Shown here piece by piece: positions 1 to 64,000 of a DNA stretch of 64,000 nucleotides. The stretch spans positions 1 through 64,000 of the forward strand of contig NZ_QAOW01000011.1 of assembly GCF_003051005.1 (NCBI RefSeq). The letters run 5' to 3'. The translations under genes were made by a program, and so were the position numbers. The stretch's first letter is position 1. Each line of letters begins with the position of its first letter. Source of the stretch: Rhodococcus sp. OK519 (GTDB taxonomy: Bacteria > Actinomycetota > Actinomycetes > Mycobacteriales > Mycobacteriaceae). The notes beneath the pieces are model-generated. The model made no database searches. It saw nothing but the letters and a program-made list of their open reading frames with translations, and was not told the DNA's origin.

Positions 1-25
1 CACACTGTTGAGTTCTCAAAGAACA
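1..25 (-). promoter_or_regulatory. rRNA leader boxA-like antitermination element
   Basis: On the minus strand this reads TGTTCTTTGAGAACTCAACA followed by GTGTG. This is the boxA-type leader element typically found just upstream of 16S rRNA (and 23S) genes in actinobacteria, where the Nus antitermination complex loads. No 16S or 23S 3' end lies to its right and an rRNA-type promoter does, so it most likely belongs to the leader of a 16S-23S-5S operon transcribed leftwards out of the window. The rRNA gene itself is not visible. Confidence 0.65.
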
Positions 26-79
26 CGCGCACACCATCACTCGAAACCCTAAGATTTCTCGCTCCGGGGCAACCGTTCC

Positions 80-108
80 AGCCTAACCCGATCCCACACC
101 GGAAGCAA
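80..108 (-). promoter_or_regulatory. Candidate rRNA operon promoter
   Basis: The minus strand has TTGCTT (103-108) and TAGGCT (80-85) separated by exactly 17 bases, followed by GGAACGG, a context I associate with actinobacterial rRNA promoters. The predicted start is near position 73, about 50 nt before the boxA element. Further weak -10-like boxes upstream suggest that several promoters could drive the operon. Confidence 0.55.
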
Positions 109-384
109 ATCCGACACTTTCTCGGCCACCCGAAGGCGCTCCACAACCCTACACGAGAGAAGAAAAGCAACTTCCAGGAGTATCAGGCGCTCCCCGTACA
201 ACCTCGTTTTCCCTCGCTGACCTGTGAAGATCGCGTCCGGGTCGGTGTCCGTGTCGCTCTGACTTGGAATAAGTTACGCGAACCTTGCGCAGAACACCAA
301 ATCGCCTGGTCAGAGGCCGTGAAGGCCGCATGCAGTGTCGACATTCGGTACATCCAGTCCTCCGGCGGCGCCGAAAGGTGGCCG
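109..384. other. Non-coding stretch upstream of rRNA promoter
   Basis: I see no credible gene here; open frames on either strand are arginine-rich and lack ribosome-binding sites. The stretch separates the leftward rRNA promoter from the end of the next leftward gene and may hold extra rRNA promoters. Positions 315-327 hold a small GGCC/GGCC stem that is too weak to call a terminator. Confidence 0.4.
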
Positions 385-873
385 TCAGGGCATCTCGACG
401 GTCTCCGCCCGCGCGATCTCCCCGATCGCAGCCTTCAGATACCTGTGTGGCGATACGTCGGCTGCGGAGAGGAGGTCGGCGATGACCAGTATCGCGCTGC
501 GGACGTATTCGGCCTGGCCGATCCGCTGGGCGTCGTCGGTCATCTCGGTCAGTCCCAGGGAACCCGTGAGGACTGCGGCGAGCGCGGAGACATCGAGACC
601 GGGCAGCCAAACGAGAGCCGCACCGGCCACGCGAGTGAGCGCGTCCTGGATGTCGTCGCCGGAGAAGCCGTCGGGGTGGAGGTCTTCGAGGAGCGCCCGC
701 ACGACTCCGGCGTGCACCAGGGTCACCTGTTCGAACGGCAGCGCAGTCAGGTTCTCGATCTCCTCGGCGAACTGCTCACCGGAGGCGGCGCGGGCAGCGG
801 TGATCGCGGCATCGGTCGCGACGGCGATCTGACGAGGCGTCGTCGGCCATTCACTCGGCCAGCTGGTGCTCAT
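385..873 (-). CDS. Conserved hypothetical protein, 162 aa
   Basis: I do not recognise the family. The protein is soluble, Ala/Glu/Asp-rich and probably mostly helical, with no signal peptide or membrane segment. It begins MSTSWPSEWP and ends with a helix-forming stretch around SPHRYLKAAIGEIARAETVE. I chose the ATG at 873 because it lies five bases after the stop of the upstream membrane protein; the longer open frame would overlap that gene. It is the last gene of a leftward run map, FAD/Fe-S oxidase, small membrane protein, this gene, and was probably co-transcribed with them. Function unknown. Confidence 0.7.
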   Translation of the reverse strand: MSTSWPSEWPTTPRQIAVATDAAITAARAASGEQFAEEIENLTALPFEQVTLVHAGVVRALLEDLHPDGFSGDDIQDALTRVAGAALVWLPGLDVSALAAVLTGSLGLTEMTDDAQRIGQAEYVRSAILVIADLLSAADVSPHRYLKAAIGEIARAETVEMP

Positions 874-878
874 CGGCG

Positions 879-1061
879 TCACACTGCCGCGCTCAGGGCG
901 ACAGAGAGAGGAACGGCCGTCAGGCACAGCACCGCTGCGATCAGCAGGCCGATCACCAGACGCTTGTCCCACTGTCCCCTCGCCCCGCTCGCAGCCAGGA
1001 CGAACAGTACGAATCCGATGCACACGGAGACGATCGTGACGAGGACCGGTGTCGAGAGCAT
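879..1061 (-). CDS. Small two-helix membrane protein, 60 aa
   Basis: A 60-residue protein with two hydrophobic segments (about residues 4-25 and 35-57) separated by a short hydrophilic turn GARGQWDKR, which fits a small hairpin membrane protein. It lies between the FAD/Fe-S oxidase (14 bases upstream) and the 162-aa hypothetical (5 bases downstream) in the same direction, and this tight spacing supports it as real. No family was recognised. A role next to the oxidase at the membrane is possible but unsupported. Confidence 0.6.
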   Translation of the reverse strand: MLSTPVLVTIVSVCIGFVLFVLAASGARGQWDKRLVIGLLIAAVLCLTAVPLSVALSAAV

Positions 1062-1075
1062 GCCTGGATTGTGCC

Positions 1076-3883
1076 TCAGCCGCGTTTTGCCTGATCGGCC
1101 AGGAGTTGGGCCAGGTGAACGCCCTCACGTCGAGCCAGATCGGTGATCTGCGTCCGACACGAATAGCCGTCGGCCAGCACGACGGTCTCGGGGGTCGTCC
1201 TCTCGATGGTCGGCAGGAGTTGGTGCTCCGCGATGGCGACGGACACGTCGTAGTGCGCCTTCTCCACGCCGAAGTTGCCGGCGAGCCCGCAGCACCCGCC
1301 GAGGCGTTGGACCTGTGCCCCCGCACGCGTCAGCAACTCTGCATCCGCGTTCCACGTCATGACGGCGTGGTGGTGACAGTGGGGCTGCGCGAGGACGGTG
1401 GTCCCGGACAGGTCCGGGGGCTGCCAGCCGTCGCGGCCGGTGAGCAGTTCGGCGAGGGTGCGCGTGGAGTCGGCGACGGCCCGGGCGTCGTCGGTGCCGA
1501 GCAGTTCGAGGGCGTCGGCGCGCAGTACCGCCGTGCACGACGGTTCCATCCCGACGATCGGCACTCCTTCTTCCGCCAGCGCCGTCACGGTGCGACCGAG
1601 GATGCGGCGGGCCGCGTCGAGCTGGCCGGTGGTGATCCACGTCAGACCGCAGCACTGCCGTTTCGGGGTGAGGCGGGGCCGGAATCCGGCGTCCTCCAGT
1701 ACCTGGACCGTCGCCATTGCGACCTCGGGCGTGAAGTGGTCGGTGAAGGTGTCGACGAACAGGACGACCGGGTCGCCCGTGTTGCGCCGCTCGGCGGCGG
1801 TCGCGGCGAACCAACGTCGAAAGGTCGTCGTCGCGAACTGCGGGACGTGGCGTCGTCGGTCCGCTCCCCCGAGCGTCAACGCGGTCGGGGCGACACCCGG
1901 AAGTCGGGTCATCGCGTTGACCAGGCGCGGCGCCCGTCCGGCGATCGCGGCCCAGCGCGGCAGCCACCCCAATGAATAGTGAGAGGCCGGGCGCAGCCGC
2001 TTCCTGTAGCTCTGGTGCAGGACCTCCGCCTTGTAGGAGGCCATGTCGACGCCCGTCGGGCAGTCCGACGCGCAGCCCTTGCACGACAGGCACAGGTCGA
2101 GGGCGTCGTGCACCTCCGGCGAACGCCAGCCCTCGCGCACGAGACCGCCGTTCACCATCTCCTGCAGGACGCGGGCGCGTCCGCGCGTCGAGTCCTTCTC
2201 TTCCCGCGTCGCCATATAAGACGGGCACATGACGCCACCGGAGCCGGTGATGTCGGCGCGGCACTTCCCGACACCCGTGCAGCGGTGCACGGCCTGGGCG
2301 AAGTCGCCGTCGTCGTCCCGGTAGGCGAGCGCGAGGTTCCGGCGCAGCGGCAGTGTCTGCGGGACACGCAGGTCGGCGACGGCCGGGCGGGGGTCGACAA
2401 GGACTCCGGGGTTGAGGATGTTGTCGGGGTCGAAGACGTGTTTGACGGCGCCGAAGAGGCGCAGCGCGTCGGGCGAGTACATGAGCGGTAGCAGTTCACT
2501 GCGGGCGCGGCCGTCGCCGTGCTCCCCCGACAACGAGCCGCCATAGCGCGCGACCAACTCAGCCGCGGCGACGAGGAAGCGTCGGAAGACGTCGGTGCCG
2601 GACGGCCGATCCAGCGGCAGGTCCAGGCGAATGTGCAGGCAGCCGTCGGCGAAATGCCCGTACGGCAGGCCGGTGAGACCGAATTCGGTGAGCAGTGCGT
2701 CGAAGTCGCGCAGGTAGGGGCCCATCCGGTCGGGCGGGACGGCGGCGTCCTCCCACCCCGCGTAGGCGGGCTTGCCGGCCGGGCTGCGTCCGGCCAGACC
2801 GGCGCCGTCCTCCCGGATCCGCCACAGCGCCGCCGCCCGCGCGGGATCGTCGACGACGAGCGCGTCGATCGCACCGCAACCCTTGGCCAGCGCCTGCGCC
2901 CGGTCGAGCACGTCGTCGCGGGACTCCCCCGCGATCTCGACGAACAGCCACGCCGCCCCGCGCGGCAGCGGGGGCACGGCCTGCGGCCCACGCCGTTCAC
3001 GGACAACGTCGACCAGGCGCGAGTCGATGCCCTCGCACGCGGTGGGCCGGAACCCGAGGACCGCCTTGGAGTCGTCACCGGCGGCTGCGATGTCGGGGTA
3101 GCCCAGCGCGACCAGCACGCGGTGCGCCGGATCCCGCACCAGATTCACGGTGGCCTGCGTGACGATCCCGAGTGTGCCCTCGCTGCCGACGAGGAACTTC
3201 ACGACGTCGAAGCCGTTCTCCGGCAGCAGGTGCTCGAGTGAGTACCCGGATGCCTGCCTGCCGAAGCGGCCGAATTCGGTTCGGATGGCGGCCAATCCGG
3301 TGTGGGTGACGGCGCGTAGACGATCGAGCGGCGGGGAGTCGGTCGCCGCCGGCAACGACAGCGCCTCCCCCACGCCGGTGAGCAACTCGAGCCCCACGAC
3401 ATTGTCGGAGGTCCGGCCGTACCCGAGAGTCCTTGCACCGCAAGCGTTGTTACCGATCATGCCGCCGACGGTGCAGCGGTTGTGCGTGGACGGATCGGGC
3501 CCGAAGCGCAGCCCGTGCGGGGCCGCCGCGCCCTCGAGCGCGGCGTGCACGACGCCGGGTTCGACGACCGCGGTGCGCGCCTCGGGGTCGACCTCGAGCA
3601 CCCGGCCGAGGTGACGGCTGAAGTCGACGACCACACCCGACCCCACCGCATTGCCCGCGACGGACGTCCCCGCGCCGCGCGCGGTGATCGGGACACCCCG
3701 TGTGCGGCACACGTCGAGCACCGTCGCGACCTCGTCGATCGCGCGCGGGAACACCACCGTCGTGGGCGGCACCCGGTACAGCGAGGCGTCCGACGAATAC
3801 ATCGCCCGGGTGGTGCCGTCGTCGCGGACGTCCCGCACCCCGGCGCGGCGCAGCGCGTCGGAGATCGGCGTCCAATCCGGCAT
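1076..3883 (-). CDS. FAD-binding and Fe-S (CCG domain) oxidoreductase, GlcD/GlpC fusion, 935 aa
   Basis: A fusion of a D-lactate/2-hydroxyacid dehydrogenase-type flavoprotein with an electron-transfer Fe-S module. The N-terminal half (about 35-265) is an FAD PCMH-type domain with GAGTSVAGNAVGSG and GNNACGARTLGYGRTSDNV, followed by the FAD-oxidase C-terminal domain (about 275-510). Cysteine clusters near residues 536-555 and 596-607 (CLSCKGCASDCPTG) should bind 4Fe-4S clusters. Two cysteine-rich CCG-type motifs, CCGLTW near 743 and GGCCGLAGNFG near 866, end the protein. The family oxidises 2-hydroxy acids such as D-lactate, glycolate or D-2-hydroxyglutarate and passes electrons to the respiratory chain; the substrate here cannot be told. 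The ATG is nine bases past the map stop, so the two are likely one operon. Confidence 0.88.
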   Translation of the reverse strand: MPDWTPISDALRRAGVRDVRDDGTTRAMYSSDASLYRVPPTTVVFPRAIDEVATVLDVCRTRGVPITARGAGTSVAGNAVGSGVVVDFSRHLGRVLEVDPEARTAVVEPGVVHAALEGAAAPHGLRFGPDPSTHNRCTVGGMIGNNACGARTLGYGRTSDNVVGLELLTGVGEALSLPAATDSPPLDRLRAVTHTGLAAIRTEFGRFGRQASGYSLEHLLPENGFDVVKFLVGSEGTLGIVTQATVNLVRDPAHRVLVALGYPDIAAAGDDSKAVLGFRPTACEGIDSRLVDVVRERRGPQAVPPLPRGAAWLFVEIAGESRDDVLDRAQALAKGCGAIDALVVDDPARAAALWRIREDGAGLAGRSPAGKPAYAGWEDAAVPPDRMGPYLRDFDALLTEFGLTGLPYGHFADGCLHIRLDLPLDRPSGTDVFRRFLVAAAELVARYGGSLSGEHGDGRARSELLPLMYSPDALRLFGAVKHVFDPDNILNPGVLVDPRPAVADLRVPQTLPLRRNLALAYRDDDGDFAQAVHRCTGVGKCRADITGSGGVMCPSYMATREEKDSTRGRARVLQEMVNGGLVREGWRSPEVHDALDLCLSCKGCASDCPTGVDMASYKAEVLHQSYRKRLRPASHYSLGWLPRWAAIAGRAPRLVNAMTRLPGVAPTALTLGGADRRRHVPQFATTTFRRWFAATAAERRNTGDPVVLFVDTFTDHFTPEVAMATVQVLEDAGFRPRLTPKRQCCGLTWITTGQLDAARRILGRTVTALAEEGVPIVGMEPSCTAVLRADALELLGTDDARAVADSTRTLAELLTGRDGWQPPDLSGTTVLAQPHCHHHAVMTWNADAELLTRAGAQVQRLGGCCGLAGNFGVEKAHYDVSVAIAEHQLLPTIERTTPETVVLADGYSCRTQITDLARREGVHLAQLLADQAKRG

Positions 3884-3892
3884 ACGTGCAGC

Positions 3893-4663
3893 CTAGTGCC
3901 GTGTCGTGAGCACCACCGGGCCGTCGTCGGTGATCGCGACGGTGTGCTCGCTATGCGCGGCGCGGGCGCCGGACAAGGATCGCAGGGTCCAGCCGTCGGG
4001 ATCGTGGCGATAGTCGTCGGAGCCGTCGGCGATGAGCATCGGCTCGATCGCGAGGACCAGTCCGGGACGCAACCGCATGCCCTTGCCGGCGCGCGCCTCG
4101 TTGGCCACGTGCGGATCCTCGTGCATGACGCGGCCGATGCCGTGACCACCGTGATCGGCGAGCAGTCCGTAGCCGAGGCGTCGGGTGTAGGCGCCGATCG
4201 CGGCACCGATGTCGCCGAGACGGTTTCCAGGCTGAGCGGCGGCGATGCCGCGTCGGAGCGCCTCGTCCGTGGCCGAGATGAGCGCCTCGTCGGCGGGATC
4301 CGCGGTGCCGACGACGAAACTGATGGCCGCGTCGCCGCACCAGCCGTCGAGCGTCGCGCCGCCGTCGATGCTCACCAGATCGCCGTCACGCAACCGGTAG
4401 TCCGACGGGATTCCGTGCGCGACGGCGTCGTTGACGGAGGCGCAGATGACGCCCGGGAACGGGTACGGCGCCGAGCTCGGTCGGTAGTTCAGGAACACCG
4501 GGCTGGCACCGGAGTCGGCGATGGTGCGCGCGGCGACGGCGTCGAGTTCGCGCAGACTCACCCCCACGCTCGCATTCGCGCGCACCGCGGCGAGCGCGTC
4601 GGCGACGACCCGCCCCGCCGCCCGCATCGCCTGGATCTCCACCTGGGTCTTGAGTTCGACCAC
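3893..4663 (-). CDS. map: Methionine aminopeptidase, type I
   Basis: Removes the N-terminal methionine from new proteins using a two-metal centre. Family motifs are present in order: SIDGGATLDGWCGDAA (the two Asp ligands), GHGIGRVMHEDP (His ligand and substrate His), AIEPM (Glu ligand) and SEHTVAI (Glu ligand). I prefer the GTG at 4663, giving an N-terminus MVELKTQVEIQAMRAAGRVV as usual for the family, because GGAAGG lies eight bases before it; TTG (4684) and GTG (4672) starts further upstream are possible. It has no N-terminal zinc-finger extension. It heads a leftward operon with the oxidoreductase at 1076-3883. Actinobacteria often carry more than one map gene, so this may be a second copy. 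Confidence 0.92.
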   Translation of the reverse strand: MVELKTQVEIQAMRAAGRVVADALAAVRANASVGVSLRELDAVAARTIADSGASPVFLNYRPSSAPYPFPGVICASVNDAVAHGIPSDYRLRDGDLVSIDGGATLDGWCGDAAISFVVGTADPADEALISATDEALRRGIAAAQPGNRLGDIGAAIGAYTRRLGYGLLADHGGHGIGRVMHEDPHVANEARAGKGMRLRPGLVLAIEPMLIADGSDDYRHDPDGWTLRSLSGARAAHSEHTVAITDDGPVVLTTRH

Positions 4664-4683
4664 GACTGACACCTTCCGGTTCA

Positions 4684-4713
4684 AATAATTATACCGGTAT
4701 TACTATAGTCATC
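4684..4713. promoter_or_regulatory. Divergent promoter and palindromic operator between map and the XRE gene
   Basis: The only AT-rich patch nearby. ATACCGGTAT (4691-4700) is a perfect 10-bp palindrome. On the minus strand TATAAT (4688-4693) is a perfect -10 box serving map. On the plus strand TACTAT (4701-4706) sits seven bases before the XRE ATG, which has no ribosome-binding site and is probably leaderless. The palindrome overlaps the map -10 and abuts the XRE -10, so a protein bound there, perhaps the XRE product, could control both. Confidence 0.55.
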
Positions 4714-4995
4714 ATGGTGCGCGTGCCGCTGACGGCGGAGGAACTCGAACGTGGGCGACGACTCGGTGAACTGCTGCGATCCGCGCGAGGCGAGACGAAG
4801 ATGGTGCAGGTCGCGCTCGACGCGGGGATCTCCGTCGAGACCCTCCGCAAGATCGAGACGGGCCGCATCGCGACACCGGCGTTCTTCACGATCACCGCCG
4901 TCGCGCACGTCCTCGACATCTCCCTCGACGACATCGCCGCCGCCCTCGACGGCGACGCGGTCAGTCCGGATCGGGCGTCTCGGCGCGCATCTTGA
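4714..4995 (+). CDS. XRE-family helix-turn-helix regulator, 93 aa
   Basis: A compact Cro/CI-type DNA-binding protein. Residues about 16-75 form the HTH domain, with the recognition segment around VALDAGISVETLRKIETGR, followed by FFTITAVAHVLDISLDDI, the usual C-terminal helices of single-domain XRE proteins. There is no ligand-binding domain. It is divergent from map, shares a promoter palindrome with it, and probably starts leaderless at the ATG. Its 3' end overlaps the convergent ArsR-type gene by 35 bases. It may repress itself and map. Confidence 0.85.
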   Translation: MVRVPLTAEELERGRRLGELLRSARGETKMVQVALDAGISVETLRKIETGRIATPAFFTITAVAHVLDISLDDIAAALDGDAVSPDRASRRAS

Positions 4996-5296
4996 TCCGC
5001 TCGAGACGGCGGTCCCACCCGGACGCGATGCGCTCCAACTGAGCGGCAGCTTCGTTCAACCGCGCACCGACCGCGACGAACCGCACCTCACGGCCGTCAC
5101 GCTGGGCCTCCACGAGTCCCACCTCCTGTAGCACCGCGAGGTGCTTCGCGATCGCCTGCCGCGACACGGGCAACTCCCGCGCCAGCGCGGATGCCGACGC
5201 CGGGGAACGTCCGAGTCGCAGCAGGATGTCCCAACGAGTGTCGTCCGCCAGCGCGGCGAACACGACCGGCGCAGCGGCTGATTCGTCAGCGCGCAT
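4961..5296 (-). CDS. ArsR-family winged-helix repressor, 111 aa
   Basis: A small winged-helix regulator: FAALADDTRWDILLRLG, then the recognition helix region ELPVSRQAIAKHLAVLQEVG and the wing VEAQRDGREVRFVAV. Metal-binding cysteine motifs of classical ArsR/SmtB proteins are absent, so it probably does not sense metals. The ATG at 5296 overlaps the end of the SRPBCC gene by 11 bases, which indicates translational coupling. Pairs of this ArsR subtype with an AHSA1/SRPBCC protein are common in actinobacteria and usually autoregulate. The inducer is unknown. Confidence 0.88.
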   Translation of the reverse strand: MRADESAAAPVVFAALADDTRWDILLRLGRSPASASALARELPVSRQAIAKHLAVLQEVGLVEAQRDGREVRFVAVGARLNEAAAQLERIASGWDRRLERIKMRAETPDPD

Positions 5297-5735
5297 CCAC
5301 CGCCGCCTCCACATGACGCTTGGCGAGCCTCATCTCGATGCCCCAGCCCTCGACGTGGCTGTCGTACCGACTGCGCCGCTCCTTCTCCCCCTCCGGCAGC
5401 GATGCGAAGCCGGTCTCGACGACCGTCAGTACGACGCTCCCCGGCGAGGTCTCGACGATCCTGAACTCCACCAGCGTCGACGGCCCGTCCGCGGCGCCGG
5501 GTTCGACGAGCCAACGGAACGCCGCATACCGGGGTTCGTCGAGTTCGACGGTCGCGAACGCGAACTCGCCGTGCGCCGGATCGTGCACGACGTCCAACTC
5601 CCCACGTCGCTCGATCCGGTGTTCCACGATCCGCTCGTCGTTGATGTACCAGCCGGGTTCGCTGATCAGCTTCCACACCCGCGTTGCCGGGGCGTCGATC
5701 TCGATTTTCCGTTCGATTCGGTCCAGCACATCCAT
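5286..5735 (-). CDS. SRPBCC (AHSA1/START-like) domain protein, 149 aa
   Basis: The whole protein is one SRPBCC fold: the N-terminal strand IERKIEIDAPATRVWKLISEPGWYI is typical of AHSA1-like proteins, and the C-terminal half has SYEE-type features ending in a long helix (GWGIEMRLAKRHVEAAV). Such proteins bind small hydrophobic ligands in a deep cavity. It is the first gene of a two-gene leftward operon with the ArsR repressor, and the inverted repeat at 5800-5815 lies about 65 bases upstream. The ligand and function are unknown. Confidence 0.85.
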   Translation of the reverse strand: MDVLDRIERKIEIDAPATRVWKLISEPGWYINDERIVEHRIERRGELDVVHDPAHGEFAFATVELDEPRYAAFRWLVEPGAADGPSTLVEFRIVETSPGSVVLTVVETGFASLPEGEKERRSRYDSHVEGWGIEMRLAKRHVEAAVDAR

Positions 5736-5799
5736 GGGTTCCGTCCCTCCGGTTCGACTTCTACCTGCAACTCCAGGATTGCAGCAACGACGATCATGC

Positions 5800-5815
5800 G
5801 CAACCCCCCGGTTGC
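5800..5815. promoter_or_regulatory. Inverted repeat, candidate ArsR operator
   Basis: GCAACC, four C, GGTTGC forms a perfect 6-bp inverted repeat about 65 bases upstream of the SRPBCC/ArsR operon start. The placement and AACC/GGTT form suit a winged-helix dimer site. The rest of 5736-5989 has no gene; TATTCT at 5917-5922 is a possible -10 box for the rightward membrane-protein gene, whose GTG at 5990 has a GGAAGGGG ribosome-binding site. Confidence 0.4.
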
Positions 5816-5989
5816 ACTATTGCGAACGCCGACCGGATCGTGACCCGGACGTCCCCTATGCCCGGTGTGCCGCCGGGCGCCACCGCTTCTCACAGCTAGG
5901 ACCCAGCTAGCTGCGGTATTCTCGCCTCCGGCCTACCGACGGCTGCGCGGCGCCTCGCCCCCTCCGTCCAGCAACACGGAAGGGGCGAT

Positions 5990-7795
5990 GTGAGCGAGAT
6001 TCTGCAACTGTCAGACGGGACCACCTCGTCCGGATCCACGACGACTACAGCGGCGCAGTCGGTCGCCACCCGGGCACGAAGGATCCGGCTCGCACCGACC
6101 GACCTCGCCGCCGCCGCCTCGTTCCTCACCCTCGCCGTGTTCGTCCTCGGACGGCAGTGGAAGCACCTCGGCGACGGCTACCTGGTCCGCAGCGGCCAGG
6201 ACCAGACGATGTGGGAGTGGTTCTTCGCGGTCACCGCGCACTCGCTCGCCAACTTCGACAATCCGCTGTCGAGCACGCTGCAGAACTACCCGCTCGGCGT
6301 GAACCTGATGGCCAACACCGCGATGTTCGGCGTCAGCATCCCGCTCGCCCCGATCACTCTGATCTTCGGGCCCACCGTGACATTCACGCTCGCGCTGACG
6401 CTGGGCCTGGCCGGGACCGCGACCGCCTGGTACTGGGTGCTGTCCCGCCACGTCGCGCAGTCCAGGTTCGCGGCAGCGGTCGGCGGCGTCTTCTGCGGCT
6501 TCGCGCCGGCGATGATCTCCCACACCAACGGCCACCCCAACTTCGTCGCGCTGTTCCTGTTGCCGTTCATCGCACTGCTGGTGATCCGTCTGGCCAGTGG
6601 CGAACGCCCGATCCGCAACGGCGTCGCCCTCGGATTGGCCGTCGCCTACCAGATTTTCCTCGGCGAGGAACCCCTGCTGATCTACTCGATGGCCTTCGTG
6701 ATCTTCGGGATCGCCTACGGCGCATCGCGACCCGGCGCGGCGATCGCCGCCGTGCGCCGCGGATTCAAGGGCCTGTGCGTCGCCGGCGTCGTCGCGCTCG
6801 CGATCGTCGCGGTCCCGCTGTGGTGGCAGTTCCTCGGACCGCAGAGCTATCACTCGATCGAGCACGGCTCGGTCGGCAACGACGCCAACGCGTTCACCCG
6901 ATTCCCGACCCAGTCCCTCGCCGGCGATCCCGGATCCGCGGCCGGGCTGTCGATGAACGCCACCGAGGAGAACGCGTTCTTCGGGTGGCCGCTGCTACTG
7001 CTCGTCGCGATGACCGCGGTGTGGCTGTGGCGCGTGCCGATGGCCCGGGCAGCCGCCGCGACCGTCGCCGTGATGGGTGTCCTCTCGCTCGGCGTGGAAC
7101 TGACCGTCGCGCACACCGACACCGGGATCACACTGCCGTGGTCATGGTTCGCGAAACTGCCGCTCCTCGAATCGGTTCTCGAATCCCGCTTCGCGATGGG
7201 CTGCATCCCCGCGATCGCGATCCTGCTCGCCCTCGGCACCGATCGGGCCATCACCACCGGACGAGTCGGGCAACGCTCCACCACCCTGCTGTGGCTGGGC
7301 TGGCTCGCCGTCTCGCTGCTGCCGCTGGCGCCGGCGCCCCTCGAGGTCGCCCATCGTGCGCCGGTGCCGGCGTTCTTCGCCGACGGCACCTGGCGCTCCT
7401 ACGTGTCCGACGGGTCCGTCGTCACCGTTCCGCTCCCCCGGCCCGAGGACGCGAAGGCACTGCTGTGGCAGACGGAGGAACGGTTCGGGTATCCGATTGC
7501 CGGCGGCTACTTCGTCGGCCCCGCCGGCCCCGAGGACAAGGGTAAGTACGGACCCGACGACCGTCCCACCGCACTGCTGCTCGCCAAGACGCAGGGCAGC
7601 GGGGTGGCTCCGACGATCGACGACGCCACCCGCGCCACCACGCTCGAGGACCTGCGGTTCTGGAACGCCGACGTCGTGGTGTTGCCACCGGGCAAGAACC
7701 AGCAGGCACTGCACACCACCCTCGAACGACTCCTCGGCGTCGACGGCCGCTGGGTGGACGGTGTGTGGGTCTGGGACGTGCGGAATCTGACGTGA
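5990..7795 (+). CDS. GT-C-like polytopic membrane protein, 601 aa
   Basis: About 11-12 membrane segments start near residue 38, with a soluble C-terminal domain (about 450-601). The first external loop contains SGQDQTMWEWFF and then NPLSSTLQNYPLGVNLMANT, a pattern I associate with a family of actinobacterial GT-C-type glycosyltransferases or membrane carbohydrate proteins that use polyprenyl-phosphate sugars. It precedes the emb genes by 28 bases in the position held by aftA in mycobacteria, but I see no resemblance to AftA, so a role in arabinan or another envelope glycan is inferred from position only. The GTG start has GGAAGGGG five bases upstream. Confidence 0.75.
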   Translation: MSEILQLSDGTTSSGSTTTTAAQSVATRARRIRLAPTDLAAAASFLTLAVFVLGRQWKHLGDGYLVRSGQDQTMWEWFFAVTAHSLANFDNPLSSTLQNYPLGVNLMANTAMFGVSIPLAPITLIFGPTVTFTLALTLGLAGTATAWYWVLSRHVAQSRFAAAVGGVFCGFAPAMISHTNGHPNFVALFLLPFIALLVIRLASGERPIRNGVALGLAVAYQIFLGEEPLLIYSMAFVIFGIAYGASRPGAAIAAVRRGFKGLCVAGVVALAIVAVPLWWQFLGPQSYHSIEHGSVGNDANAFTRFPTQSLAGDPGSAAGLSMNATEENAFFGWPLLLLVAMTAVWLWRVPMARAAAATVAVMGVLSLGVELTVAHTDTGITLPWSWFAKLPLLESVLESRFAMGCIPAIAILLALGTDRAITTGRVGQRSTTLLWLGWLAVSLLPLAPAPLEVAHRAPVPAFFADGTWRSYVSDGSVVTVPLPRPEDAKALLWQTEERFGYPIAGGYFVGPAGPEDKGKYGPDDRPTALLLAKTQGSGVAPTIDDATRATTLEDLRFWNADVVVLPPGKNQQALHTTLERLLGVDGRWVDGVWVWDVRNLT

Positions 7796-7809
7796 CCCGC
7801 CGGCTCACC

Positions 7810-7815
7810 TAGAGT
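7810..7815 (+). promoter_or_regulatory. -10 box for leaderless start of first emb gene
   Basis: TAGAGT lies exactly eight bases before the GTG at 7824 and no purine-rich ribosome-binding site precedes that GTG. The second emb gene has the same arrangement, so I read this as a leaderless promoter in addition to read-through from the upstream gene. Confidence 0.5.
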
Positions 7816-7823
7816 CGACTCTC

Positions 7824-10800
7824 GTGCCAGACGACGTGACCGCCCCCAACTCGGCCGACTCGAGCGCCCCCGCGAAGGAGGTGCGAAACGCCCGCCTCGT
7901 CGCGATCGTCACCGGCCTGCTCGGCGCGATCCTGGCGATCGCGACGCCGTTCCTGCCCGTGCAGCAGGACGCCGCCTCGATCAGCTGGCCCCAGAACGGC
8001 AGCCTCACGAGCGTCGAGGCCCCGCTCATCTCGTACACGCCGCAGCAACTGCATGTGAGCATCCCGTGCACCGCCGTCGGCCAGTTGCCCGAAAGCGGCG
8101 GCGCACTCGTCGCGACGACCCCGACCTCGGCAGGCCGCGCCGAGGCCGACGGCCTCGTCATCAAGGTGGACGCCGCATCGGGCAGTGAACCTGCCCGCCT
8201 GCGGGCGATCCTGCGCGACACCGAGTTGCTGTCACTGCCAGTCGACACGCTGCAGGGCTGCACCGAGATCGTGGTCACGTCCGATCCGCAGGGCACCACC
8301 GCCGCCGTAGCCGGACTCCCCGACCAGGAGGCGACCACCGTGACCGGCGACGTCCGGCCGCAGGTGGTGGGTGTCTTCACCGATCTGACGGGCGCCCCGC
8401 CCGCGGGCCTCGACGTCCGCGCCGACATCGACTCCAGGTTCTCGTCGAGCCCCACGCTGATCAAGCTGGTCGCGATGATCGGCGCGGTGCTCGCGACGCT
8501 GGTCTCGCTGGTGGCGCTGCATCGACTCGACAGCGTCGACGGCCGCCGCGCACGCCGCTTCCTGCCCGCCCGCTGGTGGCGGTTCACCGGCATCGACGCG
8601 GTCGTCATCGGCGGACTACTGCTGTGGCACGTCATCGGCGCCAACACGTCCGACGACGGCTACCTGCTCAACATGGCCCGCGTCTCCGAGCACGCCGGCT
8701 ACATGGCCAACTACTTCCGCTGGTTCGGCGTCCCCGAGGCGCCGTTCGGCTGGTACTACGACGTCCTCGTGCTGTTCACGAAGGTCAGCACCACCAGCAT
8801 CTGGATGCGTCTGCCCGCGCTGATCGCCGGAATCCTCTGCTGGATGATCATCAGCCGCGAGGTGATTCCGCGCCTCGGCCGCATGGTGCGCCGCAACGCG
8901 ATCGCGATGTGGACCGCCGGCCTGGTGTTCCTGGCGTTCTGGCTGCCGTTCAACAACGGCCTGCGCCCCGAACCGATCATCGCGCTCGGCGCGCTGCTCA
9001 CGTGGTGTTCGATCGAACGCGCGATCGCGACCGGACGCATGCTGCCCGCCGCCGTCGCCGTGCTGATCGCGGCGTTCTCGCTCGCCGCCGGACCCTCCGG
9101 CCTGATCGCGATCGCCGCACTGATCGCCGGCGCCCGGTCGATCGTGCAGATCGCCGTCCGGCGCGCCCGCAAGACCTGGTTCCTCAGCCTGATCGCACCG
9201 GTCCTCGCGTCCGGCACCGTCGTGCTGGTGGCAGTGTTCGCCGACCAGACCCTCGCCTCGGTGCTCGAGGCGACCCGCGTGCGCACCGCCGTCGGCCCCA
9301 ACGTCGCATGGTTCGACGAGCGCGTGCGCTGGGACGCCCTGCTCAACATCTCCCCCGACGGCTCGCTGGCCCGACGCTTCGGCGTCTTCGTCATGCTGCT
9401 CTGCCTGATCGTGTGCGTGATGATGCTGCTGCGCCGCGGCGGAAAGATTCCGGGCACCGCGACGGGCCCGTCCCGCCGCATCCTCGGCATCATCTTCGCG
9501 TCGCTGCTGCTGATGAGCTTCACCCCCACCAAGTGGACGCACCACTTCGGCGTGTACGCGGGGCTCGCGGGATCCGCCGCTGCCCTGACCGCCGTCGCGG
9601 TGGCCGGCGCGAGCCTGCGCTCCAAGCGCAACCGCACACTGTTCGCGGCCGCCGTCCTGTTCATCCTCACGATGTCGTTCACCGGATCCAACGGCTGGTG
9701 GTACGTCTCCAGCTACGGCGTGCCGTGGTGGGACAAGCCGCCGTCCATCGGCGGCAAGTCCTTCGCCACCGGGTTCCTCGCATTGACCGTCCTCGCGCTG
9801 CTGTTGGCCGCCTGGTACCACATCCGCGAGCCGTACGAGAGAGACAAGAACTCCGAGAACTCGACTGCCGCGCTCGGCAACGGAAGCAGGCTCGCCCGGA
9901 TCCGACGCTGGTCGCCCGCCCCACTCACCCTGGCCGCGGCCGTCGTCGTGCTGTTCGAGGTGCTCTCGCTCCTCAAGGGCGCCGTCGCGCAGTACCCGTC
10001 GTACTCGATCGCGAAGGCGAACCTGCAGTCGGTTACCGGCGACTCGTGCGCACTCGCCGACTACGTCCTCGTGGAGGACGACACCAACGCCTCAGTGCTG
10101 CGACTCGCGTCGCCGCCCGAGGATCTCGCCGGCGCAGGCGCGTTCGGCGCCACCGAGTCGACCGGCTTCACTGCGAACGGCGTGGCCCGCGACCTCACTG
10201 CGGACAAGGAGAACGTCGCGACCGGCGGCGCGAACTCCGTCGACGCCGACTCCGACTCGGGCCAGAGCACCACCGGAACCGGAGCCGGGACGGGCGGCGG
10301 CACCGAAGCGTCCACCGGCGTCAACGGCAGCAGCGTGTCCCTGCCGTTCGGCCTCGACCCGGCGACCACGCCGGTCCTCGGCAGCTACCAGTCCGGGGCT
10401 CAGCAGAAGTCCGACCTCGTCACCGGCTGGTACGGGCTGCCCGAGCGCAGCGACGACGCCCCGATCCTCACGATCGCTGCCGCCGGACGCATCCACTCCG
10501 TCGACCCCGACGGCGTCGTCACCGAGGGGCAGGTGCTCGACGTCGAATACGGCACCCGCACCGCCGACGGCGGCGTCGACGTCCTCGGCCGCGTCGCCCC
10601 GATCGACATCGGTCCGGCACCGTCGTGGCGGAACCTGCGGGTGCCGCTCGACCAGCTGCCCGCCGAGGCGAACACCGTCCGACTCGTCGCCTCCGACACC
10701 GGACTCGCACCCGACCAGTGGCTCGCCGTCACCCCGCCGCGGGTGCCGCACATGCGGACGCTGCAGTCCGTCGTCGGAAGCACCGCCCCGGTGCTGATCG

Positions 10801-11144
10801 ACTGGTCTGTGGGCCTGGCGTTCCCGTGCCAGCGTCCGTTCGCCCACCAGGACGGCGTCGCCGAGATCCCCGAGTACCGCATCCTCCCCGACCGGGTGGG
10901 CGCTCAGGCCACCAATGCGTGGCAGGACGCGATCGGCGGCGGCCCGCTCGGCTGGACCTCGCTGCTGCTGACCGCCCAGACCATCCCCACCTACCTGGAC
11001 GACGACTGGCGCCGGGACTGGGGCTCGCTGGAACGATTCGCCCCGATCGTCGAATCGGCGCAGCCCGCGCAGGTCGACGTCGAGCAGGTCACACGCTCGG
11101 GGCTGTGGTCCCCGGGCCCGATCCGGGAGACGCCACCCGCCTGA
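7824..11144 (+). CDS. Arabinosyltransferase, Emb family (EmbA/EmbC-type position), 1106 aa
   Basis: A GT-C arabinosyltransferase that adds arabinofuranose from decaprenyl-phosphoarabinose to cell-wall arabinan on the outer face of the membrane. A first membrane helix (about 28-49) is followed by an external domain, about 12 further helices, and a large C-terminal carbohydrate-binding domain (about 720-1106). The catalytic loop has the conserved GT-C Asp pair (DDGY, D277/D278) followed by MARVSEHAGYMANYFRWFG; the Met of this stretch aligns with the ethambutol-resistance Met306 of M. tuberculosis EmbB. It is first of two tandem emb genes where M. tuberculosis has three. I cannot say whether it is the EmbA or the EmbC counterpart. 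Confidence 0.95.
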   Translation: MPDDVTAPNSADSSAPAKEVRNARLVAIVTGLLGAILAIATPFLPVQQDAASISWPQNGSLTSVEAPLISYTPQQLHVSIPCTAVGQLPESGGALVATTPTSAGRAEADGLVIKVDAASGSEPARLRAILRDTELLSLPVDTLQGCTEIVVTSDPQGTTAAVAGLPDQEATTVTGDVRPQVVGVFTDLTGAPPAGLDVRADIDSRFSSSPTLIKLVAMIGAVLATLVSLVALHRLDSVDGRRARRFLPARWWRFTGIDAVVIGGLLLWHVIGANTSDDGYLLNMARVSEHAGYMANYFRWFGVPEAPFGWYYDVLVLFTKVSTTSIWMRLPALIAGILCWMIISREVIPRLGRMVRRNAIAMWTAGLVFLAFWLPFNNGLRPEPIIALGALLTWCSIERAIATGRMLPAAVAVLIAAFSLAAGPSGLIAIAALIAGARSIVQIAVRRARKTWFLSLIAPVLASGTVVLVAVFADQTLASVLEATRVRTAVGPNVAWFDERVRWDALLNISPDGSLARRFGVFVMLLCLIVCVMMLLRRGGKIPGTATGPSRRILGIIFASLLLMSFTPTKWTHHFGVYAGLAGSAAALTAVAVAGASLRSKRNRTLFAAAVLFILTMSFTGSNGWWYVSSYGVPWWDKPPSIGGKSFATGFLALTVLALLLAAWYHIREPYERDKNSENSTAALGNGSRLARIRRWSPAPLTLAAAVVVLFEVLSLLKGAVAQYPSYSIAKANLQSVTGDSCALADYVLVEDDTNASVLRLASPPEDLAGAGAFGATESTGFTANGVARDLTADKENVATGGANSVDADSDSGQSTTGTGAGTGGGTEASTGVNGSSVSLPFGLDPATTPVLGSYQSGAQQKSDLVTGWYGLPERSDDAPILTIAAAGRIHSVDPDGVVTEGQVLDVEYGTRTADGGVDVLGRVAPIDIGPAPSWRNLRVPLDQLPAEANTVRLVASDTGLAPDQWLAVTPPRVPHMRTLQSVVGSTAPVLIDWSVGLAFPCQRPFAHQDGVAEIPEYRILPDRVGAQATNAWQDAIGGGPLGWTSLLLTAQTIPTYLDDDWRRDWGSLERFAPIVESAQPAQVDVEQVTRSGLWSPGPIRETPPA

Positions 11145-11203
11145 CCAGCCTGTGAAGTCGCTGAGAGGCACCGACCTGGTTCGGGTAACGAAAACATCTC
11201 GCC

Positions 11204-11209
11204 TACGAT
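11204..11209 (+). promoter_or_regulatory. -10 box for leaderless start of second emb gene
   Basis: TACGAT lies eight bases before the GTG at 11218, the same spacing as for the first emb gene. This supports starting the protein at MPDVVTAP, matching MPDDVTAP of its neighbour, rather than at an ATG 66 bases upstream. Confidence 0.5.
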
Positions 11210-11217
11210 CGACAAAC

Positions 11218-14200
11218 GTGCCCGACGTTGTGACAGCCCCCGTGCCCGGACCCGAGGCCAGTGCTCCGCCCCCGGCTTCTCGACCCAGCAACGCGGATGT
11301 CCGCAACGCTCGGTTGATTGCAGTCGTCACGGGCCTGCTCGGCGTGTTGCTGGCCCTCGCGACGCCGTTCCTCCCGGTCACCCAGACCGCGGCGACGGTG
11401 TCGTGGCCCGAGAACGGCGTCGCCGCCGATGTCGAGGCACCGCTGATGTCGCAGGTGCCGGTCTCGCTGTCGGCGTCGATCCCGTGTCGGGCCGTCGCCG
11501 AACTGCCCGAGGCCGGCGGCATCCTGCTCTCCACCGCGCCTGCCCAGGGTGAGAACGCGCCCGTCAACGCGATGTTCGTGCGCGTGTCCAGCGAGTCCGT
11601 CGACGTCCTCAACCGGAACGTCATCATCGCGACCGCGCCACGCGCCGACGTCGAGTCGGGCTGCAGCGCGATCGCGATCGAGTCCGATGTCGACGGCACC
11701 ACCGCCGAGTTCGTCGGCCTCACCGACGACGACGGCAAGCCCGTCAAGGGCGAGATGCCGTTCGACTACCGTCCGCAGATCGTCGGCATCTTCAGCGATC
11801 TCGACGGCAAGAACGTGCCCGGCCTGCAGTTCACGATGGACATCGACTCGCGGTTCTCGTCGAGCCCGAGCCCGGTCAAGCTGATCGCGATGATCGGCGC
11901 CGTCCTGGCCACCCTCGTGTCGCTCGTCGCGCTGCACCGACTCGACGGCACCGACGGCCGCCGCGCCCGCCGCTTCCTGCCCGCCCGCTGGTGGAAGATC
12001 ACCGGCGTCGACGGCGTCGTCGTCGGCACCCTCGTCGGCTGGCACTTCTTCGGCGCCAACACCGCCGACGACGGCTACCTGCTCACCATGGCCCGCGCGT
12101 CGGAGCACTCCGGCTACATGGCCAACTACTTCCGCTGGTTCGGCGTCCCCGAGGCGCCGTTCGGCTGGTACTACGACGTCCTCGCGCTCATGGCGAAGAT
12201 CTCCACCGCCAGCCCGTGGATGCGCCTACCTGCGCTCCTCGCCGCGATCCTGTGCTGGATGGTGATCAGCCGCGAGGTCATGCCGCGCCTCGGCCGCGCG
12301 GTGCGCCACAACCAGGTCGCCCTGTGGACCGGCGGGCTCGTGTTCCTCGCTTTCTGGCTGCCCTACAACAACGGCCTGCGCCCGGAACCGATCGTCGCGG
12401 TCGGTGCACTGCTCACCTGGTGCTCGATCGAACGCGCCATCGGCACGAGACGCCTGCTGCCCGCCGCGATCGCCGCCCTCGTCGGCGCGTTCACGCTGGC
12501 CGCCGCCCCCACCGGTCTGATGTGTATCGCGGCGCTGCTGGCCGGCCTGCGCCCCATCACCCGGCTCATCGTCCGGCGCCGCAAGAGAGTCGGCACGTTC
12601 TCGCAGCTGCTGCCGCTCGCCGCGGCCGGGACCCTAGTGCTCGTCGTCGTGTTCGCCGACCAGACCTTCTCCACCGTCATGGAGGCCACCCGGGTCCGCA
12701 CGATCATCGGCCCGAACCTCGAATGGTTCCAGGACTACCAGCGCTACTACTTCCTGTTCGTCCAGACCACCGACGGCTCGCTCGCGCGCCGTTTCGCGTT
12801 CCTGACGATGCTGCTGTGCCTGTTCACCGTGCTGTTCGTGTTCCTGCGTCGCAAGCGGATCCCCGGCGTCGCCACCGGACCGTCGTGGCGGCTGATGGGC
12901 ATCGTCTTCGGAACGATGTTCTTCATGATGTTCAACCCCACGAAGTGGACCCACCACTTCGGGGCCTACGCGGGCATCGCCGGTTCCCTGGCCGCCCTGA
13001 CCGCCGTCGTCGTATCTGCGAGCGCACTACGGTCCCGCCGCAACCGGAGCATGTTCCTCGCCGGACTCCTGTTCGTCCTGGCGCTGTCGTTCTCCGGTAT
13101 CAACGGCTATTGGTACGTCTCCAGTTACGGCGTGCCGTGGTTCGACAAGACCGTCCAGCTCAGCGGGCGCGAATCCAGCACCCTTTTCCTGGTGCTGTTC
13201 GGTCTGTCCGTCGCGCTCGTCGCATGGCAGTACCTGCGTGAGGGCTATGCGCCGCCGCCCGCGAAGCCCGGCACCCCCAAGGGTCGACGGATCCGCAAGT
13301 TCGCGGCCGCACCGCTGACCGTCATCGCCGGCGTCATGGTGCTGTTCGAGGTCCTGTCGATGCTCAAGGGCGCCGTGACGCAGTACCCCGCGTACTCGCT
13401 CGGGCGCTCCAATATCGAGGCCCTCGCCGGCAAGACGTGCGGCCTCGCCGAGGACGTGCTGGTCGAGAAGGACCCCAACGCAGGCGCCCTCACCCCGATC
13501 GCCGACCCCGCCAAGCCGCTCGCCGACCCCAACGATCCGCTCGCAGGCGCCAAGCCCGTCGGCTTCACGCCCAACGGCGTGCCCGACGACCTGACCGCCG
13601 ACTTCGTCGAGGTCAAGGCCGGCATGGGCAACACCGACAGTCAGAGCATCGGCCCCAGCTTCGAAACCGGCGGCGGCTCCGGCACCACCGGCGGCGTCGG
13701 CGCGCTCGGCGTCAACGGCAGCACTGTCAAACTGCCGTTCGGGCTCGATCCGGCCCGCACGCCCATCCTCGGCAGCTACCAGGACGGCATCCAGCAGCAG
13801 GCCTCGGTCGTGTCCAGCTGGTACCAGCTGCCCGAACGCAGCGACGACGCCCCGCTCGTCGTGCTGTCGGCCGCCGGCCGCATCTGGTCCGTCGACCAGA
13901 TCACCGGGCAGACCAACTACGGCCAGTCCCTCGTCGTCGAATACGGCAAGCGGCAGCCGAACGGCACCGTCGACATCCAAGGCACCGCCGTGCCCCGCGA
14001 CATCGGCCCCGCCCCGTCATGGCGAAACCTGCGGGTCCCCATCGACGAACTGCCCGCCGACACCGACGTCGTGCGGATCAGCGCCAGCGACCCCAACCTC
14101 ACCGGCGACCAGTGGCTCGCCTTCACACCGCCGCGCGTGCCCACGCTCGAGTCGCTGGGCAGCGTGGTCGGTACCGAGCAGCCCGTTCTGCTGGACTGGG

Positions 14201-14538
14201 CCGTCGGACTGCAGTTCCCCTGCCAGCGTCCGTTCAACCACCTCAACGGTGTCGCCGAGATGCCCACCTTCCGGATCCTGCCGGACCGGCCCCTCGCGGT
14301 CAGCTCCACCGACACCTGGCAGTCCCTCGAAAACGGCGGCCCGCTCGGCTGGACCGAGATGCTCGCCAGCGCCACCACCGTCCCGACCTACCTGAACCAC
14401 GACTGGGGCCGCGACTGGGGCTCACTCGAGCGGTACGACCGGTTCTACCCCGACGCCACCACCGTGCCCGTCGAGACGGAACAGGTGAACCGGTCCGGCT
14501 TCTGGTCGCCCGGCACCATGCGGGTGTACGAGCCGTAA
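11218..14538 (+). CDS. embB: Arabinosyltransferase, EmbB-like, 1106 aa
   Basis: Paralog of the preceding gene with the same architecture: one N-terminal helix, external domain, multi-helix GT-C core, and a C-terminal carbohydrate-binding domain. The catalytic DDGY pair is at D284/D285, followed by LLTMARASEHSGYMANYFRWFG. Loop segments such as RRFAFLTMLLCLFTVLFVFLRRKRIP and SWRLMGIVFGTMFFMMFNPTKW are closest to my memory of mycobacterial EmbB, so I assign it as the EmbB-type enzyme of arabinogalactan branching. It is 73 bases after the first emb gene with its own likely leaderless promoter, and is followed by a strong hairpin. The symbol rests on resemblance and position, not alignment. Confidence 0.93.
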   Translation: MPDVVTAPVPGPEASAPPPASRPSNADVRNARLIAVVTGLLGVLLALATPFLPVTQTAATVSWPENGVAADVEAPLMSQVPVSLSASIPCRAVAELPEAGGILLSTAPAQGENAPVNAMFVRVSSESVDVLNRNVIIATAPRADVESGCSAIAIESDVDGTTAEFVGLTDDDGKPVKGEMPFDYRPQIVGIFSDLDGKNVPGLQFTMDIDSRFSSSPSPVKLIAMIGAVLATLVSLVALHRLDGTDGRRARRFLPARWWKITGVDGVVVGTLVGWHFFGANTADDGYLLTMARASEHSGYMANYFRWFGVPEAPFGWYYDVLALMAKISTASPWMRLPALLAAILCWMVISREVMPRLGRAVRHNQVALWTGGLVFLAFWLPYNNGLRPEPIVAVGALLTWCSIERAIGTRRLLPAAIAALVGAFTLAAAPTGLMCIAALLAGLRPITRLIVRRRKRVGTFSQLLPLAAAGTLVLVVVFADQTFSTVMEATRVRTIIGPNLEWFQDYQRYYFLFVQTTDGSLARRFAFLTMLLCLFTVLFVFLRRKRIPGVATGPSWRLMGIVFGTMFFMMFNPTKWTHHFGAYAGIAGSLAALTAVVVSASALRSRRNRSMFLAGLLFVLALSFSGINGYWYVSSYGVPWFDKTVQLSGRESSTLFLVLFGLSVALVAWQYLREGYAPPPAKPGTPKGRRIRKFAAAPLTVIAGVMVLFEVLSMLKGAVTQYPAYSLGRSNIEALAGKTCGLAEDVLVEKDPNAGALTPIADPAKPLADPNDPLAGAKPVGFTPNGVPDDLTADFVEVKAGMGNTDSQSIGPSFETGGGSGTTGGVGALGVNGSTVKLPFGLDPARTPILGSYQDGIQQQASVVSSWYQLPERSDDAPLVVLSAAGRIWSVDQITGQTNYGQSLVVEYGKRQPNGTVDIQGTAVPRDIGPAPSWRNLRVPIDELPADTDVVRISASDPNLTGDQWLAFTPPRVPTLESLGSVVGTEQPVLLDWAVGLQFPCQRPFNHLNGVAEMPTFRILPDRPLAVSSTDTWQSLENGGPLGWTEMLASATTVPTYLNHDWGRDWGSLERYDRFYPDATTVPVETEQVNRSGFWSPGTMRVYEP

Positions 14539-14555
14539 GTCTGTTCGGTCCTTTC

Positions 14556-14606
14556 AGCTGAAGGGTCCGTTCATGCGCTCCCAGCGTATGAACGGACCCT
14601 TCAGCT
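14556..14606. terminator. Long hairpin terminator after the emb genes
   Basis: Two 24-base arms (14556-14579 and 14583-14606) pair with a single mismatch around a 3-base loop, 18 bases after the embB stop. The convergent accD4 operon ends 147 bases further on, so it may act in both directions. The arm shares AGCTGAAGGG...TTCATGCGCT with the second hairpin at 14686-14739. Confidence 0.75.
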
Positions 14607-14685
14607 TTATCCACAGGCGTGCATCCATCCACAGGCGAGCGGCCGCGTCCACAGCTCCGAATGCGGCCACGGTCGGCCCACTGAA
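14607..14685. other. Spacer with a DnaA-box-like sequence
   Basis: Between the two hairpins are three TCCACAG copies; the first lies within TTATCCACA (14607-14615), identical to the E. coli DnaA box consensus. No gene is present. I do not consider this an origin. Confidence 0.3.
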
Positions 14686-14739
14686 CAGCTGAAGGGACCC
14701 ATTCATGCGCTGTGAGCGCACAAAGGGTCCCTTCAGCTG
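14686..14739. terminator. Second hairpin terminator, accD4 side
   Basis: CAGCTGAAGGGACCC (14686-14700) pairs perfectly with 14725-14739, with a partly paired centre. It lies 14 bases beyond the accD4 stop and most likely ends the fadD32-pks13-accD4 transcript. The stem sequence is a variant of the hairpin at 14556-14606. Confidence 0.7.
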
Positions 14740-14752
14740 GGAGACGAAAGCG

Positions 14753-16297
14753 TCAGAACGGAAGCAAGTGGTGCTTTCGCGGGTTCTTGAAGATCGTCTT
14801 GCCGCGGAGCAACTGGAGCGCCTTGCGGATCTCCAGGCGGGTGGTCGACGGCTCGATGACCGCGTCGACGTAGCCACGCTCGGCCGCGATGTACGGCGTC
14901 GCGACGTGCTCGTTGTAGAAGTTGATGAGCTGCGCGCGGACCGCTGGCGCGTTGTCGCCGGCGGCCTCGATCTGACGCCGACCGATGAGGTTGACAGCAC
15001 CCTCGGCACCCATGACCGCGATGCGGGCAGTGGGCCAGGCCAGGTTGACGTCGGCGCCGAGCTGCTTGGAACCCATCACCGCGTAGGCGCCGCCGTACGC
15101 CTTGCGCACGACGACGGTGACCTTCGGAACGGTCGCCTCGACGTACGAGAACAGGAAGCGGCCACCGCGCTTGATGACGCCGACCTTCTCCTGTTCCACA
15201 CCGACCAGGAAGCCGGGGGTGTCGACGACGAACACCAGCGGGATGTCGTACGCGTTGCACACCCGCACGAAGTGCGCGCCCTTGTCCGACGCCGCCGCAT
15301 CCAGCGCGCCCGACAGGTGCATCGGCTGGTTCGCGACCACGCCGACCGGACGGCCGTCGACGCGCGCGTAGCCGGTGATGATGTTGCGCGCGGACTCCGC
15401 GCGAACCTCGAGGAACTCGCCGTCGTCGAAGATCTTCAGCAGGACGTCGTGCATGTCGTAGCCCGAGTTGTCGGCATCCGGCATGAACGTGTCGAGCGAC
15501 AGATCGTCCTCGGTGATCTCCGGTTCGAGACCCGGGTTGATGATCGGGGGCTGTTCGGTGCAGCTCGACGGCATGTAGCTCAGGTACTGGCGGGCGTACT
15601 CGAACGCCGCCTTCTCGTCGGCCGCAACGTGATGGATGTTGCCGTACTCGGCCTGGTTGCGGGCGCCACCGAGCTCGTCGAGGCTGACGTCCTCACCGGT
15701 GACGGACTTGATGACGTCCGGGCCGGTGACGAACATGTACGACTCTTCGGTCGCGATCACGATGTCGGTGTTGATGGGTGCGTACACCGCACCGCCCGCG
15801 CACTTGCCGAGGATGATCGAAATCTGCGGGCACATGCCCGACAGCGGCTCCTGACGGCGACCCATCTCGGCGTACCACGCGAGCGATGTCACAGCGTCCT
15901 GGATGCGCGCGCCCGCGGACTCGTTGATGCCGACGACCGGGCAACCGATCTTGATGGCGAAGTCCCCGATGGCCGCGACCTTGCGGCCGAACATCTCGCC
16001 GGCCGCACCACCGAACACGGTCTGGTCGTGTGCGAACACCGCGACCGGACGGCCGTCCACCAGTCCGTGACCGGTGACGACACCGTCGCCGTACGGGTTG
16101 GACTCGTCGCCGGGTTGGCGAGCGAGCTGTCCCATCTCGACGAACGTCCCCGGATCGAGCAGCATGTCGATCCGCTCGCGCGGCGTCGGCAGGCCCTTGT
16201 CCTTGCGCTTCTGGATCGCCTTGGGGTTACCCGGGGCCTTCGACCGCTCGAGCTTTTCGTGTAGTTCCGCAAGCTTTTCCGCGGTGGTGGTGCTCAC
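14753..16297 (-). CDS. accD4: Acyl-CoA carboxylase carboxyltransferase subunit AccD4, 514 aa
   Basis: The carboxyltransferase (beta) subunit that, with a biotinylated alpha subunit encoded elsewhere, makes the carboxyacyl-CoA extender (alpha-carboxylated fatty acyl chain) used by Pks13 in mycolic acid condensation. The full carboxyl-transferase domain is present: the N-terminal crotonase-like half has [14 protein letters not shown] and [15 protein letters not shown], and the C-terminal half has [15 protein letters not shown] and [15 protein letters not shown], the two oxyanion-hole regions of propionyl-CoA carboxylase beta-type enzymes. Length is normal. Its GTG directly follows the pks13 TGA, so translation is probably coupled. 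The assignment to AccD4 rather than AccD5 rests on the pks13-fadD32 context. Confidence 0.95.
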
Positions 16298-19200
16298 TCA
16301 GTTGCTCCGCTTCTCGATCTCGGTCAGCTTGTTCGACAGGTCCGCGCCTACCTTGGAGATGTAGGGCTCGTCGACGATCTGGATGTGGTCGCCGCCGATG
16401 TAGACGACCTCGAGGTTCTGCGCTGCCTCACCCCAGCCGCCGTCGGGCTGACGGGTCGCGAACGCAGGTTCGAGTTCGATCGCGCCTTCGTGGTACTTGT
16501 CGGCCATGTACAGCACGACGTCGCCGTCGTACGGCTCGAGCTTCGTCGTCTGGATGGCCCGGTTGTCGAGCCACGACGTGCGCTGGTGCTCGATGATGCC
16601 GCCCGGGATCTTCGCGCCGCTCAGCTTCAGCAGGTCCATGAGGATCCCGATCTGCTCCTCGTCGCTCTCGGCCGCCGCGAGCTTGTCGTACGGCAGCGGC
16701 GCCTCGACACCGTAGGTCTCCTTCGCGAAGGCCGCGTACCGCTGCCAGCGCTTACGGATCTCCTCCGGGGTGTCCTCGACCTGCTCGCCCGCCATGACGG
16801 TGTCGAGCAATCCGACGATCCGGACATCGGCGCCCTGCTCGCGCAGGATGCGGGCCACCGCGTAGGCGAGAACACCGCCGAGCGACCAGCCGCACAGCAC
16901 GTACGGGCCGTCGCCCTGGATCTCCCGCATCAGCGGCACGTACGCCGCGGCGCGGTCGTCGATGGGGCCCTCGACACGTTCGAGGCCGAACATCGGGGTG
17001 TGCGACGGCAGGCGCTTGAGCAGCGGTTCGTACGCCACCGTCGACCCACCCGCCGGATGGAACACGAACACCGGCACCGCATCCGAGCCCTCGGCCCGCG
17101 GACGCAACGTCCGCACCAGACCGTCGATCTTCAACCCGTCCTCGAGATGCTGACGCACCGTCTCGGCCAACTGTTCGATCGTCTCCGCGTCGAGCACGTC
17201 GTCGACAGTGATCTCGCCGCCCGACCGCTCCGTCAGACGCGCCGCCAACTTCTCCGCCGACTCGTCGTCGAGGATCGGCAGCGTCCCGAAGATGCCCTTC
17301 GCCGCCTTACCGGTCACCACGGCCCACGACGCGAACGTCAACCGCTCCGCCGCATCACGCGGCGGCACATCGACCTCGCCGGACTCAGCCGCGGCATCTT
17401 CGACCACAGCAGCATCGGGAATCTCCGGGGCCGCCGCCGAAACGGTCTCCCCGGCATCCTTCTCCACCTGCTGCTGCGCGGCCATCGCCGCGACCTCCTC
17501 GCGGTTCTCCACCGCGTACCGCAGATACTTCGCGACGTCCTGCAGACACGCGTCCTTCACCGCCGCCAACTGCAGCTGCGGAATGTCGAACTCGTACTCC
17601 ACACGATTCTTGATCCGCACCGCCATCAGCGAATCCAGACCCAACTCGATCAACGGGATCTCCGCCGGCAGATCCTCCGGCGCATAACCCATCGACTCCG
17701 CCACGACGATCGTCAACCGATCCTCGAGCGACTGGGAACTCGTCGGATCCCAACGGTCCGCAAAAACCTCAGCAGGTTCGTCCGCTATGTCGTCGGATAC
17801 ACGGGACTGCGCGGCAGGTGCGGCGACAACCGGCTCCGGCAGCGCCTCACCCGACGACACGACGGCGTCGTACAGCAACGCGAAACCATTGCCGAGCGCA
17901 TTCCCCGTCGCTCCGCTCGCCTGCCCCTTGGCATGCACCTGCACCGACGCGCCACCGAGGTGCGGCACCAGCGTCGTGGTCAGGGTCCCGGCGGACGGCA
18001 CGTCGCCGTGCGCGACGGCACCGGTCAGCGCGACGTCCGCGAACAGCTGCGTCGCGGCGGCGGTGACGAGCGCCCCGAGGTCGGTGACGGCGGACGCCTG
18101 CACCTCCCAGGCGTGGCGGCCGTCGGGCAGCGCGACGTGCGCACCCGGAACTCGGGTGTTGCCCGCCGACGAGACGCGCGCGTCGATCCAGTGCCGCTTG
18201 CGCAGGAACGCGGTGCGCGGCAGGTCGGCGAAGTCGCCGGCCGGCAGGAGTGACGACAGGTCGACGGCGTGCCCGTGGACGTACAGATGCGCGAGGGCGG
18301 TGAGCACGCCGAGCGGCTCGTCCTCCTTGCGCTTGAGCGTCTGGATCAGCTGCGAGTCGGCGATCCCGGCGGCCCACGCGGTCGCGGCGACGGACATCAG
18401 CGTCACCGGGTTGGGTGCGAGTTCGACGAACGTGGTGTGGCCGGCGTCCACCGCGGCCTTGACGGCGCCCGTGAAGTACACGCTGTGCCGCAGACCCTTG
18501 GTCCAGTAATCGACCGGGTGGATCGGGGCGTGACCCGCCGGGTAGAACGCGTCCTGATCGACCGACGAATACTGGCCGACCTTCAGCGTGTGCGGCTCGA
18601 TGCCGGCCAGTTCGGCCGCCAGCTCACCGAGCAGTGGGTCCACCTGCGACGTGTGGCTCGCGCCCTTCGTCTGCAGGACGCGGGCCAGCTTCTCCTCCGA
18701 CTCGGCGCGCGCGACGATCGCGTTCACCTCGGGCTCGGGGCCACCGATCACGGTGTGGGTGGGGGCCGCGTAGACGCACACCTCGAGGTTCGGGAAGTCC
18801 GGCAGGACCTTCTCGATCTCCTCGGAGCTGTACTCGACGAGCGCCATCAGACGGATGGCGTCGCCCTCGAGCAGCCCCTCGGCCTCGCCCATGAGACGCG
18901 AACGCGAGCAGATGACGCGGACGGCATCCTCGAGCGACAGTCCGCCCGAGACGTACGCGGCGGCGGCCTCGCCCATCGAATGTCCGACCAGCGCCGCGGG
19001 ATCGGCACCGTGATGGCGCAGCGTCTTCGCGAGCGCCACCTGGATCGTGAAGATGCCGACCTGCGACGTCTCGACGTCGTAGTCGATCGAGTCGTCGAGG
19101 AACTTCTCCTTCATGGAGTAGCCGGCCTCGTCCTCGATCAGCACGTCGACCTCGTCGACGGCCGCGCGGAACACCGAGTTTTCGATGTACAGCTGCTTGG

Positions 19201-21253
19201 CCATCTTGCGGTGCTGTGAGCCGTAGCCCGAGAACACCCAGACCGGGCCCTTCGCGGCGGGGGCGTCGGCGGTCAGCACGCCCGGGGCGGGCTTGCCGGC
19301 GGCGACGGCGCGCAGGCCGGTGACGGCCTCGGCGCGGTCCTTCGCGATGACCACAGCGCGGGAGCGGCCGTGGTTGCGCTTGGCGAGGGTGCGCGCGACG
19401 GCGGCGAGCGGCGTGCGGCTGCCCTCCTCGGTCTCGAGCCAGTTGGCCAGGTCCTCGGCGGCGCGACGACGGCGGGACGGCATCGACGCCGACACGGCCA
19501 GCAGGACCGCGGTCTCCGCGATCTCGACGGCGTCCGACGCCTCGTCGAGCCCGACGGAGGCGGCGGCCTCGGCGAGCATCCGCTCGGCCTCGGCCTCGAT
19601 GGTGGTGTTCTCGTTGTCCAGGTCGACCTCGGGGGAGGTCTCCGCCGGGGTCTCGACCTTGCTGTACTCGCGCACGACGACGTGCGCGTTGGTGCCACCG
19701 AAACCGAAACCGGACACGCCCGCGACGGCCTGACCGGTGTAGCGCGGCCACGCCGTCGCCTCCGGGACCACCTGCAGGTGCGCCTTGTCGAACGGGATGT
19801 ACGGGTTGGGGCCCGCGTAGTTGAGCGACGCCGGAATGACGTCCTCCTGCATCGCGAGCACGACCTTGATCAGGCCCGCAGCGCCTGCGGCGGCCTCGAG
19901 GTGACCGAAGTTGGTCTTCGCGGAGCCGAGCAGCGCCGGCTTGTCGTCGTCGCGACCGCGGCCGACGACGCGTCCGAGCGCGTCCGCCTCGATCGGGTCG
20001 CCGAGGATCGTGCCGGTGCCGTGCGCCTCGATGTAGTCGACGCCGGTCGGAACGATGCCCGCGTCGCGGTACGCGTGCCGCAGGCAGTCGGCCTGCGCAT
20101 CCGGGTTGGGGGCGAGCAGACCGTTGGAGCGGCCGTCCTGGTTGACGGCGGTACCGGCGACGACCGCGAGGATCGTGTCGCCGTCACGCTCGGCGTCCTC
20201 GAGACGCTTGAGCACGACGACACCGCCGCCCTCGGCGCGGACGATGCCGCTCGCATCGGACGAGAAGGCCTTGATCTTGCCGTCCTCGGTGAGGACACCA
20301 CCCTCGTCGAAGCCGAGCGTCGCGGGCGGCGCGAGCAGCATGTTGACACCGCCGGCCAGCGCGATCTCGGATTCGCCCGAACGCAGGCTGCGCACCGCCT
20401 GATGTACGGCGACGAGCGACGACGAGCACGCGGTGTCGAGCGCGATCGACGGCCCGCGGAAGTCGTAGAAGTACGAGACACGGTTCGCGACGATCGCCGT
20501 CGATGTGCCGGTGAGCGCGTACGGGTGGGCCGACGCCGGATCGCTCACCGCGATCAGCTGGTAGTCGTTGGCCGACGAGCCGAGGAACACACCGACCTCG
20601 CGACCCTTGAGGTCACTCGCCGGGATGTGCGCGTGCTCGAGCGCCTCCCACGTCAGCTCCAGAGCCAGACGCTGCTGCGGATCCACGTTCTGGACCTCGA
20701 GCGGCGACATCGCGAAGAACTCGGCGTCGAAGCCCTGCACGTCGTCGAGGTAGCCACCCTTGGTGGCGGCCTTCTCGACGGCGGCCGCCACGTAGGGATC
20801 GGCCGTGAACTCCGCCCAGCGGCCCTCGGGCAGATCGGTGACCGCATCGCGGCCCTCGATCAGCAGCTTCCACATGTCCTGCGGGGTGTGACCGGCGCCC
20901 GGGAACCGGGTAGCCAGGCCGACGATCGCGATGTCGTGCGACTGCCCGGCCGGGACACCACCGCGGTAGTACCCGGCGTCCTCGGCGTCCGTGGGCAGCT
21001 CCGGCTCGCCCTCGATGATGCGGGTGGCCAACGAGGCGATGGTGGGATGCTGGTACACGATCGTGGCGGAGAGCGTGGCTCCCACGAGATCCTCGATCTC
21101 CCCCGACAACGCGACCGCGTCGCGGGAGGAGAGTCCGAACTCCTCCAGGGGTCGATCGTCCGATATCGCCGACACCGGTTGCCCGGTTGCCGCAGCGATC
21201 CAGTTACGCATCCATTCGCGCAGCTGCGCGACCGTCATCTCGTGTTCAGCCAT
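16298..21253 (-). CDS. pks13: Polyketide synthase Pks13, mycolic acid condensase, 1651 aa
   Basis: Condenses the meromycoloyl chain with the carboxylated alpha chain to a 3-oxo mycolate precursor. Domains in order: N-terminal ACP (about 10-80, FGLSSRDAV, carrier Ser near 43); ketosynthase (about 105-530, DTACSSS with Cys near 276, HGTGTILGDP and NFGHLEAA His motifs); acyltransferase (about 665-1000, GHSMGEAAAAY); C-terminal ACP (about 1180-1260, LGLDSLMAV); thioesterase (about 1375-1640, GWSLGG). This is exactly the mycobacterial Pks13 plan, slightly shorter than the M. tuberculosis protein. I start at the ATG at 21253, with GGTGA just upstream, instead of the TTG one codon earlier. It lies 27 bases after fadD32 and abuts accD4. 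Confidence 0.97.
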   Translation of the reverse strand: MAEHEMTVAQLREWMRNWIAAATGQPVSAISDDRPLEEFGLSSRDAVALSGEIEDLVGATLSATIVYQHPTIASLATRIIEGEPELPTDAEDAGYYRGGVPAGQSHDIAIVGLATRFPGAGHTPQDMWKLLIEGRDAVTDLPEGRWAEFTADPYVAAAVEKAATKGGYLDDVQGFDAEFFAMSPLEVQNVDPQQRLALELTWEALEHAHIPASDLKGREVGVFLGSSANDYQLIAVSDPASAHPYALTGTSTAIVANRVSYFYDFRGPSIALDTACSSSLVAVHQAVRSLRSGESEIALAGGVNMLLAPPATLGFDEGGVLTEDGKIKAFSSDASGIVRAEGGGVVVLKRLEDAERDGDTILAVVAGTAVNQDGRSNGLLAPNPDAQADCLRHAYRDAGIVPTGVDYIEAHGTGTILGDPIEADALGRVVGRGRDDDKPALLGSAKTNFGHLEAAAGAAGLIKVVLAMQEDVIPASLNYAGPNPYIPFDKAHLQVVPEATAWPRYTGQAVAGVSGFGFGGTNAHVVVREYSKVETPAETSPEVDLDNENTTIEAEAERMLAEAAASVGLDEASDAVEIAETAVLLAVSASMPSRRRRAAEDLANWLETEEGSRTPLAAVARTLAKRNHGRSRAVVIAKDRAEAVTGLRAVAAGKPAPGVLTADAPAAKGPVWVFSGYGSQHRKMAKQLYIENSVFRAAVDEVDVLIEDEAGYSMKEKFLDDSIDYDVETSQVGIFTIQVALAKTLRHHGADPAALVGHSMGEAAAAYVSGGLSLEDAVRVICSRSRLMGEAEGLLEGDAIRLMALVEYSSEEIEKVLPDFPNLEVCVYAAPTHTVIGGPEPEVNAIVARAESEEKLARVLQTKGASHTSQVDPLLGELAAELAGIEPHTLKVGQYSSVDQDAFYPAGHAPIHPVDYWTKGLRHSVYFTGAVKAAVDAGHTTFVELAPNPVTLMSVAATAWAAGIADSQLIQTLKRKEDEPLGVLTALAHLYVHGHAVDLSSLLPAGDFADLPRTAFLRKRHWIDARVSSAGNTRVPGAHVALPDGRHAWEVQASAVTDLGALVTAAATQLFADVALTGAVAHGDVPSAGTLTTTLVPHLGGASVQVHAKGQASGATGNALGNGFALLYDAVVSSGEALPEPVVAAPAAQSRVSDDIADEPAEVFADRWDPTSSQSLEDRLTIVVAESMGYAPEDLPAEIPLIELGLDSLMAVRIKNRVEYEFDIPQLQLAAVKDACLQDVAKYLRYAVENREEVAAMAAQQQVEKDAGETVSAAAPEIPDAAVVEDAAAESGEVDVPPRDAAERLTFASWAVVTGKAAKGIFGTLPILDDESAEKLAARLTERSGGEITVDDVLDAETIEQLAETVRQHLEDGLKIDGLVRTLRPRAEGSDAVPVFVFHPAGGSTVAYEPLLKRLPSHTPMFGLERVEGPIDDRAAAYVPLMREIQGDGPYVLCGWSLGGVLAYAVARILREQGADVRIVGLLDTVMAGEQVEDTPEEIRKRWQRYAAFAKETYGVEAPLPYDKLAAAESDEEQIGILMDLLKLSGAKIPGGIIEHQRTSWLDNRAIQTTKLEPYDGDVVLYMADKYHEGAIELEPAFATRQPDGGWGEAAQNLEVVYIGGDHIQIVDEPYISKVGADLSNKLTEIEKRSN

Positions 21254-21283
21254 CAAATCACCAAGCTATCCGTCAGGAAGGGA

Positions 21284-23179
21284 CTAGTCGGAAACGCTAT
21301 CGGGGAAAGCGGTCTGGACGTGACCGCCGCGCAGCGTCCCCTCGACGTATGCCGCCTTGCACGCACGGCGGGCCAGCTTGCCACTGGACGTACGGGGAAT
21401 CGAACCGGCAGGAACCAGCAGGACGTCGCGGGCGGTGACGCCGTGACGCGACGAGATGGCCGCACGGACGTTGTCGGCGATCGGCTGAGGATCGGCCTTG
21501 CCGGCACCCGGCGCGCGCTCCGCGACGATGACCAGCTGCTCGGACGCGTCGTCCTGGTCGAACACCAGTCCGGAGTGCGAGTTCTCGAACACCTGCGGCG
21601 GCAGCTGGTTCGCCGGGACAGCGAACGCGGCGACGAAGCCGGGGCGCAGCGCGGCGCTGGCTTCCTGGGCCGAGTACTCGAGGTCCTGCGGGTAGTGGTT
21701 GCGGCCGTCGACGATCACCAGGTCCTTGACGCGACCGGTGATGTACAGCTCGCCGTCGACGAAAACGCCGTAGTCGCCGGTGCGCAGCCAGTTGCCGTCG
21801 TCCGGCGCGCCCTCGGCGTGCGAGCTCTCCGGCAACCGCTCGAGGAGCTTGTTGTGGAACGTCTCGGCGGTCTCGCGCTCGCGACCCCAGTAGCCCTGGC
21901 CGATGTTGTCGCCGTGCAGCCAGATCTCACCGACATACCCGTCGGGACGCTCCGACGCGGTGTCCGGATCGACGATCGTCGCCCACTGGCTGCGCGCGAT
22001 GGCGCCACAGGCCACCTGGGCGACGGCGCCCGGCGCGTCCTGGTCGACCTGGACCATGCGCCCGGCGTTGAGCTGGTCGCGGTCGACGTACATGACCTTG
22101 GCCTCGTCCGACGGATGCGTGGTCGAGACGAACAGCGTGGCCTCCGCCATGCCGTACGACGGCTTGATCGCCGTCTTGGGCAGGCCGTACGGCGCGAATG
22201 CCTCGTTGAACTTACGCATCGACGACACCGTGACCGGCTCGCTGCCGTTGATCAGGCCGATGACGTTGCTCAGGTCGAGGTGCTCGCCTTCCTTCGGCAG
22301 ACCGCGGACCGCAGCGTGCTCGAAGGCGAAGTTGGGGGCGGCCGCATATGTGCCGGCGCCGTCGGCGATCGCCGCGAGCTCCTTGATCCAGCGGTACGGA
22401 CGCGCCACGAACGCGCGCGGGCTCATGATCGTGATGTACTGCCCGCCCAGTGCGGGCAGGATCACCGTCAGCAGACCCATGTCGTGGTAGAGCGGCAGCC
22501 ACGTGACGCCGCGCGAGTGCTCGCTGAGCCCGAGGGAGTCGACCATCTGCAGCACGTTGGTGGCGACACCGCGGTGCGTGATCTCGACGCCCGCGGGAGT
22601 CCGGGTGGAGCCCGACGTGTACTGCAGGTACGCGATGTCGTCGAGGCCGATCGCGGGACGAACCCACGTGTCGCCGACGCTGTCCGGGATCGCGTCGACC
22701 GCGATGATGCGGGGACGCTTCGCGGCGGGCAGCGAACGGAAGAACTGACGCACCCCGGCCGCCGACGATGTCGAGGTGAGGATCGCGGACGGCTCGCAGT
22801 CGCCGAGCACGGCGTGCAGACGGTCGGTGTGGCCCGGCTCGTCCGGATCGAACAGCGGAACCGCGATACGGCCGGCGTGGATGGCGGCGAAGAAGGAAGT
22901 GACGTAGTCGAGGCCCTGCGGAGCGAGGATCGCGACGCGGTCGCCGTACTCGGTGACCTGCTGGAGCCGGGCCGCGACCGCGCGAAGACGCAGACCGAAC
23001 TGCCCCCACGTCAACTCCTGGGCCTCGCCGTCACGCTCTCGCGAGTAATCGACATAGCGGTACACCAGATCGCCCGCGTTGTTGCGGGTGTGCTCGTCGA
23101 CGTAGTCGATGAGCGTGTGCCCCGGTATGAGCCGGATGTGGCCGTGTTCGTCGAGGTAGTCGTCGAACATCGCGTTCAT
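21284..23179 (-). CDS. fadD32: Long-chain fatty-acid--AMP ligase FadD32, 631 aa
   Basis: Activates the meromycolic acid as an acyl-adenylate and loads it on the N-terminal ACP of Pks13. Adenylate-forming motifs are clear: [18 protein letters not shown], then [11 protein letters not shown], then [48 protein letters not shown] and the C-terminal catalytic-Lys region [16 protein letters not shown]. The FAAL-type spacing fits the family. The ATG at 23179 follows AGGAG by five bases and gives 631 residues, close to mycobacterial FadD32; an earlier start adding 14 residues is less likely. It is the first gene of the fadD32-pks13-accD4 operon. Confidence 0.96.
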
Positions 23180-23365
23180 TCCTTCTCCTGTCGAAGCGAT
23201 CACACAACCATCAACCGACATGGTTGCGCCCCAGACTTCCTTCGCCGCGCGGATTCATCGTTCGTTCTCTGTTTCGTCGGTCCTGGCCTGCTTCTGATCG
23301 TTGCTCATAGCTACCCTCATCCTTTGTAGCTACTGGCAACTTTCGGGACGTAGACGACACGCCTA

Positions 23366-23417
23366 CGAGTCGGTCCATCGACTCGAAACCAGCAACATGT
23401 TACAGATGCGCATCTGT
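23366..23417. promoter_or_regulatory. Palindromes in the fadD32 upstream region
   Basis: The 238-bp gap upstream of fadD32 is comparatively AT-rich. It holds a perfect 16-bp palindrome ACAGATGCGCATCTGT (23402-23417, just after the oxidoreductase stop), an 8-bp palindrome AACATGTT (23394-23401), and an inverted repeat CGAGTCG/CGACTCG (23366-23372, 23379-23385). These are candidate operators of the mycolate condensation operon; the binding protein is unknown. Confidence 0.4.
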
Positions 23418-24419
23418 CTACTCGCCTCGGAGCAATGGGATCACCGGCGCGAATGCTTCCATCTGAGTCGGAAAGACGCCCACATATGACATCGACGTCT
23501 TCTCCCGTACGTTACGGATCTGATCCGCGATCTCCTCGTACGACCCGATGGCCACGTAGGGCGAATTCAAGATCTCTTCGACCGAGAGTTTGACGTCTAC
23601 CTCGACGTTCGGCGGAAAACCCTGGTCGAGTGCAGCCAGTGCCATCTCGGCCGCCTGCTCACGGTCGTCAGTGACGAGGATCATCGTGATGGTCCAGTTG
23701 AGTTCGATGTCGTCGAACCGGTCGCCGGCCGCGTCGCGGATGCGCTCGACCCGCTCGATGGTCTTCTCCATCGTGATGCCCGACAGCAGGAGTCGTCCGT
23801 CCTTGCTGGTCGGCGTGGCCACCGAGATGATGTCCGCGTACTTGGCCGCGAGCGCCAGCATCTTGGGTCCGCCGGCGCCGACCGCGATCGGCGGGCGCGG
23901 GCCCTGCCGCGGTCGCGGACTGCCCTTGAGCCCGCTGATCCGGTAGTGCTCGCCCTCGAAGTTGCATTCCTGACCGCGCAGCAGCGTGTCGAGAATCTGC
24001 AGCGACTCTTCGAGTTTCGCAATTCGGACACCGGGGCGCTCGTAGTCGATGCCGCCCTTGTCGAACTCTTCCTTCATCCATCCGGCGCCGACACCGAGTT
24101 CGAGACGGCCGCCCGAGAGGACGTCGATGGTCGCCGCGTCCTTCGCGAGCACCGCGGGATGCCGGAAGCCGTTCGCGAGGACGGCCGTTCCCAGCCGGAT
24201 CTTGTCCGTGGCCACCGCGAGTGCGCCCAGCGCCGCGATCGGTCCCACCTGATTGCCCAGGTGGTCCGGGATCATGAAGCTGTCGTAGCCGAGTTCCTCG
24301 GCCTTCTGCGCGAGCTTGACGAATCGACGAGCACCACCCTCTTCGGCATTACCCTCGCCGCCGGCCGCGAACCGAAACCTGCGCGGCACGCGGACGTCCG
24401 AGACGTCGGTGGAACCCAT
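23418..24419 (-). CDS. LLM-class (F420-dependent type) oxidoreductase, 333 aa
   Basis: A luciferase-like monooxygenase-fold enzyme. The family signatures are FVKLAQKAEELGYDSFMIPDH near the N-terminus, LSGGRLELGVGAGWMKEEFD near residues 105-125, and GGPKMLALAAKYADIIS near 195. In actinobacteria this subfamily generally uses reduced coenzyme F420 rather than FMN. The substrate is unknown. ATG at 24419 with AAGG upstream. It sits between fadD32 and the cutinase in the same direction, but it is separated from fadD32 by a promoter region. I know of no counterpart at this place in M. tuberculosis, so it may be an insertion into the conserved order. Confidence 0.85.
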   Translation of the reverse strand: MGSTDVSDVRVPRRFRFAAGGEGNAEEGGARRFVKLAQKAEELGYDSFMIPDHLGNQVGPIAALGALAVATDKIRLGTAVLANGFRHPAVLAKDAATIDVLSGGRLELGVGAGWMKEEFDKGGIDYERPGVRIAKLEESLQILDTLLRGQECNFEGEHYRISGLKGSPRPRQGPRPPIAVGAGGPKMLALAAKYADIISVATPTSKDGRLLLSGITMEKTIERVERIRDAAGDRFDDIELNWTITMILVTDDREQAAEMALAALDQGFPPNVEVDVKLSVEEILNSPYVAIGSYEEIADQIRNVREKTSMSYVGVFPTQMEAFAPVIPLLRGE

Positions 24420-24456
24420 CAAAGCCTTCTTCCTCGTTCACGCTGGCGGCCTGGCG

Positions 24457-24468
24457 GCCTGTACAGGC
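24457..24468. promoter_or_regulatory. Palindrome at the oxidoreductase promoter
   Basis: GCCTGTACAGGC is a perfect 12-bp palindrome. A minus-strand -10-like TATGCT at 24480-24485 puts the predicted start near 24473, so the palindrome overlaps or closely follows the start, a typical repressor position. Confidence 0.4.
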
Positions 24469-24582
24469 ACAACCCACCAAGCATAGGGACCCACCCCCGT
24501 AACCCGTGATCGGGTCGCGAGGACGGACATTACCGCTCGTAGGTCCCTCGAGGAGTCGGTTCGGACGACTGGATCACGCGCG

Positions 24583-25569
24583 TCACTCGTGCGCGGGAGT
24601 GGGCGCCTCGTCGATCTTGTCGGCAGCCCAGTTCGCCATCCACTGCGTCGCGGTGGTTCCGTTCCCGTCGACGACGAACGAGTTGTACATCGCGTGTACA
24701 GGATTGTTGTAGTACTCGGTCAGGCGCGACGCGCTGCTGAGCCAGTTTCCGACCTTCAGAGCGTCTGCCGGCGCGTCACAGATCCCGTCGCTGGGCGCAC
24801 AGATCTGAACCGTGCGATCGGCGAGCGCCCCGAATCCGCCCGGGCGCACGCCCGTCATCGTGATCCCCGGCAGCTTCAGCCCCGCCAGCGACAGTTCGGC
24901 ACCGACGCCGCCGACCGACGGACCGATGGTCGGTGCGGCAGCCGGATCGCGCCGGCCGTCGGCGATGACGCCGACGCCCAGCACCAGGTCCGCCGGCACC
25001 GGGCCGTCGCCCGCGCCGATCCTCGCCGCGACATCGCCGGCGATCACCGCGCCCTGCGAGAAACCGGTCAGCAGATACGTCGTGAGCGGGCACTCCGTGT
25101 GCCGACGCTCGATGAGGTCGATCGTCGCCGCGGTGCCGGCCGCCCGCGAGTTGTTGTACGACTCCTGACCGTCCGGCGGCAGCGCGATCGGGTTGGAGAA
25201 CTGCGCGACGTACGGGACGGTGTAGACGTCGGCACGCTCCGGCGAGAAACGCTCCTGCAGCGGCCTGGTGACGTTGAGCATGAGCGACGCGGGATTGGCC
25301 GTGGGACTGTACGGATCGTCCGCGGCGTTCGACTCCCACGTCCCGGGCACGGAGACCACCTGGACGTCCGGGCAATCCGCCGGCTGCGCGCTCGGTGGTG
25401 TCGGCCCCGGTGGCGTCGGTGGCGTCGACTCGGGCACCCGCCCGGCCAGCAGGTACCAGACTGCCAGGACGACGAGCACCAGGATCGTCGCAACGACAGC
25501 GACGAATCCGAAGCGCCTACGCCCTCGGTTCTTCCCGGACTTCCGCGTTCCGCGGCCGCTCACACTCAC
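24583..25569 (-). CDS. culp6: Cutinase-family envelope esterase, Culp6 (Rv3802c)-like, 328 aa
   Basis: An alpha/beta-hydrolase of the cutinase family, anchored by an N-terminal membrane helix (about 21-43) after a basic cytoplasmic tail, with a Pro/Thr-rich linker to about residue 62. The nucleophile is in GFSQGA (Ser171); the Asp is within CAPSDGICD (Asp261 or 265) and the His is in NNPVHAMY (His292). Mycobacterial Rv3802c has phospholipase/thioesterase activity, is needed for a normal mycolate envelope and lies in the same gene order next to fadD32. It starts six bases after the upstream lipoprotein gene, so the two are likely co-transcribed. Confidence 0.9.
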   Translation of the reverse strand: MSVSGRGTRKSGKNRGRRRFGFVAVVATILVLVVLAVWYLLAGRVPESTPPTPPGPTPPSAQPADCPDVQVVSVPGTWESNAADDPYSPTANPASLMLNVTRPLQERFSPERADVYTVPYVAQFSNPIALPPDGQESYNNSRAAGTAATIDLIERRHTECPLTTYLLTGFSQGAVIAGDVAARIGAGDGPVPADLVLGVGVIADGRRDPAAAPTIGPSVGGVGAELSLAGLKLPGITMTGVRPGGFGALADRTVQICAPSDGICDAPADALKVGNWLSSASRLTEYYNNPVHAMYNSFVVDGNGTTATQWMANWAADKIDEAPTPAHE

Positions 25570-25575
25570 GCGCGA

Positions 25576-26136
25576 CTACCGGCAGTACTCGGCCTGAGCG
25601 ACCCGGATGTAGACCGCGGCGTTCTTGCCGGCCTGCTCGGGCGAAAGCTCCTGGCCTGCGGCGGTGGCTTCACTGCCGACGGCGGCGGTGACGAACGTGG
25701 AGATCTCCTCGTTCGAGCTGCCCTGCTCCTTGGCGGCGCAGATGTAGTCGGCGGTCGACACGGCGATGAGACCGTCGCTGGCGGGCGTGATGCCCTCCTT
25801 CTTCAGCGCATCGAGGAACCCCTGACCGCGGGAATCGATCGGCACCGCGGTGGGGCCCGGGAAGCCGCTCGGGACCGACTGCTGCTGCTCGACGGGCTCG
25901 CTGGCGACCTCGCCCGCACCACCCGACGACGGCGCGGGCGCCTTCGCCGTGTCGCCCGTCTTGGCGGTGGGCGCCTTGGTCGTGGTGGACGCGGCGGCGG
26001 ACGTGGTCGTCGGATTCCCCGTAGCCGACGAATCGTCGTCGCCACAGGCGACCAGGAGCCCACCGGCCGCGAGTGCCAGCGCGCTCACCGCGACGGTGCG
26101 GGCGAGCGCGGAACGGGTACGGGAGAAGTGCGACAT
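25576..26136 (-). CDS. Putative lipoprotein with DUF732-like domain, 186 aa
   Basis: The N-terminus is a lipoprotein signal: basic start, hydrophobic core, lipobox LLVAC with Cys31, then an acidic/Ser region. A low-complexity Thr/Ala/Pro linker (about 40-90) leads to a C-terminal module of about 85 residues with LDALKKEGITPASDG, a Cys in ADYICAAKEQG and a final YCR; the two Cys could form a disulfide. This matches small secreted DUF732 proteins of mycolic-acid bacteria, whose function is unknown. It is first of a two-gene unit with the cutinase. Confidence 0.78.
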   Translation of the reverse strand: MSHFSRTRSALARTVAVSALALAAGGLLVACGDDDSSATGNPTTTSAAASTTTKAPTAKTGDTAKAPAPSSGGAGEVASEPVEQQQSVPSGFPGPTAVPIDSRGQGFLDALKKEGITPASDGLIAVSTADYICAAKEQGSSNEEISTFVTAAVGSEATAAGQELSPEQAGKNAAVYIRVAQAEYCR

Positions 26137-26191
26137 GTCAGTCCTCGAGTTTGCTGTGTCGAAACGATGTCTTGAAACAGGCTACATATGA

Positions 26192-26235
26192 CGCGGGGCG
26201 GTGCCCGGATCGTTCGATCCGGTCACCGCCCCGCG
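26192..26235. terminator. Strong hairpin after the LGFP mycolyltransferase
   Basis: A long, nearly perfect stem (12 bp, one internal C/T bulge pair, then 8 bp) with a 2-base TT loop. It lies 17 bases past the stop at 26252 and separates that gene from the lipoprotein-cutinase unit. Confidence 0.75.
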
Positions 26236-26251
26236 CGTGGTCAGACCATCG

Positions 26252-28141
26252 TCAGCCGATGTTCGTCTTACCGTCCTTGATGCTGATCACACCGTGCTGG
26301 AAGTTCTGCTGTGTGCCACCCGGGACGTCGATCTGATCGCCGATCGGGTAGCCGAGACGGCCGTTCTCGTAGCCCACCGAAGCCCAGGCGTCGAAGATCG
26401 GGCCGTTCTTCACCGACCAGGCACCGCTCGCGGGGCTCCAGTAGATGTTGCCGTTCTGGAAGCGGTTGAACGCGCCGCGATCCTTGACGGGAACCTCGCT
26501 GGTGACCGGAAGGCCGAGCCAGCCGTTCTCCCAACCCAGTTCGCCGTACTTCTTCATGATCAGACCGCGAACTGCCTGCGCGCCGGTCGGCTGGCTCCAG
26601 TACATCGTGCCGATCTCGAAGCCCTGGGCCAGGCCGTCCTTGCCCTGCAGCTTGGTCTGGTCTGCGTTCGGGTAGCCGAGCGGCCCCGTCTCCCAACCCT
26701 GCTTGACCCACTCGTCCTTGATCGGGCCACTCACCGCGTGGGCGCCGGTCTGACCGGTCCAGTAGACCGAGCCCTTCTGGAAGTGGTTGAACCGACCACG
26801 GCCGTCGGGCGTTCCGAGCTCACCTGTGGTGGGGAACCCCAGCACGCCGGCCGGACCGTTCGCGCCCTGGTAGGCGCCACCGACACGACCCGCGACGGCG
26901 TGTGCACCGGTGCCGCCGGAGAAGAAGATGCGACCGAAGCGGTAGTCCTGCGCGACACCGCCGGCGACCGGGTACTCGCCGGTGAGGCAGTCGCCGATCC
27001 ACTTGTTGCCGTTGGCGACCGGCGCAATCGCGCCGCCCACGCCACAGCCCGGCTTGTCAGCCTCGACACCGAGCGCGGTGGCGAGCTGCGGCCACAGCTG
27101 GTGCAGCTCGAACTCCCAGTACGGCCACGAGTGCGTACCCGACGGACGGTAGTTGACCGTGGCCGGGATGTTGAGCTTGCGCAGCTTGGTGGTGAACGTC
27201 TGCGACGTGAGGCGGGACAGGATCTCGAGACCCATACCCGCGTAGTTGGTGCTGATGCCCGGGATGCCCGACGGCTGATCGTACGGGCCCGTGGTGCCGC
27301 TGCCGCTCGAGATGTAGAGGCTCACGCCCTTGAGCTTGTCGGCCAGCAGGTACGGATCGTGCGCAGCCCACGCGTCGTTGGTGGGGTTACCCCACATGGC
27401 GTCGGCGTCGTAGCCGCCCGCGTCGCTCATCGCGTACGAGATGGCCTGCGGCATACCGAGCGTGGTGGTCGTGAGGATGCCCGACAGCGAACCCGCGAAC
27501 TTGAAGAAGCCCGGGTTACGCGCCGCCAGCATCATCGCGGACGTGCCGCCCATCGACAGGCCGACGGCGCCACGCGTCTGCGTGGTCCGCCACTGGCTCT
27601 CGAGGATCGGCGGGAGTTCCTTGGTGAGGAAGGTCTCCCACTTGTAGTTCTGTCCGTTGTTCTGGTCGAGCCAGTCGGCGTAGAAGCTGGACTGGCCGCC
27701 GATCGGCATGACCACGTTGACGTTCTTGTCCGCGTAGAACGCCTCGGCGTCCGTCTCGATCGTCCAGCCGTTCTCGTCGTCACGCGCGCGCATGCCGTCG
27801 AGCATGTAGACGACGGGGAACTTCGCGTCGGGCTTGGCGTTCCAGTCCCGTGCCAGCAGCAGCTGAACCTGGATCGGAATACCCATCGACGGCGAGTTCA
27901 CCCACACCGCGACGCGGCGATCGGTGAGCCAATCGACCTGGCTGATGGTTCCCGCGGGCCCCGACTGAACAGTCGAGTTACCTCCGGGCGTGCCGAGGGA
28001 CTGTGCACCGGCGGTTCCGACCGAAGTCAGGCCTGCCGCGAGCGGCATGACGAGCGCGGCTGCGGCGACGCCGAGCGCCCTCCTGCGCCACCTACCTTCG
28101 GTGCCGGCGCGGCGCGACGACCGCTCGAGACCTGATCGCAT
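26252..28141 (-). CDS. Mycolyltransferase (antigen 85 family) with C-terminal LGFP repeats, 629 aa
   Basis: Transfers mycolic acids between trehalose monomycolate and arabinogalactan or another trehalose at the cell envelope. A signal peptide (about 18-48) is followed by the Ag85 esterase domain (about 65-360) with GLSMGG (Ser196), LDGMRARDDENGWTIETDA and GTHSWPYWEFEL (catalytic His). The C-terminal third carries four LGFP-type modules of about 53 residues, for example around LGFPTTGELGT and LGYPNADQ, which bind the cell wall. The same domain plan occurs in corynebacterial PS1/Cmt proteins; M. tuberculosis FbpA-C lack LGFP. The ATG at 28141 has AAGGAG upstream. Downstream of the second mycolyltransferase gene, with a terminator between them. 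Confidence 0.93.
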   Translation of the reverse strand: MRSGLERSSRRAGTEGRWRRRALGVAAAALVMPLAAGLTSVGTAGAQSLGTPGGNSTVQSGPAGTISQVDWLTDRRVAVWVNSPSMGIPIQVQLLLARDWNAKPDAKFPVVYMLDGMRARDDENGWTIETDAEAFYADKNVNVVMPIGGQSSFYADWLDQNNGQNYKWETFLTKELPPILESQWRTTQTRGAVGLSMGGTSAMMLAARNPGFFKFAGSLSGILTTTTLGMPQAISYAMSDAGGYDADAMWGNPTNDAWAAHDPYLLADKLKGVSLYISSGSGTTGPYDQPSGIPGISTNYAGMGLEILSRLTSQTFTTKLRKLNIPATVNYRPSGTHSWPYWEFELHQLWPQLATALGVEADKPGCGVGGAIAPVANGNKWIGDCLTGEYPVAGGVAQDYRFGRIFFSGGTGAHAVAGRVGGAYQGANGPAGVLGFPTTGELGTPDGRGRFNHFQKGSVYWTGQTGAHAVSGPIKDEWVKQGWETGPLGYPNADQTKLQGKDGLAQGFEIGTMYWSQPTGAQAVRGLIMKKYGELGWENGWLGLPVTSEVPVKDRGAFNRFQNGNIYWSPASGAWSVKNGPIFDAWASVGYENGRLGYPIGDQIDVPGGTQQNFQHGVISIKDGKTNIG

Positions 28142-28299
28142 CGAGACAACTCTCCTTCGTCGTGGCGGGCGCACCTCGGGGCCGAGAACGTCGCTTCCTT
28201 ACTACATGGCAGAAGCGGCGATCCGGGGTTGCCTCGCTGGGCGGTAAGTGAAATTTTTCGAAACAGGCCGGGCGAAGACAACTGCGCCCGAACGCAGGA

Positions 28300-28332
28300 C
28301 GCCCTCCCCGCACACGCGGTGTGGGGAAGGCG
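28300..28332. terminator. Hairpin between the two mycolyltransferase genes
   Basis: CGCCCTCCCCGCACAC pairs with GTGTGGGGAAGGCG (one base bulged or mismatched) around a short loop, 22 bases past the stop of the gene at 28354. It should end that transcript and gives the LGFP mycolyltransferase its own promoter region (28142-28299), where I see no further gene. Confidence 0.65.
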
Positions 28333-28353
28333 GCTCACGTCACATCATGTGGG

Positions 28354-29352
28354 TCACCACGCGTTCAGCGTGTTGAGGATCTGGCCGCGGGCCTTCCACA
28401 GCTCGTCGGACCAGTAGCCCCACGCGTGGGTGCCGTTGGCCGGGAAGCTGTAAGTCGCAGGAATCTTCAGCGAGGCGAGCTTGAGCTGGAAGGCGCGGGT
28501 GTTGACCAGCGACAACGCTTCCAGGCCCATCGCGTTCGCGGCGTTGTAGTAGTCGATCGCCTTCTTCGGGTTGTCGTACTTACCCGGGAGGCCGCTGGAG
28601 GCGGAGATGTACATCGACAGGCCCTCGAGCTTGGGCGCGAAGACGAACGGGTCGTTGCGCAGCCAGCTCGGGCTCCACGGCGGTCCCCACATGGAGTCGA
28701 CGTTGAAGCGACCGGCGTCGAGCATCGCGATGCGGATGGCCTCACGCATGCCGGGTGCCGAGATGTGCAGGTAGCCCGAGAACGAGCCGGCGAACTTGAA
28801 CTGGTCGCGGTGGTAGGCGGCGAGAGTCAGGGCAGCCGAGCCACCCATCGACAGTCCGAGGACGCCGTTGTTGGTGCGCGAGACGCCGCGGCTCTCGAGG
28901 TAGGCGGGGAGTTCCTTGGTCAGGAACGTCTCCCACTTGTACGTGACCTTCTGACCGTTGAAGTTACTGGGCGCGTACCAGTCCGTGTAGAAGCTCGACT
29001 GGCCACCGACCGGCATCACCAGGGTGAGGTTGTCGAGGCGGTACTGGTCGAGCGCGTTGGTCTCGAACGTCCAGGCGTTGGCGTCGTCGCGTGCCCGCAG
29101 GCCGTCGAGCAGATAGAGCGCCGCGTCGCCGCCGCGTGCAGCCCACTGGATCTGGACCTTGATCGGGCCCATGCTCGAGTCGACGAAGACTTCCTCGTAG
29201 CCGCCTGCCGGCGCGCGGTGCGCGGCTGGCGCGGCCGAGGCGACCGAGGTACCGACGACTCCGGCGACCACCGGCAGCACCAGCGCGACGGCGGAAACGC
29301 CGAGCAGTCGCTGCTTGAGGCGCCGGGTAAGCCTCTGTCGATCAAAACGCAT
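28354..29352 (-). CDS. Mycolyltransferase, antigen 85 family, 332 aa
   Basis: Secreted mycolyltransferase with signal peptide (about 1-41, ending SVASAAPAA) and one Ag85 esterase domain. Signature segments are LLDGLRARDDANAWTFETNA, the oxyanion region MPVGGQSSFYTDW, the nucleophile GLSMGG (Ser168), and NGTHAWGYW with catalytic His309. Length matches mycobacterial FbpA/B/C. It occupies the fbpA/fbpD position of the M. tuberculosis cluster, next to aftB. Its upstream region carries GTCACA-type repeats resembling MtrA sites, as described for M. tuberculosis fbpB. I do not assign a specific fbp letter. Confidence 0.95.
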   Translation of the reverse strand: MRFDRQRLTRRLKQRLLGVSAVALVLPVVAGVVGTSVASAAPAAHRAPAGGYEEVFVDSSMGPIKVQIQWAARGGDAALYLLDGLRARDDANAWTFETNALDQYRLDNLTLVMPVGGQSSFYTDWYAPSNFNGQKVTYKWETFLTKELPAYLESRGVSRTNNGVLGLSMGGSAALTLAAYHRDQFKFAGSFSGYLHISAPGMREAIRIAMLDAGRFNVDSMWGPPWSPSWLRNDPFVFAPKLEGLSMYISASSGLPGKYDNPKKAIDYYNAANAMGLEALSLVNTRAFQLKLASLKIPATYSFPANGTHAWGYWSDELWKARGQILNTLNAW

Positions 29353-29466
29353 GGATACTGCTCTCTTCTCGTCTTCGCCTGCGGCGCCGCTCGGAAGCGG
29401 GCCGACCGGATTCCGTTGGGGAACGAGGCCGCAACGCCCTTGCGGGAGATAACGATCCTGTTTCAG

Positions 29467-29501
29467 GTCACACTGCGCTCGGAGGACTTTATGTCACAGC
29501 G
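29467..29501 (+). promoter_or_regulatory. MtrA-like repeats upstream of the mycolyltransferase
   Basis: GTCACACTG (29467-29475) and GTCACAGCG (29493-29501) are two 9-base elements in the same orientation, 26 bases apart, 115-150 bases upstream of the start at 29352. The second is identical to the GTCACAGCG repeat reported for the response regulator MtrA of M. tuberculosis, whose targets include fbpB. The binding assignment is inference from this match. Confidence 0.45.
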
Positions 29502-29618
29502 TGCACATAGACAAATGCCCTCGAAATGACAACGCGGACACCTGCTGCGCTCTTCTCGCCACGGGGTGGTCATCGAATCCGGGCAAATCTGCGTTACACA
29601 AAAGAGACAATTCCGCGG

Positions 29619-29643
29619 TCGTCAGGCGCGTCGCGCCCGACGA
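29619..29643. terminator. Possible hairpin after aftB
   Basis: TCGTCAGGCGCG and CGCGCCCGACGA pair with one mismatch around a single central base (so the real loop uses the inner pairs), directly after the aftB stop. It could end the galactan/arabinan operon. Confidence 0.4.
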
Positions 29644-31557
29644 TCAGGACTGCGGAACACCGAGTCCGCAGCGCTGGATCTCGTACGCCGGAACGCGGTC
29701 GATCCGGTAATCCGCGAACTCGAACGAGCGACGCAGATTCTGCTTGAACCTCGCCCACGTCAACTCGGAACGGTACGAGGCGAGCAGGTCCTGCGTCGCC
29801 GGACACGTCAGGGCCGTGCGGGCGTCGGCCACCCAGCGCTCGTCCATGAACGGTGGAATCCAGGGGTGCAGTCCCACCATGCCGGCGTCGGCCACCACCC
29901 AGTCGGGCGCCAGGTCCTTGTCGTGGCCGATGCGGCCGTCGGTGAGCCGATCGGTGTGCGCGGCAATCGGGTTCGCCAACCCGATGTTGTCGAGCACCCG
30001 GACGTCCAGTGAGGTGTTCATCGAGGCCATACCCAGCATCGGGAAGAAGACGGTATGGCCGACACCGCCTTCCGGCGCCTGGCCCGGGGGCGGGACGACG
30101 TACATGAAGTCGTGCGCACCCGCGGAGATGACGACGCCGCCGTTCGGGGTGGCGGAGATCGACTCCGCGATGGACCGCACCCGCGGGAAGTCGAGGTAGT
30201 CCTCGGCGCGAATGGGGTGTGCGTGACCGGTTTCGAGGGAGTAGAAGGCTCGCTCGTCGACGATGCCGTTCCGTCCGACGACGGTGCCGTTCGGCATGCC
30301 GGCCGATCCCGCTGCCCACAGCGCCCACCCGACGACACTCACCCAGGCCGCGAGGGAGACGGCGCTGACGATCGTCGCGCGGCGGTCTCCCCGGTCGCGG
30401 CGGGCCGGGAACCGGACCGGCACCACGGCGACGGGCAGCATCAGACAGAACAGCGCAGGCAACAGCGTGCGGCCGTGCATGAAGTCGCCGCCGACCCGAA
30501 TCGAGTACACGGCCGAGACGATTCCGCTGCCGAGGACGAACACGACCACGGCAGCCGGACTGCGGAGCCAGATCCGGAATCGGAGCACGCGCGAGGCCTC
30601 GGCGACGGCGGGCGCACCGGACGGAGTCGCACCGCGCACTCGCCAGAGGACGACGGCCGCGACGACGAGGAGCAGGACCGGGACCCACAACTTGTAGGGG
30701 TCGACCAGATTCTGCAGGTAGTCGAAGCCCTGGCCCCACTCCGAGCCGCCGGCTTCCTTCGTCACCGCGGTGTTGGGGTAGGGCAGCCCGTAATAGCCCA
30801 TGCGGAAGATCTGGTACCCCACGGGAACCGCGCCGGCGGCAGCGACGACGCCGACCCTGGTGCGCCAGCCGATTCCGGCCGCCAGCACCAGCATCAGCAG
30901 CGCAGCGGCACCCAGCAATGCCATTTCGGGCCGCACGAGCGGACCCAGTCCCGCGACGAAGGCCAGGACGAGGATCGACGCGGTCGACGGCGCGGTCGAC
31001 TGCGCCCACCGCAGCAGCAGCAGCGCCAGCAGCGCGATCCAGAAGAGGACCAGGCAGGTTTCCAGCCCGGAGGTCGCGAAGTCGCGCGCCGGGGCCACCG
31101 CGATGTAGACCAGCGCGCCCGCGGGAAGCAGCACCGTGCTGCCCGACGCCGAGATCCGCGCCGCGTACAACCGCTTCGCGGTGATCATCGCGAGCACGAT
31201 CGCAGCAGTCGAGAGCACGAGAGCGATACCGAGCACGACGTACTCGAGCCGGGCCTGGGTGATCCAGCCGAATGTGTAGACGAGGTACGTCCACAGCGTG
31301 CTGGTGTTGGCCTCCACCCGTTCGCCCGCGTTGAAGACGGGGCCGTTGCCGGCAAGCAGGTTGCGGACCGTGCGCAGCACGATCAGCCCGTCGTCGGCGA
31401 TCCACCGTCGCTGCCACGCTCCCCACGCGAAGAGGAGAGCTGTCAGCGCGACACCGCCGACGAAGACCGCACGCGAGATCCACTCCCCCAGGGGGCGCGG
31501 CTCGGTGTCGGTCTCGTCGGCGGCAGAAGTCGGCTCAGACGAGGTAGACAGCGACAC
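29644..31557 (-). CDS. aftB: Terminal beta-(1->2) arabinofuranosyltransferase AftB, 637 aa
   Basis: GT-C membrane enzyme that adds the terminal beta-(1->2)-linked arabinofuranose caps to arabinan, the residues later mycolylated. The N-terminal segment WQRRWIADDGLIVLRTVRNL, with the catalytic Asp pair, then NGPVFNAGERVEANTSTLWTYLVY and VYIAVAPARDFATSGLET match what I recall of M. tuberculosis Rv3805c closely, and the C-terminal DYRIDRVPAYEIQRCGLGVP matches as well. About ten membrane helices and a soluble C-terminal domain are visible. Its start lies within the end of ubiA (23-base overlap). It is the last gene of the glf-glfT2-PAP2-ubiA-aftB operon. Confidence 0.96.
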   Translation of the reverse strand: MSLSTSSEPTSAADETDTEPRPLGEWISRAVFVGGVALTALLFAWGAWQRRWIADDGLIVLRTVRNLLAGNGPVFNAGERVEANTSTLWTYLVYTFGWITQARLEYVVLGIALVLSTAAIVLAMITAKRLYAARISASGSTVLLPAGALVYIAVAPARDFATSGLETCLVLFWIALLALLLLRWAQSTAPSTASILVLAFVAGLGPLVRPEMALLGAAALLMLVLAAGIGWRTRVGVVAAAGAVPVGYQIFRMGYYGLPYPNTAVTKEAGGSEWGQGFDYLQNLVDPYKLWVPVLLLVVAAVVLWRVRGATPSGAPAVAEASRVLRFRIWLRSPAAVVVFVLGSGIVSAVYSIRVGGDFMHGRTLLPALFCLMLPVAVVPVRFPARRDRGDRRATIVSAVSLAAWVSVVGWALWAAGSAGMPNGTVVGRNGIVDERAFYSLETGHAHPIRAEDYLDFPRVRSIAESISATPNGGVVISAGAHDFMYVVPPPGQAPEGGVGHTVFFPMLGMASMNTSLDVRVLDNIGLANPIAAHTDRLTDGRIGHDKDLAPDWVVADAGMVGLHPWIPPFMDERWVADARTALTCPATQDLLASYRSELTWARFKQNLRRSFEFADYRIDRVPAYEIQRCGLGVPQS

Positions 31558-32440
31558 CTACTACTCCGATCCAGGCAATCGCGAGGAACTGGAGCACCCG
31601 GTCACCCAGTGCAATCTCTTCCGGTTCGCCGGCCTCGCCACCGTCGACATCCACCGCGTACCGGAGGATGGCGATCGTGAAGGGCACCATCGAGATGGCG
31701 AACCAGTTGGTGTCGTTGGCGCGGTCCTGTTCGAACGCCCACAGGCCGTAGCAGATCACGACCGCGGTCGCGGACAGCGTCCACACGAAGCGCAGGTAGG
31801 TGCCGGTGTAGTACTGCAACGACTTGCGGATCTTCGCACCGGTGCGCTCCGCCAACTGCAGCTCGGCGTAGCGCTTGCCGGCCGCCATGAACAGCGAACC
31901 GAACGCCATGATCAGCAGGAACCACTGCGACAGCGGAATTTCGGCGGCCACGCCACCGGCGATCGCGCGCAGCAGGAAGCCCGACGAGACGATGCAGATG
32001 TCGAGGACGGCCTGGTGCTTGAGCCCGAAGCAGTACGCCAGCTGGATCGCGATGTACACGGCCATGACGACGGCCAACTGCCAGTTCGCGGCGAACGACA
32101 GCACGATCGCGCCCGCGAGCAGGACGACCGCCATCGCGTATGCAATGTTGACCGGCAGCACGCCGGCCGCGATGGGCCGGAATCGCTTGGTCGGGTGCGC
32201 GCGGTCGGCCTCGACGTCCATCGCGTCGTTGACGAGATAGATGCCCGACGCGGCCATGCAGAACACGACGAACGCGAGCGCGACGGGAAGCAGCACATCG
32301 GTTTCGGTGACCGACCCTGCCGCGAGCGGTGCGGCGAGGACGAGAACGTTCTTGACCCACTGCCGCGGACGGACGGCCTTGACGATGCCGCCGGCCAGGG
32401 TCTTGGGGGGCCCGGTAACGACTGCCGGCTCCTCGCTCAT
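31535..32440 (-). CDS. ubiA: Decaprenyl-phosphate phosphoribosyltransferase (DPPR synthase, UbiA family), 301 aa
   Basis: UbiA-superfamily prenyltransferase-fold protein which in mycobacteria (Rv3806c) joins phosphoribose from PRPP to decaprenyl phosphate, the first committed step to the arabinose donor. It has about nine membrane helices. The first Asp-rich motif is NDAMDVEAD (N71, D72, D75, D79), followed by HPTKRFRP; a second cytoplasmic motif, AAGKRYAELQ with preceding helices, is near residue 185. The four-base overlap with the upstream phosphatase and the 23-base overlap with aftB show a tight operon. Confidence 0.95.
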   Translation of the reverse strand: MSEEPAVVTGPPKTLAGGIVKAVRPRQWVKNVLVLAAPLAAGSVTETDVLLPVALAFVVFCMAASGIYLVNDAMDVEADRAHPTKRFRPIAAGVLPVNIAYAMAVVLLAGAIVLSFAANWQLAVVMAVYIAIQLAYCFGLKHQAVLDICIVSSGFLLRAIAGGVAAEIPLSQWFLLIMAFGSLFMAAGKRYAELQLAERTGAKIRKSLQYYTGTYLRFVWTLSATAVVICYGLWAFEQDRANDTNWFAISMVPFTIAILRYAVDVDGGEAGEPEEIALGDRVLQFLAIAWIGVVGVAVYLV

Positions 32441-32935
32441 TTGACTCCAAACTTCTGCTCGGCCCGCAGCACAGCGGCGGCGGACACGGCGCCGAGTGCC
32501 GATCCTGCGAGCACGTCGGTCGGGTAGTGCACTCCGAGAACGAGACGTGAGAGCAGCATCGGCGGGACCAGTACCGCAGGCAAGGGTAGCCCGGTGAGCC
32601 GTCCGAGCAGCACTGCCGCCGCCGTGGTGGAGGTGGCGTGCGACGACGGGAAGCTCAGTTTGCTCGGCGTCGAGACGTTGACCTGTACGGACGGGTCGTT
32701 CGGGCGGGGACGGCGGATGACACGCTTGATGACGATCGACGCGGCGTGAGCGCCCACCGCGCCCACCGCGACGCCTGCCCAGCGGCGTCGGCGCGGCTTG
32801 TCCAGCGCGGCGCCGACCCCGGCGACAGCGACCCAGCCGAGCGCGTGCTCACCGAAGTGCGACAGCCCCCGTGCCGCGCGGACCACCTGGGGCTTGGACC
32901 CGATCGTGGCCTGCACGGTCTGCAGGATCCGGACC

Positions 32936-32952
<17 letters not shown>
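32437..32952 (-). CDS. PAP2-family phosphatase, Rv3807c-like, 171 aa
   Basis: Small membrane phosphatase with the three PAP2 motifs: KRVIRRPRP (about 75-83), PSSHATST (about 102-109, catalytic His) and SRLVLGVHYPTDVLAG (about 134-149). M. tuberculosis Rv3807c, at the same place, is proposed to dephosphorylate decaprenylphosphoryl-5-phosphoribose to decaprenylphosphoryl ribose, the step between UbiA and the DprE1/2 epimerase. Its start overlaps the end of glfT2 by 17 bases. Confidence 0.9.
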
Positions 32953-36877
<3,925 letters not shown>

Positions 36878-36905
36878 GTCGCCTCCTCGGTGTGTCGGTC
36901 CACCC

Positions 36906-36936
36906 AGCCTGCAGGTTGACGCTGCGTCAAGGTCAA
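36906..36936 (-). promoter_or_regulatory. MerR-type promoter with 19-bp spacer and palindrome
   Basis: On the minus strand TTGACC (36931-36936) and CAGGCT (36906-36911) are separated by 19 bases, longer than normal, as in MerR-controlled promoters. The spacer contains the perfect palindrome TTGACGCAGCGTCAA (36916-36930). It is the expected binding site of the TipAS-type regulator it precedes. Confidence 0.65.
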
Positions 36937-36963
36937 GCGGAATTCGCCCGGCGATACAAAACA

Positions 36964-37006
36964 AATCGGGCAGGACCTCCGCGCATGGCGGTGGTCCTGC
37001 CCGATT
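36964..37006. terminator. Hairpin after the SpoIID-domain gene
   Basis: AATCGGGCAGGACC and GGTCCTGCCCGATT are perfect 14-base arms (36964-36977, 36993-37006), 25 bases past the stop at 37032. Confidence 0.75.
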
Positions 37007-37031
37007 CGGTGCTGTCCGGTGCCGTCCGGCG

Positions 37032-38777
37032 CTATCCGGCTTCCGTCGGCACCGGCTGCACCACGGTGCTCGCATCGACGACCTGGGTGCCGAGCGTCGG
37101 CGTCCACACGATCGTGCCGCCGGCGTAGGTCCGGAACTTGCCCGACTCGTCGACGAGCATCAGCTCGGGCCCGGTGGGTTCGCCGAGGTTTCCGGACGGT
37201 CCGCCGAGTTCCCGGTACTTCACGTCGATCGGGGATTCGGCATCCACGACGCCCGCCGCGGGCGCGGCGATGGGCTCGGCGATGGGCTCGGCGATCGCGT
37301 CACCCGCCGCAGCGGCGAACGGCAGCGGTGCGGCCGAGCCCGGCGGAAGCGGGGGCAGCGGCGGCAGCGGGAGCGACGCCACCGAGCCCGGGTCGAGCGG
37401 AGGCAACGGAGGCAGCGGGAGCGACTCCAGCGAACCCGGCGACAGTTCGGGGAGCGGCGGCAGCGGGAGCGACTCGAGCGAGCCCGGCGGGATGGGCAGA
37501 CCCGGGATCGGTCCGGGCACACCGGCGCCTCCCACGGTGAACCAGTCGGACTTGAGTCCGAGCTTCCATCGCGCTTCGTCGCCCGACCCTTCCACGGTGT
37601 GCGACGTTCCGACGACGCGGACGCGGGTCACGCGGCCGCCGTCGGCCCCGAGATTGTTGCGGCCGATCACCTCGAAGGAGATGAGCTCTCCCACTCCATA
37701 TCCTCTTGCGATGGCACCGGCGGTGACGGTCTGCGTCCAATTGCGATTCGGTGACACGGCGTCGCCCTCGTCGATCACGGCCGGGAAGACGCCGCCGGAG
37801 GTGAATCCGCCTGACGACGACGAGAACTCGGCCGCCATGATCTGGTTGCCGCGCTTCAGCACGGTTCCGGTCGTGGAGCGGACTGCTTCGGTGGTCCGCC
37901 AGTCCTCGTTCGACGATCCGCGGTACACCTGGCAGGACTGGGTGTCGCAGGTCTGCGCATACCCGTAGCGGCGCTCGGCCGCGGCGTACGAGCGTGCCGC
38001 GATCGCCTGGGCTCGCAACGCCTCCTTGCCGCCGGAGTCGGCCCACGACGGGACCGACTCGGCCGGCACGACACCGTAGAGATAGTCCTCCATCAGCACC
38101 CGATTGACGGTCCGCCAGGCGCCGTTGCCGTCGCGGGTGGCGTTCATCGCGCCGCGGAAGGGGACGTTGCCGTCGCACAGTCGCAGATGCTCGTTGGCCG
38201 GACGATTCCCGCCGAGATTGACCGGATCCACCCACGGATGGCTGGTGGAGCCTCGCCAGATCTCGCGGCCGTTGCAGCCGTCGGTGACGGTGACGTCGGC
38301 GCCGCCGGACGTCGGGACGACGTGTGCAGCCGAGTTGGGCCCGAAGTATCGACCGGCAACGTTGAGTCCGGCCTGCGAGTAGACGTCGAGCCGCTTGTCG
38401 TCGCGGCCCAGAAGACGTACCGCCACCCAGGGGTCGGCGACCTGGCCCAGTTGAGTGTTGCCGTAGTAGTGACCGACGATGCGTTCCGCCGTCCACCCGA
38501 AGTTCTTCGCATAGCCGTAGGCGCCGTACTGGCCCATGCCGCGCCCGTGTCCGTAGCCGTGGCCGCTCAACGTGATCGGTGTTTCGGCGGCGACTGCGGG
38601 AGCGATTGCCGGATCCGCGCCGCGATCGGCGACCGCCAACCCGACCGCGGCGCCGACGACCAGGGCCGGCGCCAACCCGAAGGCGGCGAGCCGCGAGAGC
38701 GACCGCCTCGGACGGCCGTCGACGCGGCGGCGACGCATCACACGATCTGCGGAAATGCGAAGGCGGGGGGTCGCCAT
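37032..38777 (-). CDS. Secreted SpoIID/LytB-domain protein with proline-rich repeats, 581 aa
   Basis: Signal peptide or anchor (about 25-65), then a SpoIID/LytB domain (about 70-385): HGYGHGRGMGQYGAYG, MEDYLYGVVPAESVPSWAD, ALRAQAIAARSYAAA and GGFTSGGVFPAVIDEGDAVS. In Bacillus SpoIID is a lytic transglycosylase acting on denuded glycan strands; in non-sporulating actinobacteria its homologs are presumed peptidoglycan enzymes. After it come four Pro/Leu-rich repeats of about 16 residues (PGSLESLPLPPLP..., about 425-490), an Ala-rich spacer, and a C-terminal segment resembling one LGFP module. The ATG at 38777 has AGGAG seven bases upstream. Divergent from the PGRP amidase gene. Confidence 0.88.
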   Translation of the reverse strand: MATPRLRISADRVMRRRRVDGRPRRSLSRLAAFGLAPALVVGAAVGLAVADRGADPAIAPAVAAETPITLSGHGYGHGRGMGQYGAYGYAKNFGWTAERIVGHYYGNTQLGQVADPWVAVRLLGRDDKRLDVYSQAGLNVAGRYFGPNSAAHVVPTSGGADVTVTDGCNGREIWRGSTSHPWVDPVNLGGNRPANEHLRLCDGNVPFRGAMNATRDGNGAWRTVNRVLMEDYLYGVVPAESVPSWADSGGKEALRAQAIAARSYAAAERRYGYAQTCDTQSCQVYRGSSNEDWRTTEAVRSTTGTVLKRGNQIMAAEFSSSSGGFTSGGVFPAVIDEGDAVSPNRNWTQTVTAGAIARGYGVGELISFEVIGRNNLGADGGRVTRVRVVGTSHTVEGSGDEARWKLGLKSDWFTVGGAGVPGPIPGLPIPPGSLESLPLPPLPELSPGSLESLPLPPLPPLDPGSVASLPLPPLPPLPPGSAAPLPFAAAAGDAIAEPIAEPIAAPAAGVVDAESPIDVKYRELGGPSGNLGEPTGPELMLVDESGKFRTYAGGTIVWTPTLGTQVVDASTVVQPVPTEAG

Positions 38778-38932
38778 AGGCTCGCTCCTCATCACTGGAG
38801 TCCGGGAAGAAAATGGGCCGTGCAGGGCCTGCGCGAGGTCCGGGGCGGGGATGGAACGGGAGCGCAGCGGCCCCCGACCTGCACAGTCACCAAAAGGCTC
38901 AAGCTAAGGTTGAGCGTTAAGGATTCTGCGAC

Positions 38933-38950
38933 TAGTGTGGCAACTGTGAC
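38933..38950 (-). promoter_or_regulatory. MtrA-like direct repeat facing the SpoIID gene
   Basis: On the minus strand GTCACAGTT and GCCACACTA are two adjacent 9-base units of the GTCACAGCG-like form reported for MtrA. It lies about 155 bases upstream of the SpoIID start and is oriented towards it. Confidence 0.4.
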
Positions 38951-38985
38951 TGCTGTTGGCAACATCTGACACTGAAGTAACTGCA

Positions 38986-39003
38986 GTCACAGCGGTAACA
39001 TCT
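38986..39003 (+). promoter_or_regulatory. MtrA-like direct repeat facing the PGRP amidase gene
   Basis: GTCACAGCG directly followed by GTAACATCT: two tandem 9-mers, the first identical to the repeat described for M. tuberculosis MtrA. About 157 bases upstream of the TTG start. The intergenic region 38778-39159 also has the 9-base inverted repeat TGTGACTGC/GCAGTCACA (38945-38953, 38983-38991) and a repeated AACATCTG (38961-38968, 38997-39004); no further gene is seen in it. Confidence 0.5.
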
Positions 39004-39159
39004 GCATCACAAGTTGCAGACATCCTCGGATGATCTGTGGACTTCCTCCCGGGGCAGCCCCAGGATTCAGTCCGAAACCGAACCGCCCGGAATCGGCCGG
39101 CCGAGAGGTCGCTCGCAGCGCACGAAGACACCCCGCGCATTACCACGAGGAGATTCGCC

Positions 39160-41232
39160 TTGCCGCACCGTCGACCGAAGAACTCGATAGTCCTGGCCAC
39201 AGTCGCAGCAGTCGCCGTCGCCACCCCCTTCGCTGTTCAGGCACTGAACAGCGGCCCTTCGGACGTTCTCTCGGCAAGCGATTCGGCTCCGTCGATTCCG
39301 ACGCAGGTCGCGGAGGTCGTTCTCGCCTCCGTCCCGGACATCGTCATCCCCCTGAAGGAACTGACCGGGCTCGACCTGCCGGACGTCCGCCTCGGCGACC
39401 TTCCGCTCCCGACCCAGATCCCCCTCCCCGGCGGCGGGACGCTCCAGCTTCCCTCGCTCACGCCGATGACCCCGTCGGCCGTCCCGAGCGACATCGCCGA
39501 TCCTGTTCCGACACCGGGCACGGCCTCCCCGGAGACCCTCGGCGCCACGGTCAAGGAGGTCACCCAGGACACCCCGTTCTCGATGGTCGGCGTCACCGCC
39601 GCCAATCTGGAGTCGTCGGTGACGCAGTTGCGCGCCCAGCTGGCCGACGGTTCGTGGGGCGCGTGGATCACGCCGGATCTCGTCGACGGCAGCAGCAACG
39701 GCAAGCAGGGCACCGAGCCCGTCTTCGTGGGCGAGACGAACGCTGTGCAGATCCTGGTGACACCCAAAGAAGGCACAGCAGGCACAGCAGGCGCGGCCGG
39801 CGCAGCAGGCACGGACGGCACCGCAGGCACGGCGACGCCGGCGACCCCCGCAGATCCCACCGACCCGGCCCTGCGCGCACCGGAGGCTCCGGCCACCGAA
39901 ACGCCCGCTCCCCAGACGGATTCCGACTCCACGCAGCCGCTCGGCTACACCCCGGCGGCGCTGTCGAAGCCGCTGCGCGAGGCAACGCTGACCGCCAACG
40001 ACGTCGCTGCGGTGCTGATCAATCCCGGTAGCGGACCGCAGGATGCGAATCTCGCGGACATCGCGACGCCGACCGCGGTGAACGGCGTCAACATCATCTC
40101 CCGCCGAGCATGGGGCGCGGACGAGGGAATCCGCTGCCAGAACCCGACGTACGACGACTCGACCGGCGGCGCAACGGTGCACCACACGGCCGAGAACAAC
40201 AACTACTCGCGTGAGCAGTCGGCGGGCATCGTCCGCGGCATCTACGCCTACCACGCGAAGTCGCTCGGATGGTGCGATGTCGGCTACAACGTGCTCGTCG
40301 ACCGCTTCGGACAGATCTTCGAGGGTCGCTTCGGCGGACTCGACCGCCCCGTCCAGGGCGCACACGCCGGTGGCTTCAACGAGAACACCGTCGGCATCGC
40401 AATGATGGGCAACTTCGTCAACGAGCCGGCCCCGGCCGCGGCGATCGAGTCTGTCGGCAAGTACCTCGGGTGGCGCCTGAAGCTGGCGAACCTGAACCCC
40501 AAGGGCCAGGTCACCATGTACTCCGAGGGCACGCAGTACTCGAAGTACGCCCAGGGCCAGCGGGTCGTCCTGCCGACGATCTTCGCGCACCGCGACGTCG
40601 GATACACGGAGTGCCCCGGCAGCGCGGCGTACGCCCAGATGGATCAGATCCGCAACATCGCCGCGGCCAACTACGGCGGACCTGTCGGCGGCGGCAATGG
40701 TGGTGGCGCGACGCCGCCGACCAACCCCAGCAACGGTGGTGGCGGCGGTGGCGGCGGCAACCCGGCCGCGTCGCTCGACCTGAACGCGCAGATCCCGGCA
40801 GTGGTCAACGGTATTCTGTCGATCGCCGACTCCAATCCCATCGCCCGCCAGTGGCTCTCGATGGGCGGTAACCGCAGCATGGTGGGTGACGCGATCACCG
40901 GCCTGCTGAACACGGCGACCGGCCAGGTGTACGCGTTCTTCCAGAACGGCGGCATCTTCACCTCGCCGCTCGGTGGTGTGGTCACGATGCTCGGAAAGAT
41001 CTTCCAGACGTGGACTGCGGCCGGCGGCGTGATGGGTGACATCGGTCTGCCGATCAGCGACGAGTACACGGTCGACGGCGGCAAGCGTTCCGACTTCGAG
41101 CGCGGCTCGATGATCTTCGACGAGGCGACCGGCCAGGTCACCACGATCCTCAACGACGCGACTGCCCCCGCTGCAGCACCCGCACCGGCTCCGGCCGACG
41201 CGGTGTCCGAGGCTCCGGTCGCGATCAACTGA
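39160..41232 (+). CDS. Peptidoglycan-recognition (N-acetylmuramoyl-L-alanine amidase) protein with LGFP modules, 690 aa
   Basis: Exported cell-wall amidase, in the position of M. tuberculosis Rv3811. Signal peptide (about 1-30), a Pro/Thr-rich region, a collagen-like Gly-Thr-Ala run (about 205-225), then the PGRP/amidase_2 domain (about 310-480) with TVHHTAENNNYSR (zinc His), GWCDVGYNVLVDRFGQIFEGR and IFAHRDVGYTECPG (zinc His and Cys). A Gly-rich spacer (about 505-530) leads to LGFP-type modules, for example GDIGLPISDEY. The enzyme cuts the bond between muramic acid and the stem peptide. I chose the TTG at 39160: it has GAGGAG seven bases upstream and gives a normal signal peptide; a longer reading from 39037 does not. 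Confidence 0.9.
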   Translation: MPHRRPKNSIVLATVAAVAVATPFAVQALNSGPSDVLSASDSAPSIPTQVAEVVLASVPDIVIPLKELTGLDLPDVRLGDLPLPTQIPLPGGGTLQLPSLTPMTPSAVPSDIADPVPTPGTASPETLGATVKEVTQDTPFSMVGVTAANLESSVTQLRAQLADGSWGAWITPDLVDGSSNGKQGTEPVFVGETNAVQILVTPKEGTAGTAGAAGAAGTDGTAGTATPATPADPTDPALRAPEAPATETPAPQTDSDSTQPLGYTPAALSKPLREATLTANDVAAVLINPGSGPQDANLADIATPTAVNGVNIISRRAWGADEGIRCQNPTYDDSTGGATVHHTAENNNYSREQSAGIVRGIYAYHAKSLGWCDVGYNVLVDRFGQIFEGRFGGLDRPVQGAHAGGFNENTVGIAMMGNFVNEPAPAAAIESVGKYLGWRLKLANLNPKGQVTMYSEGTQYSKYAQGQRVVLPTIFAHRDVGYTECPGSAAYAQMDQIRNIAAANYGGPVGGGNGGGATPPTNPSNGGGGGGGGNPAASLDLNAQIPAVVNGILSIADSNPIARQWLSMGGNRSMVGDAITGLLNTATGQVYAFFQNGGIFTSPLGGVVTMLGKIFQTWTAAGGVMGDIGLPISDEYTVDGGKRSDFERGSMIFDEATGQVTTILNDATAPAAAPAPAPADAVSEAPVAIN

Positions 41233-41242
41233 CCGTCCGACC

Positions 41243-41286
41243 AAAAGGGCCTGCCCTCCACGAAGACGTGGAAGGCAGGCCCTTTT
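41243..41286. terminator. Bidirectional terminator
   Basis: AAAAGGGCCTGCC and its complement form a long stem with A and T runs at the ends (41243-41286), between the convergent PGRP amidase and Cof phosphatase genes. It fits an intrinsic terminator for both strands. Confidence 0.9.
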
Positions 41287-41320
41287 CGTTGTCTTCTCGG
41301 CTTTCCGGATTCGCCGAAGT

Positions 41321-42145
41321 TCAGCTCTTCCAGAGCCTTTCGAGCACCCGGGCGACACCGTCGTCCGAGTTCGTGGCGGTGACCTCGTCGGCCGCCGCCT
41401 TCGCCTCGGGATGTGCGTTCTCGACCGCGACGCCGTGGCGCGCCATCGCCAGCATCGGAATGTCATTGGGCATGTCGCCGAATGCGACGATGCTCTCGTG
41501 GGGCGTGCCGAGATGTTCCGCCATCAGCCGCAGGCCGGACGCCTTGGTCACCCCGGGGGCCGACACCTCGATGAGACCGTTGTTGGTCGAGTACGTGAGG
41601 TCGGCCCGCTCCCCCACCAGTGGACGCAGCTTCGCGGCCATCTCGGCGCTGCTCGCGCCGGGCAATCGGATCAGCATCTTGACGGCGGGCGCGGACAAGA
41701 GGTCCTCCGGCGCCATCTCCGTGTGGTCAGGATTGAGCCAGGCGTGCTCGTAGCCGGGTGCGCTGACGAACTGCGCGGTGGCAGTGTCGTGCGCGGTGGC
41801 GCCGATGCGCTCGGCCGCCAATCCGGCCCCCGGTAGTTCGTAGTCGACGAGATCGGCCAGCCACGCGAGTGTCTCCAGCGACAGCGTCGACGCGCTGATC
41901 ACGCGATCCGCGTCGGCGTCGTAGAGCACCGCCCCGTTCGCGCACACGGCCAGCGGCGCGAAGCCGAGTCCATCGACGACCGGGCCGAGCCAGCGGGGTG
42001 GCCGTCCGGTAGCGAGGACGAAGGGCGTGCCGGAATCGACGACGGTCCGCACCGCCGCTCGGGTCCGGGCGGTGACGTTTTCGTCGTCGTCGATCAGGGT
42101 GCCGTCGACATCGCTGGCGACGAGGCTGGGCAGTTCGGTGGGCAC
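41321..42145 (-). CDS. HAD-superfamily (Cof-type) hydrolase, 274 aa
   Basis: Haloacid-dehalogenase-fold phosphatase of the Cof subfamily, the counterpart of M. tuberculosis Rv3813c by position. Motif I is ASDVDGTL with the nucleophilic Asp (about 11-18), motif II is FVLATGRPP (about 38-46), and the C-terminal motif is GDMPNDIPMLAMA (about 225-237) with the metal-binding Asp residues, preceded by KASGLRLMAEHLG. A type II cap lies between. Such enzymes dephosphorylate sugar phosphates or flavin/pyridoxal phosphates; the substrate is unknown. The GTG start at 42145 is just downstream of plsC in the same direction. Confidence 0.9.
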   Translation of the reverse strand: MPTELPSLVASDVDGTLIDDDENVTARTRAAVRTVVDSGTPFVLATGRPPRWLGPVVDGLGFAPLAVCANGAVLYDADADRVISASTLSLETLAWLADLVDYELPGAGLAAERIGATAHDTATAQFVSAPGYEHAWLNPDHTEMAPEDLLSAPAVKMLIRLPGASSAEMAAKLRPLVGERADLTYSTNNGLIEVSAPGVTKASGLRLMAEHLGTPHESIVAFGDMPNDIPMLAMARHGVAVENAHPEAKAAADEVTATNSDDGVARVLERLWKS

Positions 42146-42227
42146 CGGGCCATTCTGCCCCTTTCGGGCGACAATCTGCCGCTCCGTACCCGCCGGTGAG
42201 CGCTAATTCACCGGTCGGCTCCCCGAT

Positions 42228-42986
42228 CTACGCTCCGCCGGCGTCCTTGCTGCGGCGGGCCGCAGCCTTGGCCTCCGCCTCCTCGGCGTCCATCCTGTTC
42301 GCCTCCTCGAGCGTCGGGGCGCCGCCCCCGAGGCGGGCCGGAACCCAGTACTCGCCCGCCGGGTGGTCGTAGTTCGCCTGCACGCCGCGCAGCAACTCCT
42401 CCATGCGTGTGTGCAGCAACGCCGTCATCTCGGATGCCGGCTCGAACGGCGCGATCGGCTCACCGACGGCAATGGAGATCGGGGTGTTGGTCCGCCCGAG
42501 ACGCTTCGGAAATCCCTTGGTCCACACGCGCTGCGAGCCCCAGATCACCATCGGCACGATGGGGGTTCCGGACTCGATGGCCATCCGGGCCGCGCCCGAC
42601 TTGAACTCCTTGAGTTCGAAGCTGCGACTGATCGTCGCCTCCGGGAACACGCCGACGAACTCGCCGTCACGCAGCGCCTGCACAGCCGCGCGGTACGAGT
42701 CGGCGCCCGCCGACCGGTCGACGGGGATGTGCTTCATCGCCCGCATCATGGGCCCGGAGATCTTGTTGACGAAGACCTCGTTCTTCGCCATGAACCGGAT
42801 GTACCGCTTGGCGGGGCGGGCCGGCAGACCGGCATACGTGAAGTCCATGTATCCGGTGTGGTTGATGGCGATCACCGCACCTCCGGACGCGGGCAGGTGC
42901 TCCTCGCCGGTGACGGTGAACTTCAGTCCCTGGCCTGCGAACACTGCGCGGGCGACGCCGATGATCGTTCGGTAGAAGGGTTCCAC
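42228..42986 (-). CDS. 1-acylglycerol-3-phosphate acyltransferase family (PlsC-like), 252 aa
   Basis: Lysophosphatidate acyltransferase-type protein, counterpart of M. tuberculosis Rv3814c-Rv3816c. Motif I is the HX4D box NHTGYMDF; motif II follows around RYIRFMAKNEVF; motif III is GEFVGVFPEATISRS; then GAARMAIESGTPIVPMVIWG. Its exact substrate, lysophosphatidate or another envelope lipid, cannot be told. The GTG at 42986 lacks a ribosome-binding site but lies seven bases after TACTGT (minus strand, 42994-42999), so it is probably leaderless. M. tuberculosis has three such genes in tandem here; this window has one. Confidence 0.9.
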   Translation of the reverse strand: MEPFYRTIIGVARAVFAGQGLKFTVTGEEHLPASGGAVIAINHTGYMDFTYAGLPARPAKRYIRFMAKNEVFVNKISGPMMRAMKHIPVDRSAGADSYRAAVQALRDGEFVGVFPEATISRSFELKEFKSGAARMAIESGTPIVPMVIWGSQRVWTKGFPKRLGRTNTPISIAVGEPIAPFEPASEMTALLHTRMEELLRGVQANYDHPAGEYWVPARLGGGAPTLEEANRMDAEEAEAKAAARRSKDAGGA

Positions 42987-42993
42987 GGTGAGA

Positions 42994-42999
42994 ACAGTA
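42994..42999 (-). promoter_or_regulatory. -10 box for leaderless plsC start
   Basis: TACTGT (minus strand) seven bases before the GTG at 42986, the same arrangement as glf. Confidence 0.45.
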
Positions 43000-43050
43000 G
43001 TCGGCGCACGTGAGCGGGACCACTTGCCGCCCGCCCACGTGCGGCTCGGT

Positions 43051-43238
43051 CACTCCCGGCCCTCCGGAGTAGACGGCCTTGACGTCACGCACACCCGCGG
43101 TCGGGAAGGCGTAGGTCAACACCGCCCTCCGGACACCGTCCGAGGTGTCCCGATCGGTGTCGCACCGTCATAGAACTGGACCGTGCCCGTCGCGTTCGAC
43201 GGCGTCACAGCCGCGGACAGCAGCACCGATGCATGCAG
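43051..43238 (-). pseudogene. Remnant of a ninth Ig-like-repeat gene, frameshifted
   Basis: The minus strand encodes VLLSAAVTPSNATGTVQFYD and GATPIGTPRTVSGG, then after a one-base frameshift near 43118-43127 continues as AVLTYAFPTAGVRDVKAVYSGG. Together these are most of one Ig-like domain, closest to the last (C-terminal) domain of paralogs A and B (YDGATPVG type). No signal peptide, head domain, stop in frame or C-terminal tail remains. The flanks 42987-43050 and 43239-43425 hold no gene I can support. Confidence 0.8.
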
Positions 43239-43425
43239 CCCCGGGGGTGGACGCATGCCGGAACCGTGCTCAGGAGAACACGTTTGCCGAACTCGACCGA
43301 CGCTCCCTCGACTCCGAACGCCTGCCACGCCTCACCCCAACTGCCCCGACGAATGATGTGCGATCACACGGTGTCGACGCGAGTCGGGACGATGGCGTGA
43401 AACAGATCGATCCGACCCGAACAGG

Positions 43426-43462
43426 CGTGAGGCCCCCGACCGAATGGGTCGAGGGCCTCACG
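43426..43462. terminator. Terminator after Ig-like gene A
   Basis: CGTGAGGCCC and GGGCCTCACG pair perfectly, with additional inner pairing CGACC/GGTCG, 25 bases past the stop of gene A. It separates the Ig array from the pseudogene. Confidence 0.85.
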
Positions 43463-43486
43463 TCGTGCCGGGTTGGGGAACTTCGG

Positions 43487-46360
43487 TCAGGAACCGAATC
43501 CCGAGCGGCCCACGCCGCTCAGTGAACCGAACAAGTTGCCGAGCGAGCCGGCGCTGCCGGTTCCCCCGCCGTCGCCGCCGTTGTCGGCCGGGGACACCTG
43601 GATTGTCTGCACCGGCGAGGTCGACGCCTTCGCGCCCTGGCCACCGGAGTAGCGGGCGGTGATCGCGTGCGCGCCCTCCGTGGTGAAGGTGTGTTGGAAC
43701 GTCGCGATGCCGTCGACGAAGCCGATGTTGCCGCTGATCGCTGTGTCACCGTCGTAGAACTGGACGGTGCCGGGCAGATTCGTTCCGCCCGTCACCGACG
43801 CCGACACCGTCACCGTCTGTCCGGCGGTGGCCGTCTGCGGCACGGTCACGGTAGTGGTCGTGACGACATCGTCCGGGGTCGGGACGGACACCTGCACCGT
43901 CTGTGACGTGGCCGTCGAGTTCGTGAAGCCCGCCGCACCGGTGAAGGTGGCAGCGATGGTGTGCGCACCGGCCGTATCGAACGTGTGGGGCAGCGTGGCA
44001 ACACCATTCGAGACTGCGATGGGGCCACCCAGGTTGTTACCGTCGACGAGGAACTGCACGGTGCCGGACGCGTTCGCAGGCGTCACCGTCGCGGACAGGA
44101 TGACTTCGGATTCGGTCTGGGCATCCGACGGCGCCGACAGCGCCAGCGACGTCTGCACCACCGGGTTACTGACGGTCACCGTCTGCGCGGTGGACGTCGA
44201 GTTCTCGAAGCCGGCGCTGCCGGTGAAGACCGCGGTGATGCTGTGGCTTCCAGCTGCCGCAAACGTCGTCTGCGTCGTCGCCGTACCGCTCGCGACGGTG
44301 ACCGGAGAACCGACGTTGGTGGCACCGACCTTGAACTGCACCGTGCCCGCCGCGTTGGCCGGATCCAGGGTCGCTGTCAGGGTTACCTGCTGACCGGTCT
44401 GCGCCGTCGGTGGAACGGTGAGCGTCGTGGTGGTGGTGATGTCCGCGACCACCGGGTCGGTAACCATGATCGACTTGGCAGCAGCCGTCGAGCCCAGAAA
44501 GCCCGTGCCGCCGGTGAACACGGCATTGATGCTGTGGTTGCCGGACGTTGCGAGCGAATGCTGCAGCGTGGCCGATCCGTTCGACACGGTGGCCGGGCCA
44601 CCGATCGGTGTCTGTCCGTCCAGGAACTGGACGGTTCCGGCGGCGTTGGCCGGATTCACGGTCGCGGTGAGGGTGATGCTCGTTCCCTTCACTGTCGTCG
44701 CCGGCACGGTGAGCGCGGTGCTGGTCGCGGCGTCCGGAACCACCGGGTTACTGACGGTCACCGTCTGCGCGGTGGCGGTCGAGCTCACGAAGCCTGCGTT
44801 GCCTGTGAACACCGCGGTGACGCTGTGACTGCCGGACGAGGTGAATGAGTGCTGCAGGGTTGCAGCACCGTTGGACACCTGCACCGCGGAACCGATGTTG
44901 TTGCCGTTGTCCTTGAACTGGACCGTTCCGGACGCGTTCGCCGGATCGAGATTCGCGGTCAGTGTCACCTGCTGCGCAGGCTCGGCGGTCGGTGGGACCG
45001 TGAGCGTCGTCGTGGTCGCCTGATCCGGAACGCTCACGGTGATCGCCTGCGCCGCCGCAGTGGACGTGGCGAACCCGGGGGCACCGGAGAACACAGCCGT
45101 GATGCTGTGCTGCCCTCCCGTCGAGAACGTGTGCGGCAGTTGTGCGGTGCCACCCGAGAGCGAAACCGGCGCACCGAGGTCCGTCCCGTTGTCCTTGAAT
45201 TGGACCGTGCCGCCGCCGGGACTCGGCGCGACACTCGCCGACAGCGTCACCTGAGTGCCGGTCTGCGCCGTCGGCGGGACCGTCAGCGTCGTCGTGGTCG
45301 CCTGATCCGGGACACTGACGTTGACCGTCTGTGCCGGAGCCGACGAGCCCACGAAGCCCGCACCGCTGAAGTCCGCGGTGATGCTGTGGCTACCCGCTGC
45401 CGAGAACGTGTGCTGCAGCGCTGCCACACCATTCGACACCTGCACCGGAGAGCCGATGTTCGCACCGTTGTCCTTGAACTGCACCGCGCCGACTGCATTC
45501 TGGGGCGTCACATTCGCCGACAACGTCACCGCCGTACCCGTCACCGCCGTCGCCGGCGCCGACACCGTCATCGACGTCTGCACCACCACCGACACCGGCT
45601 GCTGCGACGACTCCGACGGATTCGCCTTCGCCGTACCCAGATACTTCGCCTGCAACGGATGCACACCGGGCGATGTGAGTGTCCACGCGTACGTCGCGAC
45701 ACCCGACGCATTCAGGGCTCCCGAGCCCAGCTTCGTGGTCCCGTCGTAGAAGTCGACTGGATCACCCTGCGCGCCACCGGTCACCGTTGCGGTGAGCGTC
45801 ACGGACTGCCCCGCCGTCACCGGACCTGAGACCGCCGCCAACGACGTCGTCGTGGCATTCTTGGCTACTGTGACGGCCGGCCCCTTGTCCGAGTAGGTTC
45901 CCGAACCCAACGATCCGCCGTAATGCATCGTCGTCATCAACGGCACACCACGGGCGCAATCGGCACCGACCCGATAGTTGAACTCGAAGGTCTGCGATTG
46001 CGGACTGATGTTCGGATATACCGGCCAATTACCGGTAACCCGAACATAATCCGAGGCAACCTCCGGGCCACCGGTATTGCCACTCACATACGTCAGACAC
46101 GACGGATGGAGATCCTTCACCGCCTGGATCCACTCCACCGGAGTGCTGGTGCGCTCGAACTTGGTCGACACCGTGATGATGTCTCCCTCGTTCGGCGTCG
46201 CATTACTCACCGTCCGCGTGAACTTACTGCCCCCGTCCTGCCACGACACCACACCCTGCGCCGCACCAGCCGGACTCACGCCCACCGTCACTACGAACCC
46301 CGCAGCTACTGCACCGGCAGCTGCTGCGGCCACGATTGTCCGCGTTTTCGATCGGGCCAT
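43487..46360 (-). CDS. Ig-like-repeat surface protein A, 957 aa, 8 Ig domains
   Basis: Signal peptide (about 1-34, ending PAGAA). Head domain (about 35-170) with FTRTVSN, TVSTKFERT, VEWIQAVKDLHPSCLTYVSGN and MHYGGSLGSGTYSDKGP, with two Cys that could pair. Then eight Ig-like domains of about 90-95 residues, each marked by a GTVQF-type strand followed by a Phe/Tyr/Lys-Asp-Gly turn and a late HSI/HTI...F(T/S)G strand; they resemble Big_3-type bacterial Ig domains. The Asp/Gly-rich C-terminus ends SGFGS. No LPXTG motif or membrane anchor is seen. It is 144 bases downstream of gene B with no terminator or promoter module between, so likely co-transcribed with B. Function unknown; a surface stalk or adhesin role is inference. 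Confidence 0.9.
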   Translation of the reverse strand: MARSKTRTIVAAAAAGAVAAGFVVTVGVSPAGAAQGVVSWQDGGSKFTRTVSNATPNEGDIITVSTKFERTSTPVEWIQAVKDLHPSCLTYVSGNTGGPEVASDYVRVTGNWPVYPNISPQSQTFEFNYRVGADCARGVPLMTTMHYGGSLGSGTYSDKGPAVTVAKNATTTSLAAVSGPVTAGQSVTLTATVTGGAQGDPVDFYDGTTKLGSGALNASGVATYAWTLTSPGVHPLQAKYLGTAKANPSESSQQPVSVVVQTSMTVSAPATAVTGTAVTLSANVTPQNAVGAVQFKDNGANIGSPVQVSNGVAALQHTFSAAGSHSITADFSGAGFVGSSAPAQTVNVSVPDQATTTTLTVPPTAQTGTQVTLSASVAPSPGGGTVQFKDNGTDLGAPVSLSGGTAQLPHTFSTGGQHSITAVFSGAPGFATSTAAAQAITVSVPDQATTTTLTVPPTAEPAQQVTLTANLDPANASGTVQFKDNGNNIGSAVQVSNGAATLQHSFTSSGSHSVTAVFTGNAGFVSSTATAQTVTVSNPVVPDAATSTALTVPATTVKGTSITLTATVNPANAAGTVQFLDGQTPIGGPATVSNGSATLQHSLATSGNHSINAVFTGGTGFLGSTAAAKSIMVTDPVVADITTTTTLTVPPTAQTGQQVTLTATLDPANAAGTVQFKVGATNVGSPVTVASGTATTQTTFAAAGSHSITAVFTGSAGFENSTSTAQTVTVSNPVVQTSLALSAPSDAQTESEVILSATVTPANASGTVQFLVDGNNLGGPIAVSNGVATLPHTFDTAGAHTIAATFTGAAGFTNSTATSQTVQVSVPTPDDVVTTTTVTVPQTATAGQTVTVSASVTGGTNLPGTVQFYDGDTAISGNIGFVDGIATFQHTFTTEGAHAITARYSGGQGAKASTSPVQTIQVSPADNGGDGGGTGSAGSLGNLFGSLSGVGRSGFGS
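45545..45657 (-). repeat. 113-bp block identical to 47669-47781 (genes A and B)
   Basis: These 113 bases of gene A, encoding the junction of its first and second Ig domains, are identical base for base to 47669-47781 of gene B, while the flanking bases differ. This indicates recent duplication or gene conversion. Confidence 0.9.
46095..46200 (-). repeat. 106-bp block identical to 48219-48324 (genes A and B)
   Basis: Part of the head-domain coding region (VSTKFERT to HPSCL) is identical between gene A and gene B over 106 bases, with divergence on both sides. Confidence 0.9.
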
Positions 46361-46504
46361 TTCGTTTCCCCTTCTTCAGAGCACTCTTCGGCCCCGCGGA
46401 TTTCGTGAACCCGGCGGCTCGAGTGATCGCTTCGGATAGCACCATCCACGCCGGCCCGACCCCGGGCGCAGAGGTTTGGAACTGATTGAGCGGACTGTGT
46501 GGAG

Positions 46505-48481
46505 TCAGGAACCGAAACCACTCAGTGAGCCGAGCGAACCCATTCCTCCCCCGCCATCTCCGCCGCCCGCGGCGACCTGGACGGTCTGGGGTGCCGACGT
46601 TGACGCCTGCGACCCGGTTCCGCCGGAGTAGACCGCCGTGATCTGGTGCGCACCAATGGCGTTGAACGTGTGCGGGAGCACCGCCACACCGTTTTCGAGC
46701 GCGACCGCTGCGCCGACAGGCGTGGCGCCGTCGTAGAACTGGACTGTTCCAGTCAGCGCGCCGCTACTCGTGACGCGGGCCGAGAGGCTGATCTGCTGTC
46801 CCTGGGTGGCAGTTGCCGGAGCGGTCAGCGCCGTCGAAGTCACCACATCGCCGGGGGCAGGATCGGACACCTGGACCGATTGTGCCGTCGACGTCGAACC
46901 GGAGAACCCGGCACCGCCCGTGAAGACGGCGGTGATCGAATGGGATCCTGTCTCGGTGAATGTGTGCTGCAGTGCGGCGACACCGTTCACGACGGAGACC
47001 GACGATCCGATGTTGTCGTTGCCGTCCTTGAACTGCACGGTGCCCGACACATCGGCGGGGCTCACCGCCGCGGACAGTGCCACTGCCGACCCGGTCTGCG
47101 CCGTCGCCGGAACTGTTACGGCAGTATCGGTCTGGACATCGGGAACCTGCGGGTCGGTCGCGATCACCGACTTCGCGGGCGCCGTGGATCCGAGGAATCC
47201 TGGGCTGCCCGTGAACACGGCGGAGATGCTGTGGTTGCCTGCCTCTGTGAAGGTGTGGCTGAGCTGAGCCTTGCCACTTGCAACAGTCACCGGCGAGCCG
47301 ATATTGCTGGCGCCGTCCTTGAACTGCACGGACCCGGACGCGTTTGCCGGGGTGAGGTTGGCCGTCAGAATCACGGGCGTTCCGGTCTCCGCGGTGGAGG
47401 GTACCTGGAGCGAGGCGGTCGTCTGGACGTCCGGATTGTTCACTGCCACCGGCTGCGGAGCGGACGTCGCGGTGGCGAAGCCCGCGCCTGTGAATTCGGC
47501 CGTGATACTGCGGTTACCGGCCGTCGTGAAGGTGTACTGCGTCGTCGCGACACCATTCGTCACAGCGACCGGAGAGCCGATGTTCGCACCGTTGTCCTTG
47601 AACTGCACCGTGCCCGACGCGTTCGAGGGAGTCACATTCGCCGACAACGTCACCGCAGTACCCGTCAACGCCGTCGCCGGCGCCGACACCGTCATCGACG
47701 TCTGCACCACCACCGACACCGGCTGCTGCGACGACTCCGACGGATTCGCCTTCGCCGTACCCAGATACTTCGCCTGCAACGAACGCGCGCCCGACGTCGT
47801 CGGCGTCCATGTCAGCGTCGCAACACCCGAACCGTTCAACGCACCAGAGCCGACCTTGGTAGCACCGTCGAAGAAATCAACCGAGTCACCCTGCGCGCCT
47901 TTGGTCACCGTCGCAGTGAGCGTGACGGACTGACCTGACGTCACCGGGCCGGGGACTGCAGCGAGCGTCGTCGTCGTGACGTTCTTACTCACCGTGATCG
48001 CCGGGCCCTTGTCCGAGTAGGTTCCCGAACCCAACGACCCGCCGTAATGCATCGACGTCGCCAACGGCACACCACGGTCGCAATCCGCACCCACCCGATA
48101 GCTGAACTCGAAGGTCCGCGACTTCGGATTGATGTTCGGGTACACATCCCAATTGCCCGTCACCCGAACATAATCCGGCTTTATCTCCGGGTTGGAAGTA
48201 TTACCACTGACATATGTGAGACACGACGGATGGAGATCCTTCACCGCCTGGATCCACTCCACCGGAGTGCTGGTGCGCTCGAACTTGGTCGACACCGTGA
48301 TGATGTCTCCCTCGTTCGGCGTCGTATTGCTCACCGTCCGAGTGAACCGACTATTGCCGTCATCCCACGTCACGGACCCCGACGCCGCACCCGCGGCACC
48401 GACACCAAACGCAACCGCGCATCCTGCAGCAACCGCGGCCGCAGCACCCGCCGCCATCCAGCGAACTCTTTTGTCAGACAT
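46505..48481 (-). CDS. Ig-like-repeat surface protein B, 658 aa, 5 Ig domains
   Basis: Same plan as A: signal peptide (MSDKRVRW..., ending GAAGAA), head domain of the A type (WDDGNSRFTRTVSN, HPSCLTYVSGNTSNPE, YRVGADCDRGVPL, MHYGGSLGSGTYSDKGP), five Ig-like domains, and the tail GSLGSLSGFGS. The ATG at 48481 has GAGAGGGAA upstream, a leader sequence almost shared with genes C and G, so I prefer it to a start 14 codons earlier. The terminator of gene C lies 57 bases upstream of the start, and a degenerate form of the family promoter overlaps that hairpin. Probably first gene of a B-A unit. Confidence 0.9.
   Translation of the reverse strand: MSDKRVRWMAAGAAAAVAAGCAVAFGVGAAGAASGSVTWDDGNSRFTRTVSNTTPNEGDIITVSTKFERTSTPVEWIQAVKDLHPSCLTYVSGNTSNPEIKPDYVRVTGNWDVYPNINPKSRTFEFSYRVGADCDRGVPLATSMHYGGSLGSGTYSDKGPAITVSKNVTTTTLAAVPGPVTSGQSVTLTATVTKGAQGDSVDFFDGATKVGSGALNGSGVATLTWTPTTSGARSLQAKYLGTAKANPSESSQQPVSVVVQTSMTVSAPATALTGTAVTLSANVTPSNASGTVQFKDNGANIGSPVAVTNGVATTQYTFTTAGNRSITAEFTGAGFATATSAPQPVAVNNPDVQTTASLQVPSTAETGTPVILTANLTPANASGSVQFKDGASNIGSPVTVASGKAQLSHTFTEAGNHSISAVFTGSPGFLGSTAPAKSVIATDPQVPDVQTDTAVTVPATAQTGSAVALSAAVSPADVSGTVQFKDGNDNIGSSVSVVNGVAALQHTFTETGSHSITAVFTGGAGFSGSTSTAQSVQVSDPAPGDVVTSTALTAPATATQGQQISLSARVTSSGALTGTVQFYDGATPVGAAVALENGVAVLPHTFNAIGAHQITAVYSGGTGSQASTSAPQTVQVAAGGGDGGGGMGSLGSLSGFGS
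47669..47781 (-). repeat. 113-bp block identical to 45545-45657
   Basis: Counterpart in gene B of the identical block in gene A. Confidence 0.9.
48219..48324 (-). repeat. 106-bp block identical to 46095-46200
   Basis: Counterpart in gene B of the identical head-domain block in gene A. Confidence 0.9.
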
Positions 48482-48526
48482 AGGTTCCCTCTCGACGGCT
48501 GGCGTTGCCGGCCGTTTCTGCAATCG

Positions 48527-48545
48527 ACTGGTAGACCCCTCGTCC
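48527..48545 (-). promoter_or_regulatory. Degenerate family promoter module upstream of gene B
   Basis: The plus strand reads ACTGGTA (48527-48533) then GACCCCTCGTCC (48534-48545), which is ACTNTATA plus GGACNNNNGTCC with one palindrome mismatch and one base fewer in the -10 part. It overlaps the left arm of the gene C terminator, so both functions may share the sequence. Weaker than the copies before C, D, F and G. Confidence 0.35.
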
Positions 48546-48570
48546 GGCCTCGAGCTCAGGCCGGACGAGG
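48538..48570. terminator. Terminator after Ig-like gene C
   Basis: Perfect 13-base arms CCTCGTCCGGCCT (48538-48550) and its complement (48558-48570) around a 7-base loop, 20 bases past the gene C stop. Confidence 0.85.
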
Positions 48571-48589
48571 AGTGAGATCCTGGCGTGGA

Positions 48590-50011
48590 CTATCCGCCGA
48601 GCGAGCCGAATCCGCCGCCGAGCGAGCCGGCGCTGCCGCCTTCTCCTCCGTCACCACCGTTGGTGGCGGGAGCCACGGAAACCGACAGATCATCGTTCGA
48701 GGCATTGACCGTTCCGGCGCCCGAGTACTCGGCCCGGATCACGCGCTGACCCTCGACCGCCGGGGTCCAACTCAGCGATGCGACGCCGTTGCCGTCGAGA
48801 TTGGCCGTCCCGATGACGGTGTCGCCGTCCTTGAATGTCACAGTGCCGCCGGCATTCCCCGGAGTCACCTGCGCCGAGATATTCTGCGCTACACCGACCT
48901 TTGCTCCGACAATGTTCGCGATCGCGGTGGCCGATTCGCTGTTGTCAATGGGCTTGGCCGCCACGTTCACCGTTGCAGTTCCGGTCGATCCGACGACGCC
49001 GTCCCGGCCCGAGAAGACCGCGGCGATCGTGTGGCTACCCGCGGTTGTCGGCGTCCACTGGTAGGCGGCCTTGCCGGCACCGTTCACGGCAACCTGGGCC
49101 AGCACCTCGGCGCCGTCCTTGAACAGGACGGTGCCGCCCGCACCCGCCGGCGAAACGGTGGCCTCGAGGGTCGACGCCCGCCCCACCTGAGCGCCCGTGA
49201 CAGCGCCGATCGCGGTGTTCGACCCTGCATCCACCTGAGCGACATCGATGGTCTGCTGTCCGGACTGAGAGGCGTTCGCCCGCACCGTTCCGGGGAACTT
49301 CGCCATGACTGTGTGCGAACCGCGGGTCGACGGGGTCCAGGCGTAGGTTGCAGTGCCGTTGGCGTCGAGGTTGCCCGTTCCGACCTTGGTGTTGCCGTCG
49401 AAGAACTCGACCGCGTCGCCCTGTGCTCCGCCTGTCACGGTCGCCACCAGATTCGTGGCCTGACCGACCTGAGCGCTCGCGATCTGGGCGAGGTTCGTCG
49501 AGGTGGTGTTCTTGCTGACCGTGATCGACGGACCCTTGTTCGAGTAGGTTCCCGAACCCAGCGAACCGCCGTAGTGCATCGTCGTCGACAGCGGCACACC
49601 ACGAGCACAGTCGGCACCGACCCGATAGTTGAACTCGAAGGTCTGCGACTTCGGGCTGATGTTCGGATACACCGGCCAATTACCGGTCACCCGAACATAA
49701 TCCGAGGCAACCTCCGGGCCACCGGTATTACCGCTGACATAGGTCAGGCACGACGGATGCAGATCCTTGACTGCCTGGATCCACTCCACCACACCGCCGG
49801 TACGCTCGAACTTCGTCGACACCGTGACGATGTCGCCCTCGCTCGGCGTCGTATTGCTCACCGTACGCGTGTACTTGCTGCTGCCATCGTTCCACGTCAC
49901 CGAACCCGGCGCTGCGCCAGCGACTCCCACACCGGCGGTGACCGCAAATCCTGCTGCCACTGCGAACGCGCTGAGTCCCCCGACGAACCGACGGATATTC
50001 CTGTCAGACAT
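48590..50011 (-). CDS. Ig-like-repeat surface protein C, 473 aa, 3 Ig domains
   Basis: Signal peptide (about 1-33, ending GVAGAA), A-type head domain (WNDGSSKYTRTVSN, HPSCLTYVSGNTGGPE, YRVGADCARGVPL, MHYGGSLGSGTYSNKGP) and only three Ig-like domains. These domains are more diverged than in the other paralogs, with GTVLF and GTVTF in place of GTVQF, and the tail ends GFGSLGG instead of FGS. It has its own promoter module at 50230-50249, about 215 bases upstream, and its own terminator, so it is a single-gene unit. ATG at 50011 with GAGAGGAA upstream. Confidence 0.9.
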   Translation of the reverse strand: MSDRNIRRFVGGLSAFAVAAGFAVTAGVGVAGAAPGSVTWNDGSSKYTRTVSNTTPSEGDIVTVSTKFERTGGVVEWIQAVKDLHPSCLTYVSGNTGGPEVASDYVRVTGNWPVYPNISPKSQTFEFNYRVGADCARGVPLSTTMHYGGSLGSGTYSNKGPSITVSKNTTSTNLAQIASAQVGQATNLVATVTGGAQGDAVEFFDGNTKVGTGNLDANGTATYAWTPSTRGSHTVMAKFPGTVRANASQSGQQTIDVAQVDAGSNTAIGAVTGAQVGRASTLEATVSPAGAGGTVLFKDGAEVLAQVAVNGAGKAAYQWTPTTAGSHTIAAVFSGRDGVVGSTGTATVNVAAKPIDNSESATAIANIVGAKVGVAQNISAQVTPGNAGGTVTFKDGDTVIGTANLDGNGVASLSWTPAVEGQRVIRAEYSGAGTVNASNDDLSVSVAPATNGGDGGEGGSAGSLGGGFGSLGG

Positions 50012-50229
50012 GCAATTCCTCTCGACGCCGACCCTCGATGAATGCCGATCCGAAAGGTGTCGCCGATGGCGTCGTGTACCGGGCCATGTCCCGACCCCCT
50101 CCAGAGCACGGTCCCGCGGTTTCGGCTCACCTGCCCACCGACCCCACGGGTTCTACGCCCAGGGTGCGGCCCGACTCCGGTCACCTGGCCGTTTCGCCTC
50201 GACGGCGTGCATCGAGCGAAACGCGACTT

Positions 50230-50249
50230 ACTGTATCGGACGTGCGTCC
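50230..50249 (-). promoter_or_regulatory. Family promoter module (gene C)
   Basis: Minus strand: GGACGCACGTCC (50238-50249), a GGAC-N4-GTCC palindrome, one base, then ATACAGT (50230-50236) as -10 box. Predicted start near 50223 leaves a leader of about 210 nt, in which GCCCGACTCCGG (plus strand, 50169-50180) is shared with the leader of gene D at the same distance (50 bases from the -10). Confidence 0.6.
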
Positions 50250-50278
50250 AGGTCGGTTCGGAAACGGCAGAAACGTAA

Positions 50279-50313
50279 ATCGAGGCCCCCACGCTGCACG
50301 TGAGGGCCTCGAT
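50279..50313. terminator. Terminator after Ig-like gene D
   Basis: ATCGAGGCCC and GGGCCTCGAT are perfect 10-base arms, 12 bases past the gene D stop and upstream of the gene C promoter module. Confidence 0.8.
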
Positions 50314-50324
50314 TCGACTGTCGG

Positions 50325-51572
50325 TCAGGAACCGAACATCGAGCTTCCGTTGCCCAAGCTGCCGAGACTGCCGGCGCCCCCGGGCGGCGTCGGGGCATCG
50401 GCAACCTGGACGGTCTGTGCAACGGACGCCGAGCCGTCGACACCCGCACCACCCGTGTAGGCAGCGCTGATCTGGTGCGCACCCGACACGTCGAATACGT
50501 AGTCGAGTGCGACGACACCGTTCCCGACGGGCAGCCGCGGCCCGATCGGCGTGCCCCCGTCGTAGAACTGCACCGTCCCCGGCAGGGTCAGGGCAGTCGA
50601 CGAGACCTGTGCGGACAGGCGCACCGCAACACCGACCGTTGCGGTCTGCGGTGCAGTCATGATCGTGCTCGACTCGACGTCGTCCTGGCCTCGGACGGAC
50701 ACCTCCACGATGCGTCCGGGCGAGGTCGAGTTGGAGAATCCGCCACTACCCGCGAACGTCGCGGTGATCGGCTTGGATCCCGCCGTTGCGAAGGTGTGTG
50801 ACGTCGAGGCGATTCCGTTGACCACCGGAATGGGCGAACCGATGTTCGTGATGCCGTCCTTGAACTGCACGGTGCCGGTCGCGTTCGCCGGGGAAACCGA
50901 AGCCGAGAGCTGGACGGAATCGCCCGTCTTCGCGCTCGGCGGCACCGTCACCGTGGCGCTGGTCGCGGTGGACGCCTGCTGAACGGACAGGTTCAACCCG
51001 CTCAACGGATTCCACCGCTGCGTGTCATTGAAGGAGTAGATGTTGAACTCCATGCCGGTGGTTCGAGGTCCGGGCTGAGCGTTCGCCGCAACCTTGTAGG
51101 TGAACGTCAGGGTCGCGCCCTTGTCGAGCAGTGCCAGCTTGCAGGCCGCACCGATGCAGTTCCCACTGGCGGTCCAGCTGAGCCGGACAGCGCCCGAGAC
51201 CGGGTCCTGGGCCGGAGTCCCGTCGAAGGTGCCACCCTTGCCGAAGCCTCCGGCAACAGGCCCGCTCCGCCAGACTTTGCCGCTGACCGATTGGAGTACG
51301 TAGTCGGCCGGTGGGAAGTCCGTGAAGTTCTGCATGTACCGGCTACCGCTCGCACTGAACGTGACGGTGGTCGTCACGGTGTCGCCCGGGAACGGGTTGG
51401 GGTTGTCCACCGTCTTGGTGGCACTGATGTTCGACGTCGTCACCGTTTGTGACATCGGATCGGCGGAGGCGACACCACCACCCAGCAACGCCTGACCGAC
51501 ACCGAGCGCGGCAACGGCCAACGTCCCGACAAATACCTTCGACACAGCTCGCCGCATGACCGATCGGGCCAT
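50325..51572 (-). CDS. Ig-like-repeat surface protein D, 415 aa, 2 Ig domains, DUF11-like head
   Basis: Signal peptide (about 1-37, ending GVASADP). The head (about 38-205) differs from A-C: KTVDNPNPFPGDTVTTTVTFSA followed by a beta-rich region with two Cys (CIGAAC) and a long strand pattern, similar to DUF11/isopeptide-type adhesin domains. Two Ig-like domains follow (GTVQFKDGITNIG, GTVQFYDGGTPIG) and the tail ends SSMFGS. I start at the ATG at 51572, with AAGGAG five bases upstream. Own promoter module at 51724-51743 and terminator, so a single-gene unit. Confidence 0.9.
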   Translation of the reverse strand: MARSVMRRAVSKVFVGTLAVAALGVGQALLGGGVASADPMSQTVTTSNISATKTVDNPNPFPGDTVTTTVTFSASGSRYMQNFTDFPPADYVLQSVSGKVWRSGPVAGGFGKGGTFDGTPAQDPVSGAVRLSWTASGNCIGAACKLALLDKGATLTFTYKVAANAQPGPRTTGMEFNIYSFNDTQRWNPLSGLNLSVQQASTATSATVTVPPSAKTGDSVQLSASVSPANATGTVQFKDGITNIGSPIPVVNGIASTSHTFATAGSKPITATFAGSGGFSNSTSPGRIVEVSVRGQDDVESSTIMTAPQTATVGVAVRLSAQVSSTALTLPGTVQFYDGGTPIGPRLPVGNGVVALDYVFDVSGAHQISAAYTGGAGVDGSASVAQTVQVADAPTPPGGAGSLGSLGNGSSMFGS

Positions 51573-51723
51573 TCCGACTCCTTCCAGAGCGTTAGCGCGC
51601 GCGGGCGGATTGTCCACCGACGCAGAGCAGGACGCATGCGTTTGAGTACCTGTCGAAACCCGGCCCGACTCCGGTGTTCGACAGTGCCCTGAGTACCGCG
51701 GTCGGCACACAGAACTCATTCGG

Positions 51724-51743
51724 ACTTTATAGAACAAACGTCC
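51724..51743 (-). promoter_or_regulatory. Family promoter module (gene D)
   Basis: Minus strand: GGACGTTTGTTC (51732-51743; one mismatch to GGAC-N4-GTCC) directly followed by TATAAAGT (51724-51731). Predicted leader about 145 nt, with GCCCGACTCCGG (plus strand, 51663-51674) at the same distance from the -10 as in gene C. Confidence 0.6.
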
Positions 51744-51775
51744 AACTTCGGACAGTTTTCGCTACAGACGGATCA

Positions 51776-51801
51776 GGGGCGGACGCTCGCACATCCGCCC
51801 C
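51776..51801. terminator. Terminator after Ig-like gene E
   Basis: GGGGCGGA and TCCGCCCC form a perfect 8-bp stem seven bases past the gene E stop. Confidence 0.6.
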
Positions 51802-51807
51802 AGTCCG

Positions 51808-53844
51808 TCAGGAACCGAAGGGAAGCCCGGCGAGGCTGCCGAGCCCCGGCGTGCCGCCGGGCGTCGACTCGGTGGCACCGACCTCGACGGTGCGAGCCTC
51901 CGAGGTGGACCCCCTCAGCCCCTCCGCGCCCGAATACACCGCAGAGATCGCGTGCGCACCGGATGTGGTGAAGGAGTGCTGCAGAGTCGCGGCGCCGTCG
52001 ACCAGTTCCACGGCCTCACCGATCGGGGTGGCGCCGTCGAAGAACTGGATCGTCCCGCGAACCGGACCTGACGACACCGCGGATGCCCACAGCGTCACCG
52101 TGGCGCCACTGGCCGCCGAAGCCGGCACGGTCAGCGCCGTCGCGGTCTCGACGTCGGTCGGTGCCGGGACGGTCACGTTCACGATCCGGATTTCTGCCGT
52201 CGAGCCGTCGAGGGCGGGAGTTCCGGAGAAGACCGCCGAAATGGAGTGCGCACCCGCCACGGTGAACGTGTGCGGCAGGCGCGCGACGCCCGCGTTCACT
52301 GCGACCGCGTCACCGATCGCCTGACCGCCGTCACGGAACTGGACGGTGCCGCCGTCGACGAGCGCACCGGCGGGGGTCCGAACGGTGACCCACAGATCGG
52401 TGGTTCCGCCGGTCTTGGCCTCTCCGGGCACACTGAGCAGGGTCACGGTGCCCCGGGGGGACACCACCGGGTCGGTGACGGACACGGGCCGGACTGATGA
52501 GGTCGAGGGCTCGAATCCTGCTGCGCCCGAGTACACCGCGGTGAGGGAGTGGTTACCGACGGATGCGAACGTGTGCTCGAGCGTGGCCACGCCGTTCTCC
52601 ATCTCGACTGGCCCGCCGATCGGCGTGACACCGTCCTTGAACTGGACCGTTCCACCGTTCGGGGCCGGGCTGATCGACGCCGACAGCGTCACCGGCGCGC
52701 CCGTCTGCGCCGAGGCCGGCGCGCCGACCGTGGTGGTCGTGACCAGATCCGGGACCGTCACCGTGATCGTCTGCGGTCCGGCCGTGGACGAGACGAAGCC
52801 CGCGCCCGCGAACACCGCGGAGATCGGGTGCACGCCCGCCGTCGTGAACGCGTGCGGCAACGTGGCGATGCCGCCCGAGACAGACACCGGCGCACCGAGG
52901 TTCGTGTTTCCGTCCTTGAACTGCACCGTGCCCGAAGCCGTGTTCGGGGTGACGGTTGCGGACAGCGTCACCGCCGTGCCGGTGAGGGCGCTCGGGGGAA
53001 CCGTGAGCAACGTGGTGGTCGGGACGTCCGGCACCGACACGTTCACCGTCTGAGCCCCCGACGTGGACCCCTCGTATGCCGTGGCGCCCGAGTACACCGC
53101 GGTGATGCTGTGTGTGCCCGGCGCACTGAAGGTGTGCGACAACGAAGCCGTGCCCGACGCGAGGGAGACCGGCGCGCCGATGTTCGTGCCGCCGTCCTTG
53201 AACTGAAGGGTACCGGTGGCTGACGCCGGATCGACTGTGGCAGACAGGTTCACGGGCGTACCTGTAAGGGCGCCGGCCGGGGCCGTCACCGCCGTCGCCG
53301 ACGTCGCCTGCCGCACGATCACTGACGGACCCATCGAGGACTGGTCCGTCGACGACTGGAAGCCGTTACCCATCACTGTGCCCTTGGCGGTCATGCCACT
53401 GTTCGCTGCGCCCATGGCGCAGGCGTCGGACACTCGGTAGCTCGCCTTCAAGGTCAACGAGTTGTTCGAATTGACCAGCCAGCCCCCGGAAGTCACCTTG
53501 GTCGTGGTGGCGCCGGTCTCCGGATCCACCGACGACTCGCTCTGCCCGGAGCCGACCTTGAAGACGGCCACCTTGGCGGAACCATCGACGTAGGTGAAGC
53601 ACGCCGGGTGTACGTCGACGAGCGTGTTGATGTAGCCGTCGATGCCGGTCTTGGACACCACGGTGGTGTAGGTGATCGTGTCACCCACGCGTGGGGAATC
53701 GACATCTGTGGTGCGGGTGAAGGTGTACTTGCCCTCGTTCACCGCGACCGCATCCGCGATCCCCGCTCCCAACGTCGCAGTGATGGCCACCGACAGCGCG
53801 GCAACGCCTGCCGCGGCCGTCAGTCGCCTCGTCCTACTCGTCAT
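51808..53844 (-). CDS. Ig-like-repeat surface protein E, 678 aa, 5 Ig domains
   Basis: Signal peptide (about 1-34, ending ADAVAV). The head (about 35-190) is a distant relative of the A type: YTFTRTTDVDSPRVGDTITYTTVVS, VHPACFTYVDGSAKV and YRVSDACAMGAA keep the two-Cys layout, but the rest differs. Five Ig-like domains follow; the fourth has an insertion (DLWVTVRTPAGALVDGGTVQF). Tail ends GLPFGS. ATG at 53844 with only a weak purine-rich leader. It lies 62 bases after gene F without promoter module or terminator, so F and E are probably one transcript. Confidence 0.88.
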   Translation of the reverse strand: MTSRTRRLTAAAGVAALSVAITATLGAGIADAVAVNEGKYTFTRTTDVDSPRVGDTITYTTVVSKTGIDGYINTLVDVHPACFTYVDGSAKVAVFKVGSGQSESSVDPETGATTTKVTSGGWLVNSNNSLTLKASYRVSDACAMGAANSGMTAKGTVMGNGFQSSTDQSSMGPSVIVRQATSATAVTAPAGALTGTPVNLSATVDPASATGTLQFKDGGTNIGAPVSLASGTASLSHTFSAPGTHSITAVYSGATAYEGSTSGAQTVNVSVPDVPTTTLLTVPPSALTGTAVTLSATVTPNTASGTVQFKDGNTNLGAPVSVSGGIATLPHAFTTAGVHPISAVFAGAGFVSSTAGPQTITVTVPDLVTTTTVGAPASAQTGAPVTLSASISPAPNGGTVQFKDGVTPIGGPVEMENGVATLEHTFASVGNHSLTAVYSGAAGFEPSTSSVRPVSVTDPVVSPRGTVTLLSVPGEAKTGGTTDLWVTVRTPAGALVDGGTVQFRDGGQAIGDAVAVNAGVARLPHTFTVAGAHSISAVFSGTPALDGSTAEIRIVNVTVPAPTDVETATALTVPASAASGATVTLWASAVSSGPVRGTIQFFDGATPIGEAVELVDGAATLQHSFTTSGAHAISAVYSGAEGLRGSTSEARTVEVGATESTPGGTPGLGSLAGLPFGS

Positions 53845-53906
53845 GACGCTCGTCCGTTCTTCTCTCGCCGACTCGGCATTTCGCTGTCGCATCGTGGCCT
53901 CCGCCG

Positions 53907-56213
53907 TCACGAGCCGAACGAGAGGCTGCCGGTGCCGGCGCCTGTCGTTCCGCCGGGCTCAGCGATCACGAGCACATCCGCGACCGAAGATGATTCGGTG
54001 AATCCCGCTGCACCGCTGTACTTCGCGACGATCGTGTGCGATCCGGTTCCTGTGAAGGCGTGCGTGAGGCTCGCCCGGCCATCGACGAGGTCAACCGCCG
54101 CACCGAGCGGCTTGTCGCCATCGAAGAACTGCACGGTGCCGTGCGGTGCCCCCGGGGTAACGACGCGCGCCGACAGGGTGACCGGGGTTCCCGGGGTGCC
54201 GCCGCCTGGCAGCACCAGTTCGGTGGCCGTCGCGAGATCCGCGACCGACGCGAGGGTCACGTTGACGCCCTGGGCGTCGGCGTTCGACGCCGTGTATGCG
54301 CCCATTCCGTTGAAGGTGGCCGTGATCGAGTGGGCACCGGTCGCGCCGAACGTGTGCGTGACCTTGGCGAACCCTTCGACGACGGGGGCGGGGTTGCCGA
54401 TCGGTGCTCCGCCGTCACGGAACTGGACCGTGCCGCCGTCGGGCACCTGGACTCCGTCGACGAGATCGAACACGCTCGCCCACAGGTCGACCGGCTGACC
54501 GGCCTTCGCCTCACCGGGCACGTTGAGCAACGTGACGGTTCCGAGGCTCGACGCCGTGACGGCCACGGTCACCGGGGTCGCCGTCGAGCCCAGCGAGCCG
54601 ACGCCACCGCTGTACACCGCGGTTATCGGATGCGATCCGCCCCGGGCGAAGGTATGGGACAGGCTTGCAGCTCCGCCGGAAACCAACACGGGCGAACCGA
54701 GATTCGTCGCGCCGTCCCGGAACTGCACGGTGCCGTCGATAGGCGTCGGAGACACGGTGGCCGAGATCGTTACCGGGGTACCGACCTCCGCGGTAGCGGG
54801 AGCCGAGACCGTCGTGGTGGTCGCGACGGCGTCGGGCATGGGCTCCGAGACCGTCACCGTTCGCGCACTCGACGTCGACGGACCGAATCCTGTGCCGCCG
54901 GAGTAGACGGCGGTGATGCTGTGCGCACCTGTTGTGATGAAGGGGTGCGAGAGGGTCGCCAGTCCCCCGGCAACCGGCACGGGCGCACCGAGATTCGCGG
55001 CACCGTCCTTGAACTGCACCGTTCCTGTGGCACCGGCCGGGCTGACAGCCGCAACGAGATCGACCGCGAGACCTGTGGTCGCGTTGGGCGGCACCGTAAC
55101 CGAGGTTGTCGTGGTCACCACCGGGGGTGTCACCGTCACGGTCCGAGCCTCCGAGGTCGACGACGCGAAGCCGGTCGCGCCCGAGTAGACCGCGGTGATG
55201 CTGTGCGCGCCGGAGGATCCGAACGCATAAGACACGCTCGCCGACCCGTTGTTCACGGGCGCGGCCGCGCCGATGTTCGTCCCGCCGTCCTTGAACTGCA
55301 CGGTGCCGGACGCCCCTGCGGGCGCAACCGCCGCGGTGAGCTCAACGGCCGCGCCGGTGGCGGCGGTGTCCGGAACCGTCAGTGTCGTCGTGGTGGCGGC
55401 GTCCGGCACGGCGATACGGATGGTCGCCAGCGGGTTGGCGCCCGCGTTCAGTCCGGCGCCTTCGGAGTTGCGCGGGCTGCAGCGTGTGGGAGCCCACTGC
55501 ACGCCGAGGAAGGATGCCTTGGCGAGCTGCGTGCTGAAGTTCTTGTCGTTGTTGAAGCTGCCCGCGGCCCCACCGGTGCGGATTTTGGGCTGGACGGTGC
55601 CGGACCCACCGGCCACCATCGTCACGTCGATCGCCGGCAGCCGGAACCAGGAGTCGCCGCTGCCGTTGTTGCTACCGTCGATGTTCTTCTCGAGCTTGGG
55701 CGCCAAGATGCCGCCCTCGCTGTTGGTGCTGTTCGACGCACCGTTGCCGATGACCTCGTTGTTGCCCGAGATCCTGAGAAGCGTGCCGTTCGCGTCGGCG
55801 GCTCCGTTGTCGTTGACGCGGATGACACTCGGAGCGACGCCGCTCAGGTTCACCGCGGTGTTCGGAACGATCGACGCGCTGACGAAGGTCGCGTTCGCAG
55901 GGATCTCGAAGTCGTTCTTGAGGCGCGACAGGTTCGTCGTGCTCGCACCGGAATCGGAGTCCGGGAAGGATTGCGCATTCGTCTGCATCCGGAAGGTGAA
56001 GGTCTCACCCGGGGCGACGGTGTCGGGTGCGCTCACGGTGACCGATGCGGCCGGAGTCTTGGTGACGTTGATGGTCGCCGAGGCGCGACACGTGGTGGTG
56101 AAATCGGTCGTGGTGGTCGCGGCGGTCGCCGGCTGAGCGATCAATAGCGATCCGGTGATCAACGCGGACCCGGTGAGCGCCACAGTGCAGCGCCTCCGTA
56201 ACGAGGAACTCAT
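53907..56213 (-). CDS. Ig-like-repeat surface protein F, 768 aa, 5 Ig domains, distinct large head
   Basis: Signal peptide (about 1-31, ending PATAA). The head (about 32-280) is unlike those of the other paralogs: ASVTVSAPDTVAPGETFTFRM, then long Asn/Ser/Gly-rich beta segments (for example NNEVIGNGASNSTNSEGG and KNIDGSNNGSGDSWFRLP) ending CSPRNSEGAG. Five Ig-like domains follow; the fourth shares its inserted form (DLWASVFDLVDGVQVPDGG) with gene E. Tail TGAGTGSLSFGS. ATG at 56213 with CAGGAG four bases upstream. The promoter module is at 56301-56321, about 90 bases upstream. First gene of a likely F-E unit. Confidence 0.9.
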   Translation of the reverse strand: MSSSLRRRCTVALTGSALITGSLLIAQPATAATTTTDFTTTCRASATINVTKTPAASVTVSAPDTVAPGETFTFRMQTNAQSFPDSDSGASTTNLSRLKNDFEIPANATFVSASIVPNTAVNLSGVAPSVIRVNDNGAADANGTLLRISGNNEVIGNGASNSTNSEGGILAPKLEKNIDGSNNGSGDSWFRLPAIDVTMVAGGSGTVQPKIRTGGAAGSFNNDKNFSTQLAKASFLGVQWAPTRCSPRNSEGAGLNAGANPLATIRIAVPDAATTTTLTVPDTAATGAAVELTAAVAPAGASGTVQFKDGGTNIGAAAPVNNGSASVSYAFGSSGAHSITAVYSGATGFASSTSEARTVTVTPPVVTTTTSVTVPPNATTGLAVDLVAAVSPAGATGTVQFKDGAANLGAPVPVAGGLATLSHPFITTGAHSITAVYSGGTGFGPSTSSARTVTVSEPMPDAVATTTTVSAPATAEVGTPVTISATVSPTPIDGTVQFRDGATNLGSPVLVSGGAASLSHTFARGGSHPITAVYSGGVGSLGSTATPVTVAVTASSLGTVTLLNVPGEAKAGQPVDLWASVFDLVDGVQVPDGGTVQFRDGGAPIGNPAPVVEGFAKVTHTFGATGAHSITATFNGMGAYTASNADAQGVNVTLASVADLATATELVLPGGGTPGTPVTLSARVVTPGAPHGTVQFFDGDKPLGAAVDLVDGRASLTHAFTGTGSHTIVAKYSGAAGFTESSSVADVLVIAEPGGTTGAGTGSLSFGS

Positions 56214-56300
56214 CAGACTCCTGAAACAACGGTTTGACAGGCGCTGTGGGCACAGCGCTCCGAGTCAGTCACGATAGACCGCCGAACTGGAACGTGTGTC

Positions 56301-56321
56301 AGTTTTGCCGGACAAATGTCC
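56301..56321 (-). promoter_or_regulatory. Family promoter module (gene F)
   Basis: Minus strand: GGACATTTGTCC (56310-56321), a perfect GGAC-N4-GTCC palindrome, followed by GGCAAAACT (56301-56309), a -10 region weaker than in C, D and G. Predicted leader about 80 nt. Confidence 0.5.
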
Positions 56322-56350
56322 AGTTGATTTCCAGGGGACGTCGAAACGGC

Positions 56351-56383
56351 GAATGGCCCCTGCCACAGAGGCAGGGGCCATTC
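56351..56383. terminator. Terminator after Ig-like gene G
   Basis: GAATGGCCCCTGCC (56351-56364) pairs perfectly over 14 bases with 56370-56383 around a 5-base loop, 12 bases past the gene G stop. Confidence 0.88.
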
Positions 56384-56395
56384 GTCCGTCCGGAA

Positions 56396-59300
56396 TCAGG
56401 CGCCGAGGCGGAACCCGCTCAGACTCCCCAGCGACCCGAAGTCCATCGAGCCGCTACCGCCGGTACCGCCGCCGGAGTCGACGACGTCGAGTACCTGAAT
56501 CGGCGATGTCGAACCTGCGACACCCGTACCACCCGAGTACACCGCATGAATCTGGTGCGGTCCGTCCGACGTGAACGTGTGGACCAGCTCGGCCACGCCG
56601 TTCACCACCGGGACCGGTCCGCCGATCTCGACACCGCCATCGAAGAACTGCACCGTGCCCGGCAACGACGGCGCGCCGATCACCTGTGCCTTCAACGTGA
56701 ACGACGTCCCTGCGGTCGCCGACTGGGCCGACGACACCACTACCGACGACACCACATCCGACGGATTCGGAGCGGACACCACCACCGGACGCTGCGTCGA
56801 TGTCGACCCTTCGAACCCGGCATCAGCTGTGTACACCGCGGACACTTGGTGTGTCCCCGCCGCCGTGAAGGTGTGGCCGAGGGAGGCAGATCCATTCACC
56901 AGCGCCACCGGCGACCCGATCGGGCTGCCGTTGTCACGGAACTGCACCGAACCGGTCGGCACCGCCGTCCCCGACTGCGCCTGCACCGTTGCCGACAACG
57001 TCGTCTCCACACCCGTCGTCGCCGAACCCGGAGCACCGACCAGCGTCGACGTCACAACATCGACCGGCGCTGGATCCGACACCGTCACGTTCTGGACTGG
57101 CGCCGTCGAGCCGGCGAAACCCGTTGTGCCGGAGTACACGGCCGACACGGCAAACGGACCAGCCACGTTGAAGGTGTACTGCATGCCCGCGTGACCGCTG
57201 CCGTCCACCGCGACCGGAACACCCACATCGACTCCGGCCACCTTGAACTGGACGGTGCCGGCGGTCGGAACCGGCGACACCGCCGCCGAGAGAGTCACCT
57301 GCTGGCCGGTCTCCGCGGTCGTGGGAGCGGTCACCGTCGTGGTGGTGTTCTCGTCCGGAACAACCGGAACGGAAACCGTCACGTTCTGAGCCGAAGCCGT
57401 CGAATTCGTGAACCCGGCAGCACCGGTGAACTCGGCCGTGACCGCGTAGGTGTCAGCAGCATTGAACGTGTACGGCAGGGTCACCGTGCCGCCACTGACC
57501 GCCTGAGACGCACCCACCGGAGCGCCGTTCACCTTGAACTGCACCGACCCCTGGGCTCCCGGCGGGGTGACCGTCGCCGACAAACTCACCGACTGACCCG
57601 TGGCGGCCGCGGCCGGCGCAGTCACCGACAGCGACGTCTCGACATCCGGATCGGCAACCGTGATCGAACCCGGCGCATTCGCCGACACATCAGCGAAGCC
57701 GGATCCACCCGTGAACAAGGCACCGATGCTGTGCGAACCCGTACCCGTGAAGGTGTGCGGAAGCGTCGCAACACCATTCACCACCGCAACCGGAGAACCG
57801 ATTGGCGCACCATTGTCCGTGAACTGAACAGTGCCGACCGCATTGGACGGGCTGACCGTCGCCGACAGATCCACCGACGAACCAGTCGTCGCCGAACCCG
57901 GCACCTGAACCGTCATCGAAGTCAACACATCCGGATCGGTAACCGCCACGGTCTGCGCCGACGCAGACGAGTTCGTGAACCCGGCAGCACCGATGAACTC
58001 AGCCGTCACCGCGAACGAGCCAGCCGCGTTGAACGTGTGAGACAAGCTCGCCGAACCACCGGACACGGCTTGCGGCGCACCCACAGGATTGCCGTTCACC
58101 TTGAACTGCACCGAACCCTGAGCATTCGACGGGCTGACCGTCGCCGACAGAGACACCGACTCACCCGTCTCGGCCGAACCCGGCGCAGTCACCGAAAGCG
58201 ACGTCGTCACATCAGGATCCGACACCGTCACCGTCTGCGCCGTCGCCGACGAATTCACGAACCCGGCAGCGCCGGTGAACTCTGCAGTAACCACGAACGA
58301 ACCAGCGGCATCGAACGTATGCGGCACCGACGCCACACCACCGGTCACCGTCACCGGCGAACCAACAGCGACGCCACCGACCTTGAACTGCACCGCACCC
58401 TGAGCATTCGACGGGCTGACCGTCGCCGACAGAGACACCGACTCACCCGTCTCGGCCGAACCTGGTGCAGTCACCGAAAGCGACGTCGTCACATCAGGAT
58501 CCGACACCGTCACCGTCTGCGCTGCCGCCGACGAGTTCACGAACCCGGGCCCCGCAACGAAGTTCGCGGCAACACTGTGCGAACCCGCACCCGTAAACGT
58601 ATGCGGGAGCATCGCAGATCCATTGGTCACAGGAACCGGAGAACCGATCGGAGAGCCGTTATCGGTGAACTGCACCGTGCCCTGAGCATTGGACGGGCTG
58701 ACCGTTGCGGTCAGGTCCACCGACGAACCCGTCGTCGCCGAGCCCGGAAGACTCAGCGAAAGTGACGTCGTCACATCCGGGTTCGAAACAGCGACGGACT
58801 GCGGCGCAGCGGCGGAAGAGGCAAATCCGGGTCCGGCGATGAACTCTGCCGTGATGTCATGCGAGCCTGCAGCACCGAACGTGTGCTGTACCGATGCCTG
58901 ACCGGCGGCGACGGCGACCGGTGATCCGATGGCCGTTCCGTTGTCCTTGAACTGCACCGCGCCCGCGGCATTCGCCGGCGTCACCGATGCCGACAATGTC
59001 ACCGGCGTGCCCGTCGACGCGGACGCCGGCACTTGAAGCGTCGTCGACGTAGAGGCGTTCACCGTCACGGTTTGCGCCGAAGCCGAGGAGTTCACGAATC
59101 CGCTCCCCGCCACGAAATCCGCGGTGATGCTGTGCGCACCTGTGGTCGTGAACGTGTGCGGCAGTGTCGCCTGGCCGCCCGCCACCGACACCGGCGAACC
59201 GATGTTCGCCCCGTTGTCCTTGAACTGCACCGTCCCCGCCGCATTCGACGGGGTCAGCGACGCCGACAGTGTCACCGGTGCACCCGCCACCGCCGTGGCC

Positions 59301-60112
59301 GGCACCGACACCGACACACCGGTGGTCACCGGCGCATTCACCTGGACATTCTGCGCCGCCGACTGCGACGAGTTCGCGATCACCGTGCCCGGGAACTTCG
59401 CCGTCAGACTGCGCGCACCGGCCGTGGTCGGCGTCCACGCGTAAGTCGCAACCCCCGACGCATTCGACAAGCCCTGCCCGAGCTTCGTCGTCCCGTCGTA
59501 GAACTCGATCGTGCTGCCCTGCCCCGCACCGGTCACTGAGCCGGTCAGAGTGACCGACTGTCCCGTCAGCATTGGTGTCGGCACCGCGGACAGCGTCGTG
59601 GTGGTGGCATCCTTCGCCACCGTGATCGTCGGCCCCTTGTCCGAGTAGGTGCCGCTACCGAGGCTGCCCCCGTAGTGCATCGTGGTCATCAGAGGAGTCG
59701 CGCGGGCACAACTCGCGTTGACCAGGTAGTTGAACGTGAAGGTCTGCGACTTCGGGCTGATGTTTGGATACACAGGCCAGTTACCCGTCACGCGGGTGTA
59801 GTCCGCTGCGACCTCCGGGCCGGAGGTATTGCCACTGACATACGTCAGGCACGCCGGGTGGAGGTCCTTCACGGCCTGAATCCACTCCACCGCGCCACCG
59901 GTGCGCTCGAACTTTGTGGAGACCGCGACGGTCTCCCCCACCGACGGAGTCGAATTGCTGACCGTGCGGGTGAATTTGCTGTTGCCGTCGGACCAAGTCA
60001 CCGACCCCTCCGCCGCCCCGGCCGATCCGATGCCCACTGTCGCCGCGAATCCCGCGGCCAGCGCGAAAACGCTTACTCCGCCGACTATTCGGCGTATTTC
60101 CCTGCCAACCAT
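56396..60112 (-). CDS. Ig-like-repeat surface protein G, 1238 aa, 11 Ig domains
   Basis: The longest paralog. Signal peptide (about 1-33, ending GSAGAA), A-type head (WSDGNSKFTRTVSN, HPACLTYVSGNTSGPE, MHYGGSLGSGTYSDKGP), eleven Ig-like domains and the tail GSMDFGSLGSLSGFRLGA. Several internal domains are near copies, for example those reading SLSVTAPGSAETGESVSLSA, encoded by tandem units 282 bases apart at 58122-58267 and 58404-58549. Its last two domains and its tail closely match gene H. Own promoter module at 60279-60298, about 165 bases upstream, and strong terminator. ATG at 60112 with GAGAGGGAA upstream. Confidence 0.9.
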   Translation of the reverse strand: MVGREIRRIVGGVSVFALAAGFAATVGIGSAGAAEGSVTWSDGNSKFTRTVSNSTPSVGETVAVSTKFERTGGAVEWIQAVKDLHPACLTYVSGNTSGPEVAADYTRVTGNWPVYPNISPKSQTFTFNYLVNASCARATPLMTTMHYGGSLGSGTYSDKGPTITVAKDATTTTLSAVPTPMLTGQSVTLTGSVTGAGQGSTIEFYDGTTKLGQGLSNASGVATYAWTPTTAGARSLTAKFPGTVIANSSQSAAQNVQVNAPVTTGVSVSVPATAVAGAPVTLSASLTPSNAAGTVQFKDNGANIGSPVSVAGGQATLPHTFTTTGAHSITADFVAGSGFVNSSASAQTVTVNASTSTTLQVPASASTGTPVTLSASVTPANAAGAVQFKDNGTAIGSPVAVAAGQASVQHTFGAAGSHDITAEFIAGPGFASSAAAPQSVAVSNPDVTTSLSLSLPGSATTGSSVDLTATVSPSNAQGTVQFTDNGSPIGSPVPVTNGSAMLPHTFTGAGSHSVAANFVAGPGFVNSSAAAQTVTVSDPDVTTSLSVTAPGSAETGESVSLSATVSPSNAQGAVQFKVGGVAVGSPVTVTGGVASVPHTFDAAGSFVVTAEFTGAAGFVNSSATAQTVTVSDPDVTTSLSVTAPGSAETGESVSLSATVSPSNAQGSVQFKVNGNPVGAPQAVSGGSASLSHTFNAAGSFAVTAEFIGAAGFTNSSASAQTVAVTDPDVLTSMTVQVPGSATTGSSVDLSATVSPSNAVGTVQFTDNGAPIGSPVAVVNGVATLPHTFTGTGSHSIGALFTGGSGFADVSANAPGSITVADPDVETSLSVTAPAAAATGQSVSLSATVTPPGAQGSVQFKVNGAPVGASQAVSGGTVTLPYTFNAADTYAVTAEFTGAAGFTNSTASAQNVTVSVPVVPDENTTTTVTAPTTAETGQQVTLSAAVSPVPTAGTVQFKVAGVDVGVPVAVDGSGHAGMQYTFNVAGPFAVSAVYSGTTGFAGSTAPVQNVTVSDPAPVDVVTSTLVGAPGSATTGVETTLSATVQAQSGTAVPTGSVQFRDNGSPIGSPVALVNGSASLGHTFTAAGTHQVSAVYTADAGFEGSTSTQRPVVVSAPNPSDVVSSVVVSSAQSATAGTSFTLKAQVIGAPSLPGTVQFFDGGVEIGGPVPVVNGVAELVHTFTSDGPHQIHAVYSGGTGVAGSTSPIQVLDVVDSGGGTGGSGSMDFGSLGSLSGFRLGA
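58122..58549 (-). repeat. Tandem 282-bp Ig-domain repeat within gene G
   Basis: The stretch from 58122 and the stretch from 58404 are nearly identical for about 140 bases; they differ at a few positions only. The period of 282 bases equals one 94-residue Ig domain. The array is coding and in frame. Confidence 0.85.
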
Positions 60113-60278
60113 GCACTTCCCTCTCGACGACGGCAGTCGGCCGCCAACTCAACGGATCAGGTCTCGACCTGGGACACTGCGCCGATGAGATTAGAGCCCG
60201 GGGCGCGCTGCAGGGCCCATGCCAACCCCTGCAGCCAAACCGCAGCCCGACTCCGCGTCTGTCTGAAATGCGAGTCGA

Positions 60279-60298
60279 ACTCTATAGGACAAACGTCC
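60279..60298 (-). promoter_or_regulatory. Family promoter module (gene G)
   Basis: Minus strand: GGACGTTTGTCC (60287-60298), a perfect GGAC-N4-GTCC palindrome, directly followed by TATAGAGT (60279-60286). Predicted leader about 160 nt. GCCCGACTCCG occurs in the leader (plus strand, 60245-60255) but nearer the -10 than in C and D. Confidence 0.65.
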
Positions 60299-60329
60299 AG
60301 GTCGAGGAGGATTGGCCAGAAACGACTGT

Positions 60330-60357
60330 GGCCCCCCGCGCACTAGCGCGGAGGGCC
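60330..60357. terminator. Terminator after Ig-like gene H
   Basis: GGCCCCCCGCGC pairs with GCGCGGAGGGCC with one mismatch around a 4-base loop, 24 bases past the gene H stop. Confidence 0.8.
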
Positions 60358-60381
60358 GCAGCATATTTCACACGTCAGGCA

Positions 60382-63300
60382 TCAGGATCCGAAACGGAAT
60401 CCGCTCAGGCTGCCGAGGGACCCGAAATCCAGAGACCCGGCACCACCAGCGCCTCCACCGGACTGCACGACGTCGAGGGTCTTCGTCTCCGACGTCGAGC
60501 CCGCTACGCCGATGCCGCCCGAGTACACCGCATGAATCTGACGCGGTCCGCTCTGCGTGAAGCTGTGGGTGAGCTCGGCGAACCCGTCGACCACCGGAAC
60601 CGGGCTACCGATCTCGATGCCACCGTCGAAGAACTGCACCGTGCCCGGCAACGTCGCCGCACCGATCACCTGTGCCTTCAACACGTACGGCGTGCCTACC
60701 GTCGGCGTCTGCGTCGACGCGATCACCACCGACGACACCACATCCGACGGATTCGGCGCCGACACCACCACCGGACGATCCATCGACGTCGACCCCACGA
60801 ACCCGGCATCCGCGGTGTACGCCGCGGACACCTGGCGCGTCCCCACCGAAGTGAAGATGTGGTCGATCGAAGCTGAACCGTTCACCAGCGTCACCGGCAA
60901 CCCGATCGGGCTGCCGTTCTCACGGAACTGCGCCGAACCCGTCGGCGCCGCCGTGCCCGACTGCGCCTGCACCGTGACCGACAACGTCGTCTGCGTACCC
61001 GTCGTCGCCGAGCCCGGAACACCGACCAACGTCGATGTCGCGACATCGACCGGAGCCGGATCCGTCACTGTCACGGTCTGCGCTGACGCCGTCGAGTTCG
61101 TGAACCCGGCAGCACCGGAGAACTCGGCGGTCACCGCGAACGAGCCCGCGGCGTTGAACGTATGCGGCAGCGATGCCACACCACCGGACACCGTCTGCGG
61201 CGAACCGACAGCCACACCGCCGATCATGAATTGCACCGTGCCCTGCGCACTCGACGGCGACACCGTCGCCGACAGGCTCACCGATTCACCGGTCGTGGCC
61301 GTGGCCGGCGCAGTCACCGACAGCGACGTCTGCTGATCGGGGTCGGCGACCACGATCGATCCCGGCGTGGTCGCCGACGCATCCGCGAAGCCCGTACCAC
61401 CCGTGAACGATGCACCGATGCTGTGCGACCCCGCCGCGAACGTGTGCGGCAGCGTCGCAACGCCATTCACCACCGAAACCGGAGAACCGATCGGGTTCCC
61501 GTTGTCAGTGAACTGCACCTCACCCTGCGCACTCTGCGGGGTCAGGTTCGCAACCAGGTTCACCGGTGAACCGGTCGTCGCCGAGCCCGGAACCTCGACC
61601 GTCAACGACGTCTGCTGATCGGGATCCGAAACGACCACGCTTTGCGCGGACGCCGACGAGTCCGTGAACCCGGCAGCGCCGGAGAACTCAGCGGTCACCG
61701 CGAACGAACCCGCGGCGTTGAACGTCCACGGCAGGCTCGCCGTGCCGCTGGACACCGTCACCGGCGCACCGACATCGACACCACCGACCTTGAACTGCAC
61801 AGTGCCACCGGACGGAGCCGGAGCAACCGTTGCCTCCAACGTCACCGCCGTGCCCGTCTGCGCCATGCCCGGCACCGTCACCGTGGTGGTCGTCTGCTGA
61901 TCCGGATCACTGACCACGATCGACGCCGGCGACGAGGCCGACGCATCCGTGAAGCCCGGCCCGCCGGTGAACGACGCGCCGATGCTGTGTGAACCGGCCG
62001 TGAACGTATGCGACAGTGTGGCAACACCATTCACCACCGAAACCGGCGATCCGATCGGGTTCCCGCCGTCGGTGAACTGCACCAAGCCCTGAGCGCCCGC
62101 CGGTGACACCGCCGCCGTCAGGTTTACCGAGGTTCCGGTGACCGCGGTCGCCGGAACATTCAATGTCAACGAGGTGACCGCATCCGGAACGGACACCGCC
62201 ACGGTCTGAGCAGCGGCCGTCGCGTTGGTGAACCCGGCGGCACCGGCGAACTCGGCTGTCACCTCGAAGGAGCCAGCCGCGCTGAACGTGTACGGCAGGC
62301 TCGCGGCACCACCGGAGACGGCCTGCGGCGTACCCACCGGGTTACCGTTGACCCTGAACTGCACCTCGCCCTGCGCCGTCGACGGCGTCACCTGCGCCGA
62401 GAACGTGAGGGACTCACCCGTCTCGGCCGCGCCCGGCGCCGTCACCGACAACGACGTCTCGACATCCGGATCCGCCACCGTCACGGTCTGCGCAGTCGCC
62501 GACGAGGTCGTGTAACCAGCTCCGGCGACGAACTCGGCGCCAACACTGTGCGCGCCCGAAGAACCGAACGTGTGCGAAAGCGTCGCAACACCGTTCGCCA
62601 CCGAAATCGGGCCACCGATCGGATTACCGTTATCGGTGAACTGCACCGCACCCTGCGCGCCCGACGGAGTCACCGTTGCCGCGAGATCGACCGACGAACC
62701 TGTCACGGCCGACGCCGGAACATCCAGCGTCAACGAAGTCACCACATCCGGGTCCGAAACCGTCACCGACTGCGGGCTCGACGTCGAACCACCGAAACCC
62801 GCAACCCCCGAGTACACCGCCGTCACCTCGAACGGGCCAGCGGCGTTGAACGTGTACGGCATCGTCGCGTTACCCGAACCGTCGACGTTCACCGGAGTAC
62901 CCACCAGGCCACCGGCCACCGTGAACTGAACCGTGCCACCCGCTGGAACCGGAGACACACTGGCAGACAACGAGACCGACTCACCCGTCAGTGCAGAAAC
63001 CGGCGTCGACACGGTCGTCACCGTCTGCTGATCGCTGACCGTGACGGTCTGCGGGACGGACGTCGAGCTGGAGTAGCCACTACCTGCGACGAACTCGGCG
63101 GTGATCGTGTGCCCGCCGCTCGTCGGGAAGATGTGCGAATGGGTCGCCACACCGTTGACCGGGGTTACCGGTGAACCGATGTTGGTGCCGCCGTCCTTGA
63201 ATTGCACCTGGCCATTTGCGGCGGACGGGTTCACGGTGGCCGTGAACGTCACAGGCTGCCCCGTGGTGGCCGTAGCCGGAACTTGCAGCGTCGTGGAAGT

Positions 63301-63921
63301 GGCCACGATCGGATCCGCGACCTCGACCTTGACGCCGAACGGGTTGGCGCCAAACTGATTACAGCCGCCACCGACCTTGTAATTGCAGTAATTGATGCCG
63401 CTGTCGTACACCCCGAACGGCTGGGTGGCCGGCACCAGGTAGGTGACGTCGAAGATCAGGCCCTGACCGGACTTGACGACGAAACCGCCCCCGAGGGCCG
63501 AGCAACCACCGTTGCACTTCGCTTCGACCACATTGGTGCCGAGTCCACTGATCGTCGCCCGGTTCGTGACACCGGTGTACGTCAACGTTGCGCTCTGAGC
63601 CACGAACCCGGCCGGCGCGGTGTCGCGCACCCACGTTGTCCACTTCTCGGGAGTGCCGCCCGTGTGATTGATTACCGTCTTGTAGGTGACCAGGTCACCC
63701 GGGTGAACCGTCGACGGACCGACCACCGACTTGGTGTAGTTCATCAGGTCCTGCGTCGCCGTGTTCGTGGTCGGGAAGGTGGCCGCGGTTGCCGGGGCCA
63801 GACCACCCACCGCCAGCCCGACGGCGGCGATACCTGCCAACAGCGGCGTTGCCACTCTTCGGCGTTTCATGGCTACCGCCACCACGGTCGACACGAATAA
63901 TCGTGCCCTTGTTCGGGACAT
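60382..63921 (-). CDS. Ig-like-repeat surface protein H, 1179 aa, 10 Ig domains, DUF11-like head
   Basis: Signal peptide (basic start, core around LLAGIAAVGLAVGGLAPATA). The head (about 55-215) is DUF11-like: DLMNYTKSVVGPSTVHPGDLVTYKTVINHT, then VRDTAPAGFVAQSATLTYTG, with four Cys (CNGGC and CNYKVGGGC) likely in disulfides. Ten Ig-like domains follow, many near copies of one another and of those in G; tail GSLDFGSLGSLSGFRFGS. I start at the ATG at 63921 with AAAGGA upstream; an ATG 17 codons downstream would also give a signal peptide. Its promoter would lie largely beyond the window end; no family palindrome is seen up to position 64000. Confidence 0.88.
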   Translation of the reverse strand: MSRTRARLFVSTVVAVAMKRRRVATPLLAGIAAVGLAVGGLAPATAATFPTTNTATQDLMNYTKSVVGPSTVHPGDLVTYKTVINHTGGTPEKWTTWVRDTAPAGFVAQSATLTYTGVTNRATISGLGTNVVEAKCNGGCSALGGGFVVKSGQGLIFDVTYLVPATQPFGVYDSGINYCNYKVGGGCNQFGANPFGVKVEVADPIVATSTTLQVPATATTGQPVTFTATVNPSAANGQVQFKDGGTNIGSPVTPVNGVATHSHIFPTSGGHTITAEFVAGSGYSSSTSVPQTVTVSDQQTVTTVSTPVSALTGESVSLSASVSPVPAGGTVQFTVAGGLVGTPVNVDGSGNATMPYTFNAAGPFEVTAVYSGVAGFGGSTSSPQSVTVSDPDVVTSLTLDVPASAVTGSSVDLAATVTPSGAQGAVQFTDNGNPIGGPISVANGVATLSHTFGSSGAHSVGAEFVAGAGYTTSSATAQTVTVADPDVETSLSVTAPGAAETGESLTFSAQVTPSTAQGEVQFRVNGNPVGTPQAVSGGAASLPYTFSAAGSFEVTAEFAGAAGFTNATAAAQTVAVSVPDAVTSLTLNVPATAVTGTSVNLTAAVSPAGAQGLVQFTDGGNPIGSPVSVVNGVATLSHTFTAGSHSIGASFTGGPGFTDASASSPASIVVSDPDQQTTTTVTVPGMAQTGTAVTLEATVAPAPSGGTVQFKVGGVDVGAPVTVSSGTASLPWTFNAAGSFAVTAEFSGAAGFTDSSASAQSVVVSDPDQQTSLTVEVPGSATTGSPVNLVANLTPQSAQGEVQFTDNGNPIGSPVSVVNGVATLPHTFAAGSHSIGASFTGGTGFADASATTPGSIVVADPDQQTSLSVTAPATATTGESVSLSATVSPSSAQGTVQFMIGGVAVGSPQTVSGGVASLPHTFNAAGSFAVTAEFSGAAGFTNSTASAQTVTVTDPAPVDVATSTLVGVPGSATTGTQTTLSVTVQAQSGTAAPTGSAQFRENGSPIGLPVTLVNGSASIDHIFTSVGTRQVSAAYTADAGFVGSTSMDRPVVVSAPNPSDVVSSVVIASTQTPTVGTPYVLKAQVIGAATLPGTVQFFDGGIEIGSPVPVVDGFAELTHSFTQSGPRQIHAVYSGGIGVAGSTSETKTLDVVQSGGGAGGAGSLDFGSLGSLSGFRFGS

Positions 63922-64000
63922 TCGAATTCCTTTCCTCACACAGTGATCTCGATGGCGATCGGTGTCGCCTTCTGGTTGATCACCCGTCCCGACCGCGGAT

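What the first reader, a model, noticed from the sequence alone, without database searches (positions are those of the whole stretch)
43051..63921. A 21-kb tandem array of eight Ig-like-repeat surface proteins, next to the mycolyl-arabinogalactan locus
Eight consecutive genes on one strand all encode signal peptide, head domain, 2 to 11 Ig-like domains and a Gly/Ser-rich tail; I count about 49 Ig domains. Nothing else is encoded between them. Bacterial Ig-repeat proteins are known as adhesins or surface stalks, but a dedicated array of this size with its own promoter module is not something I can match to a described system. Function (adhesion, aggregation, surface coat) is inference.
Basis: partly seen in the sequence, partly recalled or inferred. 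Interest (0 to 1): 0.85.

Follow-up and report, generated by a model that had tools for sequence, protein, structure and literature searches.

The report
Ig-stalk surface proteins with FGS tails
A bacterium of the Rhodococcus equi group carries a row of stalk-like surface protein genes that close with very similar short glycine-serine-leucine-phenylalanine tails, and the same kind of tail closes many unrelated exported proteins, which looks like an anchoring tag for the waxy outer membrane.

Summary
The eight genes carry 49 Big_3_5 Ig domains; a ninth gene (10 more) lies just past the window, before serS. The array belongs to Prescottella (ex-Rhodococcus equi group). Gene order is largely kept, and several stalks keep fixed lengths (2, 3 or 5 Ig domains) wherever I could assign them. 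Heads form two families, one weakly DUF11-like, one without a Pfam family.

The notable part is the C-terminus. All 11 proteins of the genome's two Ig sites end in a nearly uncharged Gly/Ser/Leu/Phe tail, 7 of them in FGS. 57 of 100 Prescottella array frames and 45 of 60 frames from other genera end in FGS, against 0 of 300 background genes. Similar tails close unrelated exported proteins (RCC1 and YVTN propellers, a phosphodiesterase, a collagen-like protein); a related GSLGS stretch can follow the signal peptide. It is not LPXTG or a tripartite CTERM tag.

It resembles the Ser/Gly-rich flexible sites, and NFSS C-termini, of O-mycoloylated Corynebacterium proteins. I read it as a mycomembrane anchoring tag, probably an O-mycoloylation acceptor; no chemistry is shown. 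The array proteins would then be length-graded stalks displaying heads on the mycomembrane. Ligands are unknown.

The parts
43040..43410 (-). g0 remnant: broken pieces of a tenth array gene (described only)
   Evidence: tblastn pieces against g0 frames of relatives; partial PF16640 hit C11:43119-43232
43487..46360 (-). g1: signal peptide, alpha head, 8 Ig, tail
46505..48481 (-). g2: signal peptide, alpha head, 5 Ig, tail
48590..50011 (-). g3: signal peptide, alpha head, 3 Ig, tail
50325..51572 (-). g4: signal peptide, alpha head (weakly DUF11-like), 2 Ig, tail
51808..53844 (-). g5: signal peptide, alpha head (weakly DUF11-like), 5 Ig, tail; start could be 53892
53907..56213 (-). g6: signal peptide, delta head (no Pfam family), 5 Ig, tail
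56396..60112 (-). g7: signal peptide, alpha head, 11 Ig (282-bp tandem repeats inside), tail
60382..63921 (-). g8: signal peptide, alpha head (weakly DUF11-like), 10 Ig, tail; g9 (10 Ig, delta head) follows outside the window
43490..43591 (-). C-terminal tail of g1 (...GSLGNLFGSLSGVGRSGFGS)
46508..46570 (-). C-terminal tail of g2 (...GSLGSLSGFGS)
48593..48658 (-). C-terminal tail of g3 (...GSLGGGFGSLGG)
50328..50399 (-). C-terminal tail of g4 (...GSLGSLGNGSSMFGS)
51811..51876 (-). C-terminal tail of g5 (...GSLAGLPFGS)
53910..53960 (-). C-terminal tail of g6 (...GTGSLSFGS)
56399..56479 (-). C-terminal tail of g7 (...FGSLGSLSGFRLGA)
60385..60465 (-). C-terminal tail of g8 (...FGSLGSLSGFRFGS)
51732..51744 (-). 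TGGACGTTTGTTC element before g4
56310..56322 (-). TGGACATTTGTCC element before g6
60287..60299 (-). TGGACGTTTGTCC element before g7
26252..29352 (-). neighbours: two Ag85-fold (PF00756) esterases, the first with four LGFP repeats; candidate mycoloyltransferases

Best explanation
The array encodes a graded set of mycomembrane surface proteins. Each is exported by a signal peptide (inferred from sequence). An N-terminal head is held out by a stalk of 2-11 Ig domains (domains shown by profile), and the C-terminal Gly/Ser/Leu/Phe tail, usually ending in FGS, keeps the protein at the mycomembrane. The tail most likely works as a flexible acceptor for O-mycoloylation of one or more serines by a Cmt1/MytC-type mycoloyltransferase, which would insert the C-terminus in the mycolic-acid layer with the head pointing out (inferred by analogy). 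The tail is not private to the array: it is a shared terminal tag on exported proteins of several genera of the family (shown by sequence). Stalk lengths fixed across species for some genes and variable for others suggest a layered display, with long stalks changing by recombination between repeats. What the heads bind is unknown; adhesion or cell-cell contact is the usual role of such stalks.
For: Ig domains. Tails: 57 of 100 Prescottella array frames end FGS and 93 of 100 have at least 9 of the last 15 residues G/S/L/F, against 0 and 3 of 300 background genes of the same genome (my own simple gene caller; Fisher p about 5e-42 for FGS, treating paralogues as independent). In other genera 45 of 60 alpha/delta/Ig frames end FGS, 30 of the 60 in IFGS. 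GN(hydrophobic)FGS-stop: 69 hits in 301 family genomes against 10 for the reversed pattern; 55 of the 69, with 0 control hits, are in one genus, g23. GSLGSL by genus, ten of 31 genera tallied: own genus 3.40 per Mb against 1.02 control (p 2e-22), with an excess also in g13, g4, g23, g21 and g22 (p 9e-7 to 5e-3). In the own genome 21 pattern places give 16 distinct proteins in frame, all judged by eye, or known as array genes, to carry a signal peptide, 13 with the motif within 30 residues of the stop. Carriers include RCC1, YVTN/lactonase and phosphodiesterase folds and a collagen-like protein ending GLGNIFGS (by eye). Some carry the stretch directly after the signal peptide instead. Published sites (passages read): PorH C-terminus NFSS with Ser56 modified, ProtX penultimate Ser37, PorB also ending NFSS (PMC5310785); PorB Ser-7 and Ser-98 in disordered termini and a Ser/Gly-rich, flexible site context likened to GLSGS and GSSFL (PMC11066868); MytC alone mycoloylates PorA in vitro (PMC11927696). 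Fixed and variable stalk lengths; repeat similarity.
Against: No chemistry, localisation or expression data. The O-mycoloylome paper states that a strict consensus is absent and works in Corynebacterium; no mycoloylation was tested in these genera. In C. glutamicum, loss of the modified Ser in PorH or in PorA alone did not change surface exposure (PMC12632848, passages). In PorH and ProtX the modified Ser is penultimate; here Ser is last and Gly is penultimate. The GSLGSL excess is not significant in g46 and g9 (1.6- and 1.5-fold) and absent in g6 and g149, which should have mycolic acids too if they are the genera I suppose (names are withheld). The GN(hydrophobic)FGS-stop form has 0 hits in the own genome and 1 in the own genus, whose endings differ. 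Two of seven delta proteins found on Rhodococcus plasmids were read and lack the tail. A near-fixed C-terminal end is more than a flexible Ser acceptor would need. No structure was obtained for the heads.
Confidence: 0.45

Rival explanations
1. The FGS-COOH tail is a C-terminal recognition signal read by a dedicated translocation or assembly factor of the mycomembrane (comparable to an outer-membrane beta-signal), without lipid attachment.
For: The motif sits at the very C-terminus: position -2 is Gly in 91% and -3 is Phe in 64% of Prescottella array frames, and -1 is Ser in 90% and -3 Phe in 77% of frames from other genera; it occurs on different folds.
Against: Related GSLGS stretches also stand just after the signal peptide or before a C-terminal membrane helix, where a free C-terminal motif cannot be read. 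43 of 100 Prescottella frames do not end in FGS.
Confidence: 0.25
2. The tails are O-glycosylation sites or simple non-covalent envelope-binding segments (for example binding arabinogalactan or mycolate glycolipids) rather than lipidated.
For: Ser-rich, flexible and nearly uncharged composition (last 15 residues 33% G, 21% S, 16% L, 8% F).
Against: Poor in Thr and Pro (5% and 3%), which I recall as typical of actinobacterial O-mannosylated stretches; the Leu/Phe content suggests a lipid phase.
Confidence: 0.15
3. Ordinary tandem-duplicated Ig adhesins with a low-complexity C-terminus of no special function; the shared tail reflects common ancestry only.
For: Array paralogues are related in heads and repeats, so shared tails inside the array need no special cause.
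Against: Similar tails also close unrelated folds at other loci, and the last residues stay alike between genera while the linker changes length.
Confidence: 0.15

Closest known systems
Fibrillar adhesins with bacterial Ig-like repeats (Big_3_5, PF16640)
   Same: Signal peptide, N-terminal head, long Ig stalk, presumed surface anchor at the C-terminus; repeat number varies
   Different: No LPXTG anchor; nine paralogues in one array with two head families; many small members (2-5 Ig)
O-mycoloylated mycomembrane proteins of Corynebacterium glutamicum (PorA, PorH, PorB, ProtX, O-mycoloylome)
   Same: Mycolic-acid bacteria, envelope proteins, Ser in short flexible Gly/Ser-rich segments often at termini, NFSS ending of PorH and PorB beside FGS here
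   Different: No strict consensus is known there; here a repeated, recognisable terminal signature on large stalk proteins; modification itself not shown
C-terminal sorting tags such as LPXTG and PEP-CTERM
   Same: Short similar C-terminus shared by unrelated exported proteins
   Different: No transmembrane helix and no basic end; a related stretch can also lie at the mature N-terminus; no processing enzyme identified
VapA of R. equi (surface localisation by a disordered N-terminal region, PMC10903876, passages read)
   Same: Surface retention in Prescottella without lipobox or LPXTG through a disordered terminal segment
   Different: Not compared at sequence level here

Membership tests
Big_3_5 Ig-repeat surface proteins | Tandem PF16640 domains over the curated cut-off | tested here: met
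   all eight proteins, 100-508 bits against cut-off 35.5; 66 of 68 genome places over the cut-off
Fibrillar adhesin | Sec signal peptide and repeat stalk | tested here: met
   (signal peptides judged from sequence, no dedicated predictor)
Fibrillar adhesin | Adhesive head domain with a ligand | tested here: inconclusive
   alpha head only weakly DUF11 (17 of 21 members at E up to 1, best 4e-5); delta head best Pfam E 0.03 and no solved relative by profile
Sortase (LPXTG) substrates | LPXTG, hydrophobic helix, basic end at the C-terminus | tested here: not met
   tails of the 11 own proteins read: no such motif or helix
PEP-CTERM-like tripartite tags | Motif, transmembrane helix, basic cluster; matching NCBIfam model | tested here: not met
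   no CTERM model for the eight array proteins and four other carriers scanned; tails short and nearly uncharged
O-mycoloylated proteins | Exported protein of a mycolic-acid bacterium with Ser in a flexible Gly/Ser/Ala-rich segment | tested here: met
   searches compared with the description in PMC11066868; flexibility inferred from composition only
O-mycoloylated proteins | Covalent mycolate on Ser or Thr | not testable with these tools
   needs mass spectrometry
O-mycoloylated proteins | Dependence on a Cmt1/MytC orthologue | not tested
   two Ag85-fold enzymes lie in the window but orthology to Cmt1 was not examined
TIGR01451 (DUF11-type repeat) proteins | Score above the curated cut-off of 24 bits | tested here: not met
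   g4 17.6, g5 22.9, g8 18.6 bits; no match for the other five

The most novel reading that the evidence does not exclude
The GS(L)x..FGS-COOH tail is a general, sequence-recognisable anchoring tag of the mycomembrane in Rhodococcus-type bacteria, the first consensus-like O-mycoloylation or mycomembrane-sorting signal, with which the surface proteome of several genera could be predicted from sequence; the Ig arrays are its largest client family seen here.
Probability: 0.4. Interest if true: 0.87.

Novelty: new variant of a known kind. Interest (0 to 1): 0.68.

Why it matters
How proteins reach and stay in the mycomembrane is an open question, and passages of two papers read here say that no mycoloylation consensus is known. 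A short terminal signature on unrelated exported proteins in several genera would turn it into a testable rule, would predict surface proteins, and could serve for surface display. The array also gives a natural length series of Ig stalks in one locus.

Tried and rejected
A chance reading of the Ig repeats was rejected. LPXTG or CTERM anchoring was rejected. A tail common to all genes was rejected: 0 of 300 non-array genes, called by my simple caller in a 400-kb sample plus the window, carry GSLG in the last 40 residues or end in FGS. Shared exact k-mers upstream of the nine own genes gave nothing (no 10-mer in 4 or more, no 12-mer in 3, no 8-mer in 5); the degenerate element was noticed by eye in that output and then tested on the genus. 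In the window alone it is not above chance (3 matches, 24 of 100 shuffles reach 3), and it occurs 5 times in the 400-kb sample. The sigma-70 scan found 0 promoters (1.5 expected) and 5 terminators (9.2 expected). Rfam for 42000-64000: none. PDB by profile: no relative of the delta head with first Ig; for alpha head with Ig, one clear relative in the Ig region, 3lso_A, E 6e-9. A first FGS-stop DNA pattern had a wrong spacing of mine; by eye its counts look like its control (not summed; own genome 0 against 1). Plasmid collection: the g3 query matched only Streptomyces and Variovorax, mainly in the Ig part; the delta query matched seven Rhodococcus plasmids, two read, without tail. A weak below-cut-off PF16640 hit on contig C10 was not examined. 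Papers (listings only unless said): GSLGS (3 unrelated papers); mycomembrane sorting (29 papers, 20 listed); mycoloylation (62, 25 listed); Rhodococcus/Ig-like/adhesin (243, 20 listed, none of the listed holding Rhodococcus); 'rhodococcus equi', 'genome', 'surface proteins', 'ig-like' all together (0); Prescottella/Ig-like (1,426, 15 listed); 'Ig-like domain repeat protein' with Rhodococcus (0); R. equi surface proteomics (145, 12 listed). Nothing in these listings is on the array. In the R. equi genome paper (PMC2947987, passages) 'Ig-like' does not occur in the main text.
Full report
What is there. Eight minus-strand genes fill 43487-63921, each with a signal peptide, a head, Big_3_5 Ig domains and a Gly/Ser-rich tail. 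Pfam finds PF16640 in all eight, 100-508 bits against a cut-off of 35.5. The array goes on beyond the window with a ninth gene of 10 Ig domains and stops before serS (serS by eye). Broken pieces of a tenth gene lie at about 43040-43410. Two more such genes, with 3 and 4 Ig, stand on contig C6. On the other side are an acyltransferase, a HAD hydrolase, an amidase, glf, glfT2 and two Ag85-fold esterases, one with LGFP repeats.

Whose it is. A scan of named species genomes with an alignment of the heads of g1, g2, g3 and g7 returned five loci, all Prescottella: P. equi DSM 20307, P. agglutinans (two loci) and two P. defluvii strains. All 14 genomes held for the genus have PF16640 hits, 7 to at least 71 each (scoring stops at 71); of 23 other genomes of the family, one per genus, 19 have none or one, and four have 4, 9, 20 and 47.

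How it varies. I read array stretches from eleven further genomes of the genus (orthology by order, head and tail, not by a tree; G007 and G008 were not fetched, and not every genome covers every gene). Where a gene could be assigned and its frame is whole, g0 and g3 have 3 Ig, g4 has 2, and g2, g5 and g6 have 5 in each case; g1 has 5-9, g7 11-15, g8 6-10 and g9 5-10. Some frames of G009 (79% complete) are broken and were left out, as was g7 of G010, cut by contig ends. Repeats look recombined: two neighbours in g7 are 83% identical in DNA, the last two Ig of g7 and g8 are 86% and 78% identical, and the first two of g1 and g2 80% and 85%; a 282-bp tandem unit is seen in g7. So some stalk lengths are held and the long ones drift.

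Heads. Of 102 frames read, 96 gave a head after a predicted signal peptide: 71 form one cluster (alpha), 24 another (delta), 1 is a broken frame. Alpha is weakly DUF11-like: 17 of 21 members match Pfam DUF11 at E up to 1, best 4e-5, the first member 19 bits against a cut-off of 24.6; NCBIfam TIGR01451 stays below its cut-off. Delta has no Pfam family (best E 0.03) and no solved relative by profile. Delta occurs in 45 of 151 and alpha in 41 of 151 family genomes sampled, in 11 and 10 of 31 genera, with further clusters in genomes of other, unnamed genera (G394, G374, G349, G033).

The tail. All 11 proteins of the two own Ig sites end in a Gly/Ser/Leu/Phe tail and 7 of 11 end in FGS. Over 100 Prescottella array frames (102 less one running off its contig and one with a masked, shifted end), 57 end in FGS, 88 have GSL in the last 20 residues and 93 have at least 9 of the last 15 residues from G, S, L, F; the four that lack GSL, SLG and FGS are broken frames of G009. 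Of 300 other genes called in 400 kb of the same genome plus the window, 0 end in FGS, 1 has GSL in the last 20 and 3 reach the composition limit. In 60 frames from nine genomes of four other genera, 45 end in FGS, 30 of the 60 in IFGS; those 60 include overlapping and broken frames.

The tail is not private to Ig proteins. The DNA pattern for GSLGSL has 21 places in the own genome against 6 for the reversed pattern. Nineteen places fall in frame in 16 proteins (three of them array proteins); two gave no frame. All 16 look exported (signal peptides by eye, or known array genes), and in 13 the motif is within 30 residues of the stop. They include RCC1 and YVTN propellers and a phosphodiesterase. 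In relatives the stretch also follows the signal peptide directly, for example in a Tat-exported flavo-oxidase-like protein and a tyrosine-phosphatase-like protein (names by eye). By genus (ten of 31 genera, typed), the ratio to control is 3.3 in Prescottella (14 genomes, p 2e-22), 3.8 in g13, 2.4 in g4, 2.3 in g23, 3.0 in g21 and 2.1 in g22, 1.6 and 1.5 without significance in g46 and g9, and below 1 in g6 and g149 (hits are not independent, since relatives share proteins and one protein can hold several). Of 30 loci looked at in g4, g13 and g23, I judge about 19 (18 proteins, some cut at the 5' end) to be exported proteins in frame, 11 of these loci with the motif within 24 residues of the stop; two are cytoplasmic or membrane enzymes, two have no frame, and the rest look antisense or unclear. 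A GN(hydrophobic)FGS-stop pattern gave 69 hits in 25 of 301 family genomes against 10 control hits; 55 of the 69 are in g23, where control is 0; the own genome has none and the own genus one. Carriers include a collagen-like protein in a further genus, g6 (by eye). Counter-examples: two delta proteins read on Rhodococcus plasmids have no tail.

What it could be. It is not LPXTG (no motif, helix or basic end) and matches no NCBIfam CTERM model. R. equi has sortases, but its genome paper finds few typical substrates (PMC2947987, passages). O-mycoloylation fits best. In C. glutamicum, PorH ends NFSS with Ser56 modified, ProtX is modified at the penultimate Ser37, and PorB also ends NFSS (PMC5310785, passages). 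PorB is modified at Ser-7 and Ser-98, in disordered termini; about 30 proteins carry sites in flexible segments of Ser, Gly and Ala, likened by the authors to GLSGS and GSSFL; a strict consensus is said to be absent; Cmt1 orthologues are said to exist in Rhodococcus and Nocardia, while mycobacteria lack strict ones (PMC11066868, passages). MytC suffices in vitro (PMC11927696, passages). PorH and ProtX are reported as linked to the cell wall, and losing the site in PorH or PorA alone did not change surface exposure (PMC12632848, passages). A PNAS 2017 paper on targeting by mycoloylation is recalled, not held. The use of both mature N-terminus and C-terminus speaks for an acceptor site; the near-fixed FGS-COOH end speaks for a C-terminal signal. 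I keep both, with the first ahead.

Regulation. An element TGGACGTTTGTCC, often followed by TATA(A/G)AGT-like letters, stands upstream of 34 of 94 array frames (at most 2 mismatches) and in 0 of 357 windows inside array genes. In the window it precedes g4, g6 and g7, but three matches are not above chance for the window as a whole, and 5 lie in the 400-kb sample. Related double sites precede the second C6 gene. This supports a shared regulator for part of the array.

Verdict. The array is a new variant of Ig-stalk surface proteins. The shared terminal tag is the finding that deserves work; its lipid nature is inference.

Noticed in passing
window 51732-51744, 56310-56322, 60287-60299; L010:7918-7951: Shared imperfect inverted repeat TGGACGTTTGTCC, often with a TATARAGT-like follow-up, before array genes; a related double site before a C6 Ig gene, and one downstream of the tail protein in L021.
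   Followed up: partly
L016, L019 and relatives L040, L048, L049, L214: A family of about 260-390-aa frames of exported proteins (no Pfam match for L016) carrying GSLG stretches near the mature N-terminus and a tail at the C-terminus.
   Followed up: no
L219:2779-3558, L220:2779-3558: Stand-alone delta domain proteins on Rhodococcus plasmids, annotated hypothetical, without the tail.
   Followed up: partly
L147 (G394), L149 (G374): In two genomes of genus g23, arrays of ten or more small alpha-head proteins, most ending in N(I/T/V/L)FGS.
   Followed up: partly
L196: Collagen-like (Gly-Pro-Ala repeat) protein ending GLGNIFGS in genus g6.
   Followed up: no
window 43040-43410: Decayed tenth array gene, open in several relatives.
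   Followed up: partly
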